From Arenibacter arenosicollis (GTDB taxonomy: Bacteria; Bacteroidota; Bacteroidia; Flavobacteriales; Flavobacteriaceae), in assembly GCF_014397245.1 (NCBI RefSeq), contig NZ_JACLHY010000010.1, positions 62,001 to 126,000 on the forward strand: a stretch of DNA of 64,000 nucleotides. Reading direction: 5' to 3'. Both the position numbers and the translations under genes were made by a program. Positions within the stretch are counted from its first letter, which is position 1; every line of letters starts with the position of its first letter. The notes below the pieces were generated by a model, which was not told where the DNA came from, ran no database searches, and saw only the letters and a list, made by a program, of their open reading frames with translations. Below, in pieces: positions 1 to 64,000 of the stretch.

Positions 1-147
1 GTCTACCTTAAAATAATTTACAAATCGATAACCTGTAGTTGGTAATTATGTCTCCAACATATACTATCTTTAATTGTAGGTTTAAGGTTCATATTATAAT
101 ACCTCTTTTGATCAACAACCTTGAACTTTTTATACGGCAATAATTGA
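1..147. other. upstream region of the glucosidase gene
   Basis: AT-rich leader before the first gene. I see no TGA-N6-TCA palindrome and no convincing TAnnTTTG box here, so the glucosidase/debranching operon does not appear to belong directly to the regulon found elsewhere in the window. The upstream neighbour is outside the window. Confidence 0.4.
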
Positions 148-2784
148 ATGACTAAAAATAAAACAACCAAGGAACAAAAGCGATTGGACGATTCCCGATC
201 GAAAGCGAAGGATTGGCATAAATGGGGTCCCTATTTAAGCGAGCGACAATGGGGGACGGTTAGGGAAGATTACAGTCCGGATGGAGATGCCTGGAACTAC
301 TTTTCTCACGAAGATTCCCGGAGTAGGGCTTATAGATGGGGAGAAGATGGGATTGCCGGAATCTCTGACCGATATTGCAATATATGCTTTGGAATAGCCC
401 TCTGGAACGGTAAGGATGGTATTTTAAAGGAGCGACTTTTTGGTTTAACTGGACCCCAGGGAAACCACGGGGAGGATGTTAAGGAATTGTATTACTATTT
501 AGAGAATACTCCTACCCATTCCTATATGAAGCATTTGTACAAATATCCGCAGAATGAATTTCCATATGTACAATTGGTAGAAGAAAACAGGAAGCGGGGG
601 AAAAACGAATTTGAATACGAGCTTTTGGATACCGGTATTCTAGACAACAATGAATATTTTGATGTAATTACAGAATATGCCAAGGCTGACAACGAAGACA
701 TTCTCATAAAAATATCCATTAGCAATAGAAGTTCAAAGTCTGCTCCCATACATGTTCTACCCACCCTTTGGACCAGGAACTTATGGAGTTTTGTGGGGAT
801 GCCCAAAAAACCACTTATTAAAAAACAAAGTCATAAAGGTCAAACCTATGTTTCCATTAATCATATTTATGTAGGTAACTATAACCTTTATTTTGAAGAG
901 CCTTCCCGTTTATTATTTACCGAGAATGAGACCAATATGGAAAAGGTCTACGCGCAACCCAATGATCACCCCTTTAAAAAGGATCTTTTTCACACCTCTG
1001 TGGTGAACAATGATTATTCCATAATTTCCAAAAATAACCAAGGCACCAAATTTGCTCCCTTGTACGAGATGAACCTTAAGGGCGGGGAAACAAAAACAAT
1101 TAAATTGAGGCTGACCGCCTCCTCTTCGGAAGACCCATTCGATAACAGATTTGATATCGCCTTTGCAAAAAGAATCCAAGAATCCCAAGAATTCCTTGAT
1201 GCCACTTTTAAAACGGCATCCAAAGAAGCTAAAGAAACACAAAGGCAGGCTATTGCCGGACTTTTATGGTCCAAACAATATTACAATTATGAAGTGGAAA
1301 AGTGGCTGAACGGAGACCATAAGGAAATGCCTCCCCCACAAAATAGATTTAAAGGTAGAAACAAGGAATGGAAAACACTGAGGAACCACGATATCCTCGC
1401 TATGCCGGACAAATGGGAATATCCCTGGTTCGCAGCATGGGACACCGCATTCCATTGTGTTAGCCTAGCTTTGGTTGATTCCAGTTTTGCCAAGGATCAA
1501 CTGTTGTTATTCACCAAAGAATGGTATATGGCACCCAACGGACAGATACCTGCATATGAGTGGAATTTCAGCGATGTTAATCCACCTGTCCAAGCCTGGG
1601 CCTCCCTACAGGTTTATCAAATGGAAAAAAAGAGGACCGGCAAAGGAGATCTTATCTTTTTAAAACGAATGTTCAACAAATTGGCCCTAAATTTTACTTG
1701 GTGGGTAAACAGGGAAGATAGTCTTGAAAACAATGTTTTTGAAGGAGGATTTCTAGGGTTGGATAATATAGGTGTCTTCGATCGTAGTCGGGATATTCCC
1801 GGAGGCGGAGTCTTGGAGCAGGTTGATGGAACCTCATGGATGGCCTTATACTGCCTAAATATGTTGGAGATGGCCCTTGAAATAGCATTGCAAGACATAT
1901 CTTTTGAGGATATGACCATGAAGTACTTTGGCCATTTTGTCTTTATCGCAGAAGCATTGAATAACATAAGTCAGGATTATAACGGGTCATGGGATGAAAG
2001 CGAAGGTTTTTTTTATGATAAATTAATATTCCCTAATGGGGAATCTATGCCCATTAAAGTACGTTCCATTTCGGGATTGTTATCGCTTACAGCGGTATTG
2101 AACATAAAAAAGGAATATTTGGACAAACTTCCGAGATTTAGAAAAAGTATGGAATGGTTTCGTAGACACCGCATAGAAAACGCTAAATATCAGGTGATGG
2201 AGGAATATTCGAAAGACAAGGATGTATTATTGTCCTTGGTACCAAAGGATCGCTTAAAAAAATTGATAGGAAGCATTTTGGACGAAAAGGAATTTCTTTC
2301 CCAATATGGCATTAGGTCCTTATCCAAGGTACATGAAAATCCTTATACCATCGCCATCGATGGCACTACTTATGGGATAAATTATGAACCTGCAGAATCC
2401 TCCACCGGGCTTTTTGGTGGGAACTCCAACTGGCGAGGGCCTATTTGGATGCCGATGAACTATTTGTTTATTAATTCCTTAAGGGAATATCACAGCTATT
2501 TTGGGAACAAGTTAAAATTCACCTACCCAACCGGAAACGGAAAAACGATGAATTTAAAAGATATTAGTGATGAAATTGGCAAGAGATTAATAACACTTTT
2601 CGAAAAGGATGCAGACGGCAACAGGCCTATTCACCTTTTACATAAAGAGAAATACCAAGACCCCCATTTTAAGGACCTTATCCTATTCTATGAATATTTT
2701 CATGGAGATAGCGGTAGAGGTGTTGGGGCGTCACATCAAACCGGATGGACCGCTTTGGTAGCGAATTTAATGGAAGAAATATAA
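148..2784 (+). CDS. GH63-like glucosidase (MGH1-like domain)
   Basis: An 878-residue protein resembling the bacterial 'glucosidase' group of glycoside hydrolase family 63 (MGH1-like (alpha/alpha)6-barrel). The N-terminal third is rich in W, Y and G (for example RQWGTVREDYS near residue 34) and is probably a beta-sandwich. The catalytic barrel follows, with the motif WFAAWDTAFH whose Asp is residue 432, the likely general acid by family analogy. A second conserved block, NWRGPIWMPMNY, lies near residue 762. No signal peptide is visible, so it should be cytoplasmic. It lies 7 nt upstream of a glycogen debranching gene, which suggests a shared transcript and a role in trimming storage glucans or trehalose-like oligosaccharides. 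The exact substrate cannot be read from the sequence. Confidence 0.8.
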   Translation: MTKNKTTKEQKRLDDSRSKAKDWHKWGPYLSERQWGTVREDYSPDGDAWNYFSHEDSRSRAYRWGEDGIAGISDRYCNICFGIALWNGKDGILKERLFGLTGPQGNHGEDVKELYYYLENTPTHSYMKHLYKYPQNEFPYVQLVEENRKRGKNEFEYELLDTGILDNNEYFDVITEYAKADNEDILIKISISNRSSKSAPIHVLPTLWTRNLWSFVGMPKKPLIKKQSHKGQTYVSINHIYVGNYNLYFEEPSRLLFTENETNMEKVYAQPNDHPFKKDLFHTSVVNNDYSIISKNNQGTKFAPLYEMNLKGGETKTIKLRLTASSSEDPFDNRFDIAFAKRIQESQEFLDATFKTASKEAKETQRQAIAGLLWSKQYYNYEVEKWLNGDHKEMPPPQNRFKGRNKEWKTLRNHDILAMPDKWEYPWFAAWDTAFHCVSLALVDSSFAKDQLLLFTKEWYMAPNGQIPAYEWNFSDVNPPVQAWASLQVYQMEKKRTGKGDLIFLKRMFNKLALNFTWWVNREDSLENNVFEGGFLGLDNIGVFDRSRDIPGGGVLEQVDGTSWMALYCLNMLEMALEIALQDISFEDMTMKYFGHFVFIAEALNNISQDYNGSWDESEGFFYDKLIFPNGESMPIKVRSISGLLSLTAVLNIKKEYLDKLPRFRKSMEWFRRHRIENAKYQVMEEYSKDKDVLLSLVPKDRLKKLIGSILDEKEFLSQYGIRSLSKVHENPYTIAIDGTTYGINYEPAESSTGLFGGNSNWRGPIWMPMNYLFINSLREYHSYFGNKLKFTYPTGNGKTMNLKDISDEIGKRLITLFEKDADGNRPIHLLHKEKYQDPHFKDLILFYEYFHGDSGRGVGASHQTGWTALVANLMEEI

Positions 2785-2791
2785 TTGTAAT

Positions 2792-4780
2792 TTGGAAGAT
2801 TTTTTTAAAAAGGAATGGTTGGTTACTAACGGACTGGGAGGATATGCTTCCGGGGCTGTCAACGGGGCCAATACTAGACAGTACCACGGTCTTTTGGTAG
2901 CTGCTCTGGAACCGCCTACCGATAGAATGGTGGTAGTTGCCAAAATAGAAGAACGGGTCCTTTTAGATGGCCAATACCATAATTTATCCTCCAATCAATA
3001 TCCCAAAGTAGTTTTCCCCGATAGCGGTCACTATTTAAATAATTTTGATATCAGCCCTACTCCTTCCTGGCAATTTGCAGGCAAGGATTGGGATTTGTAT
3101 AAAAATGTAAAAATGGTACCCGGGTCCAACACCACGGTGGTGACCTATACGAACAATGGAAAAACACCATTGGTTTTGGAACTACATCCTCTCTACGCTT
3201 ACAATGACTTTCATACTACCTTTCACGAAGCCTCATGCTATAATTTTTTTACAGAATTCAATGAGGGACACTTAAAAACATTCCCCAAATACGGAAGTCA
3301 GCCAGTTTTTACGGGCTGGACATCGGGAAAGTTTTTAGAAGACCGTTGTTGGTTTAAAAATATTATTCTTCCAATGGGTAAAGCCCGTGGCCAAGGCTCT
3401 GTTTGCGACTATTACAGAATTGGATATCTTGTGCACGAGCTGCTGCCCGGGGAAGATCTTACCTTGTACTTCACAGTTGAAGAAGACATCATAAAAAAAG
3501 GACTAATAAATCTTCTAGCCATTGCCAACGAAAAACAAAAATCCCACAATAAGGAACTTCAAGATGGGTTTTTCAAAGACCTTATGGTGTCGGGAGAGCA
3601 ATTTTTGGTCCAAAGAAAATCTACCAATAGTATGTCTATAATTGCAGGCTATCACTGGTTTACGGATTGGGGAAGGGATACCATGATCGCTATGCGCGGA
3701 TTGACCATAGCAACTGGCAACAAAGCGTTGTCAAATTCTATATTGAATACCTTTTTCAAAAGTGTTGATCAAGGCATGATTCCGGACCGGTTTCCAGATA
3801 ACGCCAAAGATCCAGTTCATTATAATACTATTGATGCAACCTTATGGCTTTTTGTTGCGAGCTATGATTACCATCAAAAATTTGAAGATCTTCAATTTCT
3901 AAAAAGTCATATTGCAATATTGAAGGATATATTGGACCAACATATTTCCGGAGCACGTTACAATATTCACATTACTGAAGAAGGATTTATTAGTGGTGGG
4001 GAGCCCGATGTTCAGCTTACATGGATGGACGCGATCGTTGGCGGAAAGGTTATTACGCCTAGAATTGGCTGTCCGGTGGAGATTAATGCGCTTTGGTACA
4101 ATGCCCTTAAAATTTACGAGAATTTCTGTAGTGTTCTTGAAGTGGAAATTGATGCCTGTTATTTGAATTTAATAACTAAGTTTGAAACTAATTTTACAAA
4201 CTTCTTTATTAATCCCGAAGGCACTTTATACGATGTAATCGTACCGGGGATTTCACAGGACAACACCTTTCGTCCCAATCAAATATATTGCCTGAGCCTA
4301 CCCTTCACCGTTCTTAATAATGACCAACAAAAGTCCATTTTTGAAGCTGTGAAAGATAGACTTTATACCCCATTTGGACTTCGCACTTTGGATCAGGACA
4401 ATCCGGATTATAAGCCGAACTATGAAGGAAATCAATGGTCACGTGACCATGCTTATCATCAAGGGACCGTATGGCCGTTTTTACTGTATGAATATTTTCA
4501 GTCCTTTTTCACCATTTACGGAACTTCCTTGGAGAATAAAAAAAAGGTCCTGTCCGAATTGGAACAATTAAAAGAGCATTTCTATTTCTATAATGGTATC
4601 CATTGTATTTCCGAAGTCTTTAACGGGGATGACCCTAAGGAAGGAAAAGGATGTATTCATCAGGCCTGGTCCGTTGCTGCCATTATTAAACTATATGTAG
4701 ATTATGGCTTGGACAAAATTGAAAATAAAAGTGAAAGTGAAGTATCAGTTAAATTGGGACAAACCTTAAATAAGGAATAA
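2792..4780 (+). CDS. glycogen debranching enzyme (amylo-alpha-1,6-glucosidase)
   Basis: A 662-residue archaeal-type debranching enzyme that hydrolyses alpha-1,6 branch points of glycogen. The N-terminal GDE_N domain starts with KEWLVTNGLGGYASG. The C-terminal (alpha/alpha)6-barrel (GH133/GDE_C) carries WFTDWGRDTMIAMRG around residue 290 and GGEPDVQLTWMDA around residue 400, both with acidic catalytic candidates. The start is a TTG codon at 2792. The reading frame is open only from 2771 and contains no ATG or GTG before the conserved N-terminal motif, so TTG is the best choice. It begins 7 nt after the preceding stop, which points to translational coupling with the GH63-like gene. Together with the glucan phosphorylase at 43.3-45.9 kb it would complete glycogen breakdown. 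Confidence 0.88.
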   Translation: MEDFFKKEWLVTNGLGGYASGAVNGANTRQYHGLLVAALEPPTDRMVVVAKIEERVLLDGQYHNLSSNQYPKVVFPDSGHYLNNFDISPTPSWQFAGKDWDLYKNVKMVPGSNTTVVTYTNNGKTPLVLELHPLYAYNDFHTTFHEASCYNFFTEFNEGHLKTFPKYGSQPVFTGWTSGKFLEDRCWFKNIILPMGKARGQGSVCDYYRIGYLVHELLPGEDLTLYFTVEEDIIKKGLINLLAIANEKQKSHNKELQDGFFKDLMVSGEQFLVQRKSTNSMSIIAGYHWFTDWGRDTMIAMRGLTIATGNKALSNSILNTFFKSVDQGMIPDRFPDNAKDPVHYNTIDATLWLFVASYDYHQKFEDLQFLKSHIAILKDILDQHISGARYNIHITEEGFISGGEPDVQLTWMDAIVGGKVITPRIGCPVEINALWYNALKIYENFCSVLEVEIDACYLNLITKFETNFTNFFINPEGTLYDVIVPGISQDNTFRPNQIYCLSLPFTVLNNDQQKSIFEAVKDRLYTPFGLRTLDQDNPDYKPNYEGNQWSRDHAYHQGTVWPFLLYEYFQSFFTIYGTSLENKKKVLSELEQLKEHFYFYNGIHCISEVFNGDDPKEGKGCIHQAWSVAAIIKLYVDYGLDKIENKSESEVSVKLGQTLNKE

Positions 4781-4801
4781 AAACGTATTTTATCTATCGC
4801 C

Positions 4802-5059
4802 TTATAAAGCAAACAACCCCTTGGGAACTGCATGAAATCCTAATCCTCTAACCATCTTTTCAATTTCTTTTATTTCCACCATTTTTGTGGTATGCACAGT
4901 AAATTCCACAGGGTAGCTGTCATTGAAAATTACATTTTTTACACCATCAATTTTTAACAAGTTATCCTCAATTCTCTTTAGGTCGTTTGCCTCTTTCGCA
5001 TTAGTTCCGAAGATTTTACCATGATTGCCAGGAATTACATTTTCTGTTATAATACTCAT
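4802..5059 (-). CDS. small HMA-like ferredoxin-fold protein lacking CXXC
   Basis: An 85-residue protein. Residues 25-80 read as a beta-alpha-beta-beta-alpha-beta unit (LKRIEDNLLKIDGVKNVIF, then FTVHTTKMVEIKEIEKMV), the pattern of heavy-metal-associated/copper chaperone domains. The metal-binding CXXC is absent and the protein has no cysteine, so metal transport is unlikely. It converges on the debranching enzyme with a 21-bp gap. Function unknown. The 154 bp before it contain no TGA-N6-TCA site. Confidence 0.6.
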   Translation of the reverse strand: MSIITENVIPGNHGKIFGTNAKEANDLKRIEDNLLKIDGVKNVIFNDSYPVEFTVHTTKMVEIKEIEKMVRGLGFHAVPKGLFAL

Positions 5060-5213
5060 AATTAATATATGTTTAATAAAAATAATATATTGGCCAACCC
5101 ATCTTCAAAATCAGTAGTTATTTAAACATTTCAGGCCTAATATAAATTTACAAAAAACGGGAAAGAACAAGGGTTATAATTTCCATAACTTTTTAAGCAT
5201 ATATTCAATAGTC

Positions 5214-6944
5214 TTAAATAATAAGTCTTACATCTCCCAATTCTTGAATCTTATAGGGAAATTTATCCCCTGGTGAACCTATAAACATGAAGTTGGTGGG
5301 AATTCCCCAGCGTTTGGACAATTCCTTAATTTTCTCCGGACCAAATACTCCCTTCTCTTCTACAAAATGAATATGAATATCTGGGTAGGCACGATCCAAT
5401 ACCCCAATATCCTCTTTCAATTTGGGTGCTATAAAATGTTCCTCATCCACTACCGCAACAATTTTGAGTATCCTGGTTGGTTCATTATTTTTAATATAAA
5501 GCATCACCTTATTTAAGGTAGCCACATCGTCATGGTTTGTAAAAAAAACGAACTGTTGTTTATTAATTGCCGCCAGTAATTTTTTGGTATGTACGTTCAA
5601 GGTCTTAAATAGTTGGCCCTTATCAGGAAAGATAAAACTTAGAATATCTAGAAATCCCCTAAAAATATAGGTGCGGTACAACATGAAAAACACAACAAGA
5701 AGAGTAGGAATGAGATATTCGGTAAATATCCCCAAATAGGAAGGATTTAATATAATGTTCCCGGCCATGGCAGCCAATACCGCAAATATGGCTATCATAA
5801 GACCTAACCAGCTAGATCTTTCCGGACGTGGTAATTTCGCCCTGTTTATTTTAAGCATCATGTTACCAATTCCGAATAATACCATCACCGATAAAAAAGC
5901 TATGGTATAAACTCCTGCCAATTTTGCCAGGTTTCCTTGGGTTACCATCAATATGGACACACATAAAAAAAAGAATAAAGTATAAATCATATAAGAACTG
6001 CCAGCCTTATTTTTCTTCAATAAAAATTTGGGCAAAATACGGTCCAAGGCCATGCGTTCCATAAGTCCACCCACACCTACAAAGGAAGTAAGCACAGCAC
6101 CGCTTAAAACCAAAGCAGCGTCTATACCCACAAGTAAGGAAAGCCAATTGCCTCCGGAAACATCTGCCATATGGGAGAGTAGGGCATCTTGATTGGTTTC
6201 AATAAAATGGATGGGGATAATGGCAAGGGCCAAAAAGGCGATCAATGGATTAAAAATAGTAACTACCACCCACATGTTACGTAAGGTCTTCGGAAATATG
6301 CCTTCCTTCTGTTCCTCAACATAATTGGCTGAACTTTCAAAACCACTAATCCCCAACATAGCTGCTGAAAACCCTAAAAACAAAGCGCTAAATATACTAC
6401 CCTCCACCGGAGTCTTGAAATTTGCTAAGAGGGTTTCAAACCCGTTTTGCGCAAAGTAGACGATACAGAAGACGCACAATAATGTCAATGAAATTAAATG
6501 AAATATGAAAATGATTATTGCCACCTTGGAAGATTCACCAATACCTATGATAACCAATCCCATAAAACAAAACATCAAGATTATGCTTACCGGTAAGACC
6601 GGGATAAAGTTCCATATGCTGTAGGCATACTTTACTGCCTCACTTGCCGATATCACAGCAGTTGCCATATAAGAAAGAACGGTCAAAGCGGCAGCAAGGG
6701 AAGCGGTCGACTTTTTGGTGGTATTCAATAGGGCATTATAGGCTCCTCCATTTAAAGGTAGCGCCCCCACCACTTCCCCATAGATTTTTCTAAAAAGAAA
6801 TAATACAAAGGCCACTACCAAAAGAGAAATCCAGGCATACTGACCGGAATAGACAATGGCTAGGGCGGAAACATATAAACAAGAGGAGCTAATGTCGTTT
6901 CCACATATGGCCGTGGCTTCCAGTTGATTTAATTTTTTCTTCAT
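5214..6944 (-). CDS. APC-family amino acid/polyamine permease with C-terminal Usp-like domain
   Basis: A 576-residue membrane protein. The first ~430 residues hold about twelve hydrophobic segments and the APC-type start QLEATAICGNDISSSCLY, resembling amino acid/polyamine antiporters. The last ~130 residues are soluble and look like a Usp/Rossmann-type alpha/beta domain (QQFVFFTNHDDVATLNKVML, then ILKIVAVVDEEHF, ending MFIGSPGDKFPYKIQELGDV). The fusion suggests that a cytosolic nucleotide-binding tail gates transport. It is divergent from the DUF1003 gene; the 112-bp spacer has no TGA-N6-TCA site. The transported substrate is not evident. Confidence 0.78.
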   Translation of the reverse strand: MKKKLNQLEATAICGNDISSSCLYVSALAIVYSGQYAWISLLVVAFVLFLFRKIYGEVVGALPLNGGAYNALLNTTKKSTASLAAALTVLSYMATAVISASEAVKYAYSIWNFIPVLPVSIILMFCFMGLVIIGIGESSKVAIIIFIFHLISLTLLCVFCIVYFAQNGFETLLANFKTPVEGSIFSALFLGFSAAMLGISGFESSANYVEEQKEGIFPKTLRNMWVVVTIFNPLIAFLALAIIPIHFIETNQDALLSHMADVSGGNWLSLLVGIDAALVLSGAVLTSFVGVGGLMERMALDRILPKFLLKKNKAGSSYMIYTLFFFLCVSILMVTQGNLAKLAGVYTIAFLSVMVLFGIGNMMLKINRAKLPRPERSSWLGLMIAIFAVLAAMAGNIILNPSYLGIFTEYLIPTLLVVFFMLYRTYIFRGFLDILSFIFPDKGQLFKTLNVHTKKLLAAINKQQFVFFTNHDDVATLNKVMLYIKNNEPTRILKIVAVVDEEHFIAPKLKEDIGVLDRAYPDIHIHFVEEKGVFGPEKIKELSKRWGIPTNFMFIGSPGDKFPYKIQELGDVRLII

Positions 6945-7056
6945 TGAATCATTATTGGGGTAAAGAAACCTTACCTAAAGATAGGTGTAAAACAAGTACT
7001 ATTTGTTTATATGAGGTAGAAAATATATTACTTTTAAGATATAAAATACGCTACCC

Positions 7057-7767
7057 ATGAAGACCTTTACAAGCGCCATTTCCCTAAAAGAATTTCCGAT
7101 CAGCGAACAGGTTCCTGTAAAAACAATTCGAAAATCCATAATGGATCTTATCCAAAAAGAACATCCAGACATAAATTCGAAAAAATCCATTGCCGTATCC
7201 GAACTCAATTCTTATCGACAAAAATATTTGGCAGAATATCTTATTCATGAAGTAGGGGAACTGTCCACACTTGAGGAAGATGTACTAAAGACGATCCAGC
7301 AGGAGAAAATAATTACCACCCAAAGGGAATTATTGGATGAATCAACTGAATATTCCTATGGACAACGCCTGGCAGATCGGGTAGCCACTTTCGGCGGAAG
7401 TTGGAGATTCATAATTCTTTTTGCCATTTTTATTTTTATTTGGATGGTCATCAATATTATCTTCCTAATGGATAAAGGATTTGACCCCTACCCTTTTATC
7501 CTTTTGAATTTAATTTTGTCCTGTTTGGCGGCATTGCAGGCCCCCGTAATAATGATGAGCCAAAATAGGCAGGAGGAAAAGGACAGGGAACGGTCCAAAC
7601 AAGATTATATGGTCAATTTAAAGGCCGAATTGGAAATTCGAATCCTACACGAGAAATTGGACCACCTTATAATCCATCAGCAACAAGAGCTATTAAACAT
7701 CCAACAAATACAAGTGGAGATGATGGAAGATATAATGAACCAAATAAAGAGGCAACAGAAAAGCTGA
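7057..7767 (+). CDS. DUF1003 membrane protein
   Basis: A 236-residue protein matching the DUF1003 family. About 105 soluble residues are followed by YGQRLADRVATFGGSWRFI, two transmembrane helices (FIILFAIFIFIWMVINIIF and FILLNLILSCLAALQAPVI), the family motif MMSQNRQEEKDR and a basic/coiled-coil tail (LEIRILHEKLDHLIIHQQQE). Function is unknown. A TACTTTTA box at 7029-7036 could serve as the −7 element, but no TGA-N6-TCA lies at the spacing seen elsewhere in the window. Confidence 0.8.
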   Translation: MKTFTSAISLKEFPISEQVPVKTIRKSIMDLIQKEHPDINSKKSIAVSELNSYRQKYLAEYLIHEVGELSTLEEDVLKTIQQEKIITTQRELLDESTEYSYGQRLADRVATFGGSWRFIILFAIFIFIWMVINIIFLMDKGFDPYPFILLNLILSCLAALQAPVIMMSQNRQEEKDRERSKQDYMVNLKAELEIRILHEKLDHLIIHQQQELLNIQQIQVEMMEDIMNQIKRQQKS

Positions 7768-7884
7768 GGACCTGTTTAAGAATACGACAAATATTGAGAT
7801 ATTCTGGAAAATCATCCCTAGGAGTTAAGATATTTTGTATTTTTTGAGAACCAATTAATAACCGATCAAATTAATCACGCTACC

Positions 7885-9261
7885 ATGGAAACCAAGATTT
7901 TTAACATCAATAGAAGACACTTTATAAAGGGCACTGCAGCATCCTTGGCACTTTCCTCTTTTGGATCCTATGGTATGGAACTCCTATATCGGGATAAGCC
8001 GCTACGTGTTGGACTGATCGGCACAGGTTGGTATGGAAAAAGTGACCTTTTTAGGCTTATGCAAGTAACCAAGGTAAACGTGGTATCCATTTGTGATGTG
8101 GACGAACGTTTGCTTAAGGAAGCAGCAAACCTGATACAACTTAGACAACCTTCAGGAAAAGCCCCCAGAACCTATAGGGATTATAGAAAAATGCTGGCCG
8201 AGAAGGATCTGGATATTGTGCTTATTGGCACCCCAGATCATTGGCATGCATTACAGGCCATAGAGGCTTTAAAATCGGGCGCCCATGTTTATGTACAAAA
8301 GCCTATAAGTGTAGATGTCCTTGAGGGCGAAGCTATGGTCGCTGCCGCCAGAAAATACAACAGGGTAGTTCAGGTGGGAACACAACGCAAAAGTACTCCC
8401 CACCTTATTGATGCCAAAAAAAATATAGTGGACGCTGGCTTGTTGGGGAAAATTTCCCATGTGGAAATGTGTTGTTACTACCACATGCGGGCCAATGGCA
8501 ATCCACCAATAGAAAGTGTACCTGAGTTTTTGGATTATGAAATGTGGACCGGACCCGCACCCCTACGACCTTATGATGGAATTCCCCACAGACGTTGGTG
8601 GCGAACTTTCATGGAATACGGCAATGGAATTATGGGCGATATGTGCGTACACATGCTGGATACCGTTAGATGGATGCTAGAGCTGGATTGGCCCAAAAGG
8701 ATTAGTTCTACAGGCGGAATCTATGTCCAAAAGGACGGTAAATCCAATATAGCCGATACCCAAACCGCAATATTTGAATATGAAGAACTCAACTGCGTAT
8801 GGCAGCATAGAAGCTGGGGAACCCCTGCAGACCCTGATTATCCATGGTCCTTTAAACTTTATGGAGAAAAAGGAACATTGTCCGGCAGCACTATGAGAGC
8901 AGATTTTGTCCCCCATGGCGATGGAGAAAAGATACATATGGATGTTGTTTATGAAAAAGAAAAATATCCCGAGGACCTTACCGAAAAAGATATAGAATTG
9001 AACGCAGCACCGGCTACCAGATTACATATGTTGGATTTCCTTGCCGCCATTGATAAGGGTACTTTACCTATTGCCGATATTCGGGAGGGCCATGTCTCAA
9101 CTGCCAGTTGCATTTTGGCCAATATGGCCATGGCTACAGGAAGGCCATTAATCTATGACCCTAAAAATATTGTTGTGGTCAATGATGCGGAAGCAACGGC
9201 ACTTTTGCAAAGGGATTACCGTGCCCCGTGGAAACATCCACATCCCAATGATTTTAGATAG
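7885..9261 (+). CDS. Gfo/Idh/MocA family oxidoreductase with twin-arginine signal
   Basis: A 458-residue NAD(P)-dependent oxidoreductase. The N-terminus NRRHFIKGTAASLALSSFGS is a Tat-type signal, so the folded, cofactor-loaded enzyme is probably exported. The Rossmann fold begins at LRVGLIGTGWYGKSDLFRL, and GTPDHWHALQAIEALKSGAH followed by VYVQKPIS corresponds to the family's EKP motif, with Q in place of E. The C-terminal half is the substrate-binding beta-sheet domain. Relatives in Bacteroidota act on sugars and sugar derivatives, but the substrate here cannot be assigned. It stands alone between a DUF1003 gene and a convergent ABC operon. Confidence 0.85.
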   Translation: METKIFNINRRHFIKGTAASLALSSFGSYGMELLYRDKPLRVGLIGTGWYGKSDLFRLMQVTKVNVVSICDVDERLLKEAANLIQLRQPSGKAPRTYRDYRKMLAEKDLDIVLIGTPDHWHALQAIEALKSGAHVYVQKPISVDVLEGEAMVAAARKYNRVVQVGTQRKSTPHLIDAKKNIVDAGLLGKISHVEMCCYYHMRANGNPPIESVPEFLDYEMWTGPAPLRPYDGIPHRRWWRTFMEYGNGIMGDMCVHMLDTVRWMLELDWPKRISSTGGIYVQKDGKSNIADTQTAIFEYEELNCVWQHRSWGTPADPDYPWSFKLYGEKGTLSGSTMRADFVPHGDGEKIHMDVVYEKEKYPEDLTEKDIELNAAPATRLHMLDFLAAIDKGTLPIADIREGHVSTASCILANMAMATGRPLIYDPKNIVVVNDAEATALLQRDYRAPWKHPHPNDFR

Positions 9262-9299
9262 ACTTTTAGCAGTCCCCTTTAGTTCTAGGTAAACAAAAT

Positions 9300-9974
9300 T
9301 TAATCCAAAACACGCCCATCCTCCATCTGGATGATGCGATCCGTACGTTTTGCAAAATCCTCGTCATGGGTCACAATCAAAAGGGAGAGACCTTCCTCCT
9401 CTTTTAGCCTTTTAAATATACTGAAGACGTTTTCGGAATTATGGCTATCCAAATTCCCAGTGGGTTCATCGCCCATAAGAATGGAAGGATTGTTTATCAA
9501 GGCTCTAGCTATAGCCACCCGTTGCTTTTCCCCACCGGATATCCTTGAAGCACGTTGATGGGCCAATTTTTCTATGTCCAACATTATTAATTTTTCCATA
9601 GCGTCGTGTTCTATTTCTGCTACGGACTTCTCTGCCAATTTTTTGGCAGGTAGCATTACATTTTCAAGTACACTAAACTCGGACAACAAATAATGGAACT
9701 GGAATACGAAGCCTATGTGCTTATTGCGGATGCGTGACAATTCCTGATGTTTTTGACCCGTAATTAATGTATTGTTGAGAAAAAGTTCGCCCGTATAGTC
9801 GGTATCCATAGTAGAAAGAATATAAAGCAGTGTAGACTTTCCAGATCCAGATTTACCCATTATAGAGACGAATTCACCAGCCTCAACGCCAAATGAAATA
9901 TCCTTGAGCACATGAAAATCCTTGGGCTTTAAAAAATGCTTATTTATGTTTTTTGTTTCTAAAACTAGATTCAT
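9300..9974 (-). CDS. ABC transporter ATP-binding protein (MacB/LolD type)
   Basis: A 224-residue ATPase with Walker A GKSGSGKST, Q-loop VFQFHYLLSEFSVLENV, signature ISGGEKQRVAIARAL, Walker B ILMGDEPTG and the H-loop in VTHDEDFAKR. The length and the LSEFSVLENVMLP segment match the LolD/MacB subfamily, which powers mechanotransmission-type exporters instead of moving substrate through the membrane. It is the last gene of a three-gene minus-strand operon with an FtsX-type permease (9-bp gap) and a periplasmic adaptor. Confidence 0.92.
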   Translation of the reverse strand: MNLVLETKNINKHFLKPKDFHVLKDISFGVEAGEFVSIMGKSGSGKSTLLYILSTMDTDYTGELFLNNTLITGQKHQELSRIRNKHIGFVFQFHYLLSEFSVLENVMLPAKKLAEKSVAEIEHDAMEKLIMLDIEKLAHQRASRISGGEKQRVAIARALINNPSILMGDEPTGNLDSHNSENVFSIFKRLKEEEGLSLLIVTHDEDFAKRTDRIIQMEDGRVLD

Positions 9975-9983
9975 GGATATTGG

Positions 9984-11246
9984 TTAAGTTCCCCGAATTA
10001 TACGCACTGGGTCTATGCGCTTAGCTTTATTGGAGGGTAGCCAGCCAGCAACAAAAGTAGAAATTAAAGCAAAGGAAATCCCAATTATATAATACCACAC
10101 ATTATAGTTAATGGGATAAGTGGTAATTGTAGGTAATGCTTCGGTTTCAAAGGCCACATTATCTATTAGTTTGGAAAGTACAAATCCAACTGCAAGTCCA
10201 AGAATACCACCTACGGTTCCTATGATCATGGCCTGACTCATAAAGATTAGCTGCACATCGGTACCCGAAAATCCAGTAGCCTTTAGAATGGCGATGTCCT
10301 TCATTTTCTCGTATATGAGCATATTAAGGATATTATAGATTCCAAAGCCCGCTACAATCAATAAGGTTATGGAAACGGCATAGGTAATTAGGTTCCGGAT
10401 ATTGGACCCCGTCTCAAATTGGGCGTTGGCCTCGTTTATACTGGTCGCCTTTACTTGGAACTGCTTTTCAAGGCCCTTTGCCATGGCCGTGGCAGCTTCG
10501 ATATCATTTAATTTTACATTTATATCCGTTACGTAGTTCTTTGCCTCTCCCAAAATACGCTGCACCGTCTTTAGATTGGCATAACTTTGAATATTATCTA
10601 TTTCCGCAATACCACTTTGATAAATCCCCACGATCTTTAGTGGAAACACATCTCCCCTAATTGTGCTAATCTGTACCCGATCCCCTTCTTTGAGCGACAT
10701 TTTTTTTGCTAGCCCTGCTCCCAAAAGAATTCCATTTTCGCTATTTTTTAAATCCTCCGGTGTACCCTGTATAATATAGTCGCCAATATTGGAAATTCGC
10801 GCTTCTTCCATAATATCCACACCAAGTAGATTACCCCCCAGTTCTATGGATCCGGAGAGATAAAAAATCTGTGCCCTTAGTTGGGGTGTGGCACCATATA
10901 CATTTTTGTCATTTTTTAAATAGTTAAGGATCGGCAGTCCATTGTGAATCTTCTTTTGACTTTGTTTGGGCTTTATGGAACTTACCACATTAAAGGCATC
11001 CTCAAATTCTTGGTACAGGGCAATAGGTTGCTTTTCCGAAGGCTCAATTTCATTGTAGATATGGATGTGCGGCGTTTGATTTAAAATAAGACTGTCCAGC
11101 ATTTCATTAAGTCCGGTCATAAAACTCACCAGGGTAATATAGGCCCCAATACCAAAGGTAACCCCCAAAGAAGCCGTGACCGTAGATTTCATCTTGGTCA
11201 ACAAATGGGTTTTGGCAATGTTCAATATGACTTTCCAATTGATCAT
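9984..11246 (-). CDS. ABC transporter permease (MacB/FtsX type)
   Basis: A 420-residue permease with the MacB topology: one N-terminal transmembrane segment (about residues 20-45), a large periplasmic MacB_PCD-like domain (about 50-270) and three C-terminal FtsX helices, the first at NLITYAVSITLLIVAGFGIY. The coupling segment EKMKDIAILKATGFS is typical of the family. Its start overlaps the adaptor gene's end by 4 nt, so the two are translationally coupled. It probably exports or extracts a substrate from the cell envelope together with the adaptor. Confidence 0.9.
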   Translation of the reverse strand: MINWKVILNIAKTHLLTKMKSTVTASLGVTFGIGAYITLVSFMTGLNEMLDSLILNQTPHIHIYNEIEPSEKQPIALYQEFEDAFNVVSSIKPKQSQKKIHNGLPILNYLKNDKNVYGATPQLRAQIFYLSGSIELGGNLLGVDIMEEARISNIGDYIIQGTPEDLKNSENGILLGAGLAKKMSLKEGDRVQISTIRGDVFPLKIVGIYQSGIAEIDNIQSYANLKTVQRILGEAKNYVTDINVKLNDIEAATAMAKGLEKQFQVKATSINEANAQFETGSNIRNLITYAVSITLLIVAGFGIYNILNMLIYEKMKDIAILKATGFSGTDVQLIFMSQAMIIGTVGGILGLAVGFVLSKLIDNVAFETEALPTITTYPINYNVWYYIIGISFALISTFVAGWLPSNKAKRIDPVRIIRGT

Positions 11247-12325
11247 TCCTCTGGTTTTAGGATTTCTGTACTCTCGTTAATGCCATCCAGGATTTCGACA
11301 CTATCCATATTTCTCAGTCCAATGACTACTTCCACCATACCGTTATGGGTCATCACCTTGTTCCCGTCTATTAAAAATTCCTTAGGAATGGTCAGGGCAC
11401 TTTCTTTTTCAGAAATAATAATATTCCCCTCCCCTGCCAAGCCAGGGTAAAGTGCTTTTGGAGGGTTGTCAAAAGTGGCCTCTGCCTTAAACGTCTGGGA
11501 ACGCTCGTCCTTTTTGGGATAAATCTTGCTTACTTTGGCTTCAAAAACCTCATCTCCATAGGCATCTAAGGTAATTAGGGCTTTTTGTCCCAAATTTAAT
11601 TTTACAATATCGACCTCATCTATCAACAATTCGATAATAAAATCAGAAGCACTACCTACCGCTGCCAAAGGTTCCATGGTACTGACGATTTCCCCTGGAT
11701 TTTTATAAAGGGCATAAACCTTTCCGTTTATTTTGCTTTTTAAGGTAAAATCTTGGTTAGAAATCTGGGAGGTAGTGTAATTGTTCAATGCTTGTTTAAC
11801 CTGTGTGGAGAGTTCGTTCTTGGTCTGAACGTACTTATTTTTAAGCTGCTTTAAATTATTCCCGGAAATTTCATACGCAAGTTTTCGGTTCTCGAACTGC
11901 ACTTTAGACCCAATATTCTGATCCCACAACCTCTTTTGCCTGAAATAATTCATGGAATCGTTTTTAAAGGATAAGGTTGCCGATTGGATCTCATCTTTCA
12001 ACGAACTCAATACTGCCGAGCTTCCATTATAATTTGCCTTTGCCAATTCCAAGGCCAAACGGGCATTATCCGAATTGATTTTCGGGGTATTATTAACTAT
12101 CTGAACAATTGGTGTTCCCTTCATTACCAAATCTCCTTCCTCCAACAAATTAAGATCCAAAATACCGCCTACAGGGGCATAGGCCTGATAAAGACTATCT
12201 GGTTGTACCGTTACCGACGCATATACCGATTCCGTTAAATGTTTTTTGGTAGGGAGTATCTTTTCTTGTTGGCTTCCACAGGATATGAAAAGAAAAAGAA
12301 AATTGATACAGAATAAATTCCTCAT
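11243..12325 (-). CDS. efflux periplasmic adaptor lipoprotein (HlyD/MacA type)
   Basis: A 360-residue adaptor. I chose the ATG at 12325 because it places a lipoprotein signal at the N-terminus (MRNLFCINFLFLFISCGSQ, lipobox ending at Cys); an upstream in-frame ATG at 12349 would add eight polar residues before it. A barrel-sandwich/lipoyl half (PVGGILDLNLLEEGDLVMKG) is followed by a long alpha-hairpin with coiled-coil character, then the second lipoyl half (KINGKVYALYKNPGEIVS) and a beta-barrel. It starts the operon adaptor-permease-ATPase. No TolC-like outer-membrane gene is present in the window. Confidence 0.88.
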   Translation of the reverse strand: MRNLFCINFLFLFISCGSQQEKILPTKKHLTESVYASVTVQPDSLYQAYAPVGGILDLNLLEEGDLVMKGTPIVQIVNNTPKINSDNARLALELAKANYNGSSAVLSSLKDEIQSATLSFKNDSMNYFRQKRLWDQNIGSKVQFENRKLAYEISGNNLKQLKNKYVQTKNELSTQVKQALNNYTTSQISNQDFTLKSKINGKVYALYKNPGEIVSTMEPLAAVGSASDFIIELLIDEVDIVKLNLGQKALITLDAYGDEVFEAKVSKIYPKKDERSQTFKAEATFDNPPKALYPGLAGEGNIIISEKESALTIPKEFLIDGNKVMTHNGMVEVVIGLRNMDSVEILDGINESTEILKPEE

Positions 12326-12708
12326 TGATATAAAATTAGGATAGTCCAAAATAAAGGGAATTTAACCATGGAGAATATGAGAAAAGTCATAAATGTGTTA
12401 ATCCTAAGGGTATTCCCAATTATTTCTTGAAAATTCCATCAAGAAAGTACATGACCTTGTAATTGGATACATTACAATTATTAAACATCTGATTCCATTT
12501 CCACAAGGCCGATTGACAATAATTCATTATAAACCAATAAAATTGACAGGATATAAACAGAAGGTACAATTTACCCACAGAAAAAGGACATCACCAAAAC
12601 GGGAATCTCAAACCCACCGTCTTGAAAATGTCCATTAACTTAAATTGGAAACAAAATCTTTTACCCTGTTCCCTATTTAATATAAGCTCAGGGCAATGTT
12701 CTTAACTC
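12326..12708. other. 383-bp intergenic region, no gene seen
   Basis: AT-rich spacer between two minus-strand genes. It must hold the promoter of the adaptor/ABC operon. I found no complete TGA-N6-TCA palindrome, no clear open reading frame and no strong hairpin. Confidence 0.4.
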
Positions 12709-13218
12709 TTATAGAAATTTTCCTGTTTCATCCAACTTTACCCTTAGCATTTTATCCCCATTTTCCAATTTTAGCTTATAGGTTTTATTAACCCCTTTGG
12801 CTTCGTTAAAAGAGACTACGTATATATCTTTCGTAATAGTCCATTCTGGAAAACGATCTAAAACCGCATTCTTTACCGTGGTGGGCAGGTTAATATCCTT
12901 AAACTTTTCAGCAGTACGTAGCAGCTTCCCATCACCATCATAGGCAGCCAGTATTTTACCTTCAGGAATAAAGAAAGTAATATTATAAAGGTCATAATCG
13001 TCCTGATAGTATTCCGAACTTTTAACATCATAGGATGCTACCTTTTGCTGCAAAAGCTTCACTGGTATCGAGGCCAACTCTTGGGTATTTACATTGTTCA
13101 GATACTTATAGTTCGTAGCATAAACGGTTACCTCCGATAGCTCCACTGTTGGAATAATTTGAGAAAAGGCTTGGGTGGTTAGTCCAAAAGCTAATAAACC
13201 TAATAGAATTTTTTTCAT
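12709..13218 (-). CDS. secreted PepSY-like domain protein
   Basis: A 169-residue protein with a clear Sec signal peptide (MKKILLGLLAFGLTTQAFSQ), which is why I prefer the ATG at 13218 over an in-frame ATG at 13272. The mature part resembles the PepSY-like/DUF2874 group: AAYDGDGKLLRTAEKFKDI then LPTTVKNAVLDRFPEWTI, a pattern repeated in many Bacteroidota periplasmic proteins. Role unknown. A perfect palindrome ATGACTTAAGTCAT lies upstream, with a weak −7 box (TACTTTCA) at the standard spacing. The predicted transcript start near 13273 gives a leader of about 55 nt and supports the shorter start. Confidence 0.72.
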   Translation of the reverse strand: MKKILLGLLAFGLTTQAFSQIIPTVELSEVTVYATNYKYLNNVNTQELASIPVKLLQQKVASYDVKSSEYYQDDYDLYNITFFIPEGKILAAYDGDGKLLRTAEKFKDINLPTTVKNAVLDRFPEWTITKDIYVVSFNEAKGVNKTYKLKLENGDKMLRVKLDETGKFL

Positions 13219-13277
13219 GATCAATAAATTTAGATTAATAATTAGTGTTCGCATGAACGTAGTATTGTTCATGCTTT

Positions 13278-13320
13278 TGAAAGTACCTCACTTTAATAGC
13301 TACTACAATGACTTAAGTCA
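13278..13320 (-). promoter_or_regulatory. Crp/Fnr-type site plus −7 box, PepSY-like gene
   Basis: The palindrome TGACTTAAGTCA at 13309-13320 is flanked by A and T, giving 14 symmetric bases. On the minus strand TACTTTCA (13285-13278) starts 29.5 bp from its centre. This box is one of the weaker matches to TAnnTTTG (4 of 6 fixed bases). Confidence 0.6.
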
Positions 13321-13367
13321 TTCTGTCACTATTAGTTAAGAAAATACCTACATTCAGAAATTACAAC

Positions 13368-13410
13368 TGACCAATATCATATTATACCCAAAAAGAAGGA
13401 ACTAGATTTG
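13368..13410 (+). promoter_or_regulatory. Crp/Fnr-type site plus −7 box, flavin-binding stress gene
   Basis: TGACCAATATCA at 13368-13379 is followed by a full-consensus −7 box TAGATTTG at 13403-13410, starting 29.5 bp from the palindrome centre. The predicted transcript start is near 13415. It lies 48 bp from the divergent-facing site for the PepSY-like gene, so each divergent gene here appears to have its own site. Confidence 0.78.
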
Positions 13411-13496
13411 ATCTAATCATGCTTGGATGGGAATATTTTAGAGAATATTCTCTTCAAAATTTTCTAAGGAAGTATATAAATTATTTAAAAAGGAAT

Positions 13497-13949
13497 ATGA
13501 CAAATTTAACCACTAGCGAGAGTATTCGTTTACTTAAGGATAATTACACGGGTCACTTGGGATACATAACCCAAGATCAACCTTTTGTACTTCCTATCAC
13601 CTATTATTATGATAAGGAAGATCACTCAATAATAAGTTATTCCGCGGATGGCCATAAGATAGAGGCCATGCGAAAAAACAATGCGGTTTCCCTGTTAGTG
13701 GAGGAAATAAAATCAATAAACAACTGGCAATCCGTTTTGGCCCATGGAACTTATGAAGAACTTAAGGGTACCGATGCCAAGTTTAAATTGCATCAATTTA
13801 CGGAGGGGGTCAAAAGCCTTATCCTTGCCAAGGAGCATAGAGAAACAGAATTTATTAGTGAATTTTCCAGCAAATTGTACTCTAGGGGAATCCCAACCGT
13901 CTACCGTATTAAAATTTTAGAGATTACTGGAAAAAGAAAAGAGACCTAG
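13497..13949 (+). CDS. pyridoxamine 5'-phosphate oxidase-like FMN-binding protein (NimA-like)
   Basis: A 150-residue split-barrel protein of the pyridoxamine-phosphate-oxidase-like family (Pyridox_ox_2). The segment YTGHLGYITQDQPFVLPITY followed by HKIEAMRKNNAVSLLVEEI matches NimA-type flavin-binding proteins, which reduce small redox-active compounds. I prefer the ATG at 13497 (MTNLTTSESIRLL), preceded by AAAAAGGAAT, over an in-frame ATG at 13419 that would lie only about 4 nt after the predicted transcript start. It is the first gene before PEP synthase and has a strong regulon-type promoter. Flavin-binding nitroreductase-like proteins are also found in the mycobacterial DosR regulon. Confidence 0.8.
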   Translation: MTNLTTSESIRLLKDNYTGHLGYITQDQPFVLPITYYYDKEDHSIISYSADGHKIEAMRKNNAVSLLVEEIKSINNWQSVLAHGTYEELKGTDAKFKLHQFTEGVKSLILAKEHRETEFISEFSSKLYSRGIPTVYRIKILEITGKRKET

Positions 13950-14051
13950 AATATAAAACCCGCAGGTCGGTTCCCCTATTTTTCCAGCTATTTGTAATTA
14001 GCTGTACATTCTTGTATAAGTAATTTCAAGAAACCATTTATTGCATTGGTG

Positions 14052-16460
14052 ATGAAAAACTACATAAGACACTTTAACGAAATAGACATAAGCAATATTC
14101 CAGAAGTGGGAGGTAAAAATGCTTCATTGGGTGAAATGTATCAAAAACTGACTTCGAAGGGAGTTCAAGTTCCTGATGGGTTTGCCACTACTTCGGAAGC
14201 TTATTGGCTCTTTTTAAAGGAGGCAGGGTTAAAGGACTTCATTTTCATGGAAATGGAAAAATTGGATAAAAAAGATTTTTCCAATTTGAGGGAAGTTGGA
14301 ACCGCTATACGGAACAAAATTGCCAAAGCACAATTTCCTGAGGCCATTAAAACTTCCGTTGAAAAAGGATACATCACTATGGTGAAGAAATATGGACCTG
14401 AAATCTCCTTGGCCGTCCGCAGTAGTGCTACGGCAGAGGATCTTCCCAATGCCAGTTTTGCAGGGCAACAGGAAACCTATCTTAACGTGAGGGGTTTTGA
14501 TGAATTGATTGCTGCCTCTCATAAATGTTATGCATCATTGTTTACCGATAGAGCCATTAAATACCGAGAAGACAATAATTTTGACCAGACCACCGTAGCC
14601 CTATCCATAGGTATCCAATTAATGGTACGCTCAGATTTGGCCAGTTCAGGTGTAAATTTCACCTTAGATCCGGACAGTGGTTTTGATCAGGTAGTTCTTA
14701 TATCCAGCATATGGGGTCTAGGGGAAAATATTGTACAAGGCAGTGTAAATCCGGACGAATACTTCGTTTTTAAACCCAGTGTAAAAAAGGGCATACGCCA
14801 ACCCATAATTTCAAGAAAATTGGGAAGCAAGGAAAAAACAATGATCTATGACACTTCGGGCAGTGGCACCCTTAACCTGAATACCAAAATAGAAAAACAG
14901 GAACAATTTGTACTTACGGAGCCTGAGGTAATTAAACTGGCTGAATGGGCCATAATCATTGAGGAGCATTATGGACGTCCAATGGATATAGAATGGGCCA
15001 AGGACGGATTGACCAATGAACTGTTCATTGTACAAGCAAGACCCGAAACCGTGCAAAGTGCAAAAAAGAACAAGCTTAGAATTGCAACCTATACCCTACT
15101 CGAAAAAAGTAGGGAAATTACGAGCGGTATGGGTCTGGGCAACAAAATATCCGCTGGGAAAGCACGGATTATCCATAGTCCACTAGAATCCGATAAGCTA
15201 CAACCAGGAGAAATTCTTGTAACAGAAAAGACCGATCCCGATTGGGATCCCATTCTTAAAAAGGCGGCCGGTATTATTACCGACCAAGGTGGACGAACAA
15301 GTCACGCTGCCATTGTTGCCCGAGAGGTTGGCGCGGCAGCTATTGTGGGTACACTAAATGCCACTAAAACGATAACTGATGGCCAATATATTACCATCTC
15401 CTGTGCGGATGGGGATACCGGGGTAGTCTACGAAGGAATACTAAAATGGGATGAAAAAGTGGTGGATACCACAACATTGAAAAAACCATCAACCCAACCC
15501 ATGCTTATTCTGGCAGATCCGGAGCAGGCCTTCAAGCTGTCGTTTTATCCAACTGCCGGCGTTGGTCTGATGCGGTTGGAATTTGTGATCAACAATTCCA
15601 TCCAAATCCATCCCATGGCCCTAAAACGTTTTGATACTTTAAAAGATGTATCAGCCAAAAAGCTAATTGATAAACTAACCCACCACTACCCTGACAAGGC
15701 CGATTATTTTGTACATAAACTGGCAGAGGGCATTGCTACCATATCGGCAGCCTTTTACCCCAAAGATGTTATTGTGCGTACCAGTGATTTCAAATCCAAT
15801 GAATACGCCAATTTAATAGGAGGTAAGGAATTTGAGCCAATTGAGTCCAACCCTATGATCGGTTTTCGGGGAGCGTCTCGTTATTATCATCCCAAATACC
15901 AGGAGGCATTTGAGTTGGAATGCAAGGCTATGAAAATGGTTAGGGAAGACATGGGTTTTAACAATGTAAAGATCATGATTCCCTTTTGTCGTACTCTTAA
16001 GGAAGCTGAAAAAGTGGTTGGTATTATGGAAGATTATGGATTAAAAAGGGGAGAAAACGGCCTACAACTGTATATGATGACCGAAATTCCCAACAACGTA
16101 ATTCTCGCTGAGGAGTTTTCACAATTTTTTGATGGCTTCTCTATAGGCTCCAACGATCTTACCCAATTGACCTTGGGGGTGGACCGCGATTCAGAGCTCC
16201 TAAGCGATATTTTTGACCCCAAAGATCCGGGAGTAAAAAAAATGATCGCAATGGTCATCGCCTCGGCCCGTAAAACCAACACAAAAATTGGACTCTGTGG
16301 ACAGGCACCAAGTGATTATCCCGAGTTTGCCCAATTTCTTGTAGAACAAAGAATCAACTCCATATCCTTTAACCCTGATGCACTTATCGCTGGAATTAAA
16401 AATATAAATACGGCTGAGGAAAGTAAGATCAGCTTTGGAATGGCGGAAAGTAGTAATTGA
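14052..16460 (+). CDS. ppsA: phosphoenolpyruvate synthase
   Basis: An 802-residue enzyme converting pyruvate, ATP and water to PEP, AMP and phosphate. The N-terminal ATP-grasp-like domain has GGKNASLGEMY and AVRSSATAEDLPNASFAGQQ. The swivelling phosphohistidine domain has GGRTSHAAIVAREVG, whose His carries the phosphate. The C-terminal TIM barrel ends with GLCGQAPSDYPEFAQFL, including the catalytic Cys. All expected motifs are present at the usual length. ATG 14052 is preferred; an in-frame ATG two codons earlier (14046) is equally possible. The 102-bp gap after the flavin-binding gene has no TGA-N6-TCA, so it may be read from that gene's promoter. It would reverse the pyruvate end of glycolysis. 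Confidence 0.93.
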   Translation: MKNYIRHFNEIDISNIPEVGGKNASLGEMYQKLTSKGVQVPDGFATTSEAYWLFLKEAGLKDFIFMEMEKLDKKDFSNLREVGTAIRNKIAKAQFPEAIKTSVEKGYITMVKKYGPEISLAVRSSATAEDLPNASFAGQQETYLNVRGFDELIAASHKCYASLFTDRAIKYREDNNFDQTTVALSIGIQLMVRSDLASSGVNFTLDPDSGFDQVVLISSIWGLGENIVQGSVNPDEYFVFKPSVKKGIRQPIISRKLGSKEKTMIYDTSGSGTLNLNTKIEKQEQFVLTEPEVIKLAEWAIIIEEHYGRPMDIEWAKDGLTNELFIVQARPETVQSAKKNKLRIATYTLLEKSREITSGMGLGNKISAGKARIIHSPLESDKLQPGEILVTEKTDPDWDPILKKAAGIITDQGGRTSHAAIVAREVGAAAIVGTLNATKTITDGQYITISCADGDTGVVYEGILKWDEKVVDTTTLKKPSTQPMLILADPEQAFKLSFYPTAGVGLMRLEFVINNSIQIHPMALKRFDTLKDVSAKKLIDKLTHHYPDKADYFVHKLAEGIATISAAFYPKDVIVRTSDFKSNEYANLIGGKEFEPIESNPMIGFRGASRYYHPKYQEAFELECKAMKMVREDMGFNNVKIMIPFCRTLKEAEKVVGIMEDYGLKRGENGLQLYMMTEIPNNVILAEEFSQFFDGFSIGSNDLTQLTLGVDRDSELLSDIFDPKDPGVKKMIAMVIASARKTNTKIGLCGQAPSDYPEFAQFLVEQRINSISFNPDALIAGIKNINTAEESKISFGMAESSN

Positions 16461-16680
16461 ATTTACAGCCAAAAGTCAAGGATCCATAATCAATATTTAA
16501 ACTTAATTATTTGTAATTCCCCAATTGACTAAACTTATAAAATGGGTTAAAATCTGCACAAAAATATTTTACATTTTTATCCTTAGAATTTCACTGACTG
16601 GATCCAATTATTCCGTAACTTAGATATTGGAACAACAAGGTACGTTCCCACTTCCCCTTCCAATCTTAAATTTGTAACGT

Positions 16681-17247
16681 ATGCAAAGAAACAGCTTCAT
16701 TGCAGCCCTATCTGCACTCGCCACTCTTCCTTTAATATCATTTTCTTCTTTGGATAAAGTAATAAAAAGAAAGACCAAGGGCTTTAAAATTAATGCAGGG
16801 GAAGGAAGAATACATGGCCATATAAAACTAAAGGGCGTAAATTCCAATATAATGGATGTGAAAATATCCGGTAGTGATAATGATAATGACCTAGCTATAT
16901 TTGAACAAACTTCCCTTACCCAAGGTAAAGGCACTCCATTGCATATACACCCCCGGCAGGACGAAATATTCTATGTCCTTGAAGGAGCATATTATTTTAA
17001 GGTCGGGGACGAAACCTATAATCTTACGATTGGCGATAGTATATATCTCCCAAGAAAAGTTCCACATGCCTGGACTCAAGTATCTAAGAAAGGTAAGATG
17101 CTAGTAATTTTTCAGCCAGCTGGCAAAATGGAGAATTTTTTTGTTTCCATGGCAGCATTGGATCACGAGCCTAGTCCAGAAGAGATTGCGCAACTATTTG
17201 CAGAAAATGAAATGCAGGTTGTGGGGCCTCCCTTGAAAATCGATTGA
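16681..17247 (+). CDS. exported cupin-domain protein
   Basis: A 188-residue protein with a short hydrophobic signal-like N-terminus (MQRNSFIAALSALATLPLIS). The single cupin domain has motif 1, TPLHIHPRQDEIFYVLEG, with two His and a Glu as metal ligands, and motif 2, GDSIYLPRKVPHAW, with the third His. It could be a small metal-dependent dioxygenase, isomerase or a sugar-binding cupin; the substrate is not readable. A full TAAATTTG box at 16667-16674 lies so close to the ATG that transcription from it would give an almost leaderless mRNA. Confidence 0.8.
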   Translation: MQRNSFIAALSALATLPLISFSSLDKVIKRKTKGFKINAGEGRIHGHIKLKGVNSNIMDVKISGSDNDNDLAIFEQTSLTQGKGTPLHIHPRQDEIFYVLEGAYYFKVGDETYNLTIGDSIYLPRKVPHAWTQVSKKGKMLVIFQPAGKMENFFVSMAALDHEPSPEEIAQLFAENEMQVVGPPLKID

Positions 17248-17696
17248 TTCATCCACCAAGACATTGGGACAAATTGAAAAATATTCTACTTATTGCCTGT
17301 ACAGCTTTATATAGAAGCATAGTCCGTGACTTTCTTTACAGTATAATATTGATATTACCAAACGCATGATGACTTATATCATGTTACCTAAGCTTCATAA
17401 ATACTTCCTTTGTGATTATAATTAGAACACCGTATCGTGTTCCGTAATCCAATCTTATTCAAACAAGGATTAAGAATCCCGATTTTATTGAAAAAGGACT
17501 TTCCTGTAAAATAAAGGGGTTTTTAAACCCAATGAAAATAGAAAAACATATGTTAAAAACATGGAACATCCCATTTTGTAACGGCAATTCATGTGCCCAC
17601 TGATTTGGATCTAAGGAAAACCCTCGAATTGGTGCTTGCCAATTGTTGCAAAATCTAAATTAATTGAAACGTGAATAATTATAAACTCCGACTAAC
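17248..17696 (+). promoter_or_regulatory. long regulatory leader upstream of pfkB
   Basis: The palindrome TGACTTATATCA at 17370-17381 is followed at the standard 29.5-bp offset by TTCCTTTG (17405-17412), one mismatch from TAnnTTTG. The predicted transcript start near 17417 leaves a leader of about 280 nt before pfkB, far longer than the 10-130 nt at most other sites. The leader holds a short inverted repeat GGGTTT-TT-AAACCC (17517-17530) and a possible 23-codon reading frame. I cannot identify a known riboswitch. Confidence 0.6.
17532..17603 (+). CDS. possible 23-residue leader peptide before pfkB
   Basis: An ATG at 17532 opens a 23-codon frame ending in TGA. The peptide starts MKIEKHMLKTWNIPF and ends CNGNSCAH, with two cysteines. 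It sits inside the predicted pfkB leader, directly after the GGGTTT/AAACCC repeat. No homologue is recognised. It may be a chance reading frame. Confidence 0.2.
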   Translation: MKIEKHMLKTWNIPFCNGNSCAH

Positions 17697-18638
17697 ATGC
17701 GTAAAAAAATAGTAACACTTACCTTAAATCCCGTATTGGACAAAAGCGTTACAGTAGCTGGCATTAGCCCCAACACGAAACTTCGTTGTACTGCTCCAAC
17801 TTACGATGCGGGTGGAGGTGGCATAAATGTATCCCGTGCCGTTAAAAAATTGGGAATGGATTCACTCTGTATATATCTGGCAGGCGGTTCTACCGGAGAA
17901 CATTTAAAGCAGCTTTTGGACAAGGCAGGTATTGACCAATTAGCGATTCCCATTAAGGGATGGACACGCGATAATCTTGCTGTTACAGATACTACTACCA
18001 ATTTACAATATCGTTTTGGGGTACCGGGGCCACAGGTTGAAAAAAAGGAATGGGAAGATGTATTGGAAATATTGGAAAAAAATTTAAATGAAGAAGATTA
18101 TTTAGTGGCCAGTGGTAAATTACCGCCTGGAATGCACGATGATTTTTATGTACAAGTAGCCGAAGTGGCCAAAAAGAAAAAGTCAAGGTTTGTACTGGAC
18201 ACTTCGGGTGAGGCATTGGTAAAGGCTACTAAATCCAAAGTTTTTATGCTGAAACCCAATTTGGGCGAGCTAAGCTCCTTATGCGGGGTAAAATCCATAT
18301 CCGCTATGGAACTGGAAAAACTTGCCAAAAAGTTTTTGAATGAGCATGATTGTGAGGTACTGGTGGTCTCTTTGGGGGCAAAAGGAGCCTTATTGGCAAC
18401 TAAAAACCTAATGGAGCATATTCCCGCTCCCACTGTCCTGCAAAAAAGTACCATTGGAGCAGGTGATAGTATGGTGGCCGGTATGATAGTGAGTCTGCTT
18501 CAGGGCAAAACCTATAGTGAGATGGCAAAGTATGGTGTAGCCTGCGGTACTGCAGCTACCATGCATGAAGGTACTCAACTGTGCAATAAAAACGATGCGG
18601 ATAATTTGTACCAATGGGTTCTTAAAACACAAAAGTAA
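17697..18638 (+). CDS. pfkB: 6-phosphofructokinase of the PfkB/1-PFK family
   Basis: A 313-residue ribokinase-fold sugar kinase. The N-terminus TLTLNPVLDKSVTV with DAGGGGINVSRAVKKLG is the signature of the hexose-phosphate branch (PfkB, FruK, LacC). The C-terminal GAGDSMVAGM holds the catalytic Asp and the anion hole. With glucokinase next door it most likely phosphorylates fructose 6-phosphate, although tagatose or fructose 1-phosphate activity cannot be excluded. It is 86 bp upstream of glucokinase and probably co-transcribed. Control appears to come from the palindrome at 17370-17381. PfkB is a hallmark of the mycobacterial DosR regulon. Confidence 0.88.
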   Translation: MRKKIVTLTLNPVLDKSVTVAGISPNTKLRCTAPTYDAGGGGINVSRAVKKLGMDSLCIYLAGGSTGEHLKQLLDKAGIDQLAIPIKGWTRDNLAVTDTTTNLQYRFGVPGPQVEKKEWEDVLEILEKNLNEEDYLVASGKLPPGMHDDFYVQVAEVAKKKKSRFVLDTSGEALVKATKSKVFMLKPNLGELSSLCGVKSISAMELEKLAKKFLNEHDCEVLVVSLGAKGALLATKNLMEHIPAPTVLQKSTIGAGDSMVAGMIVSLLQGKTYSEMAKYGVACGTAATMHEGTQLCNKNDADNLYQWVLKTQK

Positions 18639-18724
18639 ACCAGTAAGAAGTGGATAAATTGCTACATCCAATTCAGAACATTAATATGGACAAGTACATA
18701 GTCATTGCATAAAAGATTCCTACC

Positions 18725-19801
18725 ATGGAAAATATTCAAAAATTCGCGTTACCTGCCCTTCATGAAGGGGAGATTCCTTTGGCATTCATGAACACCAATG
18801 CTCCCCATGATAAAGGGGTGATTTTGGCCGCTGATGTTGGCGGTACAAAAACAAATTTGGCGCTTTTTAAAATCCATGCCGGCGAACTGGTTCCGTTAAA
18901 GGAAAAATCGTATCCCACTAAAAAATATAAATCCTTTATGGAGATAGTGGCTGCCTTTCAAACCAAAGAGTTGCCAAGGATAAATGGGGTTTGCTTAGGG
19001 GTTGCCGGCCCTGTAACCCAAGGCAAAGTATCTGGAACTAATTTTTCCTGGGCCATAGAAAGCGAAGAAATAAGTCGGGAACTACATATTCGTTCCGTTT
19101 CCTTAATCAATGATATGGAGGCCAATGCCTATGGACTGGCGGCACTCCAAGAAAAAGATTTTGAAACATTGAAATACGGCCCCAAAATACCAGGTAATGC
19201 TGCTCTAATATCCCCAGGTACAGGACTTGGGGAGGCAGGGATGTTCTGGGACGGATCCCACTACCACCCTTTCGCCTGTGAGGGTGGTCATTGCGATTTT
19301 AGCCCTCGGAATGAATTGGACATAAAGATTTTGCAACACTTCCAACAAAAATACGGCCATGTTAGCTGGGAAAGATTATTATCTGGTCCCGGAATATTAG
19401 ATCTATATATGTTCTTACGGTCAATTAGTGGCTTAAAGGAGCCTCAATGGTTGACTGATCAAATGTCGCAGGAAAGTCCTTCCGCCACTATTACCAAGAT
19501 AGCCATGGAAGCAAAAGATTCTGTTTGTGTAGAAACATTGGACCTTTTCATAGGATTCTTGGCCACTGAAGCTGCACAACTCGCTCTAAAATTTAAGGCT
19601 ACCGGTGGTATCTATATAGGCGGGGGCATCTTACCAAAGATTATTAAAGGGGTTAAACGGGAAGTTTTTTACAACAACTTTATCCAGTCCGGGCGTTTAA
19701 ACTTTCTCTTGGAAATGGTGCCGGTAAAAGTAATTCTTAATGAAAAAACACCGCTCCTTGGAGCCGCTTATTATGGTGCTATGGCACTTCGTTATGATTA
19801 A
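18725..19801 (+). CDS. glk: glucokinase
   Basis: A 358-residue kinase of the Glk family (PF02685 type). The phosphate-1 motif is ADVGGTKTNLALF (about residues 36-48); GVAGPVTQGKVSGTNFSW, LINDMEANAYGL (catalytic Asp), SPGTGLGEAG and EGGHCDFSPRNELDI follow in order. It converts free glucose, such as that released by the debranching enzyme and GH63-like glucosidase, to glucose 6-phosphate. About 30 residues precede the kinase fold. It follows pfkB after 86 bp without an obvious terminator or regulon site between them. Confidence 0.9.
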   Translation: MENIQKFALPALHEGEIPLAFMNTNAPHDKGVILAADVGGTKTNLALFKIHAGELVPLKEKSYPTKKYKSFMEIVAAFQTKELPRINGVCLGVAGPVTQGKVSGTNFSWAIESEEISRELHIRSVSLINDMEANAYGLAALQEKDFETLKYGPKIPGNAALISPGTGLGEAGMFWDGSHYHPFACEGGHCDFSPRNELDIKILQHFQQKYGHVSWERLLSGPGILDLYMFLRSISGLKEPQWLTDQMSQESPSATITKIAMEAKDSVCVETLDLFIGFLATEAAQLALKFKATGGIYIGGGILPKIIKGVKREVFYNNFIQSGRLNFLLEMVPVKVILNEKTPLLGAAYYGAMALRYD

Positions 19802-19868
19802 GGTTTATTGAAATTTTGAATTTACCTCCTATTGATTTGGAATTAAAGAAACGGTATTCTGAATAAGT

Positions 19869-20732
19869 TTAAAAATGTAGGGTCTGATGGTTTTGCTCAT
19901 TAAAACTCATCAAGCTTACCCTGCCGTAGTCCTCCATTTTTTTAACAAGGTCTTTATGGAACCATTTTTTAAGAAACCCCTTCTTTTCCCTTTCCAACAT
20001 AACAATAATATCCGCATTAACTACTCCTAGATATACTCTCAGTGTATCAAAAACATCCGCTGAAAACAATAGTTCAAATTCAATCTCTGGATAATCTACC
20101 TTGCTTTTGAGCAAATCTTTGAACCACTCCATCAACAAGTCGCCACCATATTCTTCATTCGTGGAAATATGTACCACCTTGATCTTAGCCTTTAATGGTT
20201 TGGCAATTTCAGTTAGTTTTTGGATGGCGTGTATATCTTCCTCCTCAAAATCTGTTGCATAGACTATGGTACGGATATTCATACGACCCACATCCTTAGG
20301 TATGGCCAATACAGGACAAGGCGCTTTTTCAATAAGCTTCTTGGTGGTACTGCCTAAAATTAATTCCTCCAAACCGCTTCCTCCCTTAGTGCCAACCACA
20401 ATCATTTGGGCATGCCATTCTTCTGCCTTGGAAATTATCCCTTTAATGACAGAACTGTTTTCTGCTGCCTCCAATCTTATGTTAGGGCTATCCCAATTGA
20501 TGCCAAGATGTTCGCTACATAATTCCTCCAACTTGGAACGGTTGGTTTTAAAAGCAACTTCCTGTATATGTGGAAGGGGATTATCAAGTGCTTCGGCCCC
20601 TAAGATACTGGGAAATTCAAATATATGGGTAATAACCAAACGTGCACCGAGTTTCTGACTCAAGGCATGCGCAAATTTCAAAGCAGAGACTGAGTTTTCT
20701 GAATAATCCGTGGCATAAAGCAGTGTTTTCAT
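19869..20732 (-). CDS. universal stress protein, two Usp domains
   Basis: A 287-residue tandem-domain Usp. The N-terminal domain begins KTLLYATDYSENSVSALKFA and ends with the ATP-binding signature G-2X-G-9X-GS (GTKGGSGLEELILGS). The C-terminal domain (from about residue 150, IRTIVYATDFEEEDIHAI) has lost the glycine signature. It is divergent from pta. The shared 251-bp spacer holds one TGA-N6-TCA site whose better −7 box faces this gene, with a leader of about 120 nt. Confidence 0.9.
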   Translation of the reverse strand: MKTLLYATDYSENSVSALKFAHALSQKLGARLVITHIFEFPSILGAEALDNPLPHIQEVAFKTNRSKLEELCSEHLGINWDSPNIRLEAAENSSVIKGIISKAEEWHAQMIVVGTKGGSGLEELILGSTTKKLIEKAPCPVLAIPKDVGRMNIRTIVYATDFEEEDIHAIQKLTEIAKPLKAKIKVVHISTNEEYGGDLLMEWFKDLLKSKVDYPEIEFELLFSADVFDTLRVYLGVVNADIIVMLEREKKGFLKKWFHKDLVKKMEDYGRVSLMSFNEQNHQTLHF

Positions 20733-20857
20733 TTTTGAGTTGTATTGAAATATTATGGGCTAAACTTGCTGGCCAATTATTATTGCTATTATAATTTGTC
20801 CCGAATTATATGGTTTATTCCAACAGCAAATTTGATAGTGGGATAATGTTTGAGCAA

Positions 20858-20931
20858 TAAAATTAGAGCCTTATGTTGGATCAATAAATGACATCTGTCA
20901 TATAAGGTGATCTTTCTAAGCCCGATCTTCG
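20858..20931. promoter_or_regulatory. Crp/Fnr-type site between usp and pta
   Basis: TGACATCTGTCA at 20889-20900, flanked by A and T. On the minus strand TAATTTTA (20865-20858), one mismatch from TAnnTTTG, starts 29.5 bp from the centre and faces the usp gene. At the mirror position on the plus strand (20924-20931) GATCTTCG is a poor box, so activation of pta from here is possible but less certain. Confidence 0.65.
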
Positions 20932-20983
20932 CAATTGGAAAATGATTCGTTTAATTATAAAGTCTAAGAAATCCATTTGATTT

Positions 20984-23077
20984 ATGAGTAAAGCCATATA
21001 TATAGCCACCACAGAACCCAATAGTGGAAAATCGATCGTATCCTTGGGTCTTATGCAACTATTATTGGGAAAAACTGCCAAAGTGGGTTATTTCAGACCA
21101 ATTATAGATGACTTTGAAAAGAACAATATCGACGACCATATCGATGCCATACTTAAGCATTTTGAGGTGGATCAGAAATTTGAGGATTCCTTTGCCTACA
21201 CCCGTAGTCAGGTGGTACAACTCAAAAACTTGGACAAGGATGATGAAATAATAGGTAAAATCATCAATAAATATAAGGCTATTGAAGATCGGTTCGATAT
21301 TGTCTTGGTGGAAGGAACCGATTTTTCCGGGGAGGGTGCCATCATAGAATGGGACATCAATGTACTTATAGCAAAAAACTTGGGAATTCCCGCAGTCATC
21401 ATTGCCAACGGAAAGGGCAAGACCCTTCAAGAACTAGTCGGAAATATATACATGGCCTATGATTCCTTTAAGGAAAAAGGTGTGGAAGTACTGTTAGCAG
21501 TAGCCAATAAAGTCCAGCCAGAGGATGTTGAACTAGTGGTTTCCGGACTTAAGAAAAAACTACCCGAAAAAGTACTGGTAGGGGCTATTCCCCTTAATCC
21601 CATTTTGGGAAATCCGACAGTAAAGGAAATTGCACAAAAGCTTTCGGGCAAGATATTGTTTGGTGAGGATTTTATTAACAATCAAGCCGGCAAATTTAGT
21701 GTGGGAGCCATGCAACTCCGAAATTATCTCACCCACCTAAAAAAGGATAGCTTGGTAATTACTCCAGGGGATCGGGCAGATATCATTTTGGGTGCATTAC
21801 AGGCCAACATCTCCACAAATTATCCAAATCTATCAGGGATAATACTAACGGGTGGTCTGTTGCCAGAGGATTCTATCATTAAACTTATTGAGGGTCTGTC
21901 CGATATTATTCCTATCATTTCAGTTGCAGACGGCACTTTTTCCGTAACCAACCGCATTGGCACCATAAAACCCAGAATATACGCTGAGAACAAGGAAAAA
22001 ATTACAACCTCTATACAAGAATTCGAAAAATATGTCCCAATCAATGAATTGGCCGAACGCCTTATTACCTTTAAGGCCGAGGGGATTACCCCTCGGATGT
22101 TCCAGTACAATCTTCTTAAACGGGCAAAATCGGCCAAAAAACATATTGTTCTCCCAGAGGGCGCGGATGAGCGTATCCTATTGGCCACCAAAAAACTAAT
22201 AGATACCAATGCCGTTACCATTACATTGTTGGGTGACCCCGAGCAAATAAAGACAAAAATTACGGAGTTGGATATTAACTTGGATTCCAGCAGCATCAAT
22301 ATCATAGATCCTAAGTCATCCCCTAATTTTTTCGACTACGCCAACACCCTCTACGAACTGCGCAAGAATAAAAATGTTAATCTTGCCATGGCGCAAGACC
22401 TTATGGAGGATGTTTCCTATTTTGGAACCATGATGGTCTACAAAGGCCATGCCGATGGGATGGTCTCCGGAGCTATACATACCACCCAGCACACCATAAG
22501 GCCGGCATTGCAATTTATTAAAACTAGGCCAGAAGTCTCTATAGTTTCCTCGGTGTTCTTTATGTGCCTCCCCAACCGAGTTACCATATTTGGGGATTGC
22601 GCCATAAATCCGAATCCTACAGCAGAACAATTAGCTGAAATTGCTATTTCTTCGGCAGCTACCAGTACCGCTTTTGGCATTGAACCCAAGATTGCCATGC
22701 TATCCTATTCCTCCGGGGCCTCCGGGGTCGGTGAAGATGTGGATAGAGTCCGCAAGGCTACAGAAATTATAAAAACGAAACGGCCCGATCTAAAAGTGGA
22801 AGGGCCCATTCAGTACGATGCCGCAGTGGATATAAATGTGGGCAAAAGTAAACTTCCGGATTCTGAGGTGGCCGGTCAGGCCAGTGTTTTTATTTTTCCG
22901 GATCTCAACACCGGAAACAACACCTATAAGGCCGTACAAAGGGAAACAGGTGCCTTGGCCATTGGTCCAATGTTGCAAGGCCTGAACAAGCCTGTAAACG
23001 ATCTAAGTCGTGGCTGTACTGTCGATGACATATTTAATACGGTTGTAATTACTGCCATACAGGCACAAGGCCTTTAA
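20984..23077 (+). CDS. pta: phosphate acetyltransferase
   Basis: A 697-residue long-form Pta that exchanges acetyl-CoA and phosphate for acetyl phosphate and CoA. The N-terminal third is a BioD-like P-loop domain (IATTEPNSGKSIVSLGLMQL), the middle is a DRTGG domain, and the C-terminal ~320 residues are the catalytic PTA domain, opening with LPEGADERILLATKKL and containing SYSSGASGVGEDVDRVRKA. ackA starts 23 bp downstream, so the pair is an operon giving one ATP per acetate. Acetyl phosphate can also phosphorylate receiver domains, which is relevant to the two receiver-type regulators in this window. Confidence 0.94.
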   Translation: MSKAIYIATTEPNSGKSIVSLGLMQLLLGKTAKVGYFRPIIDDFEKNNIDDHIDAILKHFEVDQKFEDSFAYTRSQVVQLKNLDKDDEIIGKIINKYKAIEDRFDIVLVEGTDFSGEGAIIEWDINVLIAKNLGIPAVIIANGKGKTLQELVGNIYMAYDSFKEKGVEVLLAVANKVQPEDVELVVSGLKKKLPEKVLVGAIPLNPILGNPTVKEIAQKLSGKILFGEDFINNQAGKFSVGAMQLRNYLTHLKKDSLVITPGDRADIILGALQANISTNYPNLSGIILTGGLLPEDSIIKLIEGLSDIIPIISVADGTFSVTNRIGTIKPRIYAENKEKITTSIQEFEKYVPINELAERLITFKAEGITPRMFQYNLLKRAKSAKKHIVLPEGADERILLATKKLIDTNAVTITLLGDPEQIKTKITELDINLDSSSINIIDPKSSPNFFDYANTLYELRKNKNVNLAMAQDLMEDVSYFGTMMVYKGHADGMVSGAIHTTQHTIRPALQFIKTRPEVSIVSSVFFMCLPNRVTIFGDCAINPNPTAEQLAEIAISSAATSTAFGIEPKIAMLSYSSGASGVGEDVDRVRKATEIIKTKRPDLKVEGPIQYDAAVDINVGKSKLPDSEVAGQASVFIFPDLNTGNNTYKAVQRETGALAIGPMLQGLNKPVNDLSRGCTVDDIFNTVVITAIQAQGL

Positions 23078-23100
23078 CTTTAAAAGATAAATTCAAAACT

Positions 23101-24297
23101 ATGAACATACTGATCATCAACGCAGGCAGTTCTTCCATAAAATATCAATTGATTCAAATGCCTTCGGAGCTATTGATCTGTAAGGGGGTGATAGAACGTA
23201 TTGGCTCAAAAAACTCCACAGTGAACTATAAAACCAATACTGTGGATTCTGAGGAAATAGTGAAAATTCCCAATCACAATGTAGGGTTCTTAAAAATGGC
23301 CAAGCTATTGATGGACCCCAAGAAAGGGGTCATTAAAAATGTCAACGATATCGGAATTGTAGGCCACAGGGTGGTACATGGTGGAAATACCTTTATCAAA
23401 ACAACCTTGATTACACAGGAGGTAAAAGATAAAATCCAAGAATTGTCGGTCTTGGCCCCATTGCACAATCCACATAACCTGGAAGGAATTGTATTGGCAG
23501 AAGAGGTTTTTCCCTCCGCCAAACAAATTGCTGTTTTTGACACCGCTTTTCATCATACAATGCCAGTAAAAGCTAAAAAATATGCAGTGCCCAATGAACT
23601 TTATGCCGATCGCCGTATCCAAGCATACGGTTTTCACGGCACCAGTCATAAATATGTGTCCGAAAAGGCCATTTCCCATCTAGAATTGAAAAAATCCAAA
23701 ATAATTACCATCCATTTGGGCCATGGCTGCAGTATGACCGCGGTAAGGGATGGTAAAAGTGTTGACCATTCTATGGGCTTCACTCCTTCCAACGGACTTA
23801 TCATGGGCTCTAGAAGTGGGGATATAGATCATGCACTAATTTTCTATTTGGTAAATAGTTTGGGATATAGTTTGGAAAAAGTAAACACACTGCTCACAAA
23901 AGAAAGCGGCATGCTAGGGCTTACGGGCCATAGCGATTTAAGGGATATAGAAGCCAAAGCAGCATCGGAGAATAAGGAATGTATACTGGCTTTGGAAATG
24001 AACGCTTACCGCATAAAGAAATATATAGGCGCCTATACAGCTGCTATGAACGGTTTGGATGCCCTGGTCTTTACGGCAGGTATCGGGGAGAATTCCAGTA
24101 CACTTAGGAAACTTGTATGTTCAGAAATGGAGTATTATGGCATAGTCTTGGATGCCGGTAAAAACGATATAAAATCATCCGACATCCGGGAAATTAGCAA
24201 CGCCAAGGCCAAGGTCAAAATTTTGGTAGTACCTACTAACGAGGAGTTGGAGATAGCCAAACAGGCATATAGTTTATCTCAAGATCAAGGATTTTAA
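23101..24297 (+). CDS. ackA: acetate kinase
   Basis: A 398-residue acetate kinase of the normal family length. Family motifs are complete: NILIINAGSSSIKYQLIQM at the N-terminus, FHGTSHKYVSEKA around residue 180, HLGHGCSMTAVRDGKSVDHS and MGSRSGDID around 200-240, and FTAGIGENSSTLRK around 325. It makes ATP and acetate from acetyl phosphate and ADP. It follows pta after 23 bp with no promoter-like element between, so control must be from upstream of pta. Confidence 0.95.
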   Translation: MNILIINAGSSSIKYQLIQMPSELLICKGVIERIGSKNSTVNYKTNTVDSEEIVKIPNHNVGFLKMAKLLMDPKKGVIKNVNDIGIVGHRVVHGGNTFIKTTLITQEVKDKIQELSVLAPLHNPHNLEGIVLAEEVFPSAKQIAVFDTAFHHTMPVKAKKYAVPNELYADRRIQAYGFHGTSHKYVSEKAISHLELKKSKIITIHLGHGCSMTAVRDGKSVDHSMGFTPSNGLIMGSRSGDIDHALIFYLVNSLGYSLEKVNTLLTKESGMLGLTGHSDLRDIEAKAASENKECILALEMNAYRIKKYIGAYTAAMNGLDALVFTAGIGENSSTLRKLVCSEMEYYGIVLDAGKNDIKSSDIREISNAKAKVKILVVPTNEELEIAKQAYSLSQDQGF

Positions 24298-24391
24298 TAC
24301 GATATGTTCCAAGTCCATTAGCGGAGAAATCCAATTTTTACCATTCCCGATTATTAGTACTAAACAAAAAAACTAATGACAGGCCTAACCT

Positions 24392-24601
24392 TTACTCTTT
24401 TTTTGCTTTACACGTTTTTATTCCAAAAGGAAAGTACAAAGGACAAAAACCCATAAAACTGGTCAGGAAAAAGACAATGGCCAGAACAACTAGGACAATG
24501 CCCAGTATTCCAGAAATAGTACCATTGTAATAAAGTGCAACTAATGCCGCAGCGACTACAAACCGCAAGGTTCGGTCTAAATTACCCATGTTTTTCTTCA
24601 T
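24392..24601 (-). CDS. DUF2892 (YgaP-like) small membrane protein
   Basis: A 69-residue protein. MKKNMGNLDRTLRFVVAAAL begins a two-helix membrane hairpin (ALVALYYNGTISGIL, then VLVVLAIVFFLTSFMGFCPL), the pattern of DUF2892 proteins, which are often linked to rhodanese or sulfur/redox functions. Two Cys (CPLYFPFGIKTC) near the C-terminus are typical of the family. It converges with ackA. A TTACTTTG box at the mirror spacing of the 24804-24815 palindrome could drive it with a long leader, but this is weak. Confidence 0.75.
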   Translation of the reverse strand: MKKNMGNLDRTLRFVVAAALVALYYNGTISGILGIVLVVLAIVFFLTSFMGFCPLYFPFGIKTCKAKKE

Positions 24602-24803
24602 AATTATAATTCTAAGTTAGACATTAAATATAGAGTCAACAAGCAACTTTGTATAGCTTCTGATACTCCATTATGGTTGATTTAATTTTAAGTTAGGAAT
24701 TGAATTGGTCTATACCTTAAGACTAATGTTCCAACACCTTTCCCAATCTTTCAAATATTCTATACAACACTTCAAAGTAAAGGGATATGAATACGTCCTC
24801 AAA

Positions 24804-24846
24804 TGACATATGTCATTTCAGGGGTCATTAGGTTTAGATAAATTTG
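24804..24846 (+). promoter_or_regulatory. best-consensus Crp/Fnr-type site plus −7 box
   Basis: TGACATATGTCA at 24804-24815 is the core of an 18-bp perfect palindrome (24801-24818, AAATGACATATGTCATTT). The full-consensus −7 box TAAATTTG at 24839-24846 starts 29.5 bp from its centre. The predicted start near 24851 leaves a 28-nt leader before the ATG at 24879. This is the clearest example of the window's promoter type. Confidence 0.82.
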
Positions 24847-24878
24847 GAATCTACCTCAGTGTATAAAAATAAATTATC

Positions 24879-25265
24879 ATGGAAAAAGAAATTATATATA
24901 ATTCAAGCCTGCATTTTGAACACGAAATTTGGAGACGGGAACTCTTCTTTTGGAGGGATGAACTAATTTTTTTCAATAATAGGCTTAGCGAATTGGTTAC
25001 AAGATGGACTAAAAAGGAGTTCCTTGTTCAATTGGAGCACTTTCAAAACGAATTTATACTTCATGGTGGGGTCATAGAGGATTTATTGGAAGCAATTGAA
25101 ATCCACGAAACCCGCCTAGCTGGACAAGATTTAGAGTCAAATGAAGCTATGGATACGGCAATGGTAAAAAAGCATATTCAGTTCAGAGAAAAAATGGAGA
25201 CACAGGAACAGGTTTATGCCGATCTTAAAAAAGACTTCTTCCGATTTTTGACCAAATATCTATAA
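24879..25265 (+). CDS. small helical protein with HE-W-FW-DE-FF signature
   Basis: A 128-residue, almost entirely helical, charged protein without a signal peptide. It opens with HFEHEIWRRELFFWRDELIF and later has a second helix pair with HETRLA and HIQFREKMETQEQVYADL. I see a paralogue at 28497-28895 with the same spacing of W, FW-DE-FF, HE-LA and H-RE-M. No named family is recognised; it may form a helical bundle that binds a metal or a partner. It has the strongest regulon promoter in the window and lies 5 bp upstream of the AarF-type kinase gene, so the two form an operon. Confidence 0.7.
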   Translation: MEKEIIYNSSLHFEHEIWRRELFFWRDELIFFNNRLSELVTRWTKKEFLVQLEHFQNEFILHGGVIEDLLEAIEIHETRLAGQDLESNEAMDTAMVKKHIQFREKMETQEQVYADLKKDFFRFLTKYL

Positions 25266-25270
25266 TTTAT

Positions 25271-26953
25271 ATGTTTGGAATAAAACTTCCCAAGAAACAA
25301 AACCTCAAAAGATATAACACTCTTTTTGGTGTGCTTACGAAATATGGTTTTGAGGATGTTATGGCCAACAGTCAGGTCAAAAAGTTCATCCCTAAAAATT
25401 ACCTCGCTAAACATCCGGAGACCGAAAAGCTGTTATCAGTATCTACTTTTGAGCGAATCCGAATGGTGCTTGAAGAGCTTGGACCTTCCTATGTAAAAAT
25501 GGGGCAGATTTTGAGCAACCGTGACGATATGTTACCACCAGGTCTAATTAAAGAGCTTGAAAAACTACAAGATCAGGCACCTTCTCTACCAAAATTTGAA
25601 GTGGAAAAAGTCATCTCTGAAGAACTGGATATTGATTGTTCCCAATATTTCCTGTCCATTGAACCCAAACCACTTGCAGCCGCCTCCTTGGCACAGGTTC
25701 ATAAGGCGCAGCTGCTCAATGGCAGTTGGGTTGTGTTAAAAATTCAGCGACCAAACATATCGGAAATAATTGCCTCCGATATTTCCATTATGAAAGAAGT
25801 AGCTATGGCCCTGGAAAAATATAGTGCCCAGGTAAAGGCCTTCCAGCCCCTGAAGTTGGTGGAATCCTTTGAAAAAAGCATCACTGAAGAGCTTAGTTTT
25901 TTAAGGGAAATGGATAATTTGGAACATTTTGCCAAAAATTTTGAGGGTAACGATGCCATATACGTTCCCGAGGCATATCGGGAACTTAGCACTGACCAGA
26001 TTATATGTATGGACTGGGTTGACGCAATTAAGGTATCCGAACTTGAAAAATTAAGAGAACAAAATATTGATTCCAGGGCAGTGGCAAAAGTTGGGGTGGA
26101 CTTGTATTTGGAACAGGTTTTGGAACATGGCTTTTTTCATGCCGATCCGCATCCGGGAAATATATTTGTACTCCCAGAAGTCCAAAAAATCTGTTTTATA
26201 GATTTTGGGATGATGGGCACCATAATGCCCAATGACAAGGAAGCCTTAATGGAACTTCTTCTTTGTTTCATAAAAAAAGATGTAAAGAAAATAATTCCAA
26301 TTCTTAAAAAAATTGCCTTAAAGACCGATATCCCGGATGAAAAAAAGCTGGAATATGATTTGTATGAATTAGTCGAGGGCATTAGCAATACATCTATTCG
26401 AAACATTAAGTTGGGAATAACTTTGGAACAATTTAAAAATGTTCTTTACGAGAACAGGATTACCATACCACATTACCTGTATATACTTATTAGGGCATTG
26501 GTCATTATTGAAGGTGTAGGCCTAAAACTAGATCCTGAATTCAACATTACTGATAATCTAAAACCCTATATGGCCAAAATAACCAGAAAACGATTTGGCC
26601 TAAAACGACTTTTTCAAAAGAATCTAAATCGATTCCAGGATTACAATACGCTTCTGGACAAATTACCAGCAGATATTAATGAAATTGTGGATAAGATAAA
26701 AGACGGGAAATTGGTCATTGTACATGAGCACAAAGGCCTCAACGAGTTTAGAGTTTCCCTTAAGACAGCTTTTAACCGTTTGGTCTATGCAGTTATTATT
26801 GCTGCCTTGTCTATTGGCTCTGCCCTTTTGGTAATGGCAGATATGCCTCCGAAGATTAGCGGAATACCGGTATTGGGTGCCATAGGTTTTATACTTTCCG
26901 CAATAATTGGAGTAGTTATATTGATTTCCATTCATAGGAACAAAGAAGAATGA
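25271..26953 (+). CDS. AarF/UbiB/ABC1-family atypical kinase
   Basis: A 560-residue protein of the UbiB family. The N-terminal KxGQ motif appears as YVKMGQILSNRDDMLP (about residue 75). The family's Ala-rich nucleotide loop and ATP-binding Lys are seen in PLAAASLAQVHKA and VVLKIQRP. The catalytic-loop/metal-binding motifs are HADPHPGNIF and FIDFGMMG. Two C-terminal transmembrane helices (VYAVIIAALSIGSALLVMA and GAIGFILSAIIGVVILIS) anchor it. Relatives support isoprenoid quinone biosynthesis or membrane lipid homeostasis; this organism would use menaquinone. It is in an operon behind the small helical protein at 24879, so it is probably induced with the regulon. Confidence 0.88.
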   Translation: MFGIKLPKKQNLKRYNTLFGVLTKYGFEDVMANSQVKKFIPKNYLAKHPETEKLLSVSTFERIRMVLEELGPSYVKMGQILSNRDDMLPPGLIKELEKLQDQAPSLPKFEVEKVISEELDIDCSQYFLSIEPKPLAAASLAQVHKAQLLNGSWVVLKIQRPNISEIIASDISIMKEVAMALEKYSAQVKAFQPLKLVESFEKSITEELSFLREMDNLEHFAKNFEGNDAIYVPEAYRELSTDQIICMDWVDAIKVSELEKLREQNIDSRAVAKVGVDLYLEQVLEHGFFHADPHPGNIFVLPEVQKICFIDFGMMGTIMPNDKEALMELLLCFIKKDVKKIIPILKKIALKTDIPDEKKLEYDLYELVEGISNTSIRNIKLGITLEQFKNVLYENRITIPHYLYILIRALVIIEGVGLKLDPEFNITDNLKPYMAKITRKRFGLKRLFQKNLNRFQDYNTLLDKLPADINEIVDKIKDGKLVIVHEHKGLNEFRVSLKTAFNRLVYAVIIAALSIGSALLVMADMPPKISGIPVLGAIGFILSAIIGVVILISIHRNKEE

Positions 26954-27126
26954 ACCGACACATTTAATTTTGCATTCCTACAACAATAAACCATGCTTTA
27001 TTCCATACCTTGGTCTATTTCAGATTTTAAAAACTTTCAACTATCGTTTTTTTTAAACAGGACCCAATTATTATCTTTATTCCCGCCCCTATTTAAGGAG
27101 CCATATCCAAAATTTAAATTGAAGCA

Positions 27127-27891
27127 ATGAAAATTATTTCATGGAACGTCAACGGCATTAGGGCCATTGCAAAAAAAGACTTTTTTGAAACAGTGGGAAA
27201 AATGGCCCCTGATATTCTATGCCTTCAAGAAACCAAGGCTCAGGACCACGAAGTTGAGGAAACACTTTCCACATTGGAACATTACAACATAAATTATAAT
27301 TCGGCCGATAAAAAAGGATATTCCGGTACCGCAATTTTGGGTAAAATAGCTCCTATTGCCATTTCCAATGATATGAATATTACTGAACATGATACCGAAG
27401 GTCGTATACAATGTGCGGAATACGATGACTTCTTTTTGGTGAACGTCTACGTGCCCAATTCAGGGCAGCAATTAGACCGTCTGGACTACCGTAAGCAATG
27501 GGATGCCGATTTTTTAAACTACCTCAAAAATCTTGAAAAGACAAAATCCGTAATTGCTTGCGGAGATTTTAACGTGGCCCATCGACCTATTGACCTTAAG
27601 AATGATAAGAGCAATTATAACAAAACGGCAGGATACACCCAAATTGAAATTGATGGAATGGATAATTTTATCAAATCGGGTTTTGTAGATTCATTTAGAC
27701 ATTTTCATCCTGATGTAGTCGCCTATACCTACTGGAGTTATCGATTTAAATCGAGGGAAAGAAACACCGGTTGGCGTATAGATTATTTTTTGGTAAGCAA
27801 ATCTTTGGTAGAGTGTATAAAATCTGTTGAAATCCTATCGGATTATTTTGGATCGGACCACTGCCCTATAGCCTTGGAGTTGGAACTCTAA
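27127..27891 (+). CDS. xth: exodeoxyribonuclease III
   Basis: A 254-residue AP endonuclease/3'-5' exonuclease (ExoIII, EEP fold). KIISWNVNGIRAIAKKDFF at the N-terminus, CLQETKAQ with the metal-binding Glu, VYVPNSGQ, CGDFNVAH and the C-terminal SDHCPIALEL with the catalytic His are all present. Involved in base-excision repair. Its stop codon interlocks with that of the convergent gene at 27888-28253 (4-bp overlap). No regulon site is seen in the 173 bp upstream. Confidence 0.94.
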   Translation: MKIISWNVNGIRAIAKKDFFETVGKMAPDILCLQETKAQDHEVEETLSTLEHYNINYNSADKKGYSGTAILGKIAPIAISNDMNITEHDTEGRIQCAEYDDFFLVNVYVPNSGQQLDRLDYRKQWDADFLNYLKNLEKTKSVIACGDFNVAHRPIDLKNDKSNYNKTAGYTQIEIDGMDNFIKSGFVDSFRHFHPDVVAYTYWSYRFKSRERNTGWRIDYFLVSKSLVECIKSVEILSDYFGSDHCPIALELEL

Positions 27892-28253
27892 GAAGATTGG
27901 TGCCCCCTTATATATTGTTGCAGTACACTAACCTGAAAATCGCCTACAACAGGAAGTTCCACATCCGCATTCATAAGTACCAATCCATAGGCCAAGTGGG
28001 ACAGCTTGCAGTCGCTAACCACCTGCTTTTCTATTCCTGTGAATACAGGCCTAAAGTGTTGATCGATTTCCAAACCCGAAGATTTCCCAACGGTCATAGC
28101 CTTGACCACGGCTTCCGTAATCTGTTCAGGAGATAAGCCTTGTTCCAGAAGATCGCTGGCCAAATGCTTTAAACGAAAACTATAGTAGAAATCCAAAAAA
28201 TTGGCAATACTGTCTATAGCTCTATTGTCCGAATTAAAAATAGAAATCTCCAT
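27888..28253 (-). CDS. conserved hypothetical protein
   Basis: A 121-residue soluble protein that I do not recognise. The first half is helical (LDFYYSFRLKHLASDLLEQG, then LSPEQITEAVVKAM); the second half is more beta-like (LSHLAYGLVLMNADVELPVV). No signal peptide or Cys pairs. It overlaps the end of xth by 4 bp tail to tail. The 243 bp upstream hold a short inverted repeat at 28323-28342 but no TGA-N6-TCA. Confidence 0.55.
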   Translation of the reverse strand: MEISIFNSDNRAIDSIANFLDFYYSFRLKHLASDLLEQGLSPEQITEAVVKAMTVGKSSGLEIDQHFRPVFTGIEKQVVSDCKLSHLAYGLVLMNADVELPVVGDFQVSVLQQYIRGHQSS

Positions 28254-28322
28254 AACTTTCGTGGGTATTTATTCTTGTCACTTTATTAATTGACAAAAAT
28301 TATTAAACTCTTGGTAGTGTCC

Positions 28323-28342
28323 GGTCGAGCGGAGTCGAGACC
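28323..28342. repeat. short imperfect inverted repeat, GGTCGAG…CTCGACC-like
   Basis: GGTCGAGCGGAGTCGAGACC is a GC-rich imperfect palindrome in an otherwise AT-rich 243-bp spacer. From memory, similar 'TCGAGCG-AGTCGA' elements are scattered between genes of many Bacteroidota genomes. Only one copy was noticed in this window. Confidence 0.4.
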
Positions 28343-28496
28343 TTATTTTTATTACTGATTTCCAAAACAATTAGCTCTCCACTTTGCTCAAGGAAACATT
28401 AAGGTAATTTTGTAATTCATTGATTTAAATCTGTTTGCCAATATTTCCTTATTTTTTGTCCTTTTCTTAGCCATGGTACCCTAGCTAACGTGCTGA

Positions 28497-28895
28497 TTAC
28501 AATTTCTTGGCGTACCCAAACACCATTTTTTTAAACTCCCTAAAATCGTTGGCAAATAAACCCATTTGCTCCCTAAGGGTTGCATGTTTTTCCCGGTAGT
28601 CCTGATCGGATACCCCTTTCTCTGCACTAAGTAAATGGGCCAACTGCTTTTCATGCGCTACAATATCTTCGGCCAAATAATCAAATAGGGTTTCATGGAT
28701 CTTATCCAGATATTGGAGCATCTGTCCGTATTCCGAAGCATTTATTTGCTCCCTGTCCAGCAGATCAGTGAAAAATTTGGACTCATCCTTCCAAAATGCA
28801 ACGATATTCAACCATTCCCTACTTTCATGGTGTAAAGCATCCAATGCTTCACCTAATATTATTGACTTTTTTGAACCTGATGATTTGGCCGCCAT
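28497..28895 (-). CDS. small helical protein, paralogue of the 24.9-kb gene
   Basis: A 132-residue helical, soluble protein. HHESREWLNIVAFWKDESKF aligns with the FW-DE-FF segment of the 128-residue protein at 24879-25265; EDIVAHEKQLAHLL matches its HE-LA block and YREKHATLREQMGLF its H-RE-M block. No named family recognised. It is 27 bp downstream of the ECF-like sigma factor gene and probably co-transcribed with it from the promoter near 29.75 kb, so both paralogues fall under the same predicted control. Confidence 0.65.
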   Translation of the reverse strand: MAAKSSGSKKSIILGEALDALHHESREWLNIVAFWKDESKFFTDLLDREQINASEYGQMLQYLDKIHETLFDYLAEDIVAHEKQLAHLLSAEKGVSDQDYREKHATLREQMGLFANDFREFKKMVFGYAKKL

Positions 28896-28922
28896 TAGCT
28901 TACATTTTAAGTTATACCCTAC

Positions 28923-29690
28923 CTATCCTATATATCTTTTTAAAAAACTAGTACGCAAACCCTTTCTGGCAGCCTCCAATAGGGTTTCCACCTCTTTAAT
29001 GGTACTATTTTGTATTTTGGCAATTTCCGCCACCTCAAACTGATGTTCCGTAAATAGTTCATATACCCGTCGCATGGGAATGGGCATATGACATAGTACC
29101 ATTTCAGCATGTTTTCTAATGTTCTGGGCTCCCAATTCCTTATCCAATTGGAGTATCACTTTTTCATCGTCATCCCCAATAAAAATTTGGTTTAGAACAT
29201 AGTCGTTCTTGGCATAGGAAATATCGTCCAGTTCTTCGGTCATAACAAGATCACCATCGCCATCTGTAGAATATTCTTCCTGCATTGCATCCCATTCGGG
29301 TTTGGAATAGGTATCTATATTATCAAAGAAAACCGAATCGAATTCTTCTTCTACCAGTATATCATCCATCAATTTGTCTATTCTTTTGAACATCCAGGGA
29401 TGCAACTCATTTTCATTCTTAATCTCGTCCAAATGGTCATATACCTCTATAAAAAGTTGGTCAATTAAATCGTCCGCCTTATACTTGTTCCTATCGATCT
29501 TACGCATTACCAAGGCTCGATTCAAATTTTTTTGGACATATCGCCTGACCTCTGGCATCGTTTTTAATAAAACCTGATTGAATGCCTTGAGGTTTCCTTC
29601 TTTCTTTAACCGTTTTAAATCAACAAAGGAATTGGCCACAAACAGATGAAACTCCCTTTGACTTTGATAAATATTTACAGAATCTTCCAT
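28923..29690 (-). CDS. ECF-like RNA polymerase sigma factor
   Basis: A 255-residue protein with sigma-70 region 2 at about residues 45-120 (VRRYVQKNLNRALVMRKIDR, then DDLIDQLFIEVYDHLDEI and HPWMFKRIDKLMDDIL) and region 4 at about 190-250 (HMPIPMRRVYELFTEHQFEV, then AEIAKIQNSTIKEVETLL). The linker is unusually long and acidic (EEYSTDGDGDLVMTEELDD), which could act as an internal regulator. No anti-sigma gene is adjacent; the next gene is a small helical stress-type protein. Its promoter carries a TGA-N6-TCA site, placing a sigma factor inside the regulon and suggesting a cascade. Identification rests on pattern, not on database search. Confidence 0.7.
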   Translation of the reverse strand: MEDSVNIYQSQREFHLFVANSFVDLKRLKKEGNLKAFNQVLLKTMPEVRRYVQKNLNRALVMRKIDRNKYKADDLIDQLFIEVYDHLDEIKNENELHPWMFKRIDKLMDDILVEEEFDSVFFDNIDTYSKPEWDAMQEEYSTDGDGDLVMTEELDDISYAKNDYVLNQIFIGDDDEKVILQLDKELGAQNIRKHAEMVLCHMPIPMRRVYELFTEHQFEVAEIAKIQNSTIKEVETLLEAARKGLRTSFLKRYIG

Positions 29691-29721
29691 AGCTTTTTAA
29701 TTATCCAATATTACTGTACTT

Positions 29722-29764
29722 CAAAAATGCCACCTTCCTACTTCAAAAAAAATGATTAATATCA
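29722..29764 (-). promoter_or_regulatory. Crp/Fnr-type site plus −7 box, sigma-factor operon
   Basis: TGATTAATATCA at 29753-29764. On the minus strand CATTTTTG (29729-29722), one mismatch from TAnnTTTG, starts 29.5 bp from the centre. The predicted start near 29717 gives a leader of about 27 nt for the sigma factor gene. Confidence 0.7.
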
Positions 29765-29826
29765 TTCCTCCCTAGCCGCTCTGGACCAAAAAACTAGATA
29801 AAAATCCTTGGAGTTCAGCTGATTAC

Positions 29827-30318
29827 TTAGCTTAATTTCTCCAATTCTTCTTCTATTAGCTCCAACTTCATGGAGCTGTCGCGCACCAAAAGAAGAAAAT
29901 GCCCTTCTTTCAGCAATTTTAGATGAAAATTCACCTTATACTCCGATAATCCCAATCCCCTTAAAATTCCATATGGGCCAGCGGACATTGAACCAAGTGG
30001 TATACCCGATATATCCAATAAGAATTGTGAGGCCAAGTTGCCCGCAATAAAGAGAGTTCCTAATTCTGCATTGGGGAATATCCCAAAAGGTACCTTGGAT
30101 TTTAAAACCCCATTCCAATAATCTTTCAACTCTTGTTCAAAATTGGTCTTTATTTCATCCAGGGAAATTTTGCTGTTATCAAGTTTACCCAATATAGACA
30201 TCTGGGGTTTATCCACGTTGGCCTGAATTACCTCGATAGCCTTTTTCAACATTCGTAAATTCTGAAAATCCAATATTGCAAAAAACCTCCTCACCGATAT
30301 GTTAACCTTAGATTTCAT
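29827..30318 (-). CDS. general-stress-like protein (YflT/DUF1269-type tail)
   Basis: A 163-residue soluble protein. The glycine-rich stretch IPLGSMSAGPYGILRGLGLS followed by EYKVNFHLKLLKEGHFLLLV resembles the pattern of YflT/DUF1269 general-stress proteins, in which a Gly-rich segment leads to 'G-P-E-A-Y-E-V-G-L-V'. The N-terminal half (SVRRFFAILDFQNLRMLKKA) is helical and unassigned. It is divergent from the YtxH gene; the palindrome at 30396-30407 has a −7-like box on both sides, so both directions may be activated together. Confidence 0.5.
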   Translation of the reverse strand: MKSKVNISVRRFFAILDFQNLRMLKKAIEVIQANVDKPQMSILGKLDNSKISLDEIKTNFEQELKDYWNGVLKSKVPFGIFPNAELGTLFIAGNLASQFLLDISGIPLGSMSAGPYGILRGLGLSEYKVNFHLKLLKEGHFLLLVRDSSMKLELIEEELEKLS

Positions 30319-30364
30319 TTATTCATAAATTATGAAATGGTCGGGTTGGTATATTAGTCTAATT

Positions 30365-30438
30365 CCAAGTTAAGAATCTAATAGAATTTAGGATATGATT
30401 TAAATCATTTCAAAAGGAATTTGATAGCGTTAACTTTG
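30365..30438. promoter_or_regulatory. bidirectional Crp/Fnr-type site with two −7 boxes
   Basis: TGATTTAAATCA at 30396-30407 is a perfect palindrome extended by A/T to 14 bp. The plus-strand box TAACTTTG (30431-30438) is full consensus; the minus-strand box TAACTTGG (30372-30365) has one mismatch. Both begin 29.5 bp from the centre. Predicted leaders are about 46 nt (YtxH operon) and 42 nt (stress-like gene). Confidence 0.75.
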
Positions 30439-30488
30439 GGAAGTATGTAAAATACATTCACAGAGATCTAAAACTAAAAATAAAAATC

Positions 30489-30818
30489 ATGACAAACAAC
30501 GACGGAAATATTCTTTTGGCTTTATTGACAGGGGCTGCTATAGGAGCAGGAATTGGGATTTTATATGCTCCAGACAAAGGCATAGAAACTAGGCACAAAA
30601 TAAAGCGTAAGGTTGGGGAAACTACCCATGACTTAACTGATAGAATCTCACATGCCAAAGAGGAACTTACCAAAACCGCAAACGAGAAAAAGGATGCTTT
30701 TGACCGTAAATTGGATGAAGCCATCTCCACAATGAGTTATAAGGCAGATGACATTATTGCTACCTTGGAGCGTAAATTGGAAGACCTTAAAAAGAAAAAC
30801 GCACAATTTCAAAAATAA
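30489..30818 (+). CDS. YtxH-domain stress protein
   Basis: A 109-residue protein with the YtxH pattern: one glycine-rich membrane helix (LLALLTGAAIGAGIGILYAP) followed by a KG…TR-KIKRKV segment and a charged coiled-coil tail. YtxH-like proteins are general-stress proteins of unknown biochemical role. It is the first gene of a three-gene operon (6-bp and 4-bp gaps) with a holin-X-like protein and a small basic protein. Confidence 0.82.
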   Translation: MTNNDGNILLALLTGAAIGAGIGILYAPDKGIETRHKIKRKVGETTHDLTDRISHAKEELTKTANEKKDAFDRKLDEAISTMSYKADDIIATLERKLEDLKKKNAQFQK

Positions 30819-30824
30819 GGTAGC

Positions 30825-31169
30825 ATGGCCTTGACTGAACTTAAGAAAGACCTTACAGAGGCAGAAGCCGATGTAAGGTCTTATCTAGAAAATAGCGAGG
30901 AGTATGCCAAGCTAAAGATATTTAAGGTTCTTATGGAGCTTGTGACCACTTTTGCAATTACTCTTTTAGTAGGCGCCTTGGCCCTATTGGCCTTGTTTTT
31001 ATTATCGTGGGCGGCATCCAATGCCCTGAACGTAGTTTTGGAAAGCGCCTACCTTGGATTTTTGTTTACAGGTATGGGCTATATCCTTATTGCTATCATC
31101 TGTTATTATCTCAGGGATAAGATCAATGCACCTTTACTTCGCAAATTTTCCAAACATTATTTTGATTGA
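30825..31169 (+). CDS. holin-X-like (phage holin superfamily III) membrane protein
   Basis: A 114-residue protein. An amphipathic N-terminal helix (LTEAEADVRSYLENSEEYAK) precedes two transmembrane helices (TFAITLLVGALALLALFLL and LGFLFTGMGYILIAIICYYL). This is the layout of proteins annotated as putative actinobacterial holin-X; there is no phage context, so a role as a membrane stress protein in the YtxH operon is more likely than lysis. Confidence 0.72.
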   Translation: MALTELKKDLTEAEADVRSYLENSEEYAKLKIFKVLMELVTTFAITLLVGALALLALFLLSWAASNALNVVLESAYLGFLFTGMGYILIAIICYYLRDKINAPLLRKFSKHYFD

Positions 31170-31173
31170 AACT

Positions 31174-31395
31174 ATGGGAAAGCACTACAACTCTTTTAAG
31201 GAGATTGATGAAAGACTAATGGTCTTAAAATTACAGCGTAAAATTGAAATAGAAAGCCTAAAATTGAACCTCAATCAGGCCAAGGCAAATCTCCGGCCTC
31301 TGCAATTGGCGGGAAGCCTTAAGGGTAGCATACAACAAATCTTATTGGCTTTTGCCATAAAGAAGCTTAAGGGTATTTTTAACAGGAAACAATAG
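31174..31395 (+). CDS. small basic protein of the YtxH operon
   Basis: A 73-residue protein. I use the ATG at 31174 (MGKHYNSFKEIDERLMVLKL); a longer frame from 31054 would run through the preceding gene. It is a basic helical protein with a Leu/Lys-rich coiled coil and ends in FAIKKLKGIFNRKQ. Its function is unknown, but a small protein of this kind commonly follows YtxH and holin-X in flavobacteria, which supports its being real. Confidence 0.65.
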   Translation: MGKHYNSFKEIDERLMVLKLQRKIEIESLKLNLNQAKANLRPLQLAGSLKGSIQQILLAFAIKKLKGIFNRKQ

Positions 31396-31425
31396 CCTTA
31401 AACTTGATCTAAATTAAAACCAATA

Positions 31426-32493
31426 TTAAAAATCTGCCACAGTTCTCAGTCCCTCTACGTTTAAAATAATAATCCTTCTTCCATGATCGGTGGTAATTAA
31501 ACCTTCATCTTTAAAATCTGACAAAGTGCGGATGGCCGTTTCCGTGGCCGTACCGATCATTCCGGCAAAATCCTCTCTGGGGATTCCTAATCCACCATTT
31601 GGTTTATCCAGTATAACATTCTTATCGTAAAGCTCCAAAAGGGCCTTTGCAGCCCTCTGTCTTACGGAAGCAAAAGCCATATCCACTAATTGTTCCTGCA
31701 TGTGCATCAGATTATTGGAAATCATTCCAATGAATTTTTGCGAAACCACCGAGTTGCCATAAAGCAATTTCGTAAAATCATCCCTAGGTATGGTGCACAA
31801 TTCGGAGTCCTCCAAAACCATAGCACTTTCAACATATGCTATTTTGGAATTTAACAGGGAAAGTTGCCCGATAAAATCTCCTGGTCCAAAAATTCCCGTC
31901 ACAAATTCCTTTCCAGTTTCAGTGCCTTTATAAGTCTTGACACTGCCCTGTTCTATAAAAAATAAGGAATGGGCATTGTCACCTTCCCTAAAGATAATAT
32001 CCCTTTTATTATACTTTTTAAGGGAATAGTTCTTGGAAAGACTTTTAAGATCACTGTATTGTGACGCCTCGTCCATAAATTTATTGAGCCCTTCCATATT
32101 TTTGGCTATCTCCTTTTTAAGAAAGTCGCTTTTTCGTAGACGTGAGGCAATGGCTTCCAACAGTTCTTTTTCCTCAAAGGGTTTTGTCAAATAATCATCT
32201 GCCCCCAAATTCATTCCCAATCTCACCTCTGCCCTATCAGTTTTTGCAGTCAAAAATATAAAGGGTATACTAGAAGTTGTACTGTTTTTACCCACTTGTT
32301 CCAATACCCCATAACCGTCCAGTTCCGGCATCATAATATCACATATAATTATGTCTGGCCTAAACTTTTCGGCAAGTTCGACCCCTATTTTCCCATTCTC
32401 GGCCGTAACCACCTCATAGTTGGACAATTCCAATATATCGGCCGTATTTTCCCTTACATCCTTGTTGTCCTCAATTAACAGAATTTTTTTCAT
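31426..32493 (-). CDS. response regulator with Crp/Fnr-type output (REC–cNBD–HTH)
   Basis: A 355-residue regulator. The receiver domain (1-125) has the acidic pair in LLIEDNKD, the phosphoacceptor D52 in IICDIMMPELDGYG, and the conserved T and K in FLTAKTD and LTKPFEE. A cyclic-nucleotide-binding-like barrel (about 155-270) follows, then a Crp-type winged helix. In the barrel the phosphate-binding Arg of cAMP-binding proteins is replaced (AYVESAMVLED), so cAMP binding is doubtful and phosphorylation is the likely switch. The recognition helix TATETAIRTLSDF has Glu318 and Arg322 at the positions that contact TGA half-sites in CRP and FNR. It overlaps its partner kinase gene by 23 nt. The operon has its own TGA-N6-TCA promoter, which suggests autoregulation. 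Confidence 0.9.
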   Translation of the reverse strand: MKKILLIEDNKDVRENTADILELSNYEVVTAENGKIGVELAEKFRPDIIICDIMMPELDGYGVLEQVGKNSTTSSIPFIFLTAKTDRAEVRLGMNLGADDYLTKPFEEKELLEAIASRLRKSDFLKKEIAKNMEGLNKFMDEASQYSDLKSLSKNYSLKKYNKRDIIFREGDNAHSLFFIEQGSVKTYKGTETGKEFVTGIFGPGDFIGQLSLLNSKIAYVESAMVLEDSELCTIPRDDFTKLLYGNSVVSQKFIGMISNNLMHMQEQLVDMAFASVRQRAAKALLELYDKNVILDKPNGGLGIPREDFAGMIGTATETAIRTLSDFKDEGLITTDHGRRIIILNVEGLRTVADF

Positions 32494-35224
32494 ACTCGTT
32501 TATATTTACAGGGAGTTTTAGGCTAAACGTGCTTCCTTCTCCCATTTTACTTTTAAAACTTATGCTGCCACCCAATAGTTCCGTATACTGCTTTACAATA
32601 TGAAGTCCAAGACCTGTTCCTTGTATGTTAGTTGCATTTTCAGCCCGAAAGAAACGGTTAAATAGATTTTTATGCTCCTCCTTGGGTATGCCCATGCCAT
32701 TATCCTTAATAGCAATGAATAAGCTTTTCCTTTTTATTGAAATTTTAATGTTGATCATTTGTTGCTGTTCCGAATACTTTATTGCATTGGTGAGCAGGTT
32801 TATTAAGATATGGCTCAATAATTTAGGATCCAGAAAAACGGTTATTGCAGGCTTGGAATGCTCTAAAAAAATGTTCTGACCCTCTTTTTTGTTTGGTTCC
32901 ATCTCATCAATCAATATTTTTACAAATTGTATCAAATCAAAAATCTGTGGTTTTACCTGTACCATACCCTCCTCCAGCTTACTAAGGGATAAAAAATCGT
33001 TTAGAATAACAACAAGGTCCCTTACATTTGTCGTTATCCTGGTTACATGTTTCATCCTTCTATCCTCCTTTCCCGGTTCATTCTGTTTTCCTATTAGGAT
33101 GGCAGATGAAAGTATGGCGCTCAGCGGAGTTCGAAACTCATGGGAGGCAATTGAGATAAAACGTGATTTCAACTCATTTAGCTCCTTTTCCACCAACAGC
33201 GTCTTTTCCAATTTATACTGAACTTCTTTTTGTTCGGTAACATTGTTATAGACAAACAAGGCCCACTTAATTTCTTTTTCATCGGAATAGAGGGGTGTGG
33301 AATTAACTGCATAGTATTGATCTTTAAATTCTATTTCGAAGGAAATATTTGCCCCCTCCAATGTCTTTTCTATATCCGACTTTATCTTTTTTAGCTGCTG
33401 TTTTGAAAAAATAGGGATGTCATATATTGGAATCCCTTCAAAATGGGACTTCATAATATCAATACGGTCCATTTCCTCTCCTTCCACATATACAAGTTCA
33501 TAATCTGTATTAAAGATCATTATTACTCCATTGGGGAAATTATGAGCTATGGCCGTAAACAATGCCTGACTAAGTTTGGCCTTTCTTTCCGCCCTATTAG
33601 TTTCCACTACCTGGTCTTCCAGGTTTAAGCTGGTAGTTACCAGTTGCTGAACGGCTGATTGCACTTCCTTGGTCTGTTCTTCCACTTTATACTCTAATTG
33701 TAGGGCATATTCCTCCAATTTCCTCTTGTTCTGCTGTATTTCGGTCACGTCGTTCAGGACCCCAATAATATGTGTCAGTTTTTGATCTTCATCATATAGC
33801 GGGGTAATGGACAGGTCATTCCAAAAAAGGGTGCCATCTTTACGATAATTTCGCAGCACCACCCTACAGGGCCTTCCCTGTTGAATAGCTATTGCCAAGT
33901 CCCTAATTTCAGGTTGATCGCGATCATCATTCTGTAAAAACCTACAGTTTTTCCCTATAACCTCACTCCCTTCGTAACCAGTTATATGGGTAAAGGACTG
34001 ATTACAATAAATAATAGGTAGTTCGGGGTCATGGGCATCCACAATAACGATTCCGTTGCCTGCAGCTTCCAAGGCCCTATTTCTAATATTCAAGGTATTC
34101 TGTATCAACTTGGTATCGGTTATATCCAATCCAGAACTTACGACCCCAACAATTTCATTATTACCATTCCTCAAGGCAGCATTGTTCCATTGAATTAAGC
34201 GCTCTTGCCCACCTTTGGAAACAACATGGTTTTCGTAAAAATTGGGCAGATTTAATTTATCCTCAAAAATAGACTCAAACAGTTCGATCAATTGCTTTTT
34301 GTTCCTTTTAGGTATAAATTCCGTAAACCAGTCTTTGTGCAAAATAGCATCTTGTTCAATTCCCAATATTTCACAGGTCCTTTTATTAACAAGTTCAACG
34401 GTATGGTCCTTATTGATGACCAGAAACATAGAAGGAGAAGTATCCATATATTGGCGAAGCAATTTTTTTTCCTTTACCAGGGCATTTTCCACTGTCTTTA
34501 AGTCCGTTACATCATGCATAAATCCTTCCCTTCTAAAAGGAACATTTTGGTCATCAGTTACAAATGAACCCTGCTCCCATATCCATTTTATTGCCTTTAG
34601 GGAGGTAATTATCCTATAGGAAAGCTGATATGCTCTTTTTTCCTTAACTGCCCTGCCAAGCTCCTTCAGAACTTTTGGCAGATCTTCATTGTGAATTAAA
34701 TTTTCCCAACTAAGTTCAGGGTCGTCATAAAATTGTTGGGGTGAATAACCACTTATAGCCTTACATGTCTCGCTGATAAACTCCATATAATAGGGACTGT
34801 GAGCCTTACAACTATACACTATTCCCGCTACATTGGACACCAAATTCCGAAACCTTCTATCACTTTCAAAAACAGGGGTGTCCGCTGGTTTACAATAGAG
34901 TGCAAATAAATTTTGACCTTTTAAGACTGTTGGGGCACACCTAATATCCAATGGAAAGCTAATTCCATTTTTTTTGAGGCCAAAAAACTGAATTGGTTCT
35001 GCTCTATTTTTCTTTGATTGGGCAGCCTCTGCATTTTTCTTCCAATCGGGAACGATCATATGAATATTCATGTTCGCCAATTCCCCAGCACTATAATCGA
35101 AAAGATTTTCAGCGGTTTGGTTTGCTATTAAAATAAAACCGAGCTCATTGACCACGAACAATCCTGCTAACGAAGCATCAAAAATGACTTGAAAAAGATC
35201 GGTATTTGTTATTTTTTCGTTCAT
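32471..35224 (-). CDS. multi-PAS hybrid-sensor histidine kinase containing a LOV domain
   Basis: A 917-residue sensor kinase without obvious membrane helices, so probably cytoplasmic. Domains in order: PAS (about 8-115), PAS_3-type (128-240), PAS (255-372), LOV (383-500), coiled coil, PAS (553-665), HisKA with H695 in SHEFRTPLSAIL, and HATPase with NLLTNAIKYS, DNGMGIP and GTGLGLHIV. The LOV core has the photoactive-cysteine motif GKNCRFLQ (C427) and flavin-contact Asn residues N459 and N469 in NYRKDGTLFWND. The usually conserved signalling Gln is Leu490 (IGVLNDVT). No receiver domain of its own; the downstream Crp-type regulator overlaps by 23 nt and is the evident partner. Expressed from the site at 35384-35395. 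Confidence 0.88.
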   Translation of the reverse strand: MNEKITNTDLFQVIFDASLAGLFVVNELGFILIANQTAENLFDYSAGELANMNIHMIVPDWKKNAEAAQSKKNRAEPIQFFGLKKNGISFPLDIRCAPTVLKGQNLFALYCKPADTPVFESDRRFRNLVSNVAGIVYSCKAHSPYYMEFISETCKAISGYSPQQFYDDPELSWENLIHNEDLPKVLKELGRAVKEKRAYQLSYRIITSLKAIKWIWEQGSFVTDDQNVPFRREGFMHDVTDLKTVENALVKEKKLLRQYMDTSPSMFLVINKDHTVELVNKRTCEILGIEQDAILHKDWFTEFIPKRNKKQLIELFESIFEDKLNLPNFYENHVVSKGGQERLIQWNNAALRNGNNEIVGVVSSGLDITDTKLIQNTLNIRNRALEAAGNGIVIVDAHDPELPIIYCNQSFTHITGYEGSEVIGKNCRFLQNDDRDQPEIRDLAIAIQQGRPCRVVLRNYRKDGTLFWNDLSITPLYDEDQKLTHIIGVLNDVTEIQQNKRKLEEYALQLEYKVEEQTKEVQSAVQQLVTTSLNLEDQVVETNRAERKAKLSQALFTAIAHNFPNGVIMIFNTDYELVYVEGEEMDRIDIMKSHFEGIPIYDIPIFSKQQLKKIKSDIEKTLEGANISFEIEFKDQYYAVNSTPLYSDEKEIKWALFVYNNVTEQKEVQYKLEKTLLVEKELNELKSRFISIASHEFRTPLSAILSSAILIGKQNEPGKEDRRMKHVTRITTNVRDLVVILNDFLSLSKLEEGMVQVKPQIFDLIQFVKILIDEMEPNKKEGQNIFLEHSKPAITVFLDPKLLSHILINLLTNAIKYSEQQQMINIKISIKRKSLFIAIKDNGMGIPKEEHKNLFNRFFRAENATNIQGTGLGLHIVKQYTELLGGSISFKSKMGEGSTFSLKLPVNINEYEKNSVN

Positions 35225-35352
35225 TGTCGATTTGTGGAATTTTACTAAAAAATGTCTTCACCAAACAGAAAAGGAAAGACCAGTTGAGCGTTATTGGTTC
35301 TAGTAAACCAACACTATTGTAAACTTTTTTAGTCTGTTCCTACCAAGTTCCA

Positions 35353-35395
35353 CAAATGTATTGGTATCCTAAGCTGTAAGAAATGACATCCGTCA
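35353..35395 (-). promoter_or_regulatory. Crp/Fnr-type site plus −7 box, LOV kinase/regulator operon
   Basis: TGACATCCGTCA at 35384-35395. The minus-strand box TACATTTG (35360-35353) is full consensus and starts 29.5 bp from the centre; the mirror position on the plus strand has no box. Predicted start near 35348, leader about 124 nt. This places the kinase/regulator pair under the control it is proposed to exert. Confidence 0.78.
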
Positions 35396-35431
35396 TAATA
35401 CAACATATCAATTCAATAGATTCTTTAAACC

Positions 35432-35474
35432 TGATAAAGGTCATATGCGTATTTGTTAATATGGAATAATTTTG
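35432..35474 (+). promoter_or_regulatory. Crp/Fnr-type site plus −7 box, patatin gene
   Basis: TGATAAAGGTCA at 35432-35443 is less symmetric but is followed at exactly 29.5 bp from its centre by full-consensus TAATTTTG (35467-35474). Predicted start near 35479, leader about 20 nt. It is separate from the kinase operon's site 48 bp away. Confidence 0.74.
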
Positions 35475-35498
35475 AATAAAATTTAAAATTAAAGACTT

Positions 35499-36308
35499 AT
35501 GACAACGGGCTTGGTCCTATCTGGAGGCGGTATTCGCGGTGTTGCCCATATTGGGGCCATAAAGGCTATGGAGGAATATGGTATTTTCCCGTCCCATATT
35601 GCTGGGACAAGTGCAGGGGCCATAGTAGGAGCCTTGTATGCCGCTGGCTGCACCTGGGAGGAAATGTTGGATTTCTTTAAGACAACACAGATTTTCAGTA
35701 TAAACAATTATGCCAAGGGTAAACCAGGATTTTTGGATACAGAAAAATTCTATGATCAATTTAAAGCCTACTTGCCACATGACACCTTTGAATCATTGGA
35801 AAAACCACTTTATATTACCGCTACCAACCTTCTTGATGGTACTTTAAAGGTATTTAGTCGCGGTGAGCTTATAAGACCAGTATTGGCATCCGCAGCGGTT
35901 CCCGGTCTTTTTGCCCCAGTACAGATTAAAAATGGCTATTATGTAGATGGTGGTACATTAAACAATTTTCCTGTGGATCTTATAAGACCCTACTGTGATA
36001 GCCTTGTAGGAGTTTATGTAAATCCGTTCAACAAGGTAAGCATCCAAGAACTTAATCGTGTGGACAAGGTCTTGGAAAGAGCTTATCATGTGATGGTGGC
36101 CAATGAAACGACCCGTAAATTTAACGATTGTGATTTACTGATACGCCCAATGAATATGGATCGATATAGTATGTTTACCCTAAAAAATTTGGACATCATT
36201 TTTGAATTGGGCTATACCGCAACCCTAAAAGTACTGAGCAAAAGTCCCTTGGCCTCAGAATTGTTATCTGCTGCAGAATTGGAAGCTATGAATGGTTTTT
36301 CAATGTAA
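35499..36308 (+). CDS. patatin-like phospholipase
   Basis: A 269-residue cytoplasmic-type patatin of the RssA/YchK group. The oxyanion-hole motif GGGIRGVAHIGAIKAM, the nucleophile elbow GTSAGA (Ser38) and the catalytic Asp150 in YVDGGTLNNFPVD are intact. It is expected to hydrolyse fatty-acyl ester bonds of membrane lipids. It is divergent from the LOV kinase operon and has its own regulon-type promoter, which suggests lipid turnover during the induced state. Confidence 0.9.
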   Translation: MTTGLVLSGGGIRGVAHIGAIKAMEEYGIFPSHIAGTSAGAIVGALYAAGCTWEEMLDFFKTTQIFSINNYAKGKPGFLDTEKFYDQFKAYLPHDTFESLEKPLYITATNLLDGTLKVFSRGELIRPVLASAAVPGLFAPVQIKNGYYVDGGTLNNFPVDLIRPYCDSLVGVYVNPFNKVSIQELNRVDKVLERAYHVMVANETTRKFNDCDLLIRPMNMDRYSMFTLKNLDIIFELGYTATLKVLSKSPLASELLSAAELEAMNGFSM

Positions 36309-36560
36309 ACTTTGAACCTATAGTATTGGAACGCAAAGCTTACCTTTTATTTTTTATGTCCTATTATGTAAAACAGAAAAGATTACTATTAATTATATAC
36401 GTAGACTGAAAAGCCCCCCTATAATCCGCCTTATAAGCTTATGGAAATAATGACATACCCTTATATCCTTTCTGAATTTTCAATTCCCCCTGCCGGGACA
36501 TGGCGAACCCTTTTCCCGATCCAACTATAAACCAAAAATTTTCGGAATTCCAATATTGGG

Positions 36561-39215
36561 TCAAGAACGAAAATATAAAATCCTTGCCCGCTTAAAGAAT
36601 TGTGCCAGTAACAGTGCCCCAAAAGCAAATAGAATGGAATATCCCAGTTGTTCCAATGAAAGCATGCGTAACGAAAATGCCGCTGCCAAATGAGTGTTAA
36701 GGTTGGCACCCAAAGTTAAGGCCAAAGACAATGCAATTGCCCCCCAAACCCATAAATTTGTTGTTATCTCATTTACAAAAAAGGACTCCCTATGCTTGGG
36801 TATATTAAACACGTTTAGCAATTGGGCAAATACCAAGGTATAGAAAGCCATATTATTAATGGTTTCAGGGGACAATTTTAGAATCCTATCGGCATAGGCT
36901 ACAATACCCACAACAGCTATGCTTATGCTTAGTCCGTACACTACTACAAAATTCCAATCATTGCGGTCCAATATAGGGCCCTTAGGTCTTTTGGGAGGCT
37001 GTTCCATAATATCCTTCTCTCCCTTTCCAAATCCCAAGGCCAAAGCAGGAAAAATATCAGTTACCAAATTCAGGAACAAAATCTGTAGGGGCAATAAGGG
37101 AGCCGGCAAATTTAACAAGGCGGCAAAACCTACTGTAAGTATTTCTGCTAAATTACAGCTCAACAAGTAAACTACAAATTGGCGAATATTCTGAAATATT
37201 ACCCTGCCCTGCCTGATTCCCAATTCCATGGCCGTAAACTTATCATTTTTTAAAATAACGTCGGCCACTTCACGGGCAGCCTCCGCGCCCCTAATGCCCA
37301 TGGCCACGCCGATGTCCGCTTTTTTTAATGCAGGGACATCGTTGATGCCGTCGCCGATCATTCCAACTATATGGCCATGTCTCTGATAATAGCCTATTAA
37401 ATTCAACTTCTGCTCCGGACCAACCCTGGCAAAGACCGAGGCTTTTAACAAGGACAAATCATTTCCATCCGCCCCATCCAAACTTTTATTGAGGTCCTTG
37501 CCATGCCATATTTTATCAGGAATATCATTAACCTCCAAAATCCCAACATCCTGAGCTATTTTCTTTGAGGTACCGGGATGATCACCGGTAACCATAATCA
37601 CCTTTATACCCGCCTTCTTGTAAATATCGATCACTGCTTTCACATCCTTCCTGGCAGGATCAAGAAATCCTATAGTTCCCAGAAAAGTAAGTCCGTTTAA
37701 AATATTGTCTTTTGAGGGTGCTTTTTCTTCTTCCTTATATGCAAAAGCTAGGGTGCGTAAACCCTGGGAAGCAAGAGTATCTACCTTTTGTTTCCACAAT
37801 AGTTTATGCTCATCAAATCCTATTCCTTCCCCATACAAATCAAAATTACATAGGTCTACCAAACTTTCAAATGCCCCCTTTGCATATACCGTATAGCCTC
37901 CTTGCTTTTTATGGGCCGTTGCCATTAACTTTATTTCAGAATCAAATGGCAACTCCAGATTTTCCGGATTATCTTGTTTTACAGCTTTTGGATCATAGCC
38001 CAAATGTATAGCAAAGTGTATCAATGCCAATTCAATGGAATCGGCCTGTTCAATAATGGCTGTGGGATCCACATTGTTGCAAAGTATCCCAGCCATCATC
38101 ATTTTATCAAAAACAGGCTTATTCTTTAAGGAGGTATAATGGGATTTTTCCTTTTGATAGGGATTATCCAAATATGTTTCACCAAATATCACTGCAGATA
38201 CCATCATCCGATCTTCGGTCAGGGTACCCGTTTTATCCGTAAAAATGATATCTGTTGCACCCAATGTCTGTACGGCTTCCATTTTTTTTATGATGACCTG
38301 TTTTTTGGTCAACCTTATCATGCCCCTCGCCAAGGCAATGGTAGCTACTATTGGAAGACCCTCGGGAATAGCGGCAACTGCCAAAGCCACTCCCGTTTCG
38401 ATCATAAAAAAAAGATCATTGCCCCTGAAATAGCCTATGACTATAATTAATCCCGCAATACCGAGCGTTAACCCAATAAGCCAATTGCTTAATTGGTTTA
38501 ATTTCTTCTCCAAAGGGGTGCGCTCCTTTTCGGCATCCACACCCATTTGCTGAATGGTCCCCAATTGGGTATGCTTTCCGGATGCTGTAACTATGGCCTT
38601 CCCAAATCCAGAACTAATCACCGTACCCCTAAAGACCATATTGATCTGATCGGTAATCGGTGTATTCATTGGTAGTGGTTCCGTTACCTTTGCTACCGCT
38701 AGACTCTCCCCCGTTAATACGGATTCTTTCACCAGAAGGTTATCTACATATATCAGGCGTGCATCGGCCGGCACAACATCTCCAGGGCTTAAAACAATAA
38801 GGTCACCAGGTACAATTTCCGCCGCTTTGATATGTATTCTTTGTCCAGATCTTATTACATGGGTACTTGCCTGCCCCATTTTTACCAGGGCCTCCAAGGA
38901 TCTAACTGCCTTCAGTTCCATAAAATATCCAATGGCGACGGAAATAAGTATTACGAATAAAATAGCGGCACTCTCCAGTTTATCGCTGAAAATAAAGGCA
39001 AGAATTGCTGCTGCAAAAAGAATGTAGATTATGGAATCCATGAGCTGTTGCAAGAAAATGGTCCATCTTTTCTTTGTGCCTTGCTCTGGAATTTGATTAG
39101 GGCCATATTTCTGCAAACGTTCTGGAATACACTCCTTATCCAAACCCCGTTCCAAATCACTGCCCAAATGGGCACTAATATCCTGCACAGGAGTAAAAAA
39201 TGCATTTTGCAGCAT
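36561..39215 (-). CDS. P-type cation ATPase, probable calcium type (IIA-like)
   Basis: An 884-residue pump. I prefer the ATG at 39215 (MLQNAFFTPVQDIS); the frame continues upstream to 39275 but runs into a terminator-like hairpin. It has the N-terminal cation ATPase domain, the actuator motif LTGESLAVAK, the phosphorylation site DKTGTLTED (D327), MVTGDHPGTSKKIA and GDGINDVPALKKAD. The M4 ion-binding motif is PEGLP (284-288), typical of calcium-type IIA/IIB pumps. It lies downstream of hsp20 on the same strand, separated by the hairpin at 39243-39300. In M. tuberculosis the related CtpF belongs to the DosR regulon. Confidence 0.86.
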   Translation of the reverse strand: MLQNAFFTPVQDISAHLGSDLERGLDKECIPERLQKYGPNQIPEQGTKKRWTIFLQQLMDSIIYILFAAAILAFIFSDKLESAAILFVILISVAIGYFMELKAVRSLEALVKMGQASTHVIRSGQRIHIKAAEIVPGDLIVLSPGDVVPADARLIYVDNLLVKESVLTGESLAVAKVTEPLPMNTPITDQINMVFRGTVISSGFGKAIVTASGKHTQLGTIQQMGVDAEKERTPLEKKLNQLSNWLIGLTLGIAGLIIVIGYFRGNDLFFMIETGVALAVAAIPEGLPIVATIALARGMIRLTKKQVIIKKMEAVQTLGATDIIFTDKTGTLTEDRMMVSAVIFGETYLDNPYQKEKSHYTSLKNKPVFDKMMMAGILCNNVDPTAIIEQADSIELALIHFAIHLGYDPKAVKQDNPENLELPFDSEIKLMATAHKKQGGYTVYAKGAFESLVDLCNFDLYGEGIGFDEHKLLWKQKVDTLASQGLRTLAFAYKEEEKAPSKDNILNGLTFLGTIGFLDPARKDVKAVIDIYKKAGIKVIMVTGDHPGTSKKIAQDVGILEVNDIPDKIWHGKDLNKSLDGADGNDLSLLKASVFARVGPEQKLNLIGYYQRHGHIVGMIGDGINDVPALKKADIGVAMGIRGAEAAREVADVILKNDKFTAMELGIRQGRVIFQNIRQFVVYLLSCNLAEILTVGFAALLNLPAPLLPLQILFLNLVTDIFPALALGFGKGEKDIMEQPPKRPKGPILDRNDWNFVVVYGLSISIAVVGIVAYADRILKLSPETINNMAFYTLVFAQLLNVFNIPKHRESFFVNEITTNLWVWGAIALSLALTLGANLNTHLAAAFSLRMLSLEQLGYSILFAFGALLLAQFFKRARILYFRS

Positions 39216-39234
39216 AAGGATAATAATTAAATAA

Positions 39235-39300
39235 CAAAAAATATGCCTTCCCGTCGCAACCACCCACATGGACATATTTTGGGTTTTAACGGGAAGGCAT
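39235..39300 (-). terminator. hairpin terminator/attenuator between hsp20 and the ATPase gene
   Basis: A perfect 12-bp inverted repeat, ATGCCTTCCCGT (39243-39254) and ACGGGAAGGCAT (39289-39300), encloses a 34-nt loop that contains a second small hairpin (ACCCA/TGGGT). Read on the minus strand it is followed by ATTTTTTG, so it should terminate or attenuate the hsp20 transcript. No separate ATPase promoter was identified between it and the ATPase start, so partial readthrough is likely. Confidence 0.7.
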
Positions 39301-39324
39301 TGCTAACAAATAACCAACAAATTG

Positions 39325-39789
39325 CTATCCTATAAGTATTTTCTTGGGAGGTGTTTTTTTAGCCTCTTCTTTTTTGGTTAAATTAAAGCTCAAAATACCA
39401 TCCTTGTATGCCGCCTTAATGGCTTCCTGCTTAACAGTATCCGGCAACTGTAGGGAACGTTCAAAGGAATTATAACTAAATTCCCTACGGGTATAGTTCT
39501 CGTCCTTATCTTCTTTGGACTCGGACTTCTCTGCAGCAATATTTAAACATCCATCATCAATGGTAACCTCAAAATCCTTCTTTTGAAATCCGGGTGCGGC
39601 AAGCTCTATCTCAAAATGGTCATCGGTTTCTTTAATGTTCAATGCTGGCTCTATTCTCTTACCATTCCAGAAACGATCTGGCAACATATCTCTGACCCAT
39701 CTGCGATTATCAAAAAAATCGTCCATGTCAAAAAAATCCTGGGTCATTAAATTGCCAAATGGCCTTCTCTTAAATTTTACTAGTGTCAT
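39325..39789 (-). CDS. small heat shock protein Hsp20 (alpha-crystallin family)
   Basis: A 154-residue small heat shock protein. The N-terminal arm (KFKRRPFGNLMTQDFFDMDD) is followed by the alpha-crystallin domain (about 45-135), which includes EIELAAPGFQKKDFEVTIDD and SYNSFERSLQLPD. The C-terminal anchor KKILIG supplies the I-x-I motif used for oligomer assembly. It acts as an ATP-independent holdase in the cytoplasm. The promoter has a TGA-N6-TCA site shared with the divergent second P-type ATPase. HspX, also an alpha-crystallin protein, is the signature product of the DosR regulon. Confidence 0.94.
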   Translation of the reverse strand: MTLVKFKRRPFGNLMTQDFFDMDDFFDNRRWVRDMLPDRFWNGKRIEPALNIKETDDHFEIELAAPGFQKKDFEVTIDDGCLNIAAEKSESKEDKDENYTRREFSYNSFERSLQLPDTVKQEAIKAAYKDGILSFNLTKKEEAKKTPPKKILIG

Positions 39790-39825
39790 AATATTTTATT
39801 TTTAAGGGTTATATTTATTATGCTT

Positions 39826-39899
39826 CTAAAGTACATCCAACTAGCCTAGTACAAAATGATTTAGGTCAGTCCCATAAAATTTCTTTACATTTAATTTTA
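39826..39899. promoter_or_regulatory. bidirectional Crp/Fnr-type site between hsp20 and ATPase 2
   Basis: TGATTTAGGTCA at 39857-39868. Boxes begin 29.5 bp from the centre on both sides: TACTTTAG on the minus strand (39833-39826) toward hsp20 and TAATTTTA on the plus strand (39892-39899) toward the ATPase, each one mismatch from TAnnTTTG. Confidence 0.72.
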
Positions 39900-40010
39900 C
39901 TATATCCAATAATCGCATAAAAATAATTTTTTCCCTGTCTATTTTCGGGATAGCAAGTGCGGTTCAATTTTAAGACAGGGCTCGGTACATTTTTTATTCA
40001 AGATCCTATG

Positions 40011-42512
40011 ATCAATCCAACCGATTTTGGCATTCACGGTCTCTCCGATGAAGCCGTAAAACAATCCAGAAAAAAGCACGGCAAAAATAGCCTGAGCTAC
40101 AAAAAGGACAATAGCTTTTTGGATGCTTTAAAAAGTATTGCCCAGGAGCCTATGGTTATCTTATTAATTGTAGCCTCCTCTATATACTTTATTACAGGTA
40201 ATAACGGGGACGGAATATTTATGGCCTCCGCGATTATATTGGTAGCCTCTATCTCCCTTTATCAGGATTCCAAAAGTAGAATGGCCCTGGAAAAATTAAA
40301 AAATCTTACCCAACCCAATAGTCAGGTCATACGGAATGGTGTAGTCATGGAAATCCCCAGTGAGGAATTGGTTGTCGGCGACAGTCTAATGGTCGAGGAA
40401 GGCAATACTGTTCCGGCAGATGGTACCATTGTACATTCAAACGATTTTTCGGTAAATGAATCCATTCTCACCGGAGAATCGCTTTCCGTTTTTAAGGATG
40501 CTACAAAATTGGACAATAACATACTTGGTGGCACCACGGTAGCAAGCGGATTGGCCATTGCAACCGTCACCGAGATCGGCAACGAAACCCGACTGGGTAA
40601 AATTGGAAAAAGCCTTGAAGGCATACAGGACGAAAAGACACCCCTGGAAAGACAGATTTCCAGTTTCGTAAAAAACATGTCCATTTGGGGTGGCATTATT
40701 TTTCTATTGGTTTGGGGTATAAATTATTTTCAGTCCAAGGAAGTTTTAGACAGTCTGCTTAAAGCCCTTACCTTGGCCATGAGCATATTACCTGAAGAGA
40801 TTCCAGTGGCCTTTACCACTTTTATGGCCCTAGGTGCCTACAGATTGATGAAAATGGGTATTGTGGTAAAACATATGAAAACGGTAGAATCTCTGGGAAG
40901 TGCTACCGTAATTTGTGCCGATAAAACCGGTACCATTACCCAGAACAGAATGGAACTGGCTAAACTTTATAGCCTTGAAACAGGAGAGACTGTTGCGGCC
41001 GAAGGCCCACTTAATAGCTCCCTTGAACATCTACTAACAATGGCAATGTGGGCGAGTGAACCCATACCTTTCGACCCCATGGAAAAGTCACTGCACGAGG
41101 CTTATGGCAACATGGTTTCAGTGGACCTGAGACCCCTGTATAAAATGGTACACGAGTATCCCCTAGGAGGCAAACCCCCAATGATGACACATCTTTCCGA
41201 AAACAGTGTTGGCGAGCGCATTATTGCCTCCAAAGGAGCCCCAGAGGCCATTATGGCGGTTTCCCAATTAACGGATGCCCAAAAAAATAAGATCAAGGAT
41301 ATCCTGACCAATTTAGGTCGGGAAGGTTACCGTATGCTAGGTGTGGGACAAGCCAATTTTAAAGGATACGATTATCCCAAAAGACAACAGGATTTTGAAT
41401 TTTCGTTCCTGGGTATAGTAGCCTTTTATGATCCTCCTAAGGAAAACATATCCCAGGTCCTAAAAGATTTTGATCTGGCAGGAATCAAGGTGAAATTGGT
41501 TACAGGGGATAATCCCACAACTTCCATGGCTATTTGCAAACAAATAAATTTTCCTGGATATGAAAAGAACATGACGGGGGACGAACTAATGCAATTGAAC
41601 GATGAAGAATTGCAACAAAAAGTGATGGCAACGCAAGTCTTTACGCGTATGTACCCTGAAGCCAAATTAAGAATAGTTAACGCCATTAAGGCGAACAACG
41701 AAGTAGTAGCCATGACGGGCGACGGGGTAAATGACGGTCCGGCACTTAAGGCCTCGCATATTGGTATAGCCATGGGCAAGAAAGGGACTGAAATTGCCAA
41801 GCAAGCCGCCTCCTTGATCCTGGTAGACGACGACCTGTCCAAAATGGTCGATGCCATTGCCATGGGCAGAAAGATTTATGGCAATTTAAAGAAGGCCATC
41901 CAATATATCATATCCATTCATATCCCTATTATATTAACCGTATTTATTCCCTTGGCGTTGGGCTGGGCCTATCCTTCTATTTTTTCACCTTCGCATGTTA
42001 TTCTACTGGAATTGATCATGGGGCCCACCTGCTCCATAATTTATGAAAACGAGCCCATGGAGAAAAATACGATGATCAAAAAGCCTAGGCCATTCACCAC
42101 TACATTTTTTAAATTTAGAGAATTGTTTACCAGCATCTTACAAGGATTGGCCATTACCGTGGGATCGTTGTCGGTATATCAATACGCTGTTTTTCTAGAT
42201 CATAACGAAGCTATCACCAGGACTATGGTATTTATGGTTTTGATATCCGCCAATATTTTTCTGACCTTGGTTAACCGCTCCTTTTATTATTCCATTTGGA
42301 CCACCTTAAAATACAAGAATAACCTGGTACCAATAATTATAGGTATAACTTTGGTTTTGGCTGTACTATTGCTCTTTGTACCGCCTTTTACCCAATTTTT
42401 TCAATTTGAAACTTTAAATGGGAATCAACTTGGAATTTCCGTGCTGGCCGGAATGTTGTCCGTACTCTGGTATGAATTTGTGAAAGGAATAAAACGTGCT
42501 GGAAAAAAATAG
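40011..42512 (+). CDS. P-type cation ATPase with PEEIP motif
   Basis: An 833-residue pump. I use the ATG at 40011 (MINPTDFGIHGLSDEAVKQS); an in-frame GTG at 39957 would add 18 residues and cannot be excluded. Actuator motif LTGESLSVFK, phosphorylation site DKTGTITQN (D304), LVTGDNPTTSMAI and GDGVNDGPALKASHIGIAMG are intact. The M4 motif is PEEIP (261-265) instead of PEGLP, so ion selectivity may differ from the calcium-type pump at 36.5-39.2 kb. Membrane helices M1-M10 are present. It is divergent from hsp20 and shares its operator. Confidence 0.86.
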   Translation: MNPTDFGIHGLSDEAVKQSRKKHGKNSLSYKKDNSFLDALKSIAQEPMVILLIVASSIYFITGNNGDGIFMASAIILVASISLYQDSKSRMALEKLKNLTQPNSQVIRNGVVMEIPSEELVVGDSLMVEEGNTVPADGTIVHSNDFSVNESILTGESLSVFKDATKLDNNILGGTTVASGLAIATVTEIGNETRLGKIGKSLEGIQDEKTPLERQISSFVKNMSIWGGIIFLLVWGINYFQSKEVLDSLLKALTLAMSILPEEIPVAFTTFMALGAYRLMKMGIVVKHMKTVESLGSATVICADKTGTITQNRMELAKLYSLETGETVAAEGPLNSSLEHLLTMAMWASEPIPFDPMEKSLHEAYGNMVSVDLRPLYKMVHEYPLGGKPPMMTHLSENSVGERIIASKGAPEAIMAVSQLTDAQKNKIKDILTNLGREGYRMLGVGQANFKGYDYPKRQQDFEFSFLGIVAFYDPPKENISQVLKDFDLAGIKVKLVTGDNPTTSMAICKQINFPGYEKNMTGDELMQLNDEELQQKVMATQVFTRMYPEAKLRIVNAIKANNEVVAMTGDGVNDGPALKASHIGIAMGKKGTEIAKQAASLILVDDDLSKMVDAIAMGRKIYGNLKKAIQYIISIHIPIILTVFIPLALGWAYPSIFSPSHVILLELIMGPTCSIIYENEPMEKNTMIKKPRPFTTTFFKFRELFTSILQGLAITVGSLSVYQYAVFLDHNEAITRTMVFMVLISANIFLTLVNRSFYYSIWTTLKYKNNLVPIIIGITLVLAVLLLFVPPFTQFFQFETLNGNQLGISVLAGMLSVLWYEFVKGIKRAGKK

Positions 42513-42545
42513 GGAAAATCGGGAAAATCATATCAACAAAAATGG

Positions 42546-43199
42546 CTACAGTTTCTCCCCAAATGCCAAATCCCCTGCATCGCCAATACCGGGTATTATA
42601 TAGCCTTTATTGTTTAATTCTAAATCGATCGCAGCAATCCACAATTGCGTATTTTCGGGAAAGACTTCCCGTATGTGATCTATGCCGGATTGGGATCCAA
42701 TAACAGAAACAATATGGATTTGTTTGGGTTTACCGTGGTCCTTTAAGGCCTTTAAAACATTTTCCAAAGTTTTTCCAGTGGCCAGCATTGGATCTGTTAG
42801 CACCAAGGTTTTATTTTCCAGAGATGGGGCAGCAAAGTATTTCACTATAACTTCAAAAGCATCCTCATCACCACGATGATGTCTAAAGGCAGAAATAAAT
42901 GCATTTTCAGCATTGTCGAAATAATTTAAAAGGCCCTGATGCAAGGGGAGTCCGGCTCGTAAAACCGAACATAACACCAAATCATCACTGGGCAATGACA
43001 TTTCTTTGGTTCCCAAAGGGGTATGCACTTTTTGACTCCTATAGTTTAGGGCCTTACTTAACTCGTATCCCAGAATTTCCCCAATACGTTCTATATTCCG
43101 CCTAAAACGCATGCTATCTTTCTGAATTTTAGCATCCCTGATTTCCGCGACAAATTTATTGAGTAGTGAATTTCCTTTACCTAAGCTGTGTATGATCAT
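42546..43199 (-). CDS. upp: uracil phosphoribosyltransferase
   Basis: A 217-residue type I phosphoribosyltransferase converting uracil and PRPP to UMP. LCSVLRAGLPLHQGLLNYF is the flexible-loop region, VLTDPMLATGKTLENVLKAL the PRPP-binding loop, and the C-terminal GYIIPGIGDAGDLAFG is the uracil-binding segment characteristic of Upp. It converges with the PEEIP-type ATPase. No regulon site is seen upstream. Confidence 0.93.
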   Translation of the reverse strand: MIIHSLGKGNSLLNKFVAEIRDAKIQKDSMRFRRNIERIGEILGYELSKALNYRSQKVHTPLGTKEMSLPSDDLVLCSVLRAGLPLHQGLLNYFDNAENAFISAFRHHRGDEDAFEVIVKYFAAPSLENKTLVLTDPMLATGKTLENVLKALKDHGKPKQIHIVSVIGSQSGIDHIREVFPENTQLWIAAIDLELNNKGYIIPGIGDAGDLAFGEKL

Positions 43200-43298
43200 C
43201 TATTGGTCATTTAGTTTCAAGATACAGAATTTGCTTTACAAACTCCATAAAATTTTCAGTACCCGCTGCCCTATATTGTCTTTTTCTTCTTCTATACA

Positions 43299-45863
43299 TT
43301 ATCGCTGCCATAGAATTAAGTTGTTTTCCAAGGGTACGGATATATTGGCATAACAGGGAACTATTCGGGCTGTGTAATGAAAGGCAGGTCTAGTGGTACT
43401 TATACATGCAGAGCATTCATGATCTTGCCCATTCTCTGCAAGGCCACCAATCTCCATTTTTATAATTTCATTTGGGCTGCCATTAAGGCCCTCGGCGAAA
43501 AGCTCAACAGAAATGGTGTCATGGCTTATGTGGTTTAACCAGACCATTATTTTAAATTGATACCCTCCTTCTATATTTTCAATTTGAATTTGCCCAAAGC
43601 GCATTTGCCACCATTTTTTCCTAAGATCGTGAAATGTATTTATCATCTGCCTGCCGGCAATTCCTTTTTGACTTGCTCTTTTTTGGTAATTGTCCGCAGC
43701 AGGGAGGTAGTACTTTTCAGTATATTCCCTTACGGCACGATTAGCTGAAAACTTTGGAGTTAAGATAGACATACTATTTCGCATTTTTGCTACCCATTGT
43801 TCTGGTATCCCATCTTTATTGCGATTATAAAATTCCGGTACAACTTTTTGTTCCAACAATTCGTAAAGTTCAATGGCCTGGTCAGCATCCCAGAAAGGAT
43901 CCCCGCCATGTTCGCGACCATCACCCAATGCCCAACCAACTTCCGGAGTAAAGGCCTCCGCCCACCAACCATCCAACTCCGATAAATTGATTCCACCATT
44001 TACCAAAACTTTCATACCACTGGTACCACAGGCCTCCCAAGGACGCCTAGGTGTATTTATCCAAACATCTACCCCTTGAACAAGATGTTCCGTTAACAAC
44101 ATATCATAATCGCTTAAGAAAACTACATGCTTATGTAAGTTATGCTGTTTAATAAATTGTACCCATTGTCTTATCAATGCCTTTCCGGACTCATCATATG
44201 GAGGAGATTTGCCGGCAATCACCAATTGTACCGGTCGCTGAGGATTTGTAAGGATACGAATAAATCTTTCCTCATCGTATAATAGCAGGTTTGGTCTTTT
44301 ATAGGGAACAAATCTCCTTGCAAAACCCAGCGTCAAGGTTTCCTTGTTAAAAATATGCTTGGCCATTTCAACTATTTCTGGGGACTGACCGGCATCCTCG
44401 GTCTGCCCTTGGAATCTTTCGCGGATAAAATTTATCATATGATATCTGGAATCGTTCCTAAATTGCCATAAATCATGGTCGGATACTGTAAAAATATCTT
44501 GCTCAACCGATTCCAAATGACCTCTCCACCGCTCCTTTCCACAGGCTTGTGTCCAGATTTTATCGGCGTATACCGAATCCCAACTTGGCATATGAACTCC
44601 ATTGGTAACATAACCTACCGGCACTTCATCTGTAGGCCATCTTTGAAACAAATTTCCAAATAGATTTCGGCTTACTTCCCCATGAAGTCTGCTTACCCCA
44701 TTTACGGCACTACTGCCATGAATGGCCAAATAGGCCATATTGAAATACTGGGCTGAATTATGGGGATCATCCCTTCCCAATGCCAACAGATCGTTAAAAT
44801 CTATATGCAATTCCTTTTTGGCATAGTTTCCAAAAAACTGCCACATTAATGACGGACTGAAATTATCAAATCCTGCCGCCACCGCAGTATGGGTGGTGAA
44901 CAAATTTCCTGCACGGGTAACCGCCAGGGCTTCCTCAAAGGAAACGCCATTCTCCCTCATAAAATCGGCCGCCCGCTCCAGTACAAGAAAGGCGGAGTGA
45001 CCTTCGTTCATGTGGCACACATCGGGTGCAATATTCATTGCGCGGAGCAATTTCCATCCCCCTATGCCCAGAATAATTTCCTGCTGAATACGAAGATCCG
45101 TACCGCCACCGTAAACCGCACTGGTAATTCCCCTGTGCAGTGGCATATTAACCGGATCGTTACTATCCAACAGGTAAAGTTTTACACGGCCAACTTGTAC
45201 CTGCCATGTCCGCAACCAAACCGTATAACCAGACAAGGATATATTGATCCGCAACCATTCCCCATTTGGTAACCGCAGGGGTGAAATGGGTAATTGCCCT
45301 GGATCATTATAGGGAAAAAGTGCCTGTTGGGTACCAAATTGATCGATCAACTGTCTAAAATATCCCTGTTGATAAAGCAGCCCTACGGCAATAACGGGCA
45401 CCCCTAGATCACTGGCCGATTTTAATTGGTCCCCCGCAACATTGCCAAGACCACCTACGTAAATGGGCAATGCTTCGCTTAGCATGAATTCCATACTAAA
45501 ATAAGCTACACATTTTAGGTCTGAGATGGGATATTTTCTTTGGAACCAAGCTGGGTCATTGCGGGATTTCTCCTTAAGCTTCATCATTTCGTCCAGCTTG
45601 CTCAGGAAAGCCGCATTTCCCATTTGAAATATGAGTTGGTCCCGGGACACGTTCTGCAAAACCACCCATGGATTATGGGTTTCCATCCAAAGATCCGGAT
45701 CTAATTGGTACCACAATTCATCTACCGCATGGTTCCATGACCAACGCAGATCAAGAGCGAGTTCCGCTAAATCGTCCACCCCATCAATATCCGTAGGTAT
45801 AAAGCCATATACCTGATTGTTTATTAGAGGTTGTCGAGTACTAATTTTTTCTTTGCCAGCCAT
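43299..45863 (-). CDS. glgP: alpha-glucan (glycogen) phosphorylase
   Basis: An 854-residue GT35 enzyme of the form that carries an N-terminal DUF3417 domain (LALDLRWSWNHAVDELWYQL near residue 35). VAYFSMEFMLSEALPIYVGG and the late motif RRPWEACGTSGMKVLVNGG, with the PLP-binding Lys, are intact. It releases glucose 1-phosphate from glycogen or maltodextrin and would work with the debranching enzyme at 2.8-4.8 kb. The ~180 bp upstream contain no convincing TGA-N6-TCA, so it may be regulated separately or constitutively. Confidence 0.93.
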   Translation of the reverse strand: MAGKEKISTRQPLINNQVYGFIPTDIDGVDDLAELALDLRWSWNHAVDELWYQLDPDLWMETHNPWVVLQNVSRDQLIFQMGNAAFLSKLDEMMKLKEKSRNDPAWFQRKYPISDLKCVAYFSMEFMLSEALPIYVGGLGNVAGDQLKSASDLGVPVIAVGLLYQQGYFRQLIDQFGTQQALFPYNDPGQLPISPLRLPNGEWLRINISLSGYTVWLRTWQVQVGRVKLYLLDSNDPVNMPLHRGITSAVYGGGTDLRIQQEIILGIGGWKLLRAMNIAPDVCHMNEGHSAFLVLERAADFMRENGVSFEEALAVTRAGNLFTTHTAVAAGFDNFSPSLMWQFFGNYAKKELHIDFNDLLALGRDDPHNSAQYFNMAYLAIHGSSAVNGVSRLHGEVSRNLFGNLFQRWPTDEVPVGYVTNGVHMPSWDSVYADKIWTQACGKERWRGHLESVEQDIFTVSDHDLWQFRNDSRYHMINFIRERFQGQTEDAGQSPEIVEMAKHIFNKETLTLGFARRFVPYKRPNLLLYDEERFIRILTNPQRPVQLVIAGKSPPYDESGKALIRQWVQFIKQHNLHKHVVFLSDYDMLLTEHLVQGVDVWINTPRRPWEACGTSGMKVLVNGGINLSELDGWWAEAFTPEVGWALGDGREHGGDPFWDADQAIELYELLEQKVVPEFYNRNKDGIPEQWVAKMRNSMSILTPKFSANRAVREYTEKYYLPAADNYQKRASQKGIAGRQMINTFHDLRKKWWQMRFGQIQIENIEGGYQFKIMVWLNHISHDTISVELFAEGLNGSPNEIIKMEIGGLAENGQDHECSACISTTRPAFHYTARIVPCYANISVPLENNLILWQR

Positions 45864-46044
45864 GTGTTAGTTTTTCGAAACCAGTAAATAGTAGAAGCCT
45901 GTATTCCTTTGGAACATAGTTTTTAAGTTGGCATTTGGAACATATTCTTCTTTAGGTAGTTACTTCTTCCTTCGGATTATAATAAAGTTACTTCGGTGGT
46001 AAAACACCCTTTAAATCATAAATATTTCTTGAAAAGAAGAATCC

Positions 46045-47133
46045 CTAATTTGAAGATTCGGTTTTCAACAAAATAAATTCACTAATATTCACCATGTCAA
46101 TTGCGCCGATCAATTTTTCATTACTTGTCACCGGAAAAAAACTCTTCTTTTCCTTGCCAACAAGTTCCAATACCTTGGTTATTTCTGCAGATTCATCAAT
46201 TACGGTGAAGTTCTTATCCATAATATCCTTAACTAAAATGGAAGGGGTCTTGGCGTGTTTAATGACATCCTTTTGAGTAACTATTCCCTTTATTTCCTTG
46301 TCCAGCGCCACTACAAAATCCTTTTCCGTACTTGACAATAGGATTTCTATAACCTCTTGTACATTATTATCCGGACGCAACACTGTAATATTGGTTAAGG
46401 TAGCCTCCTTTACCACATGCCCCTTTAGCAACGAATTCTGTTTTACCATTCTGTTTTCGCCATACGCGCCAAAAAAGATAAAAAAGGCAATCAATATCAA
46501 AAAAGGATTTACAAAAAAGCCCAAAATAAAAAATACTACAGCTAAGGATTGGCCAATAGCAGCGGCTATATTGGTGGCTTCTACCCTACTTAGCCTAAAA
46601 GCCAATAAAGCCCTAAGAACACGACCTCCATCCATAGGAAACGCTGGAATAAGGTTGAAAAGCACGAGCATAACATTCGCTATAAACAAATAGAAAAGGA
46701 AATTCTGCAAGTTGGGTGCATAAAGCATCTCCTCTACCACCACATTATCAAAATTAAAATAGCTCTTTAGCGGTATCACTAAAGACAATAGTAGGGCAAT
46801 TACAACATTTACGGCAGGTCCGGCAAGGGCCACAAGAAGTTCCTGCCCAGGTTTTTCAGGCATTTTGTCCAAGGTTGCTACGCCCCCTATAGGTAAAAGA
46901 ATAATCCTTTGTGTCTTAATATTAAATTTTCTGGCTGTAAGGGCATGGCCCAGTTCATGTAGCACCACACAAGCCATCAACACCAAAATAAAACCCTGAT
47001 TTACCGCTACCCTTGTAAAATCAGCGCTATTCTGAAATTCAACGAACCCGGCCCAAATCAACAATAAAGCAAAGGTCCAATGTACCTCCAATTGGATTCC
47101 TGCAATTTTTCCCAACCTTAAAAAACCCTTCAT
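46045..47133 (-). CDS. site-2-protease family metalloprotease with CBS pair
   Basis: A 362-residue intramembrane metalloprotease. The zinc motif is H59-E60-x-x-H63 (HELGHAL) and the third ligand is the Asp in IPAFPMDGGRVL; about six membrane helices precede two C-terminal CBS domains (about 225-355), which usually sense adenine nucleotides. I chose the ATG at 47133 (MKGFLRLGKIAGIQL) because the longer frame from 47184 runs into the regulatory palindrome, which predicts a transcript start near 47143. The homologue Rip3 (Rv2625c) belongs to the mycobacterial DosR regulon. The substrate is unknown; an anti-sigma factor or membrane regulator is plausible. Confidence 0.87.
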   Translation of the reverse strand: MKGFLRLGKIAGIQLEVHWTFALLLIWAGFVEFQNSADFTRVAVNQGFILVLMACVVLHELGHALTARKFNIKTQRIILLPIGGVATLDKMPEKPGQELLVALAGPAVNVVIALLLSLVIPLKSYFNFDNVVVEEMLYAPNLQNFLFYLFIANVMLVLFNLIPAFPMDGGRVLRALLAFRLSRVEATNIAAAIGQSLAVVFFILGFFVNPFLILIAFFIFFGAYGENRMVKQNSLLKGHVVKEATLTNITVLRPDNNVQEVIEILLSSTEKDFVVALDKEIKGIVTQKDVIKHAKTPSILVKDIMDKNFTVIDESAEITKVLELVGKEKKSFFPVTSNEKLIGAIDMVNISEFILLKTESSN

Positions 47134-47147
47134 AAGCAATATTTTGT

Positions 47148-47190
47148 CGAAGATATTCGCACAGTGCGACTTTGACAATGACAATTGTCA
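47148..47190 (-). promoter_or_regulatory. Crp/Fnr-type site plus −7 box, site-2 protease gene
   Basis: TGACAATTGTCA at 47179-47190, a perfect palindrome flanked by A and T. The minus-strand box TATCTTCG (47155-47148), one mismatch from TAnnTTTG, starts 29.5 bp from the centre. Predicted start about 10 nt before the ATG at 47133, so nearly leaderless. Confidence 0.72.
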
Positions 47191-47380
47191 TAAGTGGTTA
47201 TATTGCCCTTTTAAATATAAAGTGGCACAAGTTTAAATCATTATAAGTCCGGCAAGGTTAGGGCTGTTGATTAATTGGTCATTAGAGAGATCTACATGAA
47301 TAGCCTTACAATTTTATAACTGTAATCCAACGAGATGGTCTATCATGAAGAGAAGTAGGAAATTCTCTGCCTTTTCCATA

Positions 47381-47932
47381 TCACTTAATACTTAATTTTC
47401 GTATTCGGGCATTGATCGAGGCTATTTCCTCCTTTTGTAATTTCTCAATAAGGTCTTTAAAATCCTTTTCCAATTCAGGGTTTTCCTCTACAATTTCAGA
47501 AATGGCCTGTAATGCGTTCACTCTTACAATTCTACTTTCGGTAGGGTTGCCCGCCCACTGATTTAGTTTGGACAACACAATTTCCAACTCTTGCTCTGTA
47601 AGTGAAAGCCTTGGCACCATTTGGGACAAATGCCATTTAAATTCCTTGTCCTCAGCGCTTTGGAAAAAATCCAATATCTCACTTTTATGACTTTGAAGAT
47701 ATTGGGGCCTCCCAATGGTAATTTTTTCCACGGCATCTGCCGCCCTCATAAGTATTATCCGATCCTTGGAATGAAGAAAACGAAATAGAAGATCGAAGTC
47801 TTGCTGATTCCGAATTAAAGGTATCAGAAACTTTACCCTTCCTATTGATCTAAGATCTCCACCTTCCAAATATTTCTTTATGTTAGCTGTAGTTTCCAAT
47901 TTTCCAAACTTATGAACATAACATTCCACCAT
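47381..47932 (-). CDS. HEAT-repeat-like protein
   Basis: A 183-residue alpha-helical solenoid protein. Repeated helix pairs with small hydrophobic spacing are visible (SIGRVKFLIPLIRNQQDFDL, SKDRIILMRAADAVEKITIG, ESRIVRVNALQAISEIVEE). Such proteins usually act as scaffolds. Its start overlaps the end of the SDR gene by 23 nt, so it is the translationally coupled last gene of the WG-SDR-HEAT operon under the promoter near 49.37 kb. Confidence 0.7.
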   Translation of the reverse strand: MVECYVHKFGKLETTANIKKYLEGGDLRSIGRVKFLIPLIRNQQDFDLLFRFLHSKDRIILMRAADAVEKITIGRPQYLQSHKSEILDFFQSAEDKEFKWHLSQMVPRLSLTEQELEIVLSKLNQWAGNPTESRIVRVNALQAISEIVEENPELEKDFKDLIEKLQKEEIASINARIRKLSIK

Positions 47933-48671
47933 CTACCACATGGATAGTTCCGGTAATATATTTGCTCTGGTCCGAGGCCAGAAAAAGAGCCATCTCAGCA
48001 ATTTCGCTGGATTCCGCATAACGCCCCAAAGGTACGGCCGCCTCAAATCCTTTCATAACCTCATCGGGACTGCTGGGCGACATATCCACTTCTATACGCC
48101 GCATCATATTATTGTTAACCGGGCCCGGATGAATAGTATTTACGCGAATTTTACGCTTTGCATTTTCTTGGGCTGCTACCCTCATTAAACCAACCACGGC
48201 ATGTTTGCTGGCCACATAGGCTCCTAGTCCGGCAAAACCCTTTAAACCCGCAACCGACGAGGTGATTATTACACTACCTCCATCCTTCATTTTTGGGATC
48301 ACATATTTACATCCCAACCAAACCCCTTTTAGGTTTACACCTATAACCTTATCGAAAATCTCGTCCGGATAATCCGTTATTGGCTTTGAAGTACCTTCGA
48401 TCCCAGCATTTGCAAAGAAAATGTCGATCTTTCCATGAACCTCTAGGCAATTTTCCACAAACTTCTCCGTGTCCTTAACTTTTGAAACATCGGCCACACA
48501 ATATGACAGGTTCTTATGATCTAACCCGTAGCTCGCCTTTTCCAGAACTTCCTTACTTATGTCCACGATGACCACCTTGGCACCCTCTTGCAAAAAGAGT
48601 TTGGCTGTGGCCAGTCCTATTCCACCTGCACCTCCAGTAATTACGGCTACTTTATCTTTTAATCCTGACAT
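47910..48671 (-). CDS. short-chain dehydrogenase/reductase (SDR)
   Basis: A 253-residue classical SDR. I use the ATG at 48671 (MSGLKDKVAVITGG), which lies 2 nt after the upstream gene; an in-frame ATG 12 codons earlier would overlap it. Cofactor motif TGGAGGIGLA, NAGIEG, the active-site Ser in IITSSVAG, and Y-x-x-x-K in YVASK are intact. The Asp in KVVIVDISKEVL after beta-strand 2 suggests NAD(H) preference. The alcohol/ketone substrate cannot be assigned. Confidence 0.88.
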   Translation of the reverse strand: MSGLKDKVAVITGGAGGIGLATAKLFLQEGAKVVIVDISKEVLEKASYGLDHKNLSYCVADVSKVKDTEKFVENCLEVHGKIDIFFANAGIEGTSKPITDYPDEIFDKVIGVNLKGVWLGCKYVIPKMKDGGSVIITSSVAGLKGFAGLGAYVASKHAVVGLMRVAAQENAKRKIRVNTIHPGPVNNNMMRRIEVDMSPSSPDEVMKGFEAAVPLGRYAESSEIAEMALFLASDQSKYITGTIHVVDGGMLCS

Positions 48672-48673
48672 TA

Positions 48674-49312
48674 TCACTTGTTTAAAGTTATATTTCTTAA
48701 TTCCCAACCTTGATCCTGAGTATGTACCGCAACAAGACCGTCGGACAATCTCTTTACCCCTATTGTAGGCCTCTGATATCTTTTTTTGGTCATTTGGATA
48801 TTGTACCTTCTATTGAAAAATTCAATGATTTCCCCAGAAGTGTCCAGCATAACATCGTGAAATTTAAATTCGTAAATATTCAGATTGAATTCGTTTTTGC
48901 CTTTCATGGCCTTCTCAAATAGAACAGCTGTGGTATAGCCATCCTTAAAGGGATACACATTTAATAGTTCAGGTTCAATGACTACATTTCCTTTTGTATC
49001 GATAAATCCAAAAACGGGAACATCCTCCTCGACATTTTTGGTAATCAAACACCTGCCCTCATTGAACATTGGCCATCGGACCCCAGAAATATCATCTTTT
49101 GAAGTATCGGCATCCTTGTTCCAATAGATATCGTTCCGAAAATTGATGACCATAGTCCCCTCTTCATTAATAAATCCCCATTGATCTCCTTGTCGAACAG
49201 CCGCCAAACCTTCACTAAAGGGAGCAATTTCATCAATATTTTTGACTGATTGGGAAGACATAATATTGAAAAGCATTAGCATTGCACATGCCGTAATAAA
49301 ATATATTTTCAT
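48674..49312 (-). CDS. secreted WG-repeat protein
   Basis: A 212-residue protein with a signal peptide (MKIYFITACAMLMLFNIMSS) and at least two WG/KWG-type repeats (PFSEGLAAVRQGDQWGFINE and VPVFGFIDTKGNVVIEPELL), which build beta-propeller-like surfaces. Biochemical role unknown. First gene of an operon with an SDR (2-bp gap) and a HEAT-like protein. The regulon-type promoter is 17 nt upstream of the start codon. Confidence 0.75.
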   Translation of the reverse strand: MKIYFITACAMLMLFNIMSSQSVKNIDEIAPFSEGLAAVRQGDQWGFINEEGTMVINFRNDIYWNKDADTSKDDISGVRWPMFNEGRCLITKNVEEDVPVFGFIDTKGNVVIEPELLNVYPFKDGYTTAVLFEKAMKGKNEFNLNIYEFKFHDVMLDTSGEIIEFFNRRYNIQMTKKRYQRPTIGVKRLSDGLVAVHTQDQGWELRNITLNK

Positions 49313-49734
<422 letters not shown>

Positions 49735-50559
49735 ATGAAGCACATATTGGTCCCTGTAGATTTTTCCAAACATTCCGCCTATGCGTTGGAGGTTGCTGCA
49801 GGCATTACAAGGCAGCAGAAGGCCGATATTACAGTTATTCATATGATTGGAATTTCGGAGGCGGTTATTGCCGAAGAGGAATTTTTAGAGTATGAGGAGG
49901 CCAAATACTTTATGGGACTAGCCAAGCAAAGATTTAAAAGTTTCTTGGACAAGCCTTATTTAAAGGGTATTGTGATACATAAAATAGTGCAGAACTATAA
50001 GGTATTTAGTGAACTTAATCATGTAGCCAAGGAACAAAATATAGATTTAATTGTAATGGGCTCCCACGGTAGCACAGGTTTCAACGAGATTTTTATAGGT
50101 TCCAATGCAGAAAAGGTTGTGCGTACTTCCGATGTCCCCGTTTTGATTATTAAGCAGCAAAATTCAGATTTTAGAATTAAGAACATCCTTTTTGGATGTA
50201 GTTTTTCGGAGGATATGGTTTTGGCCTATAGAAAGGTTAAGTCCATGGCTCAAAAATTTTCCGCCAAACTTAAATTGGTATACATCAACACCCCTTTTGA
50301 GGATTTCTTAAGTACCCCGGAAGCCGAGAAACGTATAGCAGATTTTATGTCGAAGGCCCAGGAGACCAACTATAAAGTGGAAATTTACAACGATTATACT
50401 GTGGAAAACGGTTTGCTAAATTTCACCAAGACGGAAAAATTTGATTTATTGGCCCTACCTACACATGGCAGAAAAGGTCTTGCACATTTCCTACTCGGAA
50501 GTATTGGCGAGGATATTGCCAACCATGCCAAGTTACCTGTGATGACGCTTAAGATCTGA
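49735..50559 (+). CDS. universal stress protein, two Usp domains, repeat-controlled leader
   Basis: A 274-residue tandem Usp. The ATG at 49735 gives the usual start MKHILVPVDFSKHSAYALEV; an in-frame ATG at 49684, just after the TAG tract, would add 17 basic residues. The N-terminal domain carries the ATP-binding motif GSHGSTGFNEIFIGS. The C-terminal domain keeps most of it (THGRKGLAHFLLGS) with the first Gly replaced by Pro, so it is less degenerate than the C-terminal domains of the Usp array at 53.8-62.2 kb. Confidence 0.9.
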   Translation: MKHILVPVDFSKHSAYALEVAAGITRQQKADITVIHMIGISEAVIAEEEFLEYEEAKYFMGLAKQRFKSFLDKPYLKGIVIHKIVQNYKVFSELNHVAKEQNIDLIVMGSHGSTGFNEIFIGSNAEKVVRTSDVPVLIIKQQNSDFRIKNILFGCSFSEDMVLAYRKVKSMAQKFSAKLKLVYINTPFEDFLSTPEAEKRIADFMSKAQETNYKVEIYNDYTVENGLLNFTKTEKFDLLALPTHGRKGLAHFLLGSIGEDIANHAKLPVMTLKI

Positions 50560-50596
50560 TTATATATGGGAATTGCCTTCCAGTAACCCAGTATTG

Positions 50597-50998
50597 TTAC
50601 TTTAGTAATATTTCCAATTTTCCCAACAGTACCAATTCCGCTTTATTTTTTCCAGCAAAACTATTGGAAATGGCGTTGGCCGTATCCATAATCAACACCT
50701 TAATGAATGGGCTAAATATGCTGGCATTGTCCTTATAAAACTCCCTAAATTCCTCGAAGCATTCATCCCCATCCCTTTCATTGTCCACTAACCAATCGAA
50801 CACCGATTCTATCTGAAAGGCGGCATCGGTACCGTATTCATCCTCCAATTCATCTACCTCCAACCAATATTTTCGAATAAAGGCCCTTAACTTGTCAATT
50901 TCCTGCCTATGTATACGTGTGTCTGCCATTGCTACAGCGTAGAACAACTTTCCTAAATTCTCATAGAACTTCTTACCAACTTTCTTTATATTTTCCAT
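50597..50998 (-). CDS. TerB-like protein
   Basis: A 133-residue helical soluble protein. GKLFYAVAMADTRIHRQEID, followed by KLRAFIRKYW, matches the first helices of TerB/tellurite-resistance-type domains, which bind metal through acidic residues and occur in envelope-stress contexts. The remainder is acidic (DWLVDNERDGDECFEEFREF). It is divergent from the second histidine kinase. The site at 51055-51066 has a −7 box facing this gene at the standard spacing, with a 21-nt leader. Confidence 0.65.
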   Translation of the reverse strand: MENIKKVGKKFYENLGKLFYAVAMADTRIHRQEIDKLRAFIRKYWLEVDELEDEYGTDAAFQIESVFDWLVDNERDGDECFEEFREFYKDNASIFSPFIKVLIMDTANAISNSFAGKNKAELVLLGKLEILLK

Positions 50999-51023
50999 TT
51001 TTAAATGATTGAAGTGAATAATT

Positions 51024-51066
51024 TAAAAATAGAGAATGACGTAGTTATTTTCTATGACAATAATCA
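51024..51066 (-). promoter_or_regulatory. Crp/Fnr-type site plus −7 box, TerB-like gene
   Basis: TGACAATAATCA at 51055-51066. The minus-strand box TATTTTTA (51031-51024), one mismatch from TAnnTTTG, begins 29.5 bp from the centre. On the plus strand a full box TATCTTTG (51079-51086) lies 18.5 bp from the centre and predicts a transcript starting at the kinase ATG itself, so the same site could hinder that promoter. Confidence 0.62.
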
Positions 51067-51090
51067 GTTTTAAAATTTTATCTTTGGATA

Positions 51091-52602
51091 ATGCAGGCCT
51101 TTCAAAAAAACAGTGAAATATTCAATCTTCTTTCTGAAGGTGTATCCGAAGGGATTATAGTTGTTAACACCGAACAGCTAATAGTCGCTACCAATTCCTC
51201 GGCGGGGCGAATGTTTGGTTACAAAAAGGGTGAACTTCTGGGAAAACCTTTGGAGACCCTGATACCGCGAAGGTACCATCATAACCACGGTCAAAACGTG
51301 GAACACTTTATTGAAAAAAGCGAACGACGGCAAATGGGCCAGGGAAGGGACCTACATGGAGTACGTAAAAATGGAGATGAATTTCCGGTCGAAGCAGGGC
51401 TTAATCCCTTTAAACTATATGACGAGACCTATGTTATGGCCCTTGTTATTGATATTACGGAACGTAAGATCAAGGAAAAGGAACTTAGCCATTGGGCCAG
51501 GATATTTGATGAATCACTGAATGAAATCTACGTGTTCCATGCTATCTCATTACATTTTTTAAATGTCAACAAGGAAGCTCAGCGGAATATGGGCTATGAC
51601 CTAGAGGAATTTAAGGCCCTGACTCCATTGGACATTAAACCCAATATGGATCCACCGCAATTTAAGCTTCTTATAGACCCGTTGTTGAGGGGAGAAAGGG
51701 ATAAGGTTAAGTTTGAAACCGACCACAAAAGAAAGGACGGATCTATTTATCCCGTAGAGGTGCATATTCAACTATCAATTCTTGGAGAAGAGCAGGTTTT
51801 TGTTGCCATAATACTCGATATAACAGAACGAAAAAATTACACGGAAAAACTAGAGAAAAAGGTTCAGGAACGTACCAAACAACTCACGGAAGCCCTCGCC
51901 AAGGAGAAAGAACTGAACGAATTAAAAACACGTTTTCTGTCCTTGGTTTCCCATGAATTTAAGACCCCTTTGAGCAGTATTCTGACCTCTATAACTTTAT
52001 TGGCCAAATACACTGAGGGCCACCAACAGGAAAAACGGGACAAACATGTAGATACTATAAAGAACAAAGTGCGGTACTTGGATACCATTCTAACCGATTT
52101 TCTTTCGGTAGAGCGTTTGGATTCCGGAAAGGTAAATTATAACATCGAGGACTTCCCTCTAAGCAAAGTTATAAACGAAGTGGTTTACGGGGCCAATATG
52201 CTGCTTAAATCGGGACAGCAAATCACATACCCCGAGAATATAGATGATATTTTCATCAGATTTGATGAAAGAACCTTGGAACTCGCCTTGTCCAACCTAA
52301 TTCACAACGCCATAAAATATTCCCCAGAGGACACGACCATTGATCTGGTGGTGAGCAATGGAGCCGGTAATATACTAATACAGGTCGTTGATCGTGGTAT
52401 TGGGATTCCTATCAAAGAACAAAAATATATTTTCAATCGTTATTTTAGGGCAGAAAATGCCTTGTTGAACCAAGGTACTGGCATTGGCCTTAACATTGCC
52501 AAACAACATTTGGAGAATCTTGGCTCTACCATTGAATTTAGCAGTGAAGAAAACAAAGGATCTATTTTTACAATAGTTATCCCCCTGGAAAACATAAATT
52601 AA
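51091..52602 (+). CDS. two-PAS sensor histidine kinase
   Basis: A 503-residue cytoplasmic-type kinase. PAS1 (about 10-125) has LETLIPRRYHHNHGQNVEHF and QMGQGRDLHGVRKNGDEFPV; His66 and Arg86 occupy positions resembling the heme-ligand His and distal Arg of rhizobial FixL, with the same 20-residue spacing. PAS2 spans about 135-250. After a coiled coil, HisKA has H288 in SHEFKTPLSSIL, and the HATPase domain has LIHNAIKYS, DRGIGIP and GTGIGLNIA. The Crp-type regulator gene follows after 7 nt. The heme assignment is a hypothesis: many PAS domains of this sequence type have no known cofactor. Confidence 0.88.
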   Translation: MQAFQKNSEIFNLLSEGVSEGIIVVNTEQLIVATNSSAGRMFGYKKGELLGKPLETLIPRRYHHNHGQNVEHFIEKSERRQMGQGRDLHGVRKNGDEFPVEAGLNPFKLYDETYVMALVIDITERKIKEKELSHWARIFDESLNEIYVFHAISLHFLNVNKEAQRNMGYDLEEFKALTPLDIKPNMDPPQFKLLIDPLLRGERDKVKFETDHKRKDGSIYPVEVHIQLSILGEEQVFVAIILDITERKNYTEKLEKKVQERTKQLTEALAKEKELNELKTRFLSLVSHEFKTPLSSILTSITLLAKYTEGHQQEKRDKHVDTIKNKVRYLDTILTDFLSVERLDSGKVNYNIEDFPLSKVINEVVYGANMLLKSGQQITYPENIDDIFIRFDERTLELALSNLIHNAIKYSPEDTTIDLVVSNGAGNILIQVVDRGIGIPIKEQKYIFNRYFRAENALLNQGTGIGLNIAKQHLENLGSTIEFSSEENKGSIFTIVIPLENIN

Positions 52603-52609
52603 GAGAACA

Positions 52610-53662
52610 ATGAAGACTATTTTATTGATCGAGGACGATAGGGCCTTACGCGAGAACACCGAAGAGCTATTGGAACTTTCAGGTTATTCCGTGACAACGG
52701 CACCTAACGGAAAAGTTGGCATTATAATGGCCAAGGAAATAATACCGGATATCATTGTCTGTGATATTATGATGCCAGAGTTGGATGGTTATGGGGTCTT
52801 AAAAGATCTGTCCTCCGATGAAAAGACTAGGCTAATTCCCTTTATATTTCTGTCTGCCAAAACGGAACACAAAGAAATACGAAAAGGAATGGATCTGGGT
52901 GCGGACGACTACCTTACCAAACCTTTTGAAGAAGAGGATTTAATAAGCGCCATTGAAAGCCGTTTGGCGAAAGTGGAGCTTCTGGGGAGGATGTCGCAAG
53001 AGGGCGCATTAAATCCACTGGCCACTGACAACCAAATACGCACTTTAAACGAGTTGAAGAACTTTTTTGACGATAACGGTGAACCTGTAAATATTGCGCA
53101 GGGTGGCACCATATATCAAGAAGGTTCATATAGCCATAAAATATACCTTATTTTAAAAGGAGTGGTAAAATGCCATACCATGGACGAGGATGGGAAGGAA
53201 TTGATCACCTCGCTTTACAGGGCGGACGACTTTTTGGGATTTACATCTTTTCTAGATAATGTTCCGTATCAGGAATCGGCAACGGCCATTGAAAATGTGG
53301 AACTGGCTGGTATTTCCAAAGAAAATTTAAAGCAGGTGTTGGAAAAGAATCACAACATATCCATGGAACTAATGGAACTTCTTACTGGAAATATAAAGGA
53401 TATTAAACAGCAATTGCTACAAATGGCCTATAGTTCGGTTCGTAAGAAAACGGCTCAAACCTTATTGCAATTTGCGGAAATCATGAACAATAAAACTGAG
53501 GATCCCATCAAAATTTCCCGAAATGATCTTGCCAGTGTAGCCGGTATTGCTACGGAAAGCCTAATACGTACACTCTCCGGGTTTAAAAAGGAAGGTTTGA
53601 TCGACATTGAGGGCAGAAATATACGAATCAAGGAATTAAAGGCCTTGCAGTTTATCAATTAG
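52610..53662 (+). CDS. second response regulator with Crp/Fnr-type output
   Basis: A 350-residue paralogue of the regulator at 31426-32493. Receiver with LLIEDDRALR, phosphoacceptor D52 in IVCDIMMPELDGYG, and LSAKTEH plus LTKPFEE. The cNBD-like barrel (YQEGSYSHKIYLILKGVVKC) again lacks the cAMP phosphate-binding Arg (QESATAI). In the HTH, IATESLIRTLSGF places Glu316 and Arg320 exactly where the paralogue has Glu318 and Arg322, with Ile before Arg in both, so the two should recognise the same half-site. No Fnr-type cysteine cluster is present. It ends the kinase/regulator operon, 107 bp before the Usp array. Confidence 0.9.
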   Translation: MKTILLIEDDRALRENTEELLELSGYSVTTAPNGKVGIIMAKEIIPDIIVCDIMMPELDGYGVLKDLSSDEKTRLIPFIFLSAKTEHKEIRKGMDLGADDYLTKPFEEEDLISAIESRLAKVELLGRMSQEGALNPLATDNQIRTLNELKNFFDDNGEPVNIAQGGTIYQEGSYSHKIYLILKGVVKCHTMDEDGKELITSLYRADDFLGFTSFLDNVPYQESATAIENVELAGISKENLKQVLEKNHNISMELMELLTGNIKDIKQQLLQMAYSSVRKKTAQTLLQFAEIMNNKTEDPIKISRNDLASVAGIATESLIRTLSGFKKEGLIDIEGRNIRIKELKALQFIN

Positions 53663-53703
53663 AATAATTTTTTGAATCCTTGAGGTATCTTTTTTACTCA
53701 AGA

Positions 53704-53746
53704 TGACCAATATCATATTACAACTTTGGCCATAACCGTAATTTTG
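53704..53746 (+). promoter_or_regulatory. Crp/Fnr-type site plus −7 box, Usp array gene 1
   Basis: TGACCAATATCA at 53704-53715 and full-consensus TAATTTTG at 53739-53746, 29.5 bp from the centre. Predicted start near 53751, leader about 19 nt. The 12-bp core is identical to those at 13368 and 49520. Confidence 0.8.
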
Positions 53747-53769
53747 TGGCATCGTTGATAATCGAATGA

Positions 53770-54624
53770 ATGAAAAATATACTGTTCCCCACGGACTTTT
53801 CCAATAATTCTTGGACCGCAATTGAATATGCCATTGAGCTTTTCAAGAGCGTTCCCTGTAATTTTTATGTACTCCATGTAGGCCGTTTAAGCCAATCCGG
53901 TGTGCAGAGCAATTCGTTCATCATGCCTTCCAAAACTGACAATGAATCCCTCAAGGATAATCTAACTGACATTTTTGCCCGTATCCAAAACATTACCGAC
54001 AGCAAAAATCATCATTTTATTGCACTTCAAGATTATGGAAACCTTGTAGATATTATTCGCAAGACCGTATTGGATAAAAAGGTAGATCTTATTGTCATGG
54101 GAACCAAAGGGTCTTCAGGTTTAAAAGAAACCATTTTAGGTAGCAATACCGGAAATGTCATGACTAAAGTACACTGCAATCTATTGGTTATACCTGAAAA
54201 GGCAGAACCATCCTTACCAAAGAAAATTGCCTTTCCTACAGATTATAATATTTTCTATTCGCACTCCATATTGGAAGCCATTTCAAAAATGCTCCGTACC
54301 TCCAAGGCCAACTTAAAGGTGGTAAATGTCACCAAACCCAATGTGAAATTTAATCTGGCCCAAAATGAGAACATGGTTTATTTACAGGACTATTTACTGG
54401 AACTACATGACAAATCGTATAGTATTCACAACTTAGAGGACAATAGGGCAAAAAATGCCATCGAGAGATTCGTAATCCATAAAAAAATAGATATGGTAAT
54501 CATGGTAGCCAAGAACCTCAATTTTCTACAACAACTGTTTCTTGACAATACCATTAAAAAAATTAGTTTTCAAACCAGAGTACCGTTGCTGGTATTGCAC
54601 GAGCAGCCTACGTATACATCTTGA
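53770..54624 (+). CDS. universal stress protein (array member 1)
   Basis: A 284-residue tandem-domain Usp. The N-terminal domain starts NILFPTDFSNNSWTAIEYAI and has the ATP-binding motif GTKGSSGLKETILGS. The C-terminal domain has lost the Gly motif and instead carries AKNLNFLQQLF before a final beta-strand (RVPLLVLHE). Monocistronic by spacing, with its own promoter; the next gene has another. First of nine Usp genes in tandem. Confidence 0.9.
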   Translation: MKNILFPTDFSNNSWTAIEYAIELFKSVPCNFYVLHVGRLSQSGVQSNSFIMPSKTDNESLKDNLTDIFARIQNITDSKNHHFIALQDYGNLVDIIRKTVLDKKVDLIVMGTKGSSGLKETILGSNTGNVMTKVHCNLLVIPEKAEPSLPKKIAFPTDYNIFYSHSILEAISKMLRTSKANLKVVNVTKPNVKFNLAQNENMVYLQDYLLELHDKSYSIHNLEDNRAKNAIERFVIHKKIDMVIMVAKNLNFLQQLFLDNTIKKISFQTRVPLLVLHEQPTYTS

Positions 54625-54635
54625 TCAATAGCTAC

Positions 54636-54678
54636 TGATAAATATCATAGGTTTTATATGCCGCAACCAATAAATTTG
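54636..54678 (+). promoter_or_regulatory. Crp/Fnr-type site plus −7 box, Usp array genes 2-5
   Basis: TGATAAATATCA at 54636-54647 and full-consensus TAAATTTG at 54671-54678, 29.5 bp from the centre. Predicted start near 54683, 18 nt before the ATG. It probably drives four closely spaced usp genes. Confidence 0.78.
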
Positions 54679-54700
54679 GTAGGTATACAAAAGAAAACCT

Positions 54701-55546
54701 ATGAAAACCGTTTTGATTCCTACCGATTTTTCCAGCAGTGCAATGCATGCTATTGATTATGCCTTGAATCTGTATAAATGCGAACGAACCAATTTTTACT
54801 TCCTACATGCCTATGCCGACGATGTCTATGGCCCGTTTAAGACCAATGGCGAAACCTCTTTTGAACAGCAAAAGCAAGCCATTAAAAATAATACGGATAA
54901 ATCCTTAGAAGATCTAACCCAAAAACTCATCCTTAGAGAGCATAATCCGAAACACACCTACAAAACACTTTCGGCATTCGAAACCCTTGTAGATGCAGTT
55001 AACGATTATGTTAACGAACTAAATGTGGACATGGTGATTATGGGAACAAAGGGACAAACGGCCGACAAAAAAATTACTTTCGGCAGCCATACGGTACAGG
55101 TATTCAAATATGTGCAATGTCCTGTACTGGCTATTCCCCTTGATTACAAGTACCAACAACCAAAGAAAATACTGTTTCCCACAGACTACATGCTGCCCTA
55201 CAAGCGTCGGGAATTGAAGCTTTTGGACACCTTGGCGTCCGAATATAAATCAGAGATACATTGCCTTTACATTTCAGACTTTGAGGATTTAAGCCATAGA
55301 CAGGTAGATAACCAGCGCTTTCTTAAGGAGGCTCTGTCCAGCGCATTCCTGTATTTCGAAATACGACCCACTAAGAAAAAAGCGGAGGTGATTATGGAAT
55401 ACATCAAAAAAAATAACATCAACCTATTGGTCATGGTGAACTCACGGCATTCATTCTTAGAGGATATGCTTTACCGATCTACTGTAGACGTAATTGGGCT
55501 ACGGCTGAAACTTCCTTTTTTGGTAATGCAAAATTTACCCCGATAA
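54701..55546 (+). CDS. universal stress protein (array member 2)
   Basis: A 281-residue tandem-domain Usp. Start KTVLIPTDFSSSAMHAIDYA; ATP-binding motif GTKGQTADKKITFGS in the N-terminal domain. The second domain (PKKILFPTDYMLPYKRRELK) ends in the array-type motif SRHSFLEDML, with no Gly signature. First gene of a likely four-gene operon (gaps 17, −4 and 28 nt). Confidence 0.9.
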   Translation: MKTVLIPTDFSSSAMHAIDYALNLYKCERTNFYFLHAYADDVYGPFKTNGETSFEQQKQAIKNNTDKSLEDLTQKLILREHNPKHTYKTLSAFETLVDAVNDYVNELNVDMVIMGTKGQTADKKITFGSHTVQVFKYVQCPVLAIPLDYKYQQPKKILFPTDYMLPYKRRELKLLDTLASEYKSEIHCLYISDFEDLSHRQVDNQRFLKEALSSAFLYFEIRPTKKKAEVIMEYIKKNNINLLVMVNSRHSFLEDMLYRSTVDVIGLRLKLPFLVMQNLPR

Positions 55547-55563
55547 ACTTAAAAGATGAAAGG

Positions 55564-56433
55564 ATGAAAAAAATATTATTGCCCACCGATTTTTCCGAAA
55601 ATGCATGGAACGCTATAGACTATACCCTCAACTATTTCAAAAATGAAAAGTGTCTGTTCTATATATTGCATACCTATACCCCAACTTTTTATAGGGTAGA
55701 TTATATGATGGGTGGTCCCGTAAATAGTGCTATTCCCGATAAGAACGTTGAGCTGGCACAAGCGGGTTTGGAAAAAACACTAGCGGATATCAAAAATAAC
55801 TATGCCAATAATAATCACCGGTATAAGACCCTGTCCTCCTTTAACATTCTGACCGATGAGATTCAAGAAGTTACCGAACGAGAGCATATAGACATGATTG
55901 CCATGGGAACCCAGGGAGCTACAGGTGCCAAAGAAATATTTATAGGAACCCGTACCGTCCATGTCATCAAAAAAGCAAAAATACCAGTATTGGCCATCCC
56001 AAGCGGTTATACCTATAAGGAAATCAAATCCATCGTTTTCCCCACGGATTATATCAGACCCTATGACAAAGAAGCATTAGGCTTTCTCACAAATATGTCC
56101 AAGATGTTAAAAGCCAAATTGATCGTCCTAAATGTCAAGGAAGAGTATGTATTGAGTGAAGAACAAATTGCTCATAAAAAAACATTGGATGTCCTCCTTA
56201 AAACCGCGGACCATTCCTTTGAGCAGGTCAAGGGTGAATTAATGCCAAATGCCATACATGAATATGTAGAGAAACATAGAATAGGACTTTTGGCAATAAT
56301 GAACCGGAAGCATTCATTTTTGGAAAGATTGATAACCAAATCTACGGTGGACTCCATAGGATACCATTCCAGGATTCCCTTTTTGGTAATACCAGAGACC
56401 TGGAAAGACCTCCCTAAAAAGTCCAAAACATGA
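55564..56433 (+). CDS. universal stress protein (array member 3)
   Basis: A 289-residue tandem-domain Usp. Start KKILLPTDFSENAWNAIDYT; ATP motif GTQGATGAKEIFIGT. C-terminal array motif RKHSFLERLI. Its end overlaps the next usp gene by 4 nt. The N-terminal 16 residues are nearly identical to those of the next gene, which suggests recent duplication. Confidence 0.9.
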   Translation: MKKILLPTDFSENAWNAIDYTLNYFKNEKCLFYILHTYTPTFYRVDYMMGGPVNSAIPDKNVELAQAGLEKTLADIKNNYANNNHRYKTLSSFNILTDEIQEVTEREHIDMIAMGTQGATGAKEIFIGTRTVHVIKKAKIPVLAIPSGYTYKEIKSIVFPTDYIRPYDKEALGFLTNMSKMLKAKLIVLNVKEEYVLSEEQIAHKKTLDVLLKTADHSFEQVKGELMPNAIHEYVEKHRIGLLAIMNRKHSFLERLITKSTVDSIGYHSRIPFLVIPETWKDLPKKSKT

Positions 56434-57287
56434 AAAAGATCCTGTTGCCCACCGATTTTTCCGATAATGCATGGAATGCCATATTTACAGCTGTAAAACT
56501 CTATGCCTCCGTAAAGTGTAAATTTCTCATTTTACATGCCTACGAACCAAAAGCCATGAATATATTAGGAAAAAAAAGTCAACAACGATTAGGAGTCATT
56601 TATGATTCTTTGGAAAAGTATTCGACCCAGGAACTGGACAAGATATTGGAGTACCTCAATAAAAACCACAACAACGCCAACCATAGCTTTGAAACCATTT
56701 CCAAGTCGGACACTTTGGAAAAATCCATTAAGGAATTGACAACCGCCGAGGAGGTAGACCTTATCGTCATGGGTACCCAAGGCGCTACTGGAGCCAAGGA
56801 AATCTTTTTGGGAAGTAATACGGTAAAAGTCCTGAAGCAACTAAAAAATAATTCTGTATTGGTGGTTCCCAAAGACTATAACTTCCAAAAATTAAAGACA
56901 GTGGTTTTTCCAACGGATTATACCAGAATGTATAAAAAGTTGGAGCTATTGCCTATGACAGAAATAGCCAAACTTTGGAAAGCTACTATAAAGGTAATAC
57001 ACGTAGGAGTTGAATTTAAACTAAGCAATGTCCAAAAAACTAATATGGGAATTTTGGAAGAGCGGCTAGAGGGTTCGGATTACTCCTTACACGAGATAGC
57101 TTTTGAAGCCAACGTAGAGCAAAGTGTGGAACAGTATATATCGGAAATCCGTGCGGACTTACTAACCGTGTTAAGGTACCAGCACAGCTTTTGGGAAAGA
57201 ATTATCGGAGAGCCTGTTATTAAAAAATTAGCATTCCATTCCAAGGTACCGGTATTGTTTCTTCCCGAGCAATCCCTACGAAAATAG
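56430..57287 (+). CDS. universal stress protein (array member 4)
   Basis: A 285-residue tandem-domain Usp. Start KKILLPTDFSDNAWNAIFTA; ATP motif GTQGATGAKEIFLGS; C-terminal array motif YQHSFWERII. Starts within the previous gene's stop region (4-nt overlap), so it is translationally coupled. Confidence 0.9.
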   Translation: MKKILLPTDFSDNAWNAIFTAVKLYASVKCKFLILHAYEPKAMNILGKKSQQRLGVIYDSLEKYSTQELDKILEYLNKNHNNANHSFETISKSDTLEKSIKELTTAEEVDLIVMGTQGATGAKEIFLGSNTVKVLKQLKNNSVLVVPKDYNFQKLKTVVFPTDYTRMYKKLELLPMTEIAKLWKATIKVIHVGVEFKLSNVQKTNMGILEERLEGSDYSLHEIAFEANVEQSVEQYISEIRADLLTVLRYQHSFWERIIGEPVIKKLAFHSKVPVLFLPEQSLRK

Positions 57288-57315
57288 ACCATATGTTATT
57301 TTAAAAGATTTAAAG

Positions 57316-58176
57316 ATGAAAGCAAAACATATACTGTTACCCACAGACTTTTCGGCCAATGCCCGTAACGCCATAGATTATGCCATTTACCTCTTTGAAA
57401 AAGTGGAATGTGTTTTCCATATTCTGCATGCGTTTGAGGTAGGCCCATCCAACTTGAGCAGCAACATGGGAAAAGCTAAAGATACACGCCTGTTCAGGGC
57501 AATAAAGGACGAATCGGAAAGAGACGTAAAAACATTGGTTAGCGAATTGGAGTCGGTCAACAAAAATAAATTACACACTTTCGAGGAATTAAGTGTAGCC
57601 GATTCTTTGGTAAATGCCATTGGAAGAACCTCAATAGATAAGGGAATAGACTACATTTTTATGGGAACCAAAGGGTCATCAGCACTGAAAGAAGTTTTTA
57701 TGGGTAGTAACACAGTAAAGGTTATACAAAAAATCGACTTCTGCCCTATTATTGCCGTACCTGAAAATTATGACTTTGACATTCCGGATGAAATAGCCTT
57801 TGCCACAAATTTTGAACATATTTACAGTGAGGTAGAACTGGTACCACTTATAAATTTGGCCAAATTATGGCACTCCAAGATTGTCATTGTCCATATAGAT
57901 ACGGGCAAAAAATTACTGGCCCATCAAAAAACAGCCAGAGATCTTTTAACGGAAATGTTTCATGGAATTAAATACAGTTTTGAAGAGGTTAATGGACATG
58001 CAAATATTTCCGGTGCCATTAATAGCTATGCTCGTGACAATAAAAACATAGGTATGATCGCCATGGTTAATTATTGGCATAGTTTTTTTGAAAAACTCAC
58101 AAAAGAAAACGTGATCAAGAGGGTCGCCTTTAGCACAGAAGTACCTTTTTTGATATTTCCCCTGATTGAACCCTAG
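57316..58176 (+). CDS. universal stress protein (array member 5)
   Basis: A 286-residue tandem-domain Usp. Start KHILLPTDFSANARNAIDYA; ATP motif GTKGSSALKEVFMGS; C-terminal array motif YWHSFFEKLT. It lies 28 nt after member 4 with no regulon site between, so it is probably the last gene of the four-gene operon. Confidence 0.9.
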   Translation: MKAKHILLPTDFSANARNAIDYAIYLFEKVECVFHILHAFEVGPSNLSSNMGKAKDTRLFRAIKDESERDVKTLVSELESVNKNKLHTFEELSVADSLVNAIGRTSIDKGIDYIFMGTKGSSALKEVFMGSNTVKVIQKIDFCPIIAVPENYDFDIPDEIAFATNFEHIYSEVELVPLINLAKLWHSKIVIVHIDTGKKLLAHQKTARDLLTEMFHGIKYSFEEVNGHANISGAINSYARDNKNIGMIAMVNYWHSFFEKLTKENVIKRVAFSTEVPFLIFPLIEP

Positions 58177-58212
58177 ACCCGGAATAGCATTATACCCTAA
58201 TTGAGGACGATA

Positions 58213-58255
58213 TGATATTTGTCATTTGGGAACAGTCCCAGAGAGATTACTTTTA
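58213..58255 (+). promoter_or_regulatory. Crp/Fnr-type site plus −7 box, Usp array gene 6
   Basis: TGATATTTGTCA at 58213-58224 and TACTTTTA (one mismatch) at 58248-58255, 29.5 bp from the centre. Predicted start near 58260, leader about 27 nt. Confidence 0.74.
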
Positions 58256-58286
58256 ACTAATTGAACTGAACCAACAATAAACTGTC

Positions 58287-59126
58287 ATGAAGAATATATT
58301 GATACCCACGGACTTTTCTGACAATGCTTGGAACGCCATTAAATATGGAACTGCATTGTACCATAAAACCAGATGCACTTTTCATATAATTCATATCAAT
58401 CCCATTTCCTACAATTCCGGCGGAGAAGCTGCCATGTATGTTTCACCAGAATTACTTGAGGAAACCATTTTAAAGGAAAGCAATGAAAAATTGGAACATT
58501 TACTTAAAGATGTTGAACGCTTGCCGCTTAACACCAAACATACCTTTAAAACAACAGCTCTCTACGGATTTTTTACCGATCACATAAAGCAGGAGGTCAA
58601 GGATAAAAATATCGACTTGATCATTATGGGGACTAAAGGAGCTACCGGCCTAAAAGCTGTTTCCTTGGGAAGCAACACAGGTAACGTGCTCACCAAAGTA
58701 AGATGTGCCGTTCTGGCTGTTCCCGAGGATGCCGAGTACACTTCCCCAAGGGAAATAGGATTTCCTACAGATTACCAATTAAGCTATGAAATAAAGGTTC
58801 TTGACCAAATTAAGGAACTTGCCTTAATGCACAATTCCGCATTACGGTTCCTTTATGTAGCGAAAAAAGGAGAAAACCTTAACGAAATGCAGCTGAATAA
58901 CAAGGAATTTTTAAAAAACTATTTCAGGGAAAACGAACACTCCTTTTATGTTCTAACAGAAAAAAAACTGGATGATGCTGTTCAAGCCTTTGTAGAAAGT
59001 AGGGATCTGGACATGTTGGTGATGGTGGCCAAGAACTTAAACTTTCTAGAGCGCATCCTCTTTAAACCAATGGTAGAAAAGATAAGTTACCATACCAAGA
59101 TTCCATTTCTAATAGTACACGAATAA
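58287..59126 (+). CDS. universal stress protein (array member 6)
   Basis: A 279-residue tandem-domain Usp. Start KNILIPTDFSDNAWNAIKYG; ATP motif GTKGATGLKAVSLGS; C-terminal array motif KNLNFLERIL. It resembles member 1 in the C-terminal half (VAKNLNFL in both). Converges on the thioredoxin gene. Confidence 0.9.
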   Translation: MKNILIPTDFSDNAWNAIKYGTALYHKTRCTFHIIHINPISYNSGGEAAMYVSPELLEETILKESNEKLEHLLKDVERLPLNTKHTFKTTALYGFFTDHIKQEVKDKNIDLIIMGTKGATGLKAVSLGSNTGNVLTKVRCAVLAVPEDAEYTSPREIGFPTDYQLSYEIKVLDQIKELALMHNSALRFLYVAKKGENLNEMQLNNKEFLKNYFRENEHSFYVLTEKKLDDAVQAFVESRDLDMLVMVAKNLNFLERILFKPMVEKISYHTKIPFLIVHE

Positions 59127-59149
59127 AAATAATACAGGGATACTTAAAA

Positions 59150-59449
59150 TTAAATATGCTGGCGAACAACACTTATTATATCGTTCTTTTGTAGCACTCC
59201 AGACTGCCTCCAAACCTGTTTTCCATTTTTAAACAGCAACATGGTAGGCACTCCCTTAACTTGATAAGTACTTGCCAAGGATTGATTCTTATCTACATCT
59301 ATCTTAACAATTTTCAGTGCGTTGCCCATTTCGTCCTTAACCTGCTTCAAAATAGGTGCCAGCATTTTACAAGGGCCGCACCAATCGGCATGAAAATCAA
59401 CTAAAACTGGGGTATCTGAATTAATGATATTACTAAAACTACTCTTCAT
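59150..59449 (-). CDS. trxA: thioredoxin
   Basis: A 99-residue thioredoxin. I use the ATG at 59449 (MKSSFSNIINSDTPVLVDF); a longer frame to 59566 crosses the divergent promoter. Active site WCGPC with Cys24 and Cys27, the buried KIDVDKN strand, and the cis-Pro loop GVPTMLLFKNG are intact. Reduces protein disulfides in the cytoplasm. It is the only non-usp gene and the only minus-strand gene inside the 53.8-62.2 kb Usp array and shares one operator with array member 7. Confidence 0.93.
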   Translation of the reverse strand: MKSSFSNIINSDTPVLVDFHADWCGPCKMLAPILKQVKDEMGNALKIVKIDVDKNQSLASTYQVKGVPTMLLFKNGKQVWRQSGVLQKNDIISVVRQHI

Positions 59450-59467
59450 AATTATTTTTTTGCCAAG

Positions 59468-59541
59468 TAAAATTACCAAAACAATGAAGATACTGAACTG
59501 ACCGATATCATGGTTTTCAAAATTATTCTGATCTAGTTTTA
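59468..59541. promoter_or_regulatory. bidirectional Crp/Fnr-type site between trxA and Usp array gene 7
   Basis: TGACCGATATCA at 59499-59510. Boxes one mismatch from TAnnTTTG begin 29.5 bp from the centre on both sides: TAATTTTA on the minus strand (59475-59468) toward trxA and TAGTTTTA on the plus strand (59534-59541) toward usp. Predicted leaders are 14 and 19 nt. Confidence 0.77.
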
Positions 59542-59564
59542 CGGCACTAAAGTTATAAAATATC

Positions 59565-60404
59565 ATGAAACGAATTTTGCTTCCTACCGATTTTTCAGAC
59601 TATTCCTTTCAGGCCATAGGTTACGCTTTGAGCCTTTTCAAAAATATAAATTGCAGGTTTTTCCTGATTCATACCTATATGCCTCCAGTGTATAATGCGG
59701 AATATTTAGTTGGTAGTCCGGGACTTATAGGTCTGGGCGATGTAATGCAGGAAACATCCATGACACAACTGGAAAAACTAAAAAATCGACTTCAAAAGGA
59801 ACACAATAATTCCAAGCACAGTTTTACTGTACAAACCTCATTTAACACCCTCTTGAACGAGGTTATGGAAACAGTTGAATCCGAAGGTATAGATTTGGTG
59901 GTTATGGGGACCAAAGGTGCCACAGGAGCTAAGGAAATCCTTTTTGGGACGAATACCGTACACATTATAAAAAAAGCCAATTGCCCTGTTCTAGTTATAC
60001 CCCCAAATTTTGAGTACGAAAATCCCTTGGAAATATTATTTCCAACAGATTTTGAAATAGGGTACAATAAAGAATTACTAGCACCTCTTTTAGATATCGC
60101 TGAGGAGCATGGATCCCAAATTAATGTACTGCATGTATCCACGGGATATAAGCTTACTAAAGATCAAGAAAAACAAAAAAAGGGACTGGAAAAGATTTTA
60201 GAAAAAACGGCGCTGTTTCACGATGTGCCCAGCAACGACATTATAAATGCCATCAATGCCTTCCAAGCCAAGGAAAAAATTAACCTCTTGGTCATGATTC
60301 AGAACAAACATACCTTTTTTGAGCGTCTATTTATTGAGCCTGTAATTAAAAAAATAGGTTTTCATGTCAATATCCCTTTTATGGTTATTCCACAATTAAA
60401 ATAA
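59565..60404 (+). CDS. universal stress protein (array member 7)
   Basis: A 279-residue tandem-domain Usp. Start KRILLPTDFSDYSFQAIGYA; ATP motif GTKGATGAKEILFGT; C-terminal array motif NKHTFFERLF. It forms a two-gene operon with member 8 (6-nt gap). Confidence 0.9.
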   Translation: MKRILLPTDFSDYSFQAIGYALSLFKNINCRFFLIHTYMPPVYNAEYLVGSPGLIGLGDVMQETSMTQLEKLKNRLQKEHNNSKHSFTVQTSFNTLLNEVMETVESEGIDLVVMGTKGATGAKEILFGTNTVHIIKKANCPVLVIPPNFEYENPLEILFPTDFEIGYNKELLAPLLDIAEEHGSQINVLHVSTGYKLTKDQEKQKKGLEKILEKTALFHDVPSNDIINAINAFQAKEKINLLVMIQNKHTFFERLFIEPVIKKIGFHVNIPFMVIPQLK

Positions 60405-60410
60405 CGGAGA

Positions 60411-61259
60411 ATGAAAAATATACTTGTAGCGACCGATTTTTCCAATAATGCGTATTGCGCCCTTTTCTATGCAACAAAACTTTTGGCCTCCCAGTCCTGT
60501 ACATTTCACCTTCTGAACACCTATTCCGAGCTCACCATTTCTTCAGGCAAAACACTTCCGGTCTTGGGGATTAAAAAATATTTGAAACAATTGGAAACTG
60601 AATCCCTGGAAAAAATCACCCATATTAAGCACAAAATAGTCTTGGATAACGAGAATCCGCTTCACACCTTCAAGACTATTTCCCTAAAAGGTGATTTGGT
60701 CGATATTATAGAGCAAAAGGTCAAAGAACTTAGTATTGATTTAATAACCATGGGGAATAAAGGGCTGACAGAGACTGCCGACATATTCTTTGGGAGCAAT
60801 ACCATAAAGGTAGCCAATAACATAAAAGAATGCCCATTGTTGGCCATACCGGGCGAAATGGATTTTCACCCACCAAAGGAAATAGCCTTTGTTACCGACC
60901 TGAGAAAGAATTGTGACCAAAAAACACTTACCCCTCTTTTGTACATTTCCTCTTTATCCAAGGCCTCCATAAGGGTTGTGCACGTACATGAACAACATAT
61001 TTTGAACACGACCCAAGAAGCGAACAGAAAGCAGTTGGCAGAAGCTCTAAGCTCCCAAGGACATTCTTTTCAATGGATAAGGAACTTTGACGACAAGGCT
61101 AAGGTTATAGACGTTTTTTTGGAAAAACTGAAAGTGGATATGTATGCCATGGTACACGAAAAAAGGAGCCTTTTTGAAAAACTTACCCGAGAGCCTATAG
61201 TGAAAGATCTAAGTATGTATTCCGATATTCCATTTTTAATCCTTCCACCGTTGGCATGA
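60411..61259 (+). CDS. universal stress protein (array member 8)
   Basis: A 282-residue tandem-domain Usp. Start KNILVATDFSNNAYCALFYA; ATP motif GNKGLTETADIFFGS, slightly divergent; C-terminal motif EKRSLFEKLT. Its TGA stop (61257-61259) is also the first half of the next gene's regulatory palindrome. Confidence 0.88.
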   Translation: MKNILVATDFSNNAYCALFYATKLLASQSCTFHLLNTYSELTISSGKTLPVLGIKKYLKQLETESLEKITHIKHKIVLDNENPLHTFKTISLKGDLVDIIEQKVKELSIDLITMGNKGLTETADIFFGSNTIKVANNIKECPLLAIPGEMDFHPPKEIAFVTDLRKNCDQKTLTPLLYISSLSKASIRVVHVHEQHILNTTQEANRKQLAEALSSQGHSFQWIRNFDDKAKVIDVFLEKLKVDMYAMVHEKRSLFEKLTREPIVKDLSMYSDIPFLILPPLA

Positions 61260-61299
61260 CGATTGTCATAGTAACTGTGACTATAGCCCATTATATTTA
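61257..61299 (+). promoter_or_regulatory. Crp/Fnr-type site plus −7 box, Usp array gene 9
   Basis: TGACGATTGTCA at 61257-61268 and TATATTTA (one mismatch) at 61292-61299, 29.5 bp from the centre. The left half-site overlaps the stop codon of the preceding usp gene. Predicted leader about 22 nt. Confidence 0.74.
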
Positions 61300-61325
61300 G
61301 TACATCAATCTAAAGAAGAATTGTT

Positions 61326-62171
61326 ATGGACAAAAGAATATTAATTCCTACCGATTTCTCCAAGAACGCACTGAATGCCGCGCGCTATGCCTTGGATCTA
61401 TATGCAAAGCTCAACTGCGAATTCTACTTTTTAAACGTTTTCCGGTTGGATCATTACACTACCAATACCTTGATAATGCCAGAGCCTGGCAGCCCGGAAT
61501 TTGAAGCAGCAAAAGCTAAATCGGAAGAAGGTTTTGCCAAACTATTGGACATGCTGGAGCTTCACCACGATAATCCCAAACATAGCTATCACACCATTTC
61601 TTCTTTCAATTTTCTTTCGGAGGCCATAAAACAGACCATAGCAAGTAAAGATATAGAACTTGTGGTCATGGGCACCCAAGGAGCTACTGGTGCCAAAGGG
61701 ATTATTTTTGGAAGTAATACTGTGAATGCCATGGAGAAAATAAGGGAATGCCCAGTAATGGCCATTCCTGAGGATTTACGGTTCTCGATTCCCAAGGAAA
61801 TTGTCTTCCCCACCAATTATAAATCCACCTTTAGGCGTAAGGAATTAAATTATTTGATAGAGATTGCTTTGATGCACCAAACATCTATAAGCGTTTTGCA
61901 TTTTAAAAAGGAAACTTCCTTGGACGAGAGCCAAGAGGCCAACAAACAGCTCTTAGACGACATTCTGGAAAATGTAGACCATAGCTTCCACATCCTTACT
62001 GATAAAAACGTAGCCCGAGGAATAACTTCTTTTGTAGAAAGTAGAAAGAGTGACATGATTGCGTTTATCAACAAAAAGCATTTCCTCTTTAATAGCATAT
62101 TTTCAAGGCCATTGGTCAAGGAGATTGGCTATGATGCCAAAGTTCCTATTTTGGCTTTAAACGAATCCTAG
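61326..62171 (+). CDS. universal stress protein (array member 9)
   Basis: A 281-residue tandem-domain Usp. Start KRILIPTDFSKNALNAARYA; ATP motif GTQGATGAKGIIFGS; C-terminal motif KKHFLFNSIF, the most diverged of the array. Last member of the tandem series. Confidence 0.9.
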   Translation: MDKRILIPTDFSKNALNAARYALDLYAKLNCEFYFLNVFRLDHYTTNTLIMPEPGSPEFEAAKAKSEEGFAKLLDMLELHHDNPKHSYHTISSFNFLSEAIKQTIASKDIELVVMGTQGATGAKGIIFGSNTVNAMEKIRECPVMAIPEDLRFSIPKEIVFPTNYKSTFRRKELNYLIEIALMHQTSISVLHFKKETSLDESQEANKQLLDDILENVDHSFHILTDKNVARGITSFVESRKSDMIAFINKKHFLFNSIFSRPLVKEIGYDAKVPILALNES

Positions 62172-62323
62172 AGCATTGAATTATGAAATGAGCCACATTA
62201 GTTCTCAATATTAACCCAGAAGTATAATGGCGAATTCCAAGATTCATGAACACAGTATAAAACCAAAAGAGAAGGTTGTGAATAATTGCATCTGACCTCT
62301 TAATAACAAATAAATATAAACAG

Positions 62324-62737
62324 ATGAAAAATATTGGAATATGGATGGATAAGGAAAAAGCCCATATCATCCGTTTGGATAACAAAGACGAAAACATGGA
62401 AACCATTTTTTCGGAAGTAGAATTTTTTAATCGTAAAGGAACATCGGGACCTAGGGTCAAAACTGGTGCAACCCAGGATGTTAAGCATGAACGCACCTAT
62501 TTGGAAAGGGAAAAAGCTCAACTAAAAACGTATTTCAAAAAACTCGTAGATGCTGTAGGTGATGCAGATGCCATTGCACTATTTGGACCGGCGGATACCA
62601 ATGAAAAGTTTAGAAAAGAACTGTTGGAAAACCATAAAGGCTTAGCAAATAAATTAAAAGCGGTCACCAAAGCCGACAGCATGACCGAGAACCAGACCAA
62701 AGCCTTGGTTAGGGACTTTTTCGGACAAAAAAAATAG
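62324..62737 (+). CDS. conserved hypothetical protein, possibly eRF1/baeRF-like
   Basis: A 137-residue soluble protein. KNIGIWMDKEKAHIIRLDNK looks like the first beta-hairpin of host-attachment/baeRF-type domains; the second half (VGDADAIALFGPADTNEKF, then LKAVTKADSMTENQTKALV) resembles their C-terminal alpha/beta part. A role linked to ribosomes or translation arrest under stress is conceivable but unproven. No regulon site lies in the 152 bp upstream. Confidence 0.45.
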   Translation: MKNIGIWMDKEKAHIIRLDNKDENMETIFSEVEFFNRKGTSGPRVKTGATQDVKHERTYLEREKAQLKTYFKKLVDAVGDADAIALFGPADTNEKFRKELLENHKGLANKLKAVTKADSMTENQTKALVRDFFGQKK

Positions 62738-62758
62738 TTCGATAATTTTTAATTGGAA

Positions 62759-62789
62759 GACCGGTAAAACAATATTTGGTTTACCGGTC
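62759..62789 (+). terminator. 10-bp perfect hairpin after the 62.3-kb gene
   Basis: GACCGGTAAA (62759-62768) and TTTACCGGTC (62780-62789) form a perfect stem with an 11-nt loop. It follows the preceding stop by 21 nt and ends 19 nt before the MscS start. No strong T tract follows, so termination is likely but not certain. Confidence 0.55.
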
Positions 62790-62808
62790 CTATTAAAATC
62801 AATTGCCC

Positions 62809-63708
62809 ATGAACAGTCCCTTGGACTTTATTAACGACCCCGTAGTACTACGGATTGCAAAACTTTTATTGTGGATACTGGCCATTGTGCTGTCAATTGG
62901 TTTTTTACGGAAGATCCTAAAAAAAAGAATAGAGAACGTCTCCGTTAGATATAAGGCGCAAAAAGGAGTAGAAGTCATTGGTTATATACTAATAGCGCTA
63001 TTGATCTTAATGGCCTTTACTGTAGAAAACATAAAGGATTACACCATTATCATTGGCCTATTCACAGCAGGAATAACATTTACCTTGCAGGAGTTGATAT
63101 TGAGTATAGCCGGATCTTTTTATATCTTTTTTGTAAGGGTCTATAAACCCGGAGACCGCATAGAGATCAATGGTATAAAAGGAGATGTAATTGACATTGA
63201 TAGTATATATACTACCTTAATGGAAATTGGTGAATGGGTCAGCAGTGACAATTACTCGGGTAGGATCGTCAAGATCAGTAATGCCTTTGTATTCAAAGGT
63301 CCTATTAAGAACTACTCCATGGACTTCCCCTTTGTTTGGGATGAACTCAATATACTCGTAACCTATGATTCAGATGTTGCTCTGGCAAAAAAAATAGTAC
63401 TGGAAAAGGCCACGGAATTCCTTTCTGACTATACCGAGAAATCCTTGGCAAAATGGGAGGAAATGGTGGAACACTATTATATAGAAAATGCCAAAATAGC
63501 CCCTACCTTGGCCATTAGTCCTACAGACAACTGGATAGCTATAAATTTAAGATATATAACCGATTACAAATTACGGCGGATTACAAAACATGAGTTGTTC
63601 GAGCAAATAGTGCTAGCCCTTATGGCCACAGATGGGAAGGTGAATCTAGCCTCCACCACCTTGCAACTTCTTAAAATACCGGAATTGGATATACATCTAA
63701 AGCAATGA
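62809..63708 (+). CDS. MscS-family mechanosensitive channel
   Basis: A 299-residue small-conductance channel-type protein. The start is ATG 62809 (MNSPLDFINDPVVLRIAKLL); an in-frame TTG two codons earlier is unlikely. Three transmembrane helices (about 15-35, 50-70, 75-110), with the pore helix containing FTAGITFTLQELILSIAG, precede the beta domain (VYKPGDRIEINGIKGDVIDI) and the alpha/beta C-terminal domain. It releases solutes on hypoosmotic shock. The next gene begins 1 nt after its stop. Confidence 0.88.
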   Translation: MNSPLDFINDPVVLRIAKLLLWILAIVLSIGFLRKILKKRIENVSVRYKAQKGVEVIGYILIALLILMAFTVENIKDYTIIIGLFTAGITFTLQELILSIAGSFYIFFVRVYKPGDRIEINGIKGDVIDIDSIYTTLMEIGEWVSSDNYSGRIVKISNAFVFKGPIKNYSMDFPFVWDELNILVTYDSDVALAKKIVLEKATEFLSDYTEKSLAKWEEMVEHYYIENAKIAPTLAISPTDNWIAINLRYITDYKLRRITKHELFEQIVLALMATDGKVNLASTTLQLLKIPELDIHLKQ

Positions 63709-63709
63709 T

Positions 63710-64000
63710 ATGGAAAAAGAATTGGACATTGAAATCCTCAAGACCTCTGGAGAACGAGCAAAATTTTCTTTGGATAAACTTCGCAATTCCCTTAAAAAAA
63801 GTGGTGCCGACCACAATTTGGTAGAACACATTGTTGGCCAAGTCAAGAATGAACTTTATGAGGGTATCTCTACCAACGAAATTTATAATAGAGCCTTTGC
63901 CCTTTTGAAAAAAAATAAATCGGTATTTGCCTCAAAATACAAATTAAAAAAAGCCCTTTACGAATTGGGTCCCACTGGATTTCCATTCGAACGTTTTGTG
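63710..64000 (+). CDS. ATP-cone domain protein, 3' end outside the window
   Basis: An open frame starting at ATG 63710, one nt after the MscS stop, runs to the window edge (97 codons) without a stop. It begins MEKELDIEILKTSGERAKF and contains SLDKLRNSLKKSGADHNLV and NEIYNRAFALLKKN, which match the ATP-cone domain (nucleotide-binding, as in NrdR and ribonucleotide reductases). The end, KKALYELGPTGFPFERFV, resembles the segment that links ATP-cone to an Mrr-like PD-(D/E)XK nuclease domain in Bacteroidota proteins, but that domain is out of view. Confidence 0.7.
   Translation, partial: MEKELDIEILKTSGERAKFSLDKLRNSLKKSGADHNLVEHIVGQVKNELYEGISTNEIYNRAFALLKKNKSVFASKYKLKKALYELGPTGFPFERFV

What the first reader, a model, noticed from the sequence alone, without database searches (positions are those of the whole stretch)
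13278..61299. A 19-site regulon with a fixed palindrome-to-promoter geometry
Nineteen intergenic TGA-N6-TCA palindromes (starts at 13309, 13368, 17370, 20889, 24804, 29753, 30396, 35384, 35432, 39857, 47179, 49365, 49520, 51055, 53704, 54636, 58213, 59499, 61257) each have a box resembling TAnnTTTG starting exactly 29.5 bp from the centre on the side of a gene. Seven boxes are full consensus on the plus strand and one on the minus strand; most others have a single mismatch. In Crp/Fnr biology, 29.5 bp from operator centre to first base of the −10 element corresponds to an operator at −41.5, the class II activation position. Palindromes and spacing are seen directly; activation is inferred. It would unite Usps, Hsp20, PfkB, P-type ATPases, thioredoxin, a sigma factor and a sensor kinase in one regulon.
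Basis: partly seen in the sequence, partly recalled or inferred. Interest (0 to 1): 0.93.

Follow-up and report, generated by a model that had tools for sequence, protein, structure and literature searches.

The report
Phosphoswitch-driven low-oxygen stress regulon
A bacterium of the Flavobacteriaceae carries a block of stress genes whose promoters share one DNA address at one fixed distance, apparently read by unusual switch proteins wired to a blue-light-type sensor and an oxygen-type sensor, in parallel with the dormancy switch of mycobacteria.

Summary
All 19 palindromes are present; 18 have a TAnnTTTG box with at most one mismatch exactly 23 nt away (8 exact). No other spacing is favoured in the window, the whole genome (20 of 73 matches at gap 23; other gaps 0-6) or five congeners. 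Orthologous promoters keep palindrome, box and gap while the spacer drifts.

The two "Crp-type regulators" are response regulators: receiver + Crp/Fnr fusions (REC-Crp), each next to a PAS histidine kinase, one with a LOV (blue-light type) domain, one with a FixL-like PAS. The same composite element recurs around REC-Crp genes of relatives, often as a tandem pair 22 bp apart outside Flavobacteriaceae. A third, FNR-like regulator has the same recognition helix and probably shares the sites.

Best explanation: class II-type activation of a micro-oxic/dormancy-like regulon, similar in content to DosR/OsdR. Activation, transcript starts, signals and the division of sites between REC-Crp and FNR-like are inferred; the comparison of genomes within the class separates the two only weakly. 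The "sigma factor" and PfkB members are weak. New variant of a known kind.

The parts
   Evidence: kept in 3 of 3 congeners with the gene in the stretch
13309..13320 (-). palindrome; box 13278-13285 (TACTTTCA, 2 mismatches) towards gene 12709-13272; weakest member
13368..13379 (+). palindrome; exact box 13403-13410, towards pyridoxamine 5'-phosphate oxidase-like gene 13419-13949, followed by PPDK 14046-16460
   Evidence: exact box in 4 of 4 congeners with the gene in the stretch
17370..17381 (+). palindrome; box 17405-17412 (TTCCTTTG), PfkB 17697-18638; doubtful member
   Evidence: found in 2 of 5 congeners
20889..20900 (.). palindrome between Usp 19869-20732 (-; box 20858-20865, 1 mismatch) and pta-ackA 20984-24297 (+; box with 2 mismatches)
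24804..24815 (+). palindrome; exact box 24839-24846, 128-aa gene 24879-25265 then ABC1 kinase-like 25271-26953
29753..29764 (-). palindrome; box 29722-29729 (1 mismatch), gene 28923-29690 (sub-threshold Sigma70 region 4 match)
30396..30407 (.). palindrome with boxes both ways: exact 30431-30438 to YtxH 30489-30818 (+); 1 mismatch 30365-30372 to 29827-30318 (-)
35384..35395 (-). palindrome; exact box 35353-35360 in front of the HK1-RR1 operon (autoregulation inferred)
   Evidence: exact box in 4 of 5 congeners, 1 mismatch in the fifth
35432..35443 (+). palindrome; exact box 35467-35474, patatin-like gene 35499-36308
   Evidence: exact box in 5 of 5 congeners
39857..39868 (.). palindrome with boxes both ways (1 mismatch each): Hsp20 39325-39789 then P-type ATPase 36561-39275 (-); P-type ATPase 39957-42512 (+)
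47179..47190 (-). palindrome; box 47148-47155 (1 mismatch), M50 peptidase-CBS gene (start likely 47133)
   Evidence: box has 2 mismatches in 4 of 5 congeners
49365..49376 (-). palindrome; box 49334-49341 (1 mismatch), WG-repeat gene 48674-49312
49520..49531 (+). palindrome; exact box 49555-49562, Usp 49684-50559
51055..51066 (.). palindrome; box 51024-51031 (1 mismatch, gap 23) to 133-aa gene 50597-50998 (-); exact box 51079-51086 at gap 12 to HK2 (+)
   Evidence: gap 12 in the window and in 5 of 5 congeners
53704..53715 (+). palindrome just after RR2; exact box 53739-53746, Usp 53770-54624
   Evidence: exact box in 5 of 5 congeners
54636..54647 (+). palindrome; exact box 54671-54678, Usp 54701-55546 and following Usps
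   Evidence: exact box in 5 of 5 congeners
58213..58224 (+). palindrome; box 58248-58255 (1 mismatch), Usp 58287-59126
59499..59510 (.). palindrome with boxes both ways (1 mismatch each): Usp-like 59565-60404 (+) and thioredoxin (-; start likely 59449)
   Evidence: 59565-60404 was not scanned, read as Usp from its start
61257..61268 (+). palindrome; box 61292-61299 (1 mismatch), Usp 61326-62171; its TGA coincides with the stop codon of frame 60411-61259
31426..32493 (-). RR1: receiver + cNMP-binding fold + Crp-type HTH (REC-Crp)
32471..35224 (-). HK1: several PAS domains, one of them LOV (residues 383-510, GKNCRFLQ), HisKA, HATPase
51091..52602 (+). HK2: two PAS domains, the first FixL/DosP-like with the haem-ligand histidine position kept, HisKA, HATPase
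52610..53662 (+). RR2: REC-Crp paralogue (42% identical to RR1)

Best explanation
The palindromes are operators for Crp/Fnr-type dimers placed at the class II position (centre about -40 to -41.5) of promoters of the Bacteroidota primary sigma factor, whose recognisable core is TAnnTTTG. Two kinase/REC-Crp two-component systems coded inside the cluster (HK1 LOV / RR1; HK2 haem-PAS-like / RR2) phosphorylate and so switch on the REC-Crp proteins, which bind these operators, activate the surrounding Usp, Hsp20, ATPase, pyridoxamine oxidase-like/PPDK and pta-ackA genes, and regulate their own operons. An FNR-like regulator with the same recognition helix, coded elsewhere beside ccoI, shares the operator and adds respiratory targets (hemN-like, ccoI, a nosZ-type cluster). 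The programme is a micro-oxic/energy-starvation (dormancy-like) response. Shown: the geometry, its conservation, the domain make-up, and clustering of the element near REC-Crp genes. Inferred: phosphorylation, binding, activation, signals, physiology and which regulator uses which site.
For: Spacing: gap 23 alone stands out in the window and five congeners and own genome; in 80 REC-Crp loci 54 composites at gap 23 and 40 at gap 45, at most 6 at any other gap from 5 to 60. Footprint: 102 of 111 orthologue promoters have an exact palindrome and a box with at most 2 mismatches at gap 23. Regulators: RR1 and RR2 are REC-cNMP-HTH_Crp; receiver Asp52 and Lys104 invariant in 15 of 15; a histidine-kinase motif in a neighbouring frame at 71 of 80 REC-Crp genes. 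Specificity: Glu and Arg of the recognition helix in 25 of 25 parsed FNR-like (of 30) and 70 of 72 parsed REC-Crp frames (of 80), with neither required by the pattern; Arg180 of CRP is replaced, fitting loss of the outer G (with PMC1274295). Association: 24 of 116 composite sites within 20 kb of REC-Crp, 1.2 expected, in the 12 REC-Crp genomes fully listed; tandem form in 11 of 23 REC-Crp genomes against 2 of 125 others, within the own class 11 of 23 against 1 of 14 (p 0.013). Targets in REC-Crp loci of relatives: Usp, kinases, COX1 and FixO, Hsp20.
Against: No expression, transcript-start, binding or phosphorylation data. REC-Crp and FNR-like helices are nearly identical, so single sites cannot be assigned. 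Within the own class, genomes with only the FNR-like protein hold more composite sites (mean 7.0, n=11) than those with only REC-Crp (4.8, n=11), and tandem sites in 5 of 11 against 1 of 11 are not significant (p 0.15). The missing -33 element is weak support: few boxes (0 of 8 composite, 2 of 7 other), and PMC7366714 says -33 was not identified in Flavobacterium johnsoniae. Tandem sites also occur without REC-Crp (G040, G074) and in two genomes of the own family, contrary to a clean single/tandem split. No correction for shared ancestry. 8 of 111 orthologue promoters lack the element and 1 has a mismatched palindrome.
Confidence: 0.7

Rival explanations
1. The operators belong to the FNR-like regulator alone; the REC-Crp proteins act elsewhere or only on their own operons.
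For: FNR-like has the same recognition helix and an exact composite site at its own promoter; genomes with FNR-like but no REC-Crp hold on average 4.5 composite sites over the phylum sample and 7.0 within the own class.
Against: Composite sites cluster round REC-Crp genes; genomes with REC-Crp but no FNR-like relative at E<=1e-30 hold 4.8 on average; tandem sites in 5 of 11 REC-Crp-only genomes against 1 of 19 FNR-only in the phylum sample (p 0.016), though within the class p is only 0.15.
Confidence: 0.19
2. The palindromes are sites of repression or of DNA architecture rather than activation.
For: At the HK2 promoter the palindrome sits at gap 12, over the -30 region, in the window and 5 of 5 congeners.
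Against: A single fixed upstream gap that spares the box is the class II activation layout; repressor sites usually vary in position (established knowledge, recalled).
Confidence: 0.07
3. An ordinary cAMP-CRP regulon.
For: The C-terminal part of RR1 aligns best with CRP chains in the PDB.
Against: In RR1 the positions aligned with CRP's cAMP contacts read Q, K, I instead of E, R, S (residue roles recalled); a receiver domain and a neighbouring kinase offer another input.
Confidence: 0.02
4. Chance in AT-rich intergenic DNA.
For: Both motifs are short and the box is AT-rich.
Against:: one spacing peak in several sets, coding palindromes lack boxes, spacers drift while the gap stays.
Confidence: 0.01

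Closest known systems
DosR/DevR (Mycobacterium) and OsdR (Streptomyces) dormancy regulons
   Same: Two-component control with oxygen-binding kinases; Usps and heat-shock protein in the DevR regulon; Usps, pyruvate phosphate dikinase and pyridoxamine 5'-phosphate oxidase among predicted OsdR targets, with Usp genes near the regulator (PMC5069765, passages read)
   Different: Those regulators are NarL-type (recalled); here the output is Crp/Fnr-type, the promoter is the Bacteroidota type, and one kinase has a LOV domain
FixL-FixJ-FixK cascade of rhizobia
   Same: FixL-like PAS kinase, response regulator, Crp/Fnr-type output, COX1/FixO frames among targets in relatives
   Different: Receiver and Crp/Fnr output are fused in one protein, so the FixJ-to-FixK transcription step is absent (FixJ/FixK roles recalled)
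FNR and CRP class II promoters of E. coli
   Same: TGA-N6-TCA core and 29.5-bp distance from centre to the first base of the -10-type element (recalled)
   Different: Flanks are (A/C)TGA(C/T)...(A/G)TCAT rather than the recalled TTGAT or TGTGA; box is TAnnTTTG; tandem operators 22 bp apart in many relatives
HcpR, DNR, NnrR
   Same: Crp/Fnr family; HcpR2 occurs in Bacteroides (PMC1274295, passages read)
   Different: HcpR2 motif is GTAAC-N4-GTTAC, not TGA-N6-TCA

Membership tests
Crp/Fnr superfamily (RR1, RR2) | cNMP-binding fold plus Crp-type HTH | tested here: met
   Pfam PF00027 and PF13545 over cut-off
Crp/Fnr superfamily (RR1, RR2) | recognition helix with Glu and Arg that read TGA...TCA | tested here: met
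   ATETAIR / ATESLIR; 70 of 72 parsed REC-Crp frames
Two-component response regulator | receiver with phospho-acceptor Asp and conserved Lys, beside a histidine kinase | tested here: met
   D52 and K104 invariant in 15 of 15; kinases
cAMP-CRP | cAMP-contact residues | tested here: not met
   E/R/S positions read Q/K/I in RR1; RR2 not aligned to CRP
Canonical FNR (Fe-S, E. coli type) for RR1/RR2 | N-terminal cysteine cluster | tested here: not met
   receiver domain at the N-terminus; no such cluster in the alignment
Canonical FNR for the C76 regulator | four cluster cysteines | tested here: inconclusive
   four cysteines, but spaced C-x2-C-x45-C-x52-C in 20 of 24 parsed relatives, unlike the recalled E. 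coli pattern
Class II promoter | operator centred near -41.5 from the transcript start | not testable with these tools
   distance to the box fits; no transcript starts. If the box centre is at -7 (PMC7366714, section 8) the operator centre is about -40
Class II promoter | activation needs the operator at that spacing | not testable with these tools
   needs reporters
LOV photoreceptor kinase (HK1) | LOV domain with photoactive cysteine (NCRFLQ; motif recalled) | tested here: met
   best PDB matches are LOV proteins over 383-510; Cys-Arg-Gln kept in 5 of 5 congeners; flavin binding untested
FixL-type haem-PAS kinase (HK2) | haem-ligand histidine in the PAS domain | tested here: met
   FixL E=1e-13, His aligned (its role recalled); His in 61 of 68 relatives scoring >=100, of 86 frames. 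Haem binding untested; this His also occurs in PAS domains not known to bind haem (recalled)
DosR/DevR regulon | NarL-type output regulator | tested here: not met
   output is HTH_Crp_2

The most novel reading that the evidence does not exclude
A hypoxia/dormancy system widespread in the window's class of Bacteroidota, in which a receiver fused to a Crp/Fnr output collapses FixJ and FixK into one protein, binding tandem operators at about -41.5 and -63.5 in many lineages and mostly a single operator in Flavobacteriaceae. In the window's genus it is read by both a blue-light (LOV) and a haem-PAS kinase, so that light and oxygen converge on a gene set that evolved in parallel to the mycobacterial DosR regulon.
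Probability: 0.38. Interest if true: 0.85.

Novelty: new variant of a known kind. Interest (0 to 1): 0.68.

Why it matters
It gives Bacteroidota a testable, sequence-defined activator promoter: operator, fixed spacer and box, with named candidate regulators and kinases. It would show that the class II layout survives a quite different primary sigma factor and promoter. It points to a dormancy-type programme in aquatic Bacteroidota that resembles DosR in content but uses another regulator family, with light as a possible second input.

Tried and rejected
Chance: rejected by spacing, coding-versus-intergenic and footprint tests. cAMP control: rejected for RR1 on contact residues. Absence of the -33 TTTG as proof of activator dependence: dropped, since numbers in the window are small, though TTG at N17-21 is also rare in 47 genus and 54 wider composites (3 and 4), and PMC7366714 reports no -33 motif in F. 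johnsoniae. Sigma factor as regulon member: only a sub-threshold match. 12378 I first set aside as overlapping a start codon; the congeners showed that it is kept. Odds were lowered after a within-class control: best explanation 0.74 to 0.70, novel case 0.42 to 0.38, FNR-only rival 0.15 to 0.19.

Literature: the listings (openly licensed PMC papers only, 6 to 20 rows shown per call or fewer where fewer matched) showed no title or abstract that describes this regulon, class II activation in Bacteroidota or REC-Crp function; subscription papers were not searched, and longer hit lists were not seen in full. Papers: PMC5069765, PMC1274295, PMC8510549, PMC2483708 (passages only); PMC7366714 (section 8 and passages); all others as search listings only.
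Full report
Observation. With the box required 23 nt after the palindrome (29.5 bp from its centre to the first base of the box), 7 boxes on the plus and 1 on the minus strand are exact, 10 further sites have one mismatch, and 13309 has two. Intergenic palindromes nearly all have a box, coding ones do not (corrected; see the observation check). Scanning all gaps from 5 to 60, gap 23 holds 23 boxes with at most one mismatch in the window; no other gap holds more than 4. One site was missed: 12378, in front of an HlyD-type export operon, kept in 3 of 3 congeners that have the gene in the stretch taken.

Whole genome. An exact composite with the gap free between 8 and 38 occurs 73 times; 20 have gap 23 and each other gap has 0 to 6. 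Of the 20, 8 are in the window and 12 outside. Of these 12 the genes downstream are: an FNR-like regulator (with a one-mismatch box the other way to a copper ATPase read as ccoI); a radical-SAM protein read as hemN; a DnaJ-type chaperone; a cytochrome c gene heading a cluster with a nos_propeller protein; a pyridine-nucleotide oxidoreductase; DeoC; MlaE; a 317-aa protein; a CheB/CheR-PAS protein; and a 150-aa protein without Pfam match. Two (C2:32905, C38:512) have no clear target. Two more Usp genes have one-mismatch boxes. Names such as hemN and ccoI are my reading; Pfam gives the families.

Footprint. I took the orthologous clusters of five congeners and looked upstream of the orthologue of each target: 24 site-gene pairings in 5 genomes gave 120 cells, 9 without an orthologue in the stretch. 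Of the other 111, 38 have an exact box, 54 one mismatch and 10 two, all with an exact palindrome at gap 23; 1 has a mismatched palindrome; 8 have none (PfkB 3, one P-type ATPase 1, HK2 4). Shared bidirectional palindromes are counted once per gene, and one Usp match (G011, 23% identity) is probably a paralogue. That search was for gap 23 only; the free-gap control on the same stretches gives 19-24 boxes (at most 1 mismatch) at gap 23 and means of 0.65-0.80 at other gaps. Spacers drift in sequence while their length stays. The consensus is (A/C)TGA(C/T)-N4-(A/G)TCAT, with T after the palindrome in 47 of 47 exact composites of the genus.

Regulators. RR1 and RR2 are receiver + cNMP-binding fold + Crp-type HTH, with Asp52 and Lys104 invariant in 15 of 15 aligned. 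HK1 contains a LOV domain: its best solved relatives over residues 383-510 are LOV proteins; Cys, Arg and Gln of the core are kept in 5 of 5 congeners and in 3 further Flavobacteriaceae loci (L074, L078, L083), while L079 and L082 keep the Cys but not the Arg. HK2's first PAS matches FixL and DosP, with the haem-ligand His position kept in 61 of 68 relatives that scored at least 100, of 86 frames. The genome has four HTH_Crp_2 proteins over Pfam's cut-off: RR1, RR2, the FNR-like protein and one on C14, whose helix lacks the Glu (aligned by eye). Weaker hits on C13 and C77 have PESLSR helices and cannot be excluded as binders.

Specificity. RR1 (ATETAIR), RR2 (ATESLIR) and FNR-like (ATESAIR) share Glu and Arg at the positions that read the core. 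Without asking for either in the pattern, both are there in 25 of 25 parsed FNR-like (5 of 30 not parsed) and 70 of 72 parsed REC-Crp frames (8 of 80 not parsed; one search had required the Arg). PMC1274295 (passages) links CRP position 180 with the outer G and 181 with the inner A of the half-site; losing Arg180 and keeping Glu181 fits a TGA core without the outer TG. The three proteins are thus expected to bind the same operator.

Wider survey. In 1.38 Mb they hold 54 exact composites at gap 23 and 40 at gap 45, at most 6 at any other gap from 5 to 60. Among 64 trinucleotide inverted repeats with spacers 2-10, TGA-N6-TCA at gap 23 ranks first; the next four are shifted readings of the same element. 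Of 73 boxes with at least one exact palindrome, 21 have both, 22 bp apart: 0 of 23 in L074-L086 (Flavobacteriaceae except L085, which has none) and 21 of 50 in the rest. By a simple rule 66 boxes have an open frame downstream, 65 distinct proteins: 13 match Usp, 7 histidine kinase, 6 COX1, 6 FixO (probably the same six frames of about 700 aa), 3 BON, 3 YtxH, and 1 each Hsp20, E1-E2 ATPase and patatin (the first 25 of 42 families were shown).

Which regulator? In 148 genomes drawn from the phylum, the gap-23 composite occurs 390 times against 58 for the backward-read control. Full-length REC-Crp was found in 23, all among the 37 genomes of the own class and none of 111 others (25 reached E<=1e-40; I dropped G046 and G070, which match the receiver only). 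An FNR-like relative at E<=1e-30 was found in 31. Mean composites per genome: both 12.0 (n=12), REC-Crp only 4.8 (11), FNR-like only 4.5 (19), neither 1.0 (106). Within the own class FNR-like only is 7.0 (11) and neither 2.3 (3), so counts do not favour REC-Crp over FNR-like. The tandem element occurs 23 times in 13 genomes, control 0: 11 of 23 REC-Crp genomes, 2 of 125 others (Fisher p 7e-9); within the class 11 of 23 against 1 of 14 (p 0.013). REC-Crp-only against FNR-only is 5 of 11 against 1 of 19 (p 0.016), within the class 5 of 11 against 1 of 11 (p 0.15). Overlapping divergent tandems (G000, G087) are counted twice in the 23. The tandem also occurs once in the own genome (C1) and in G048 of the same family, so single operators in Flavobacteriaceae are the rule, not a law. 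In the 12 REC-Crp genomes whose matches were listed in full, 24 of 116 sites lie within 20 kb of REC-Crp, 1.2 expected; the other 11 REC-Crp genomes were cut from the listing. None of this corrects for shared ancestry. Tandem elements stand in front of frames that I read as CcoN, CcoI, Usp, Hsp20, PPDK and a D-lactate dehydrogenase (no family scan), and in four genomes (G026, G048, G122, G145) within 30 bp of the end of the REC-Crp match, as 53704 follows RR2 here.

Mechanism. The distance equals that of E. coli class II promoters measured to the -10 element (recalled). With the box centred at -7 (PMC7366714, section 8) the operator centre falls near -40 to -41.5. I therefore infer class II activation by phosphorylated REC-Crp and by FNR-like. 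HK2's own promoter differs: palindrome to exact box is 12 nt in the window and 5 of 5 congeners, with ATG 4 nt after the box in all six, which suggests negative autoregulation and a nearly leaderless transcript.

Comparison. In PMC5069765 (passages), the DevR regulon holds Usps, nitroreductases and heat-shock proteins; predicted OsdR targets include Usps, pyruvate phosphate dikinase and a pyridoxamine 5'-phosphate oxidase, with Usp genes near the regulator. The window has a pyridoxamine oxidase-like gene followed by PPDK, Hsp20, many Usps and P-type ATPases round two kinase/regulator pairs. Similar content with an unrelated output domain is best read as convergence. By operation it also resembles FixL-FixJ-FixK with the last two fused. 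Among the solved chains shown (best 60 of 221) none has a best stretch that spans receiver and Crp output.

Noticed in passing
L061:3879-4565 (-) and L182-L211: FNR-like regulators of Bacteroidota with four cysteines spaced C-x2-C-x45-C-x52-C in 20 of 24 parsed relatives, unlike the recalled E. coli FNR pattern; possibly another cluster arrangement.
   Followed up: partly
51055-51093: HK2 promoter: palindrome to exact box is 12 nt in 6 of 6 genomes and the start codon follows the box by 4 nt (nearly leaderless).
   Followed up: partly
L067:5069-5102 (own genome C1:465037-465132): The only exact tandem found in the window's genome: two palindromes 22 bp apart serve two divergent promoters, each with the nearer one at gap 23; targets MlaE permease and a 317-aa protein.
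   Followed up: no
61257-61259: The TGA of the last palindrome is also the stop codon of the preceding frame 60411-61259.
   Followed up: no
L093, L097, L101, L103, L119, L121: Frames of about 700-740 aa behind a composite element, probably the six COX1/FixO matches (fused cbb3 subunits); assigned by length only.
   Followed up: partly
148-4780 and 43299-45863: Glycoside hydrolase, glycogen-debranching and phosphorylase genes flank or lie in the cluster; no listed site sits directly in front of them; a link to glycogen use in starvation was not examined.
   Followed up: no
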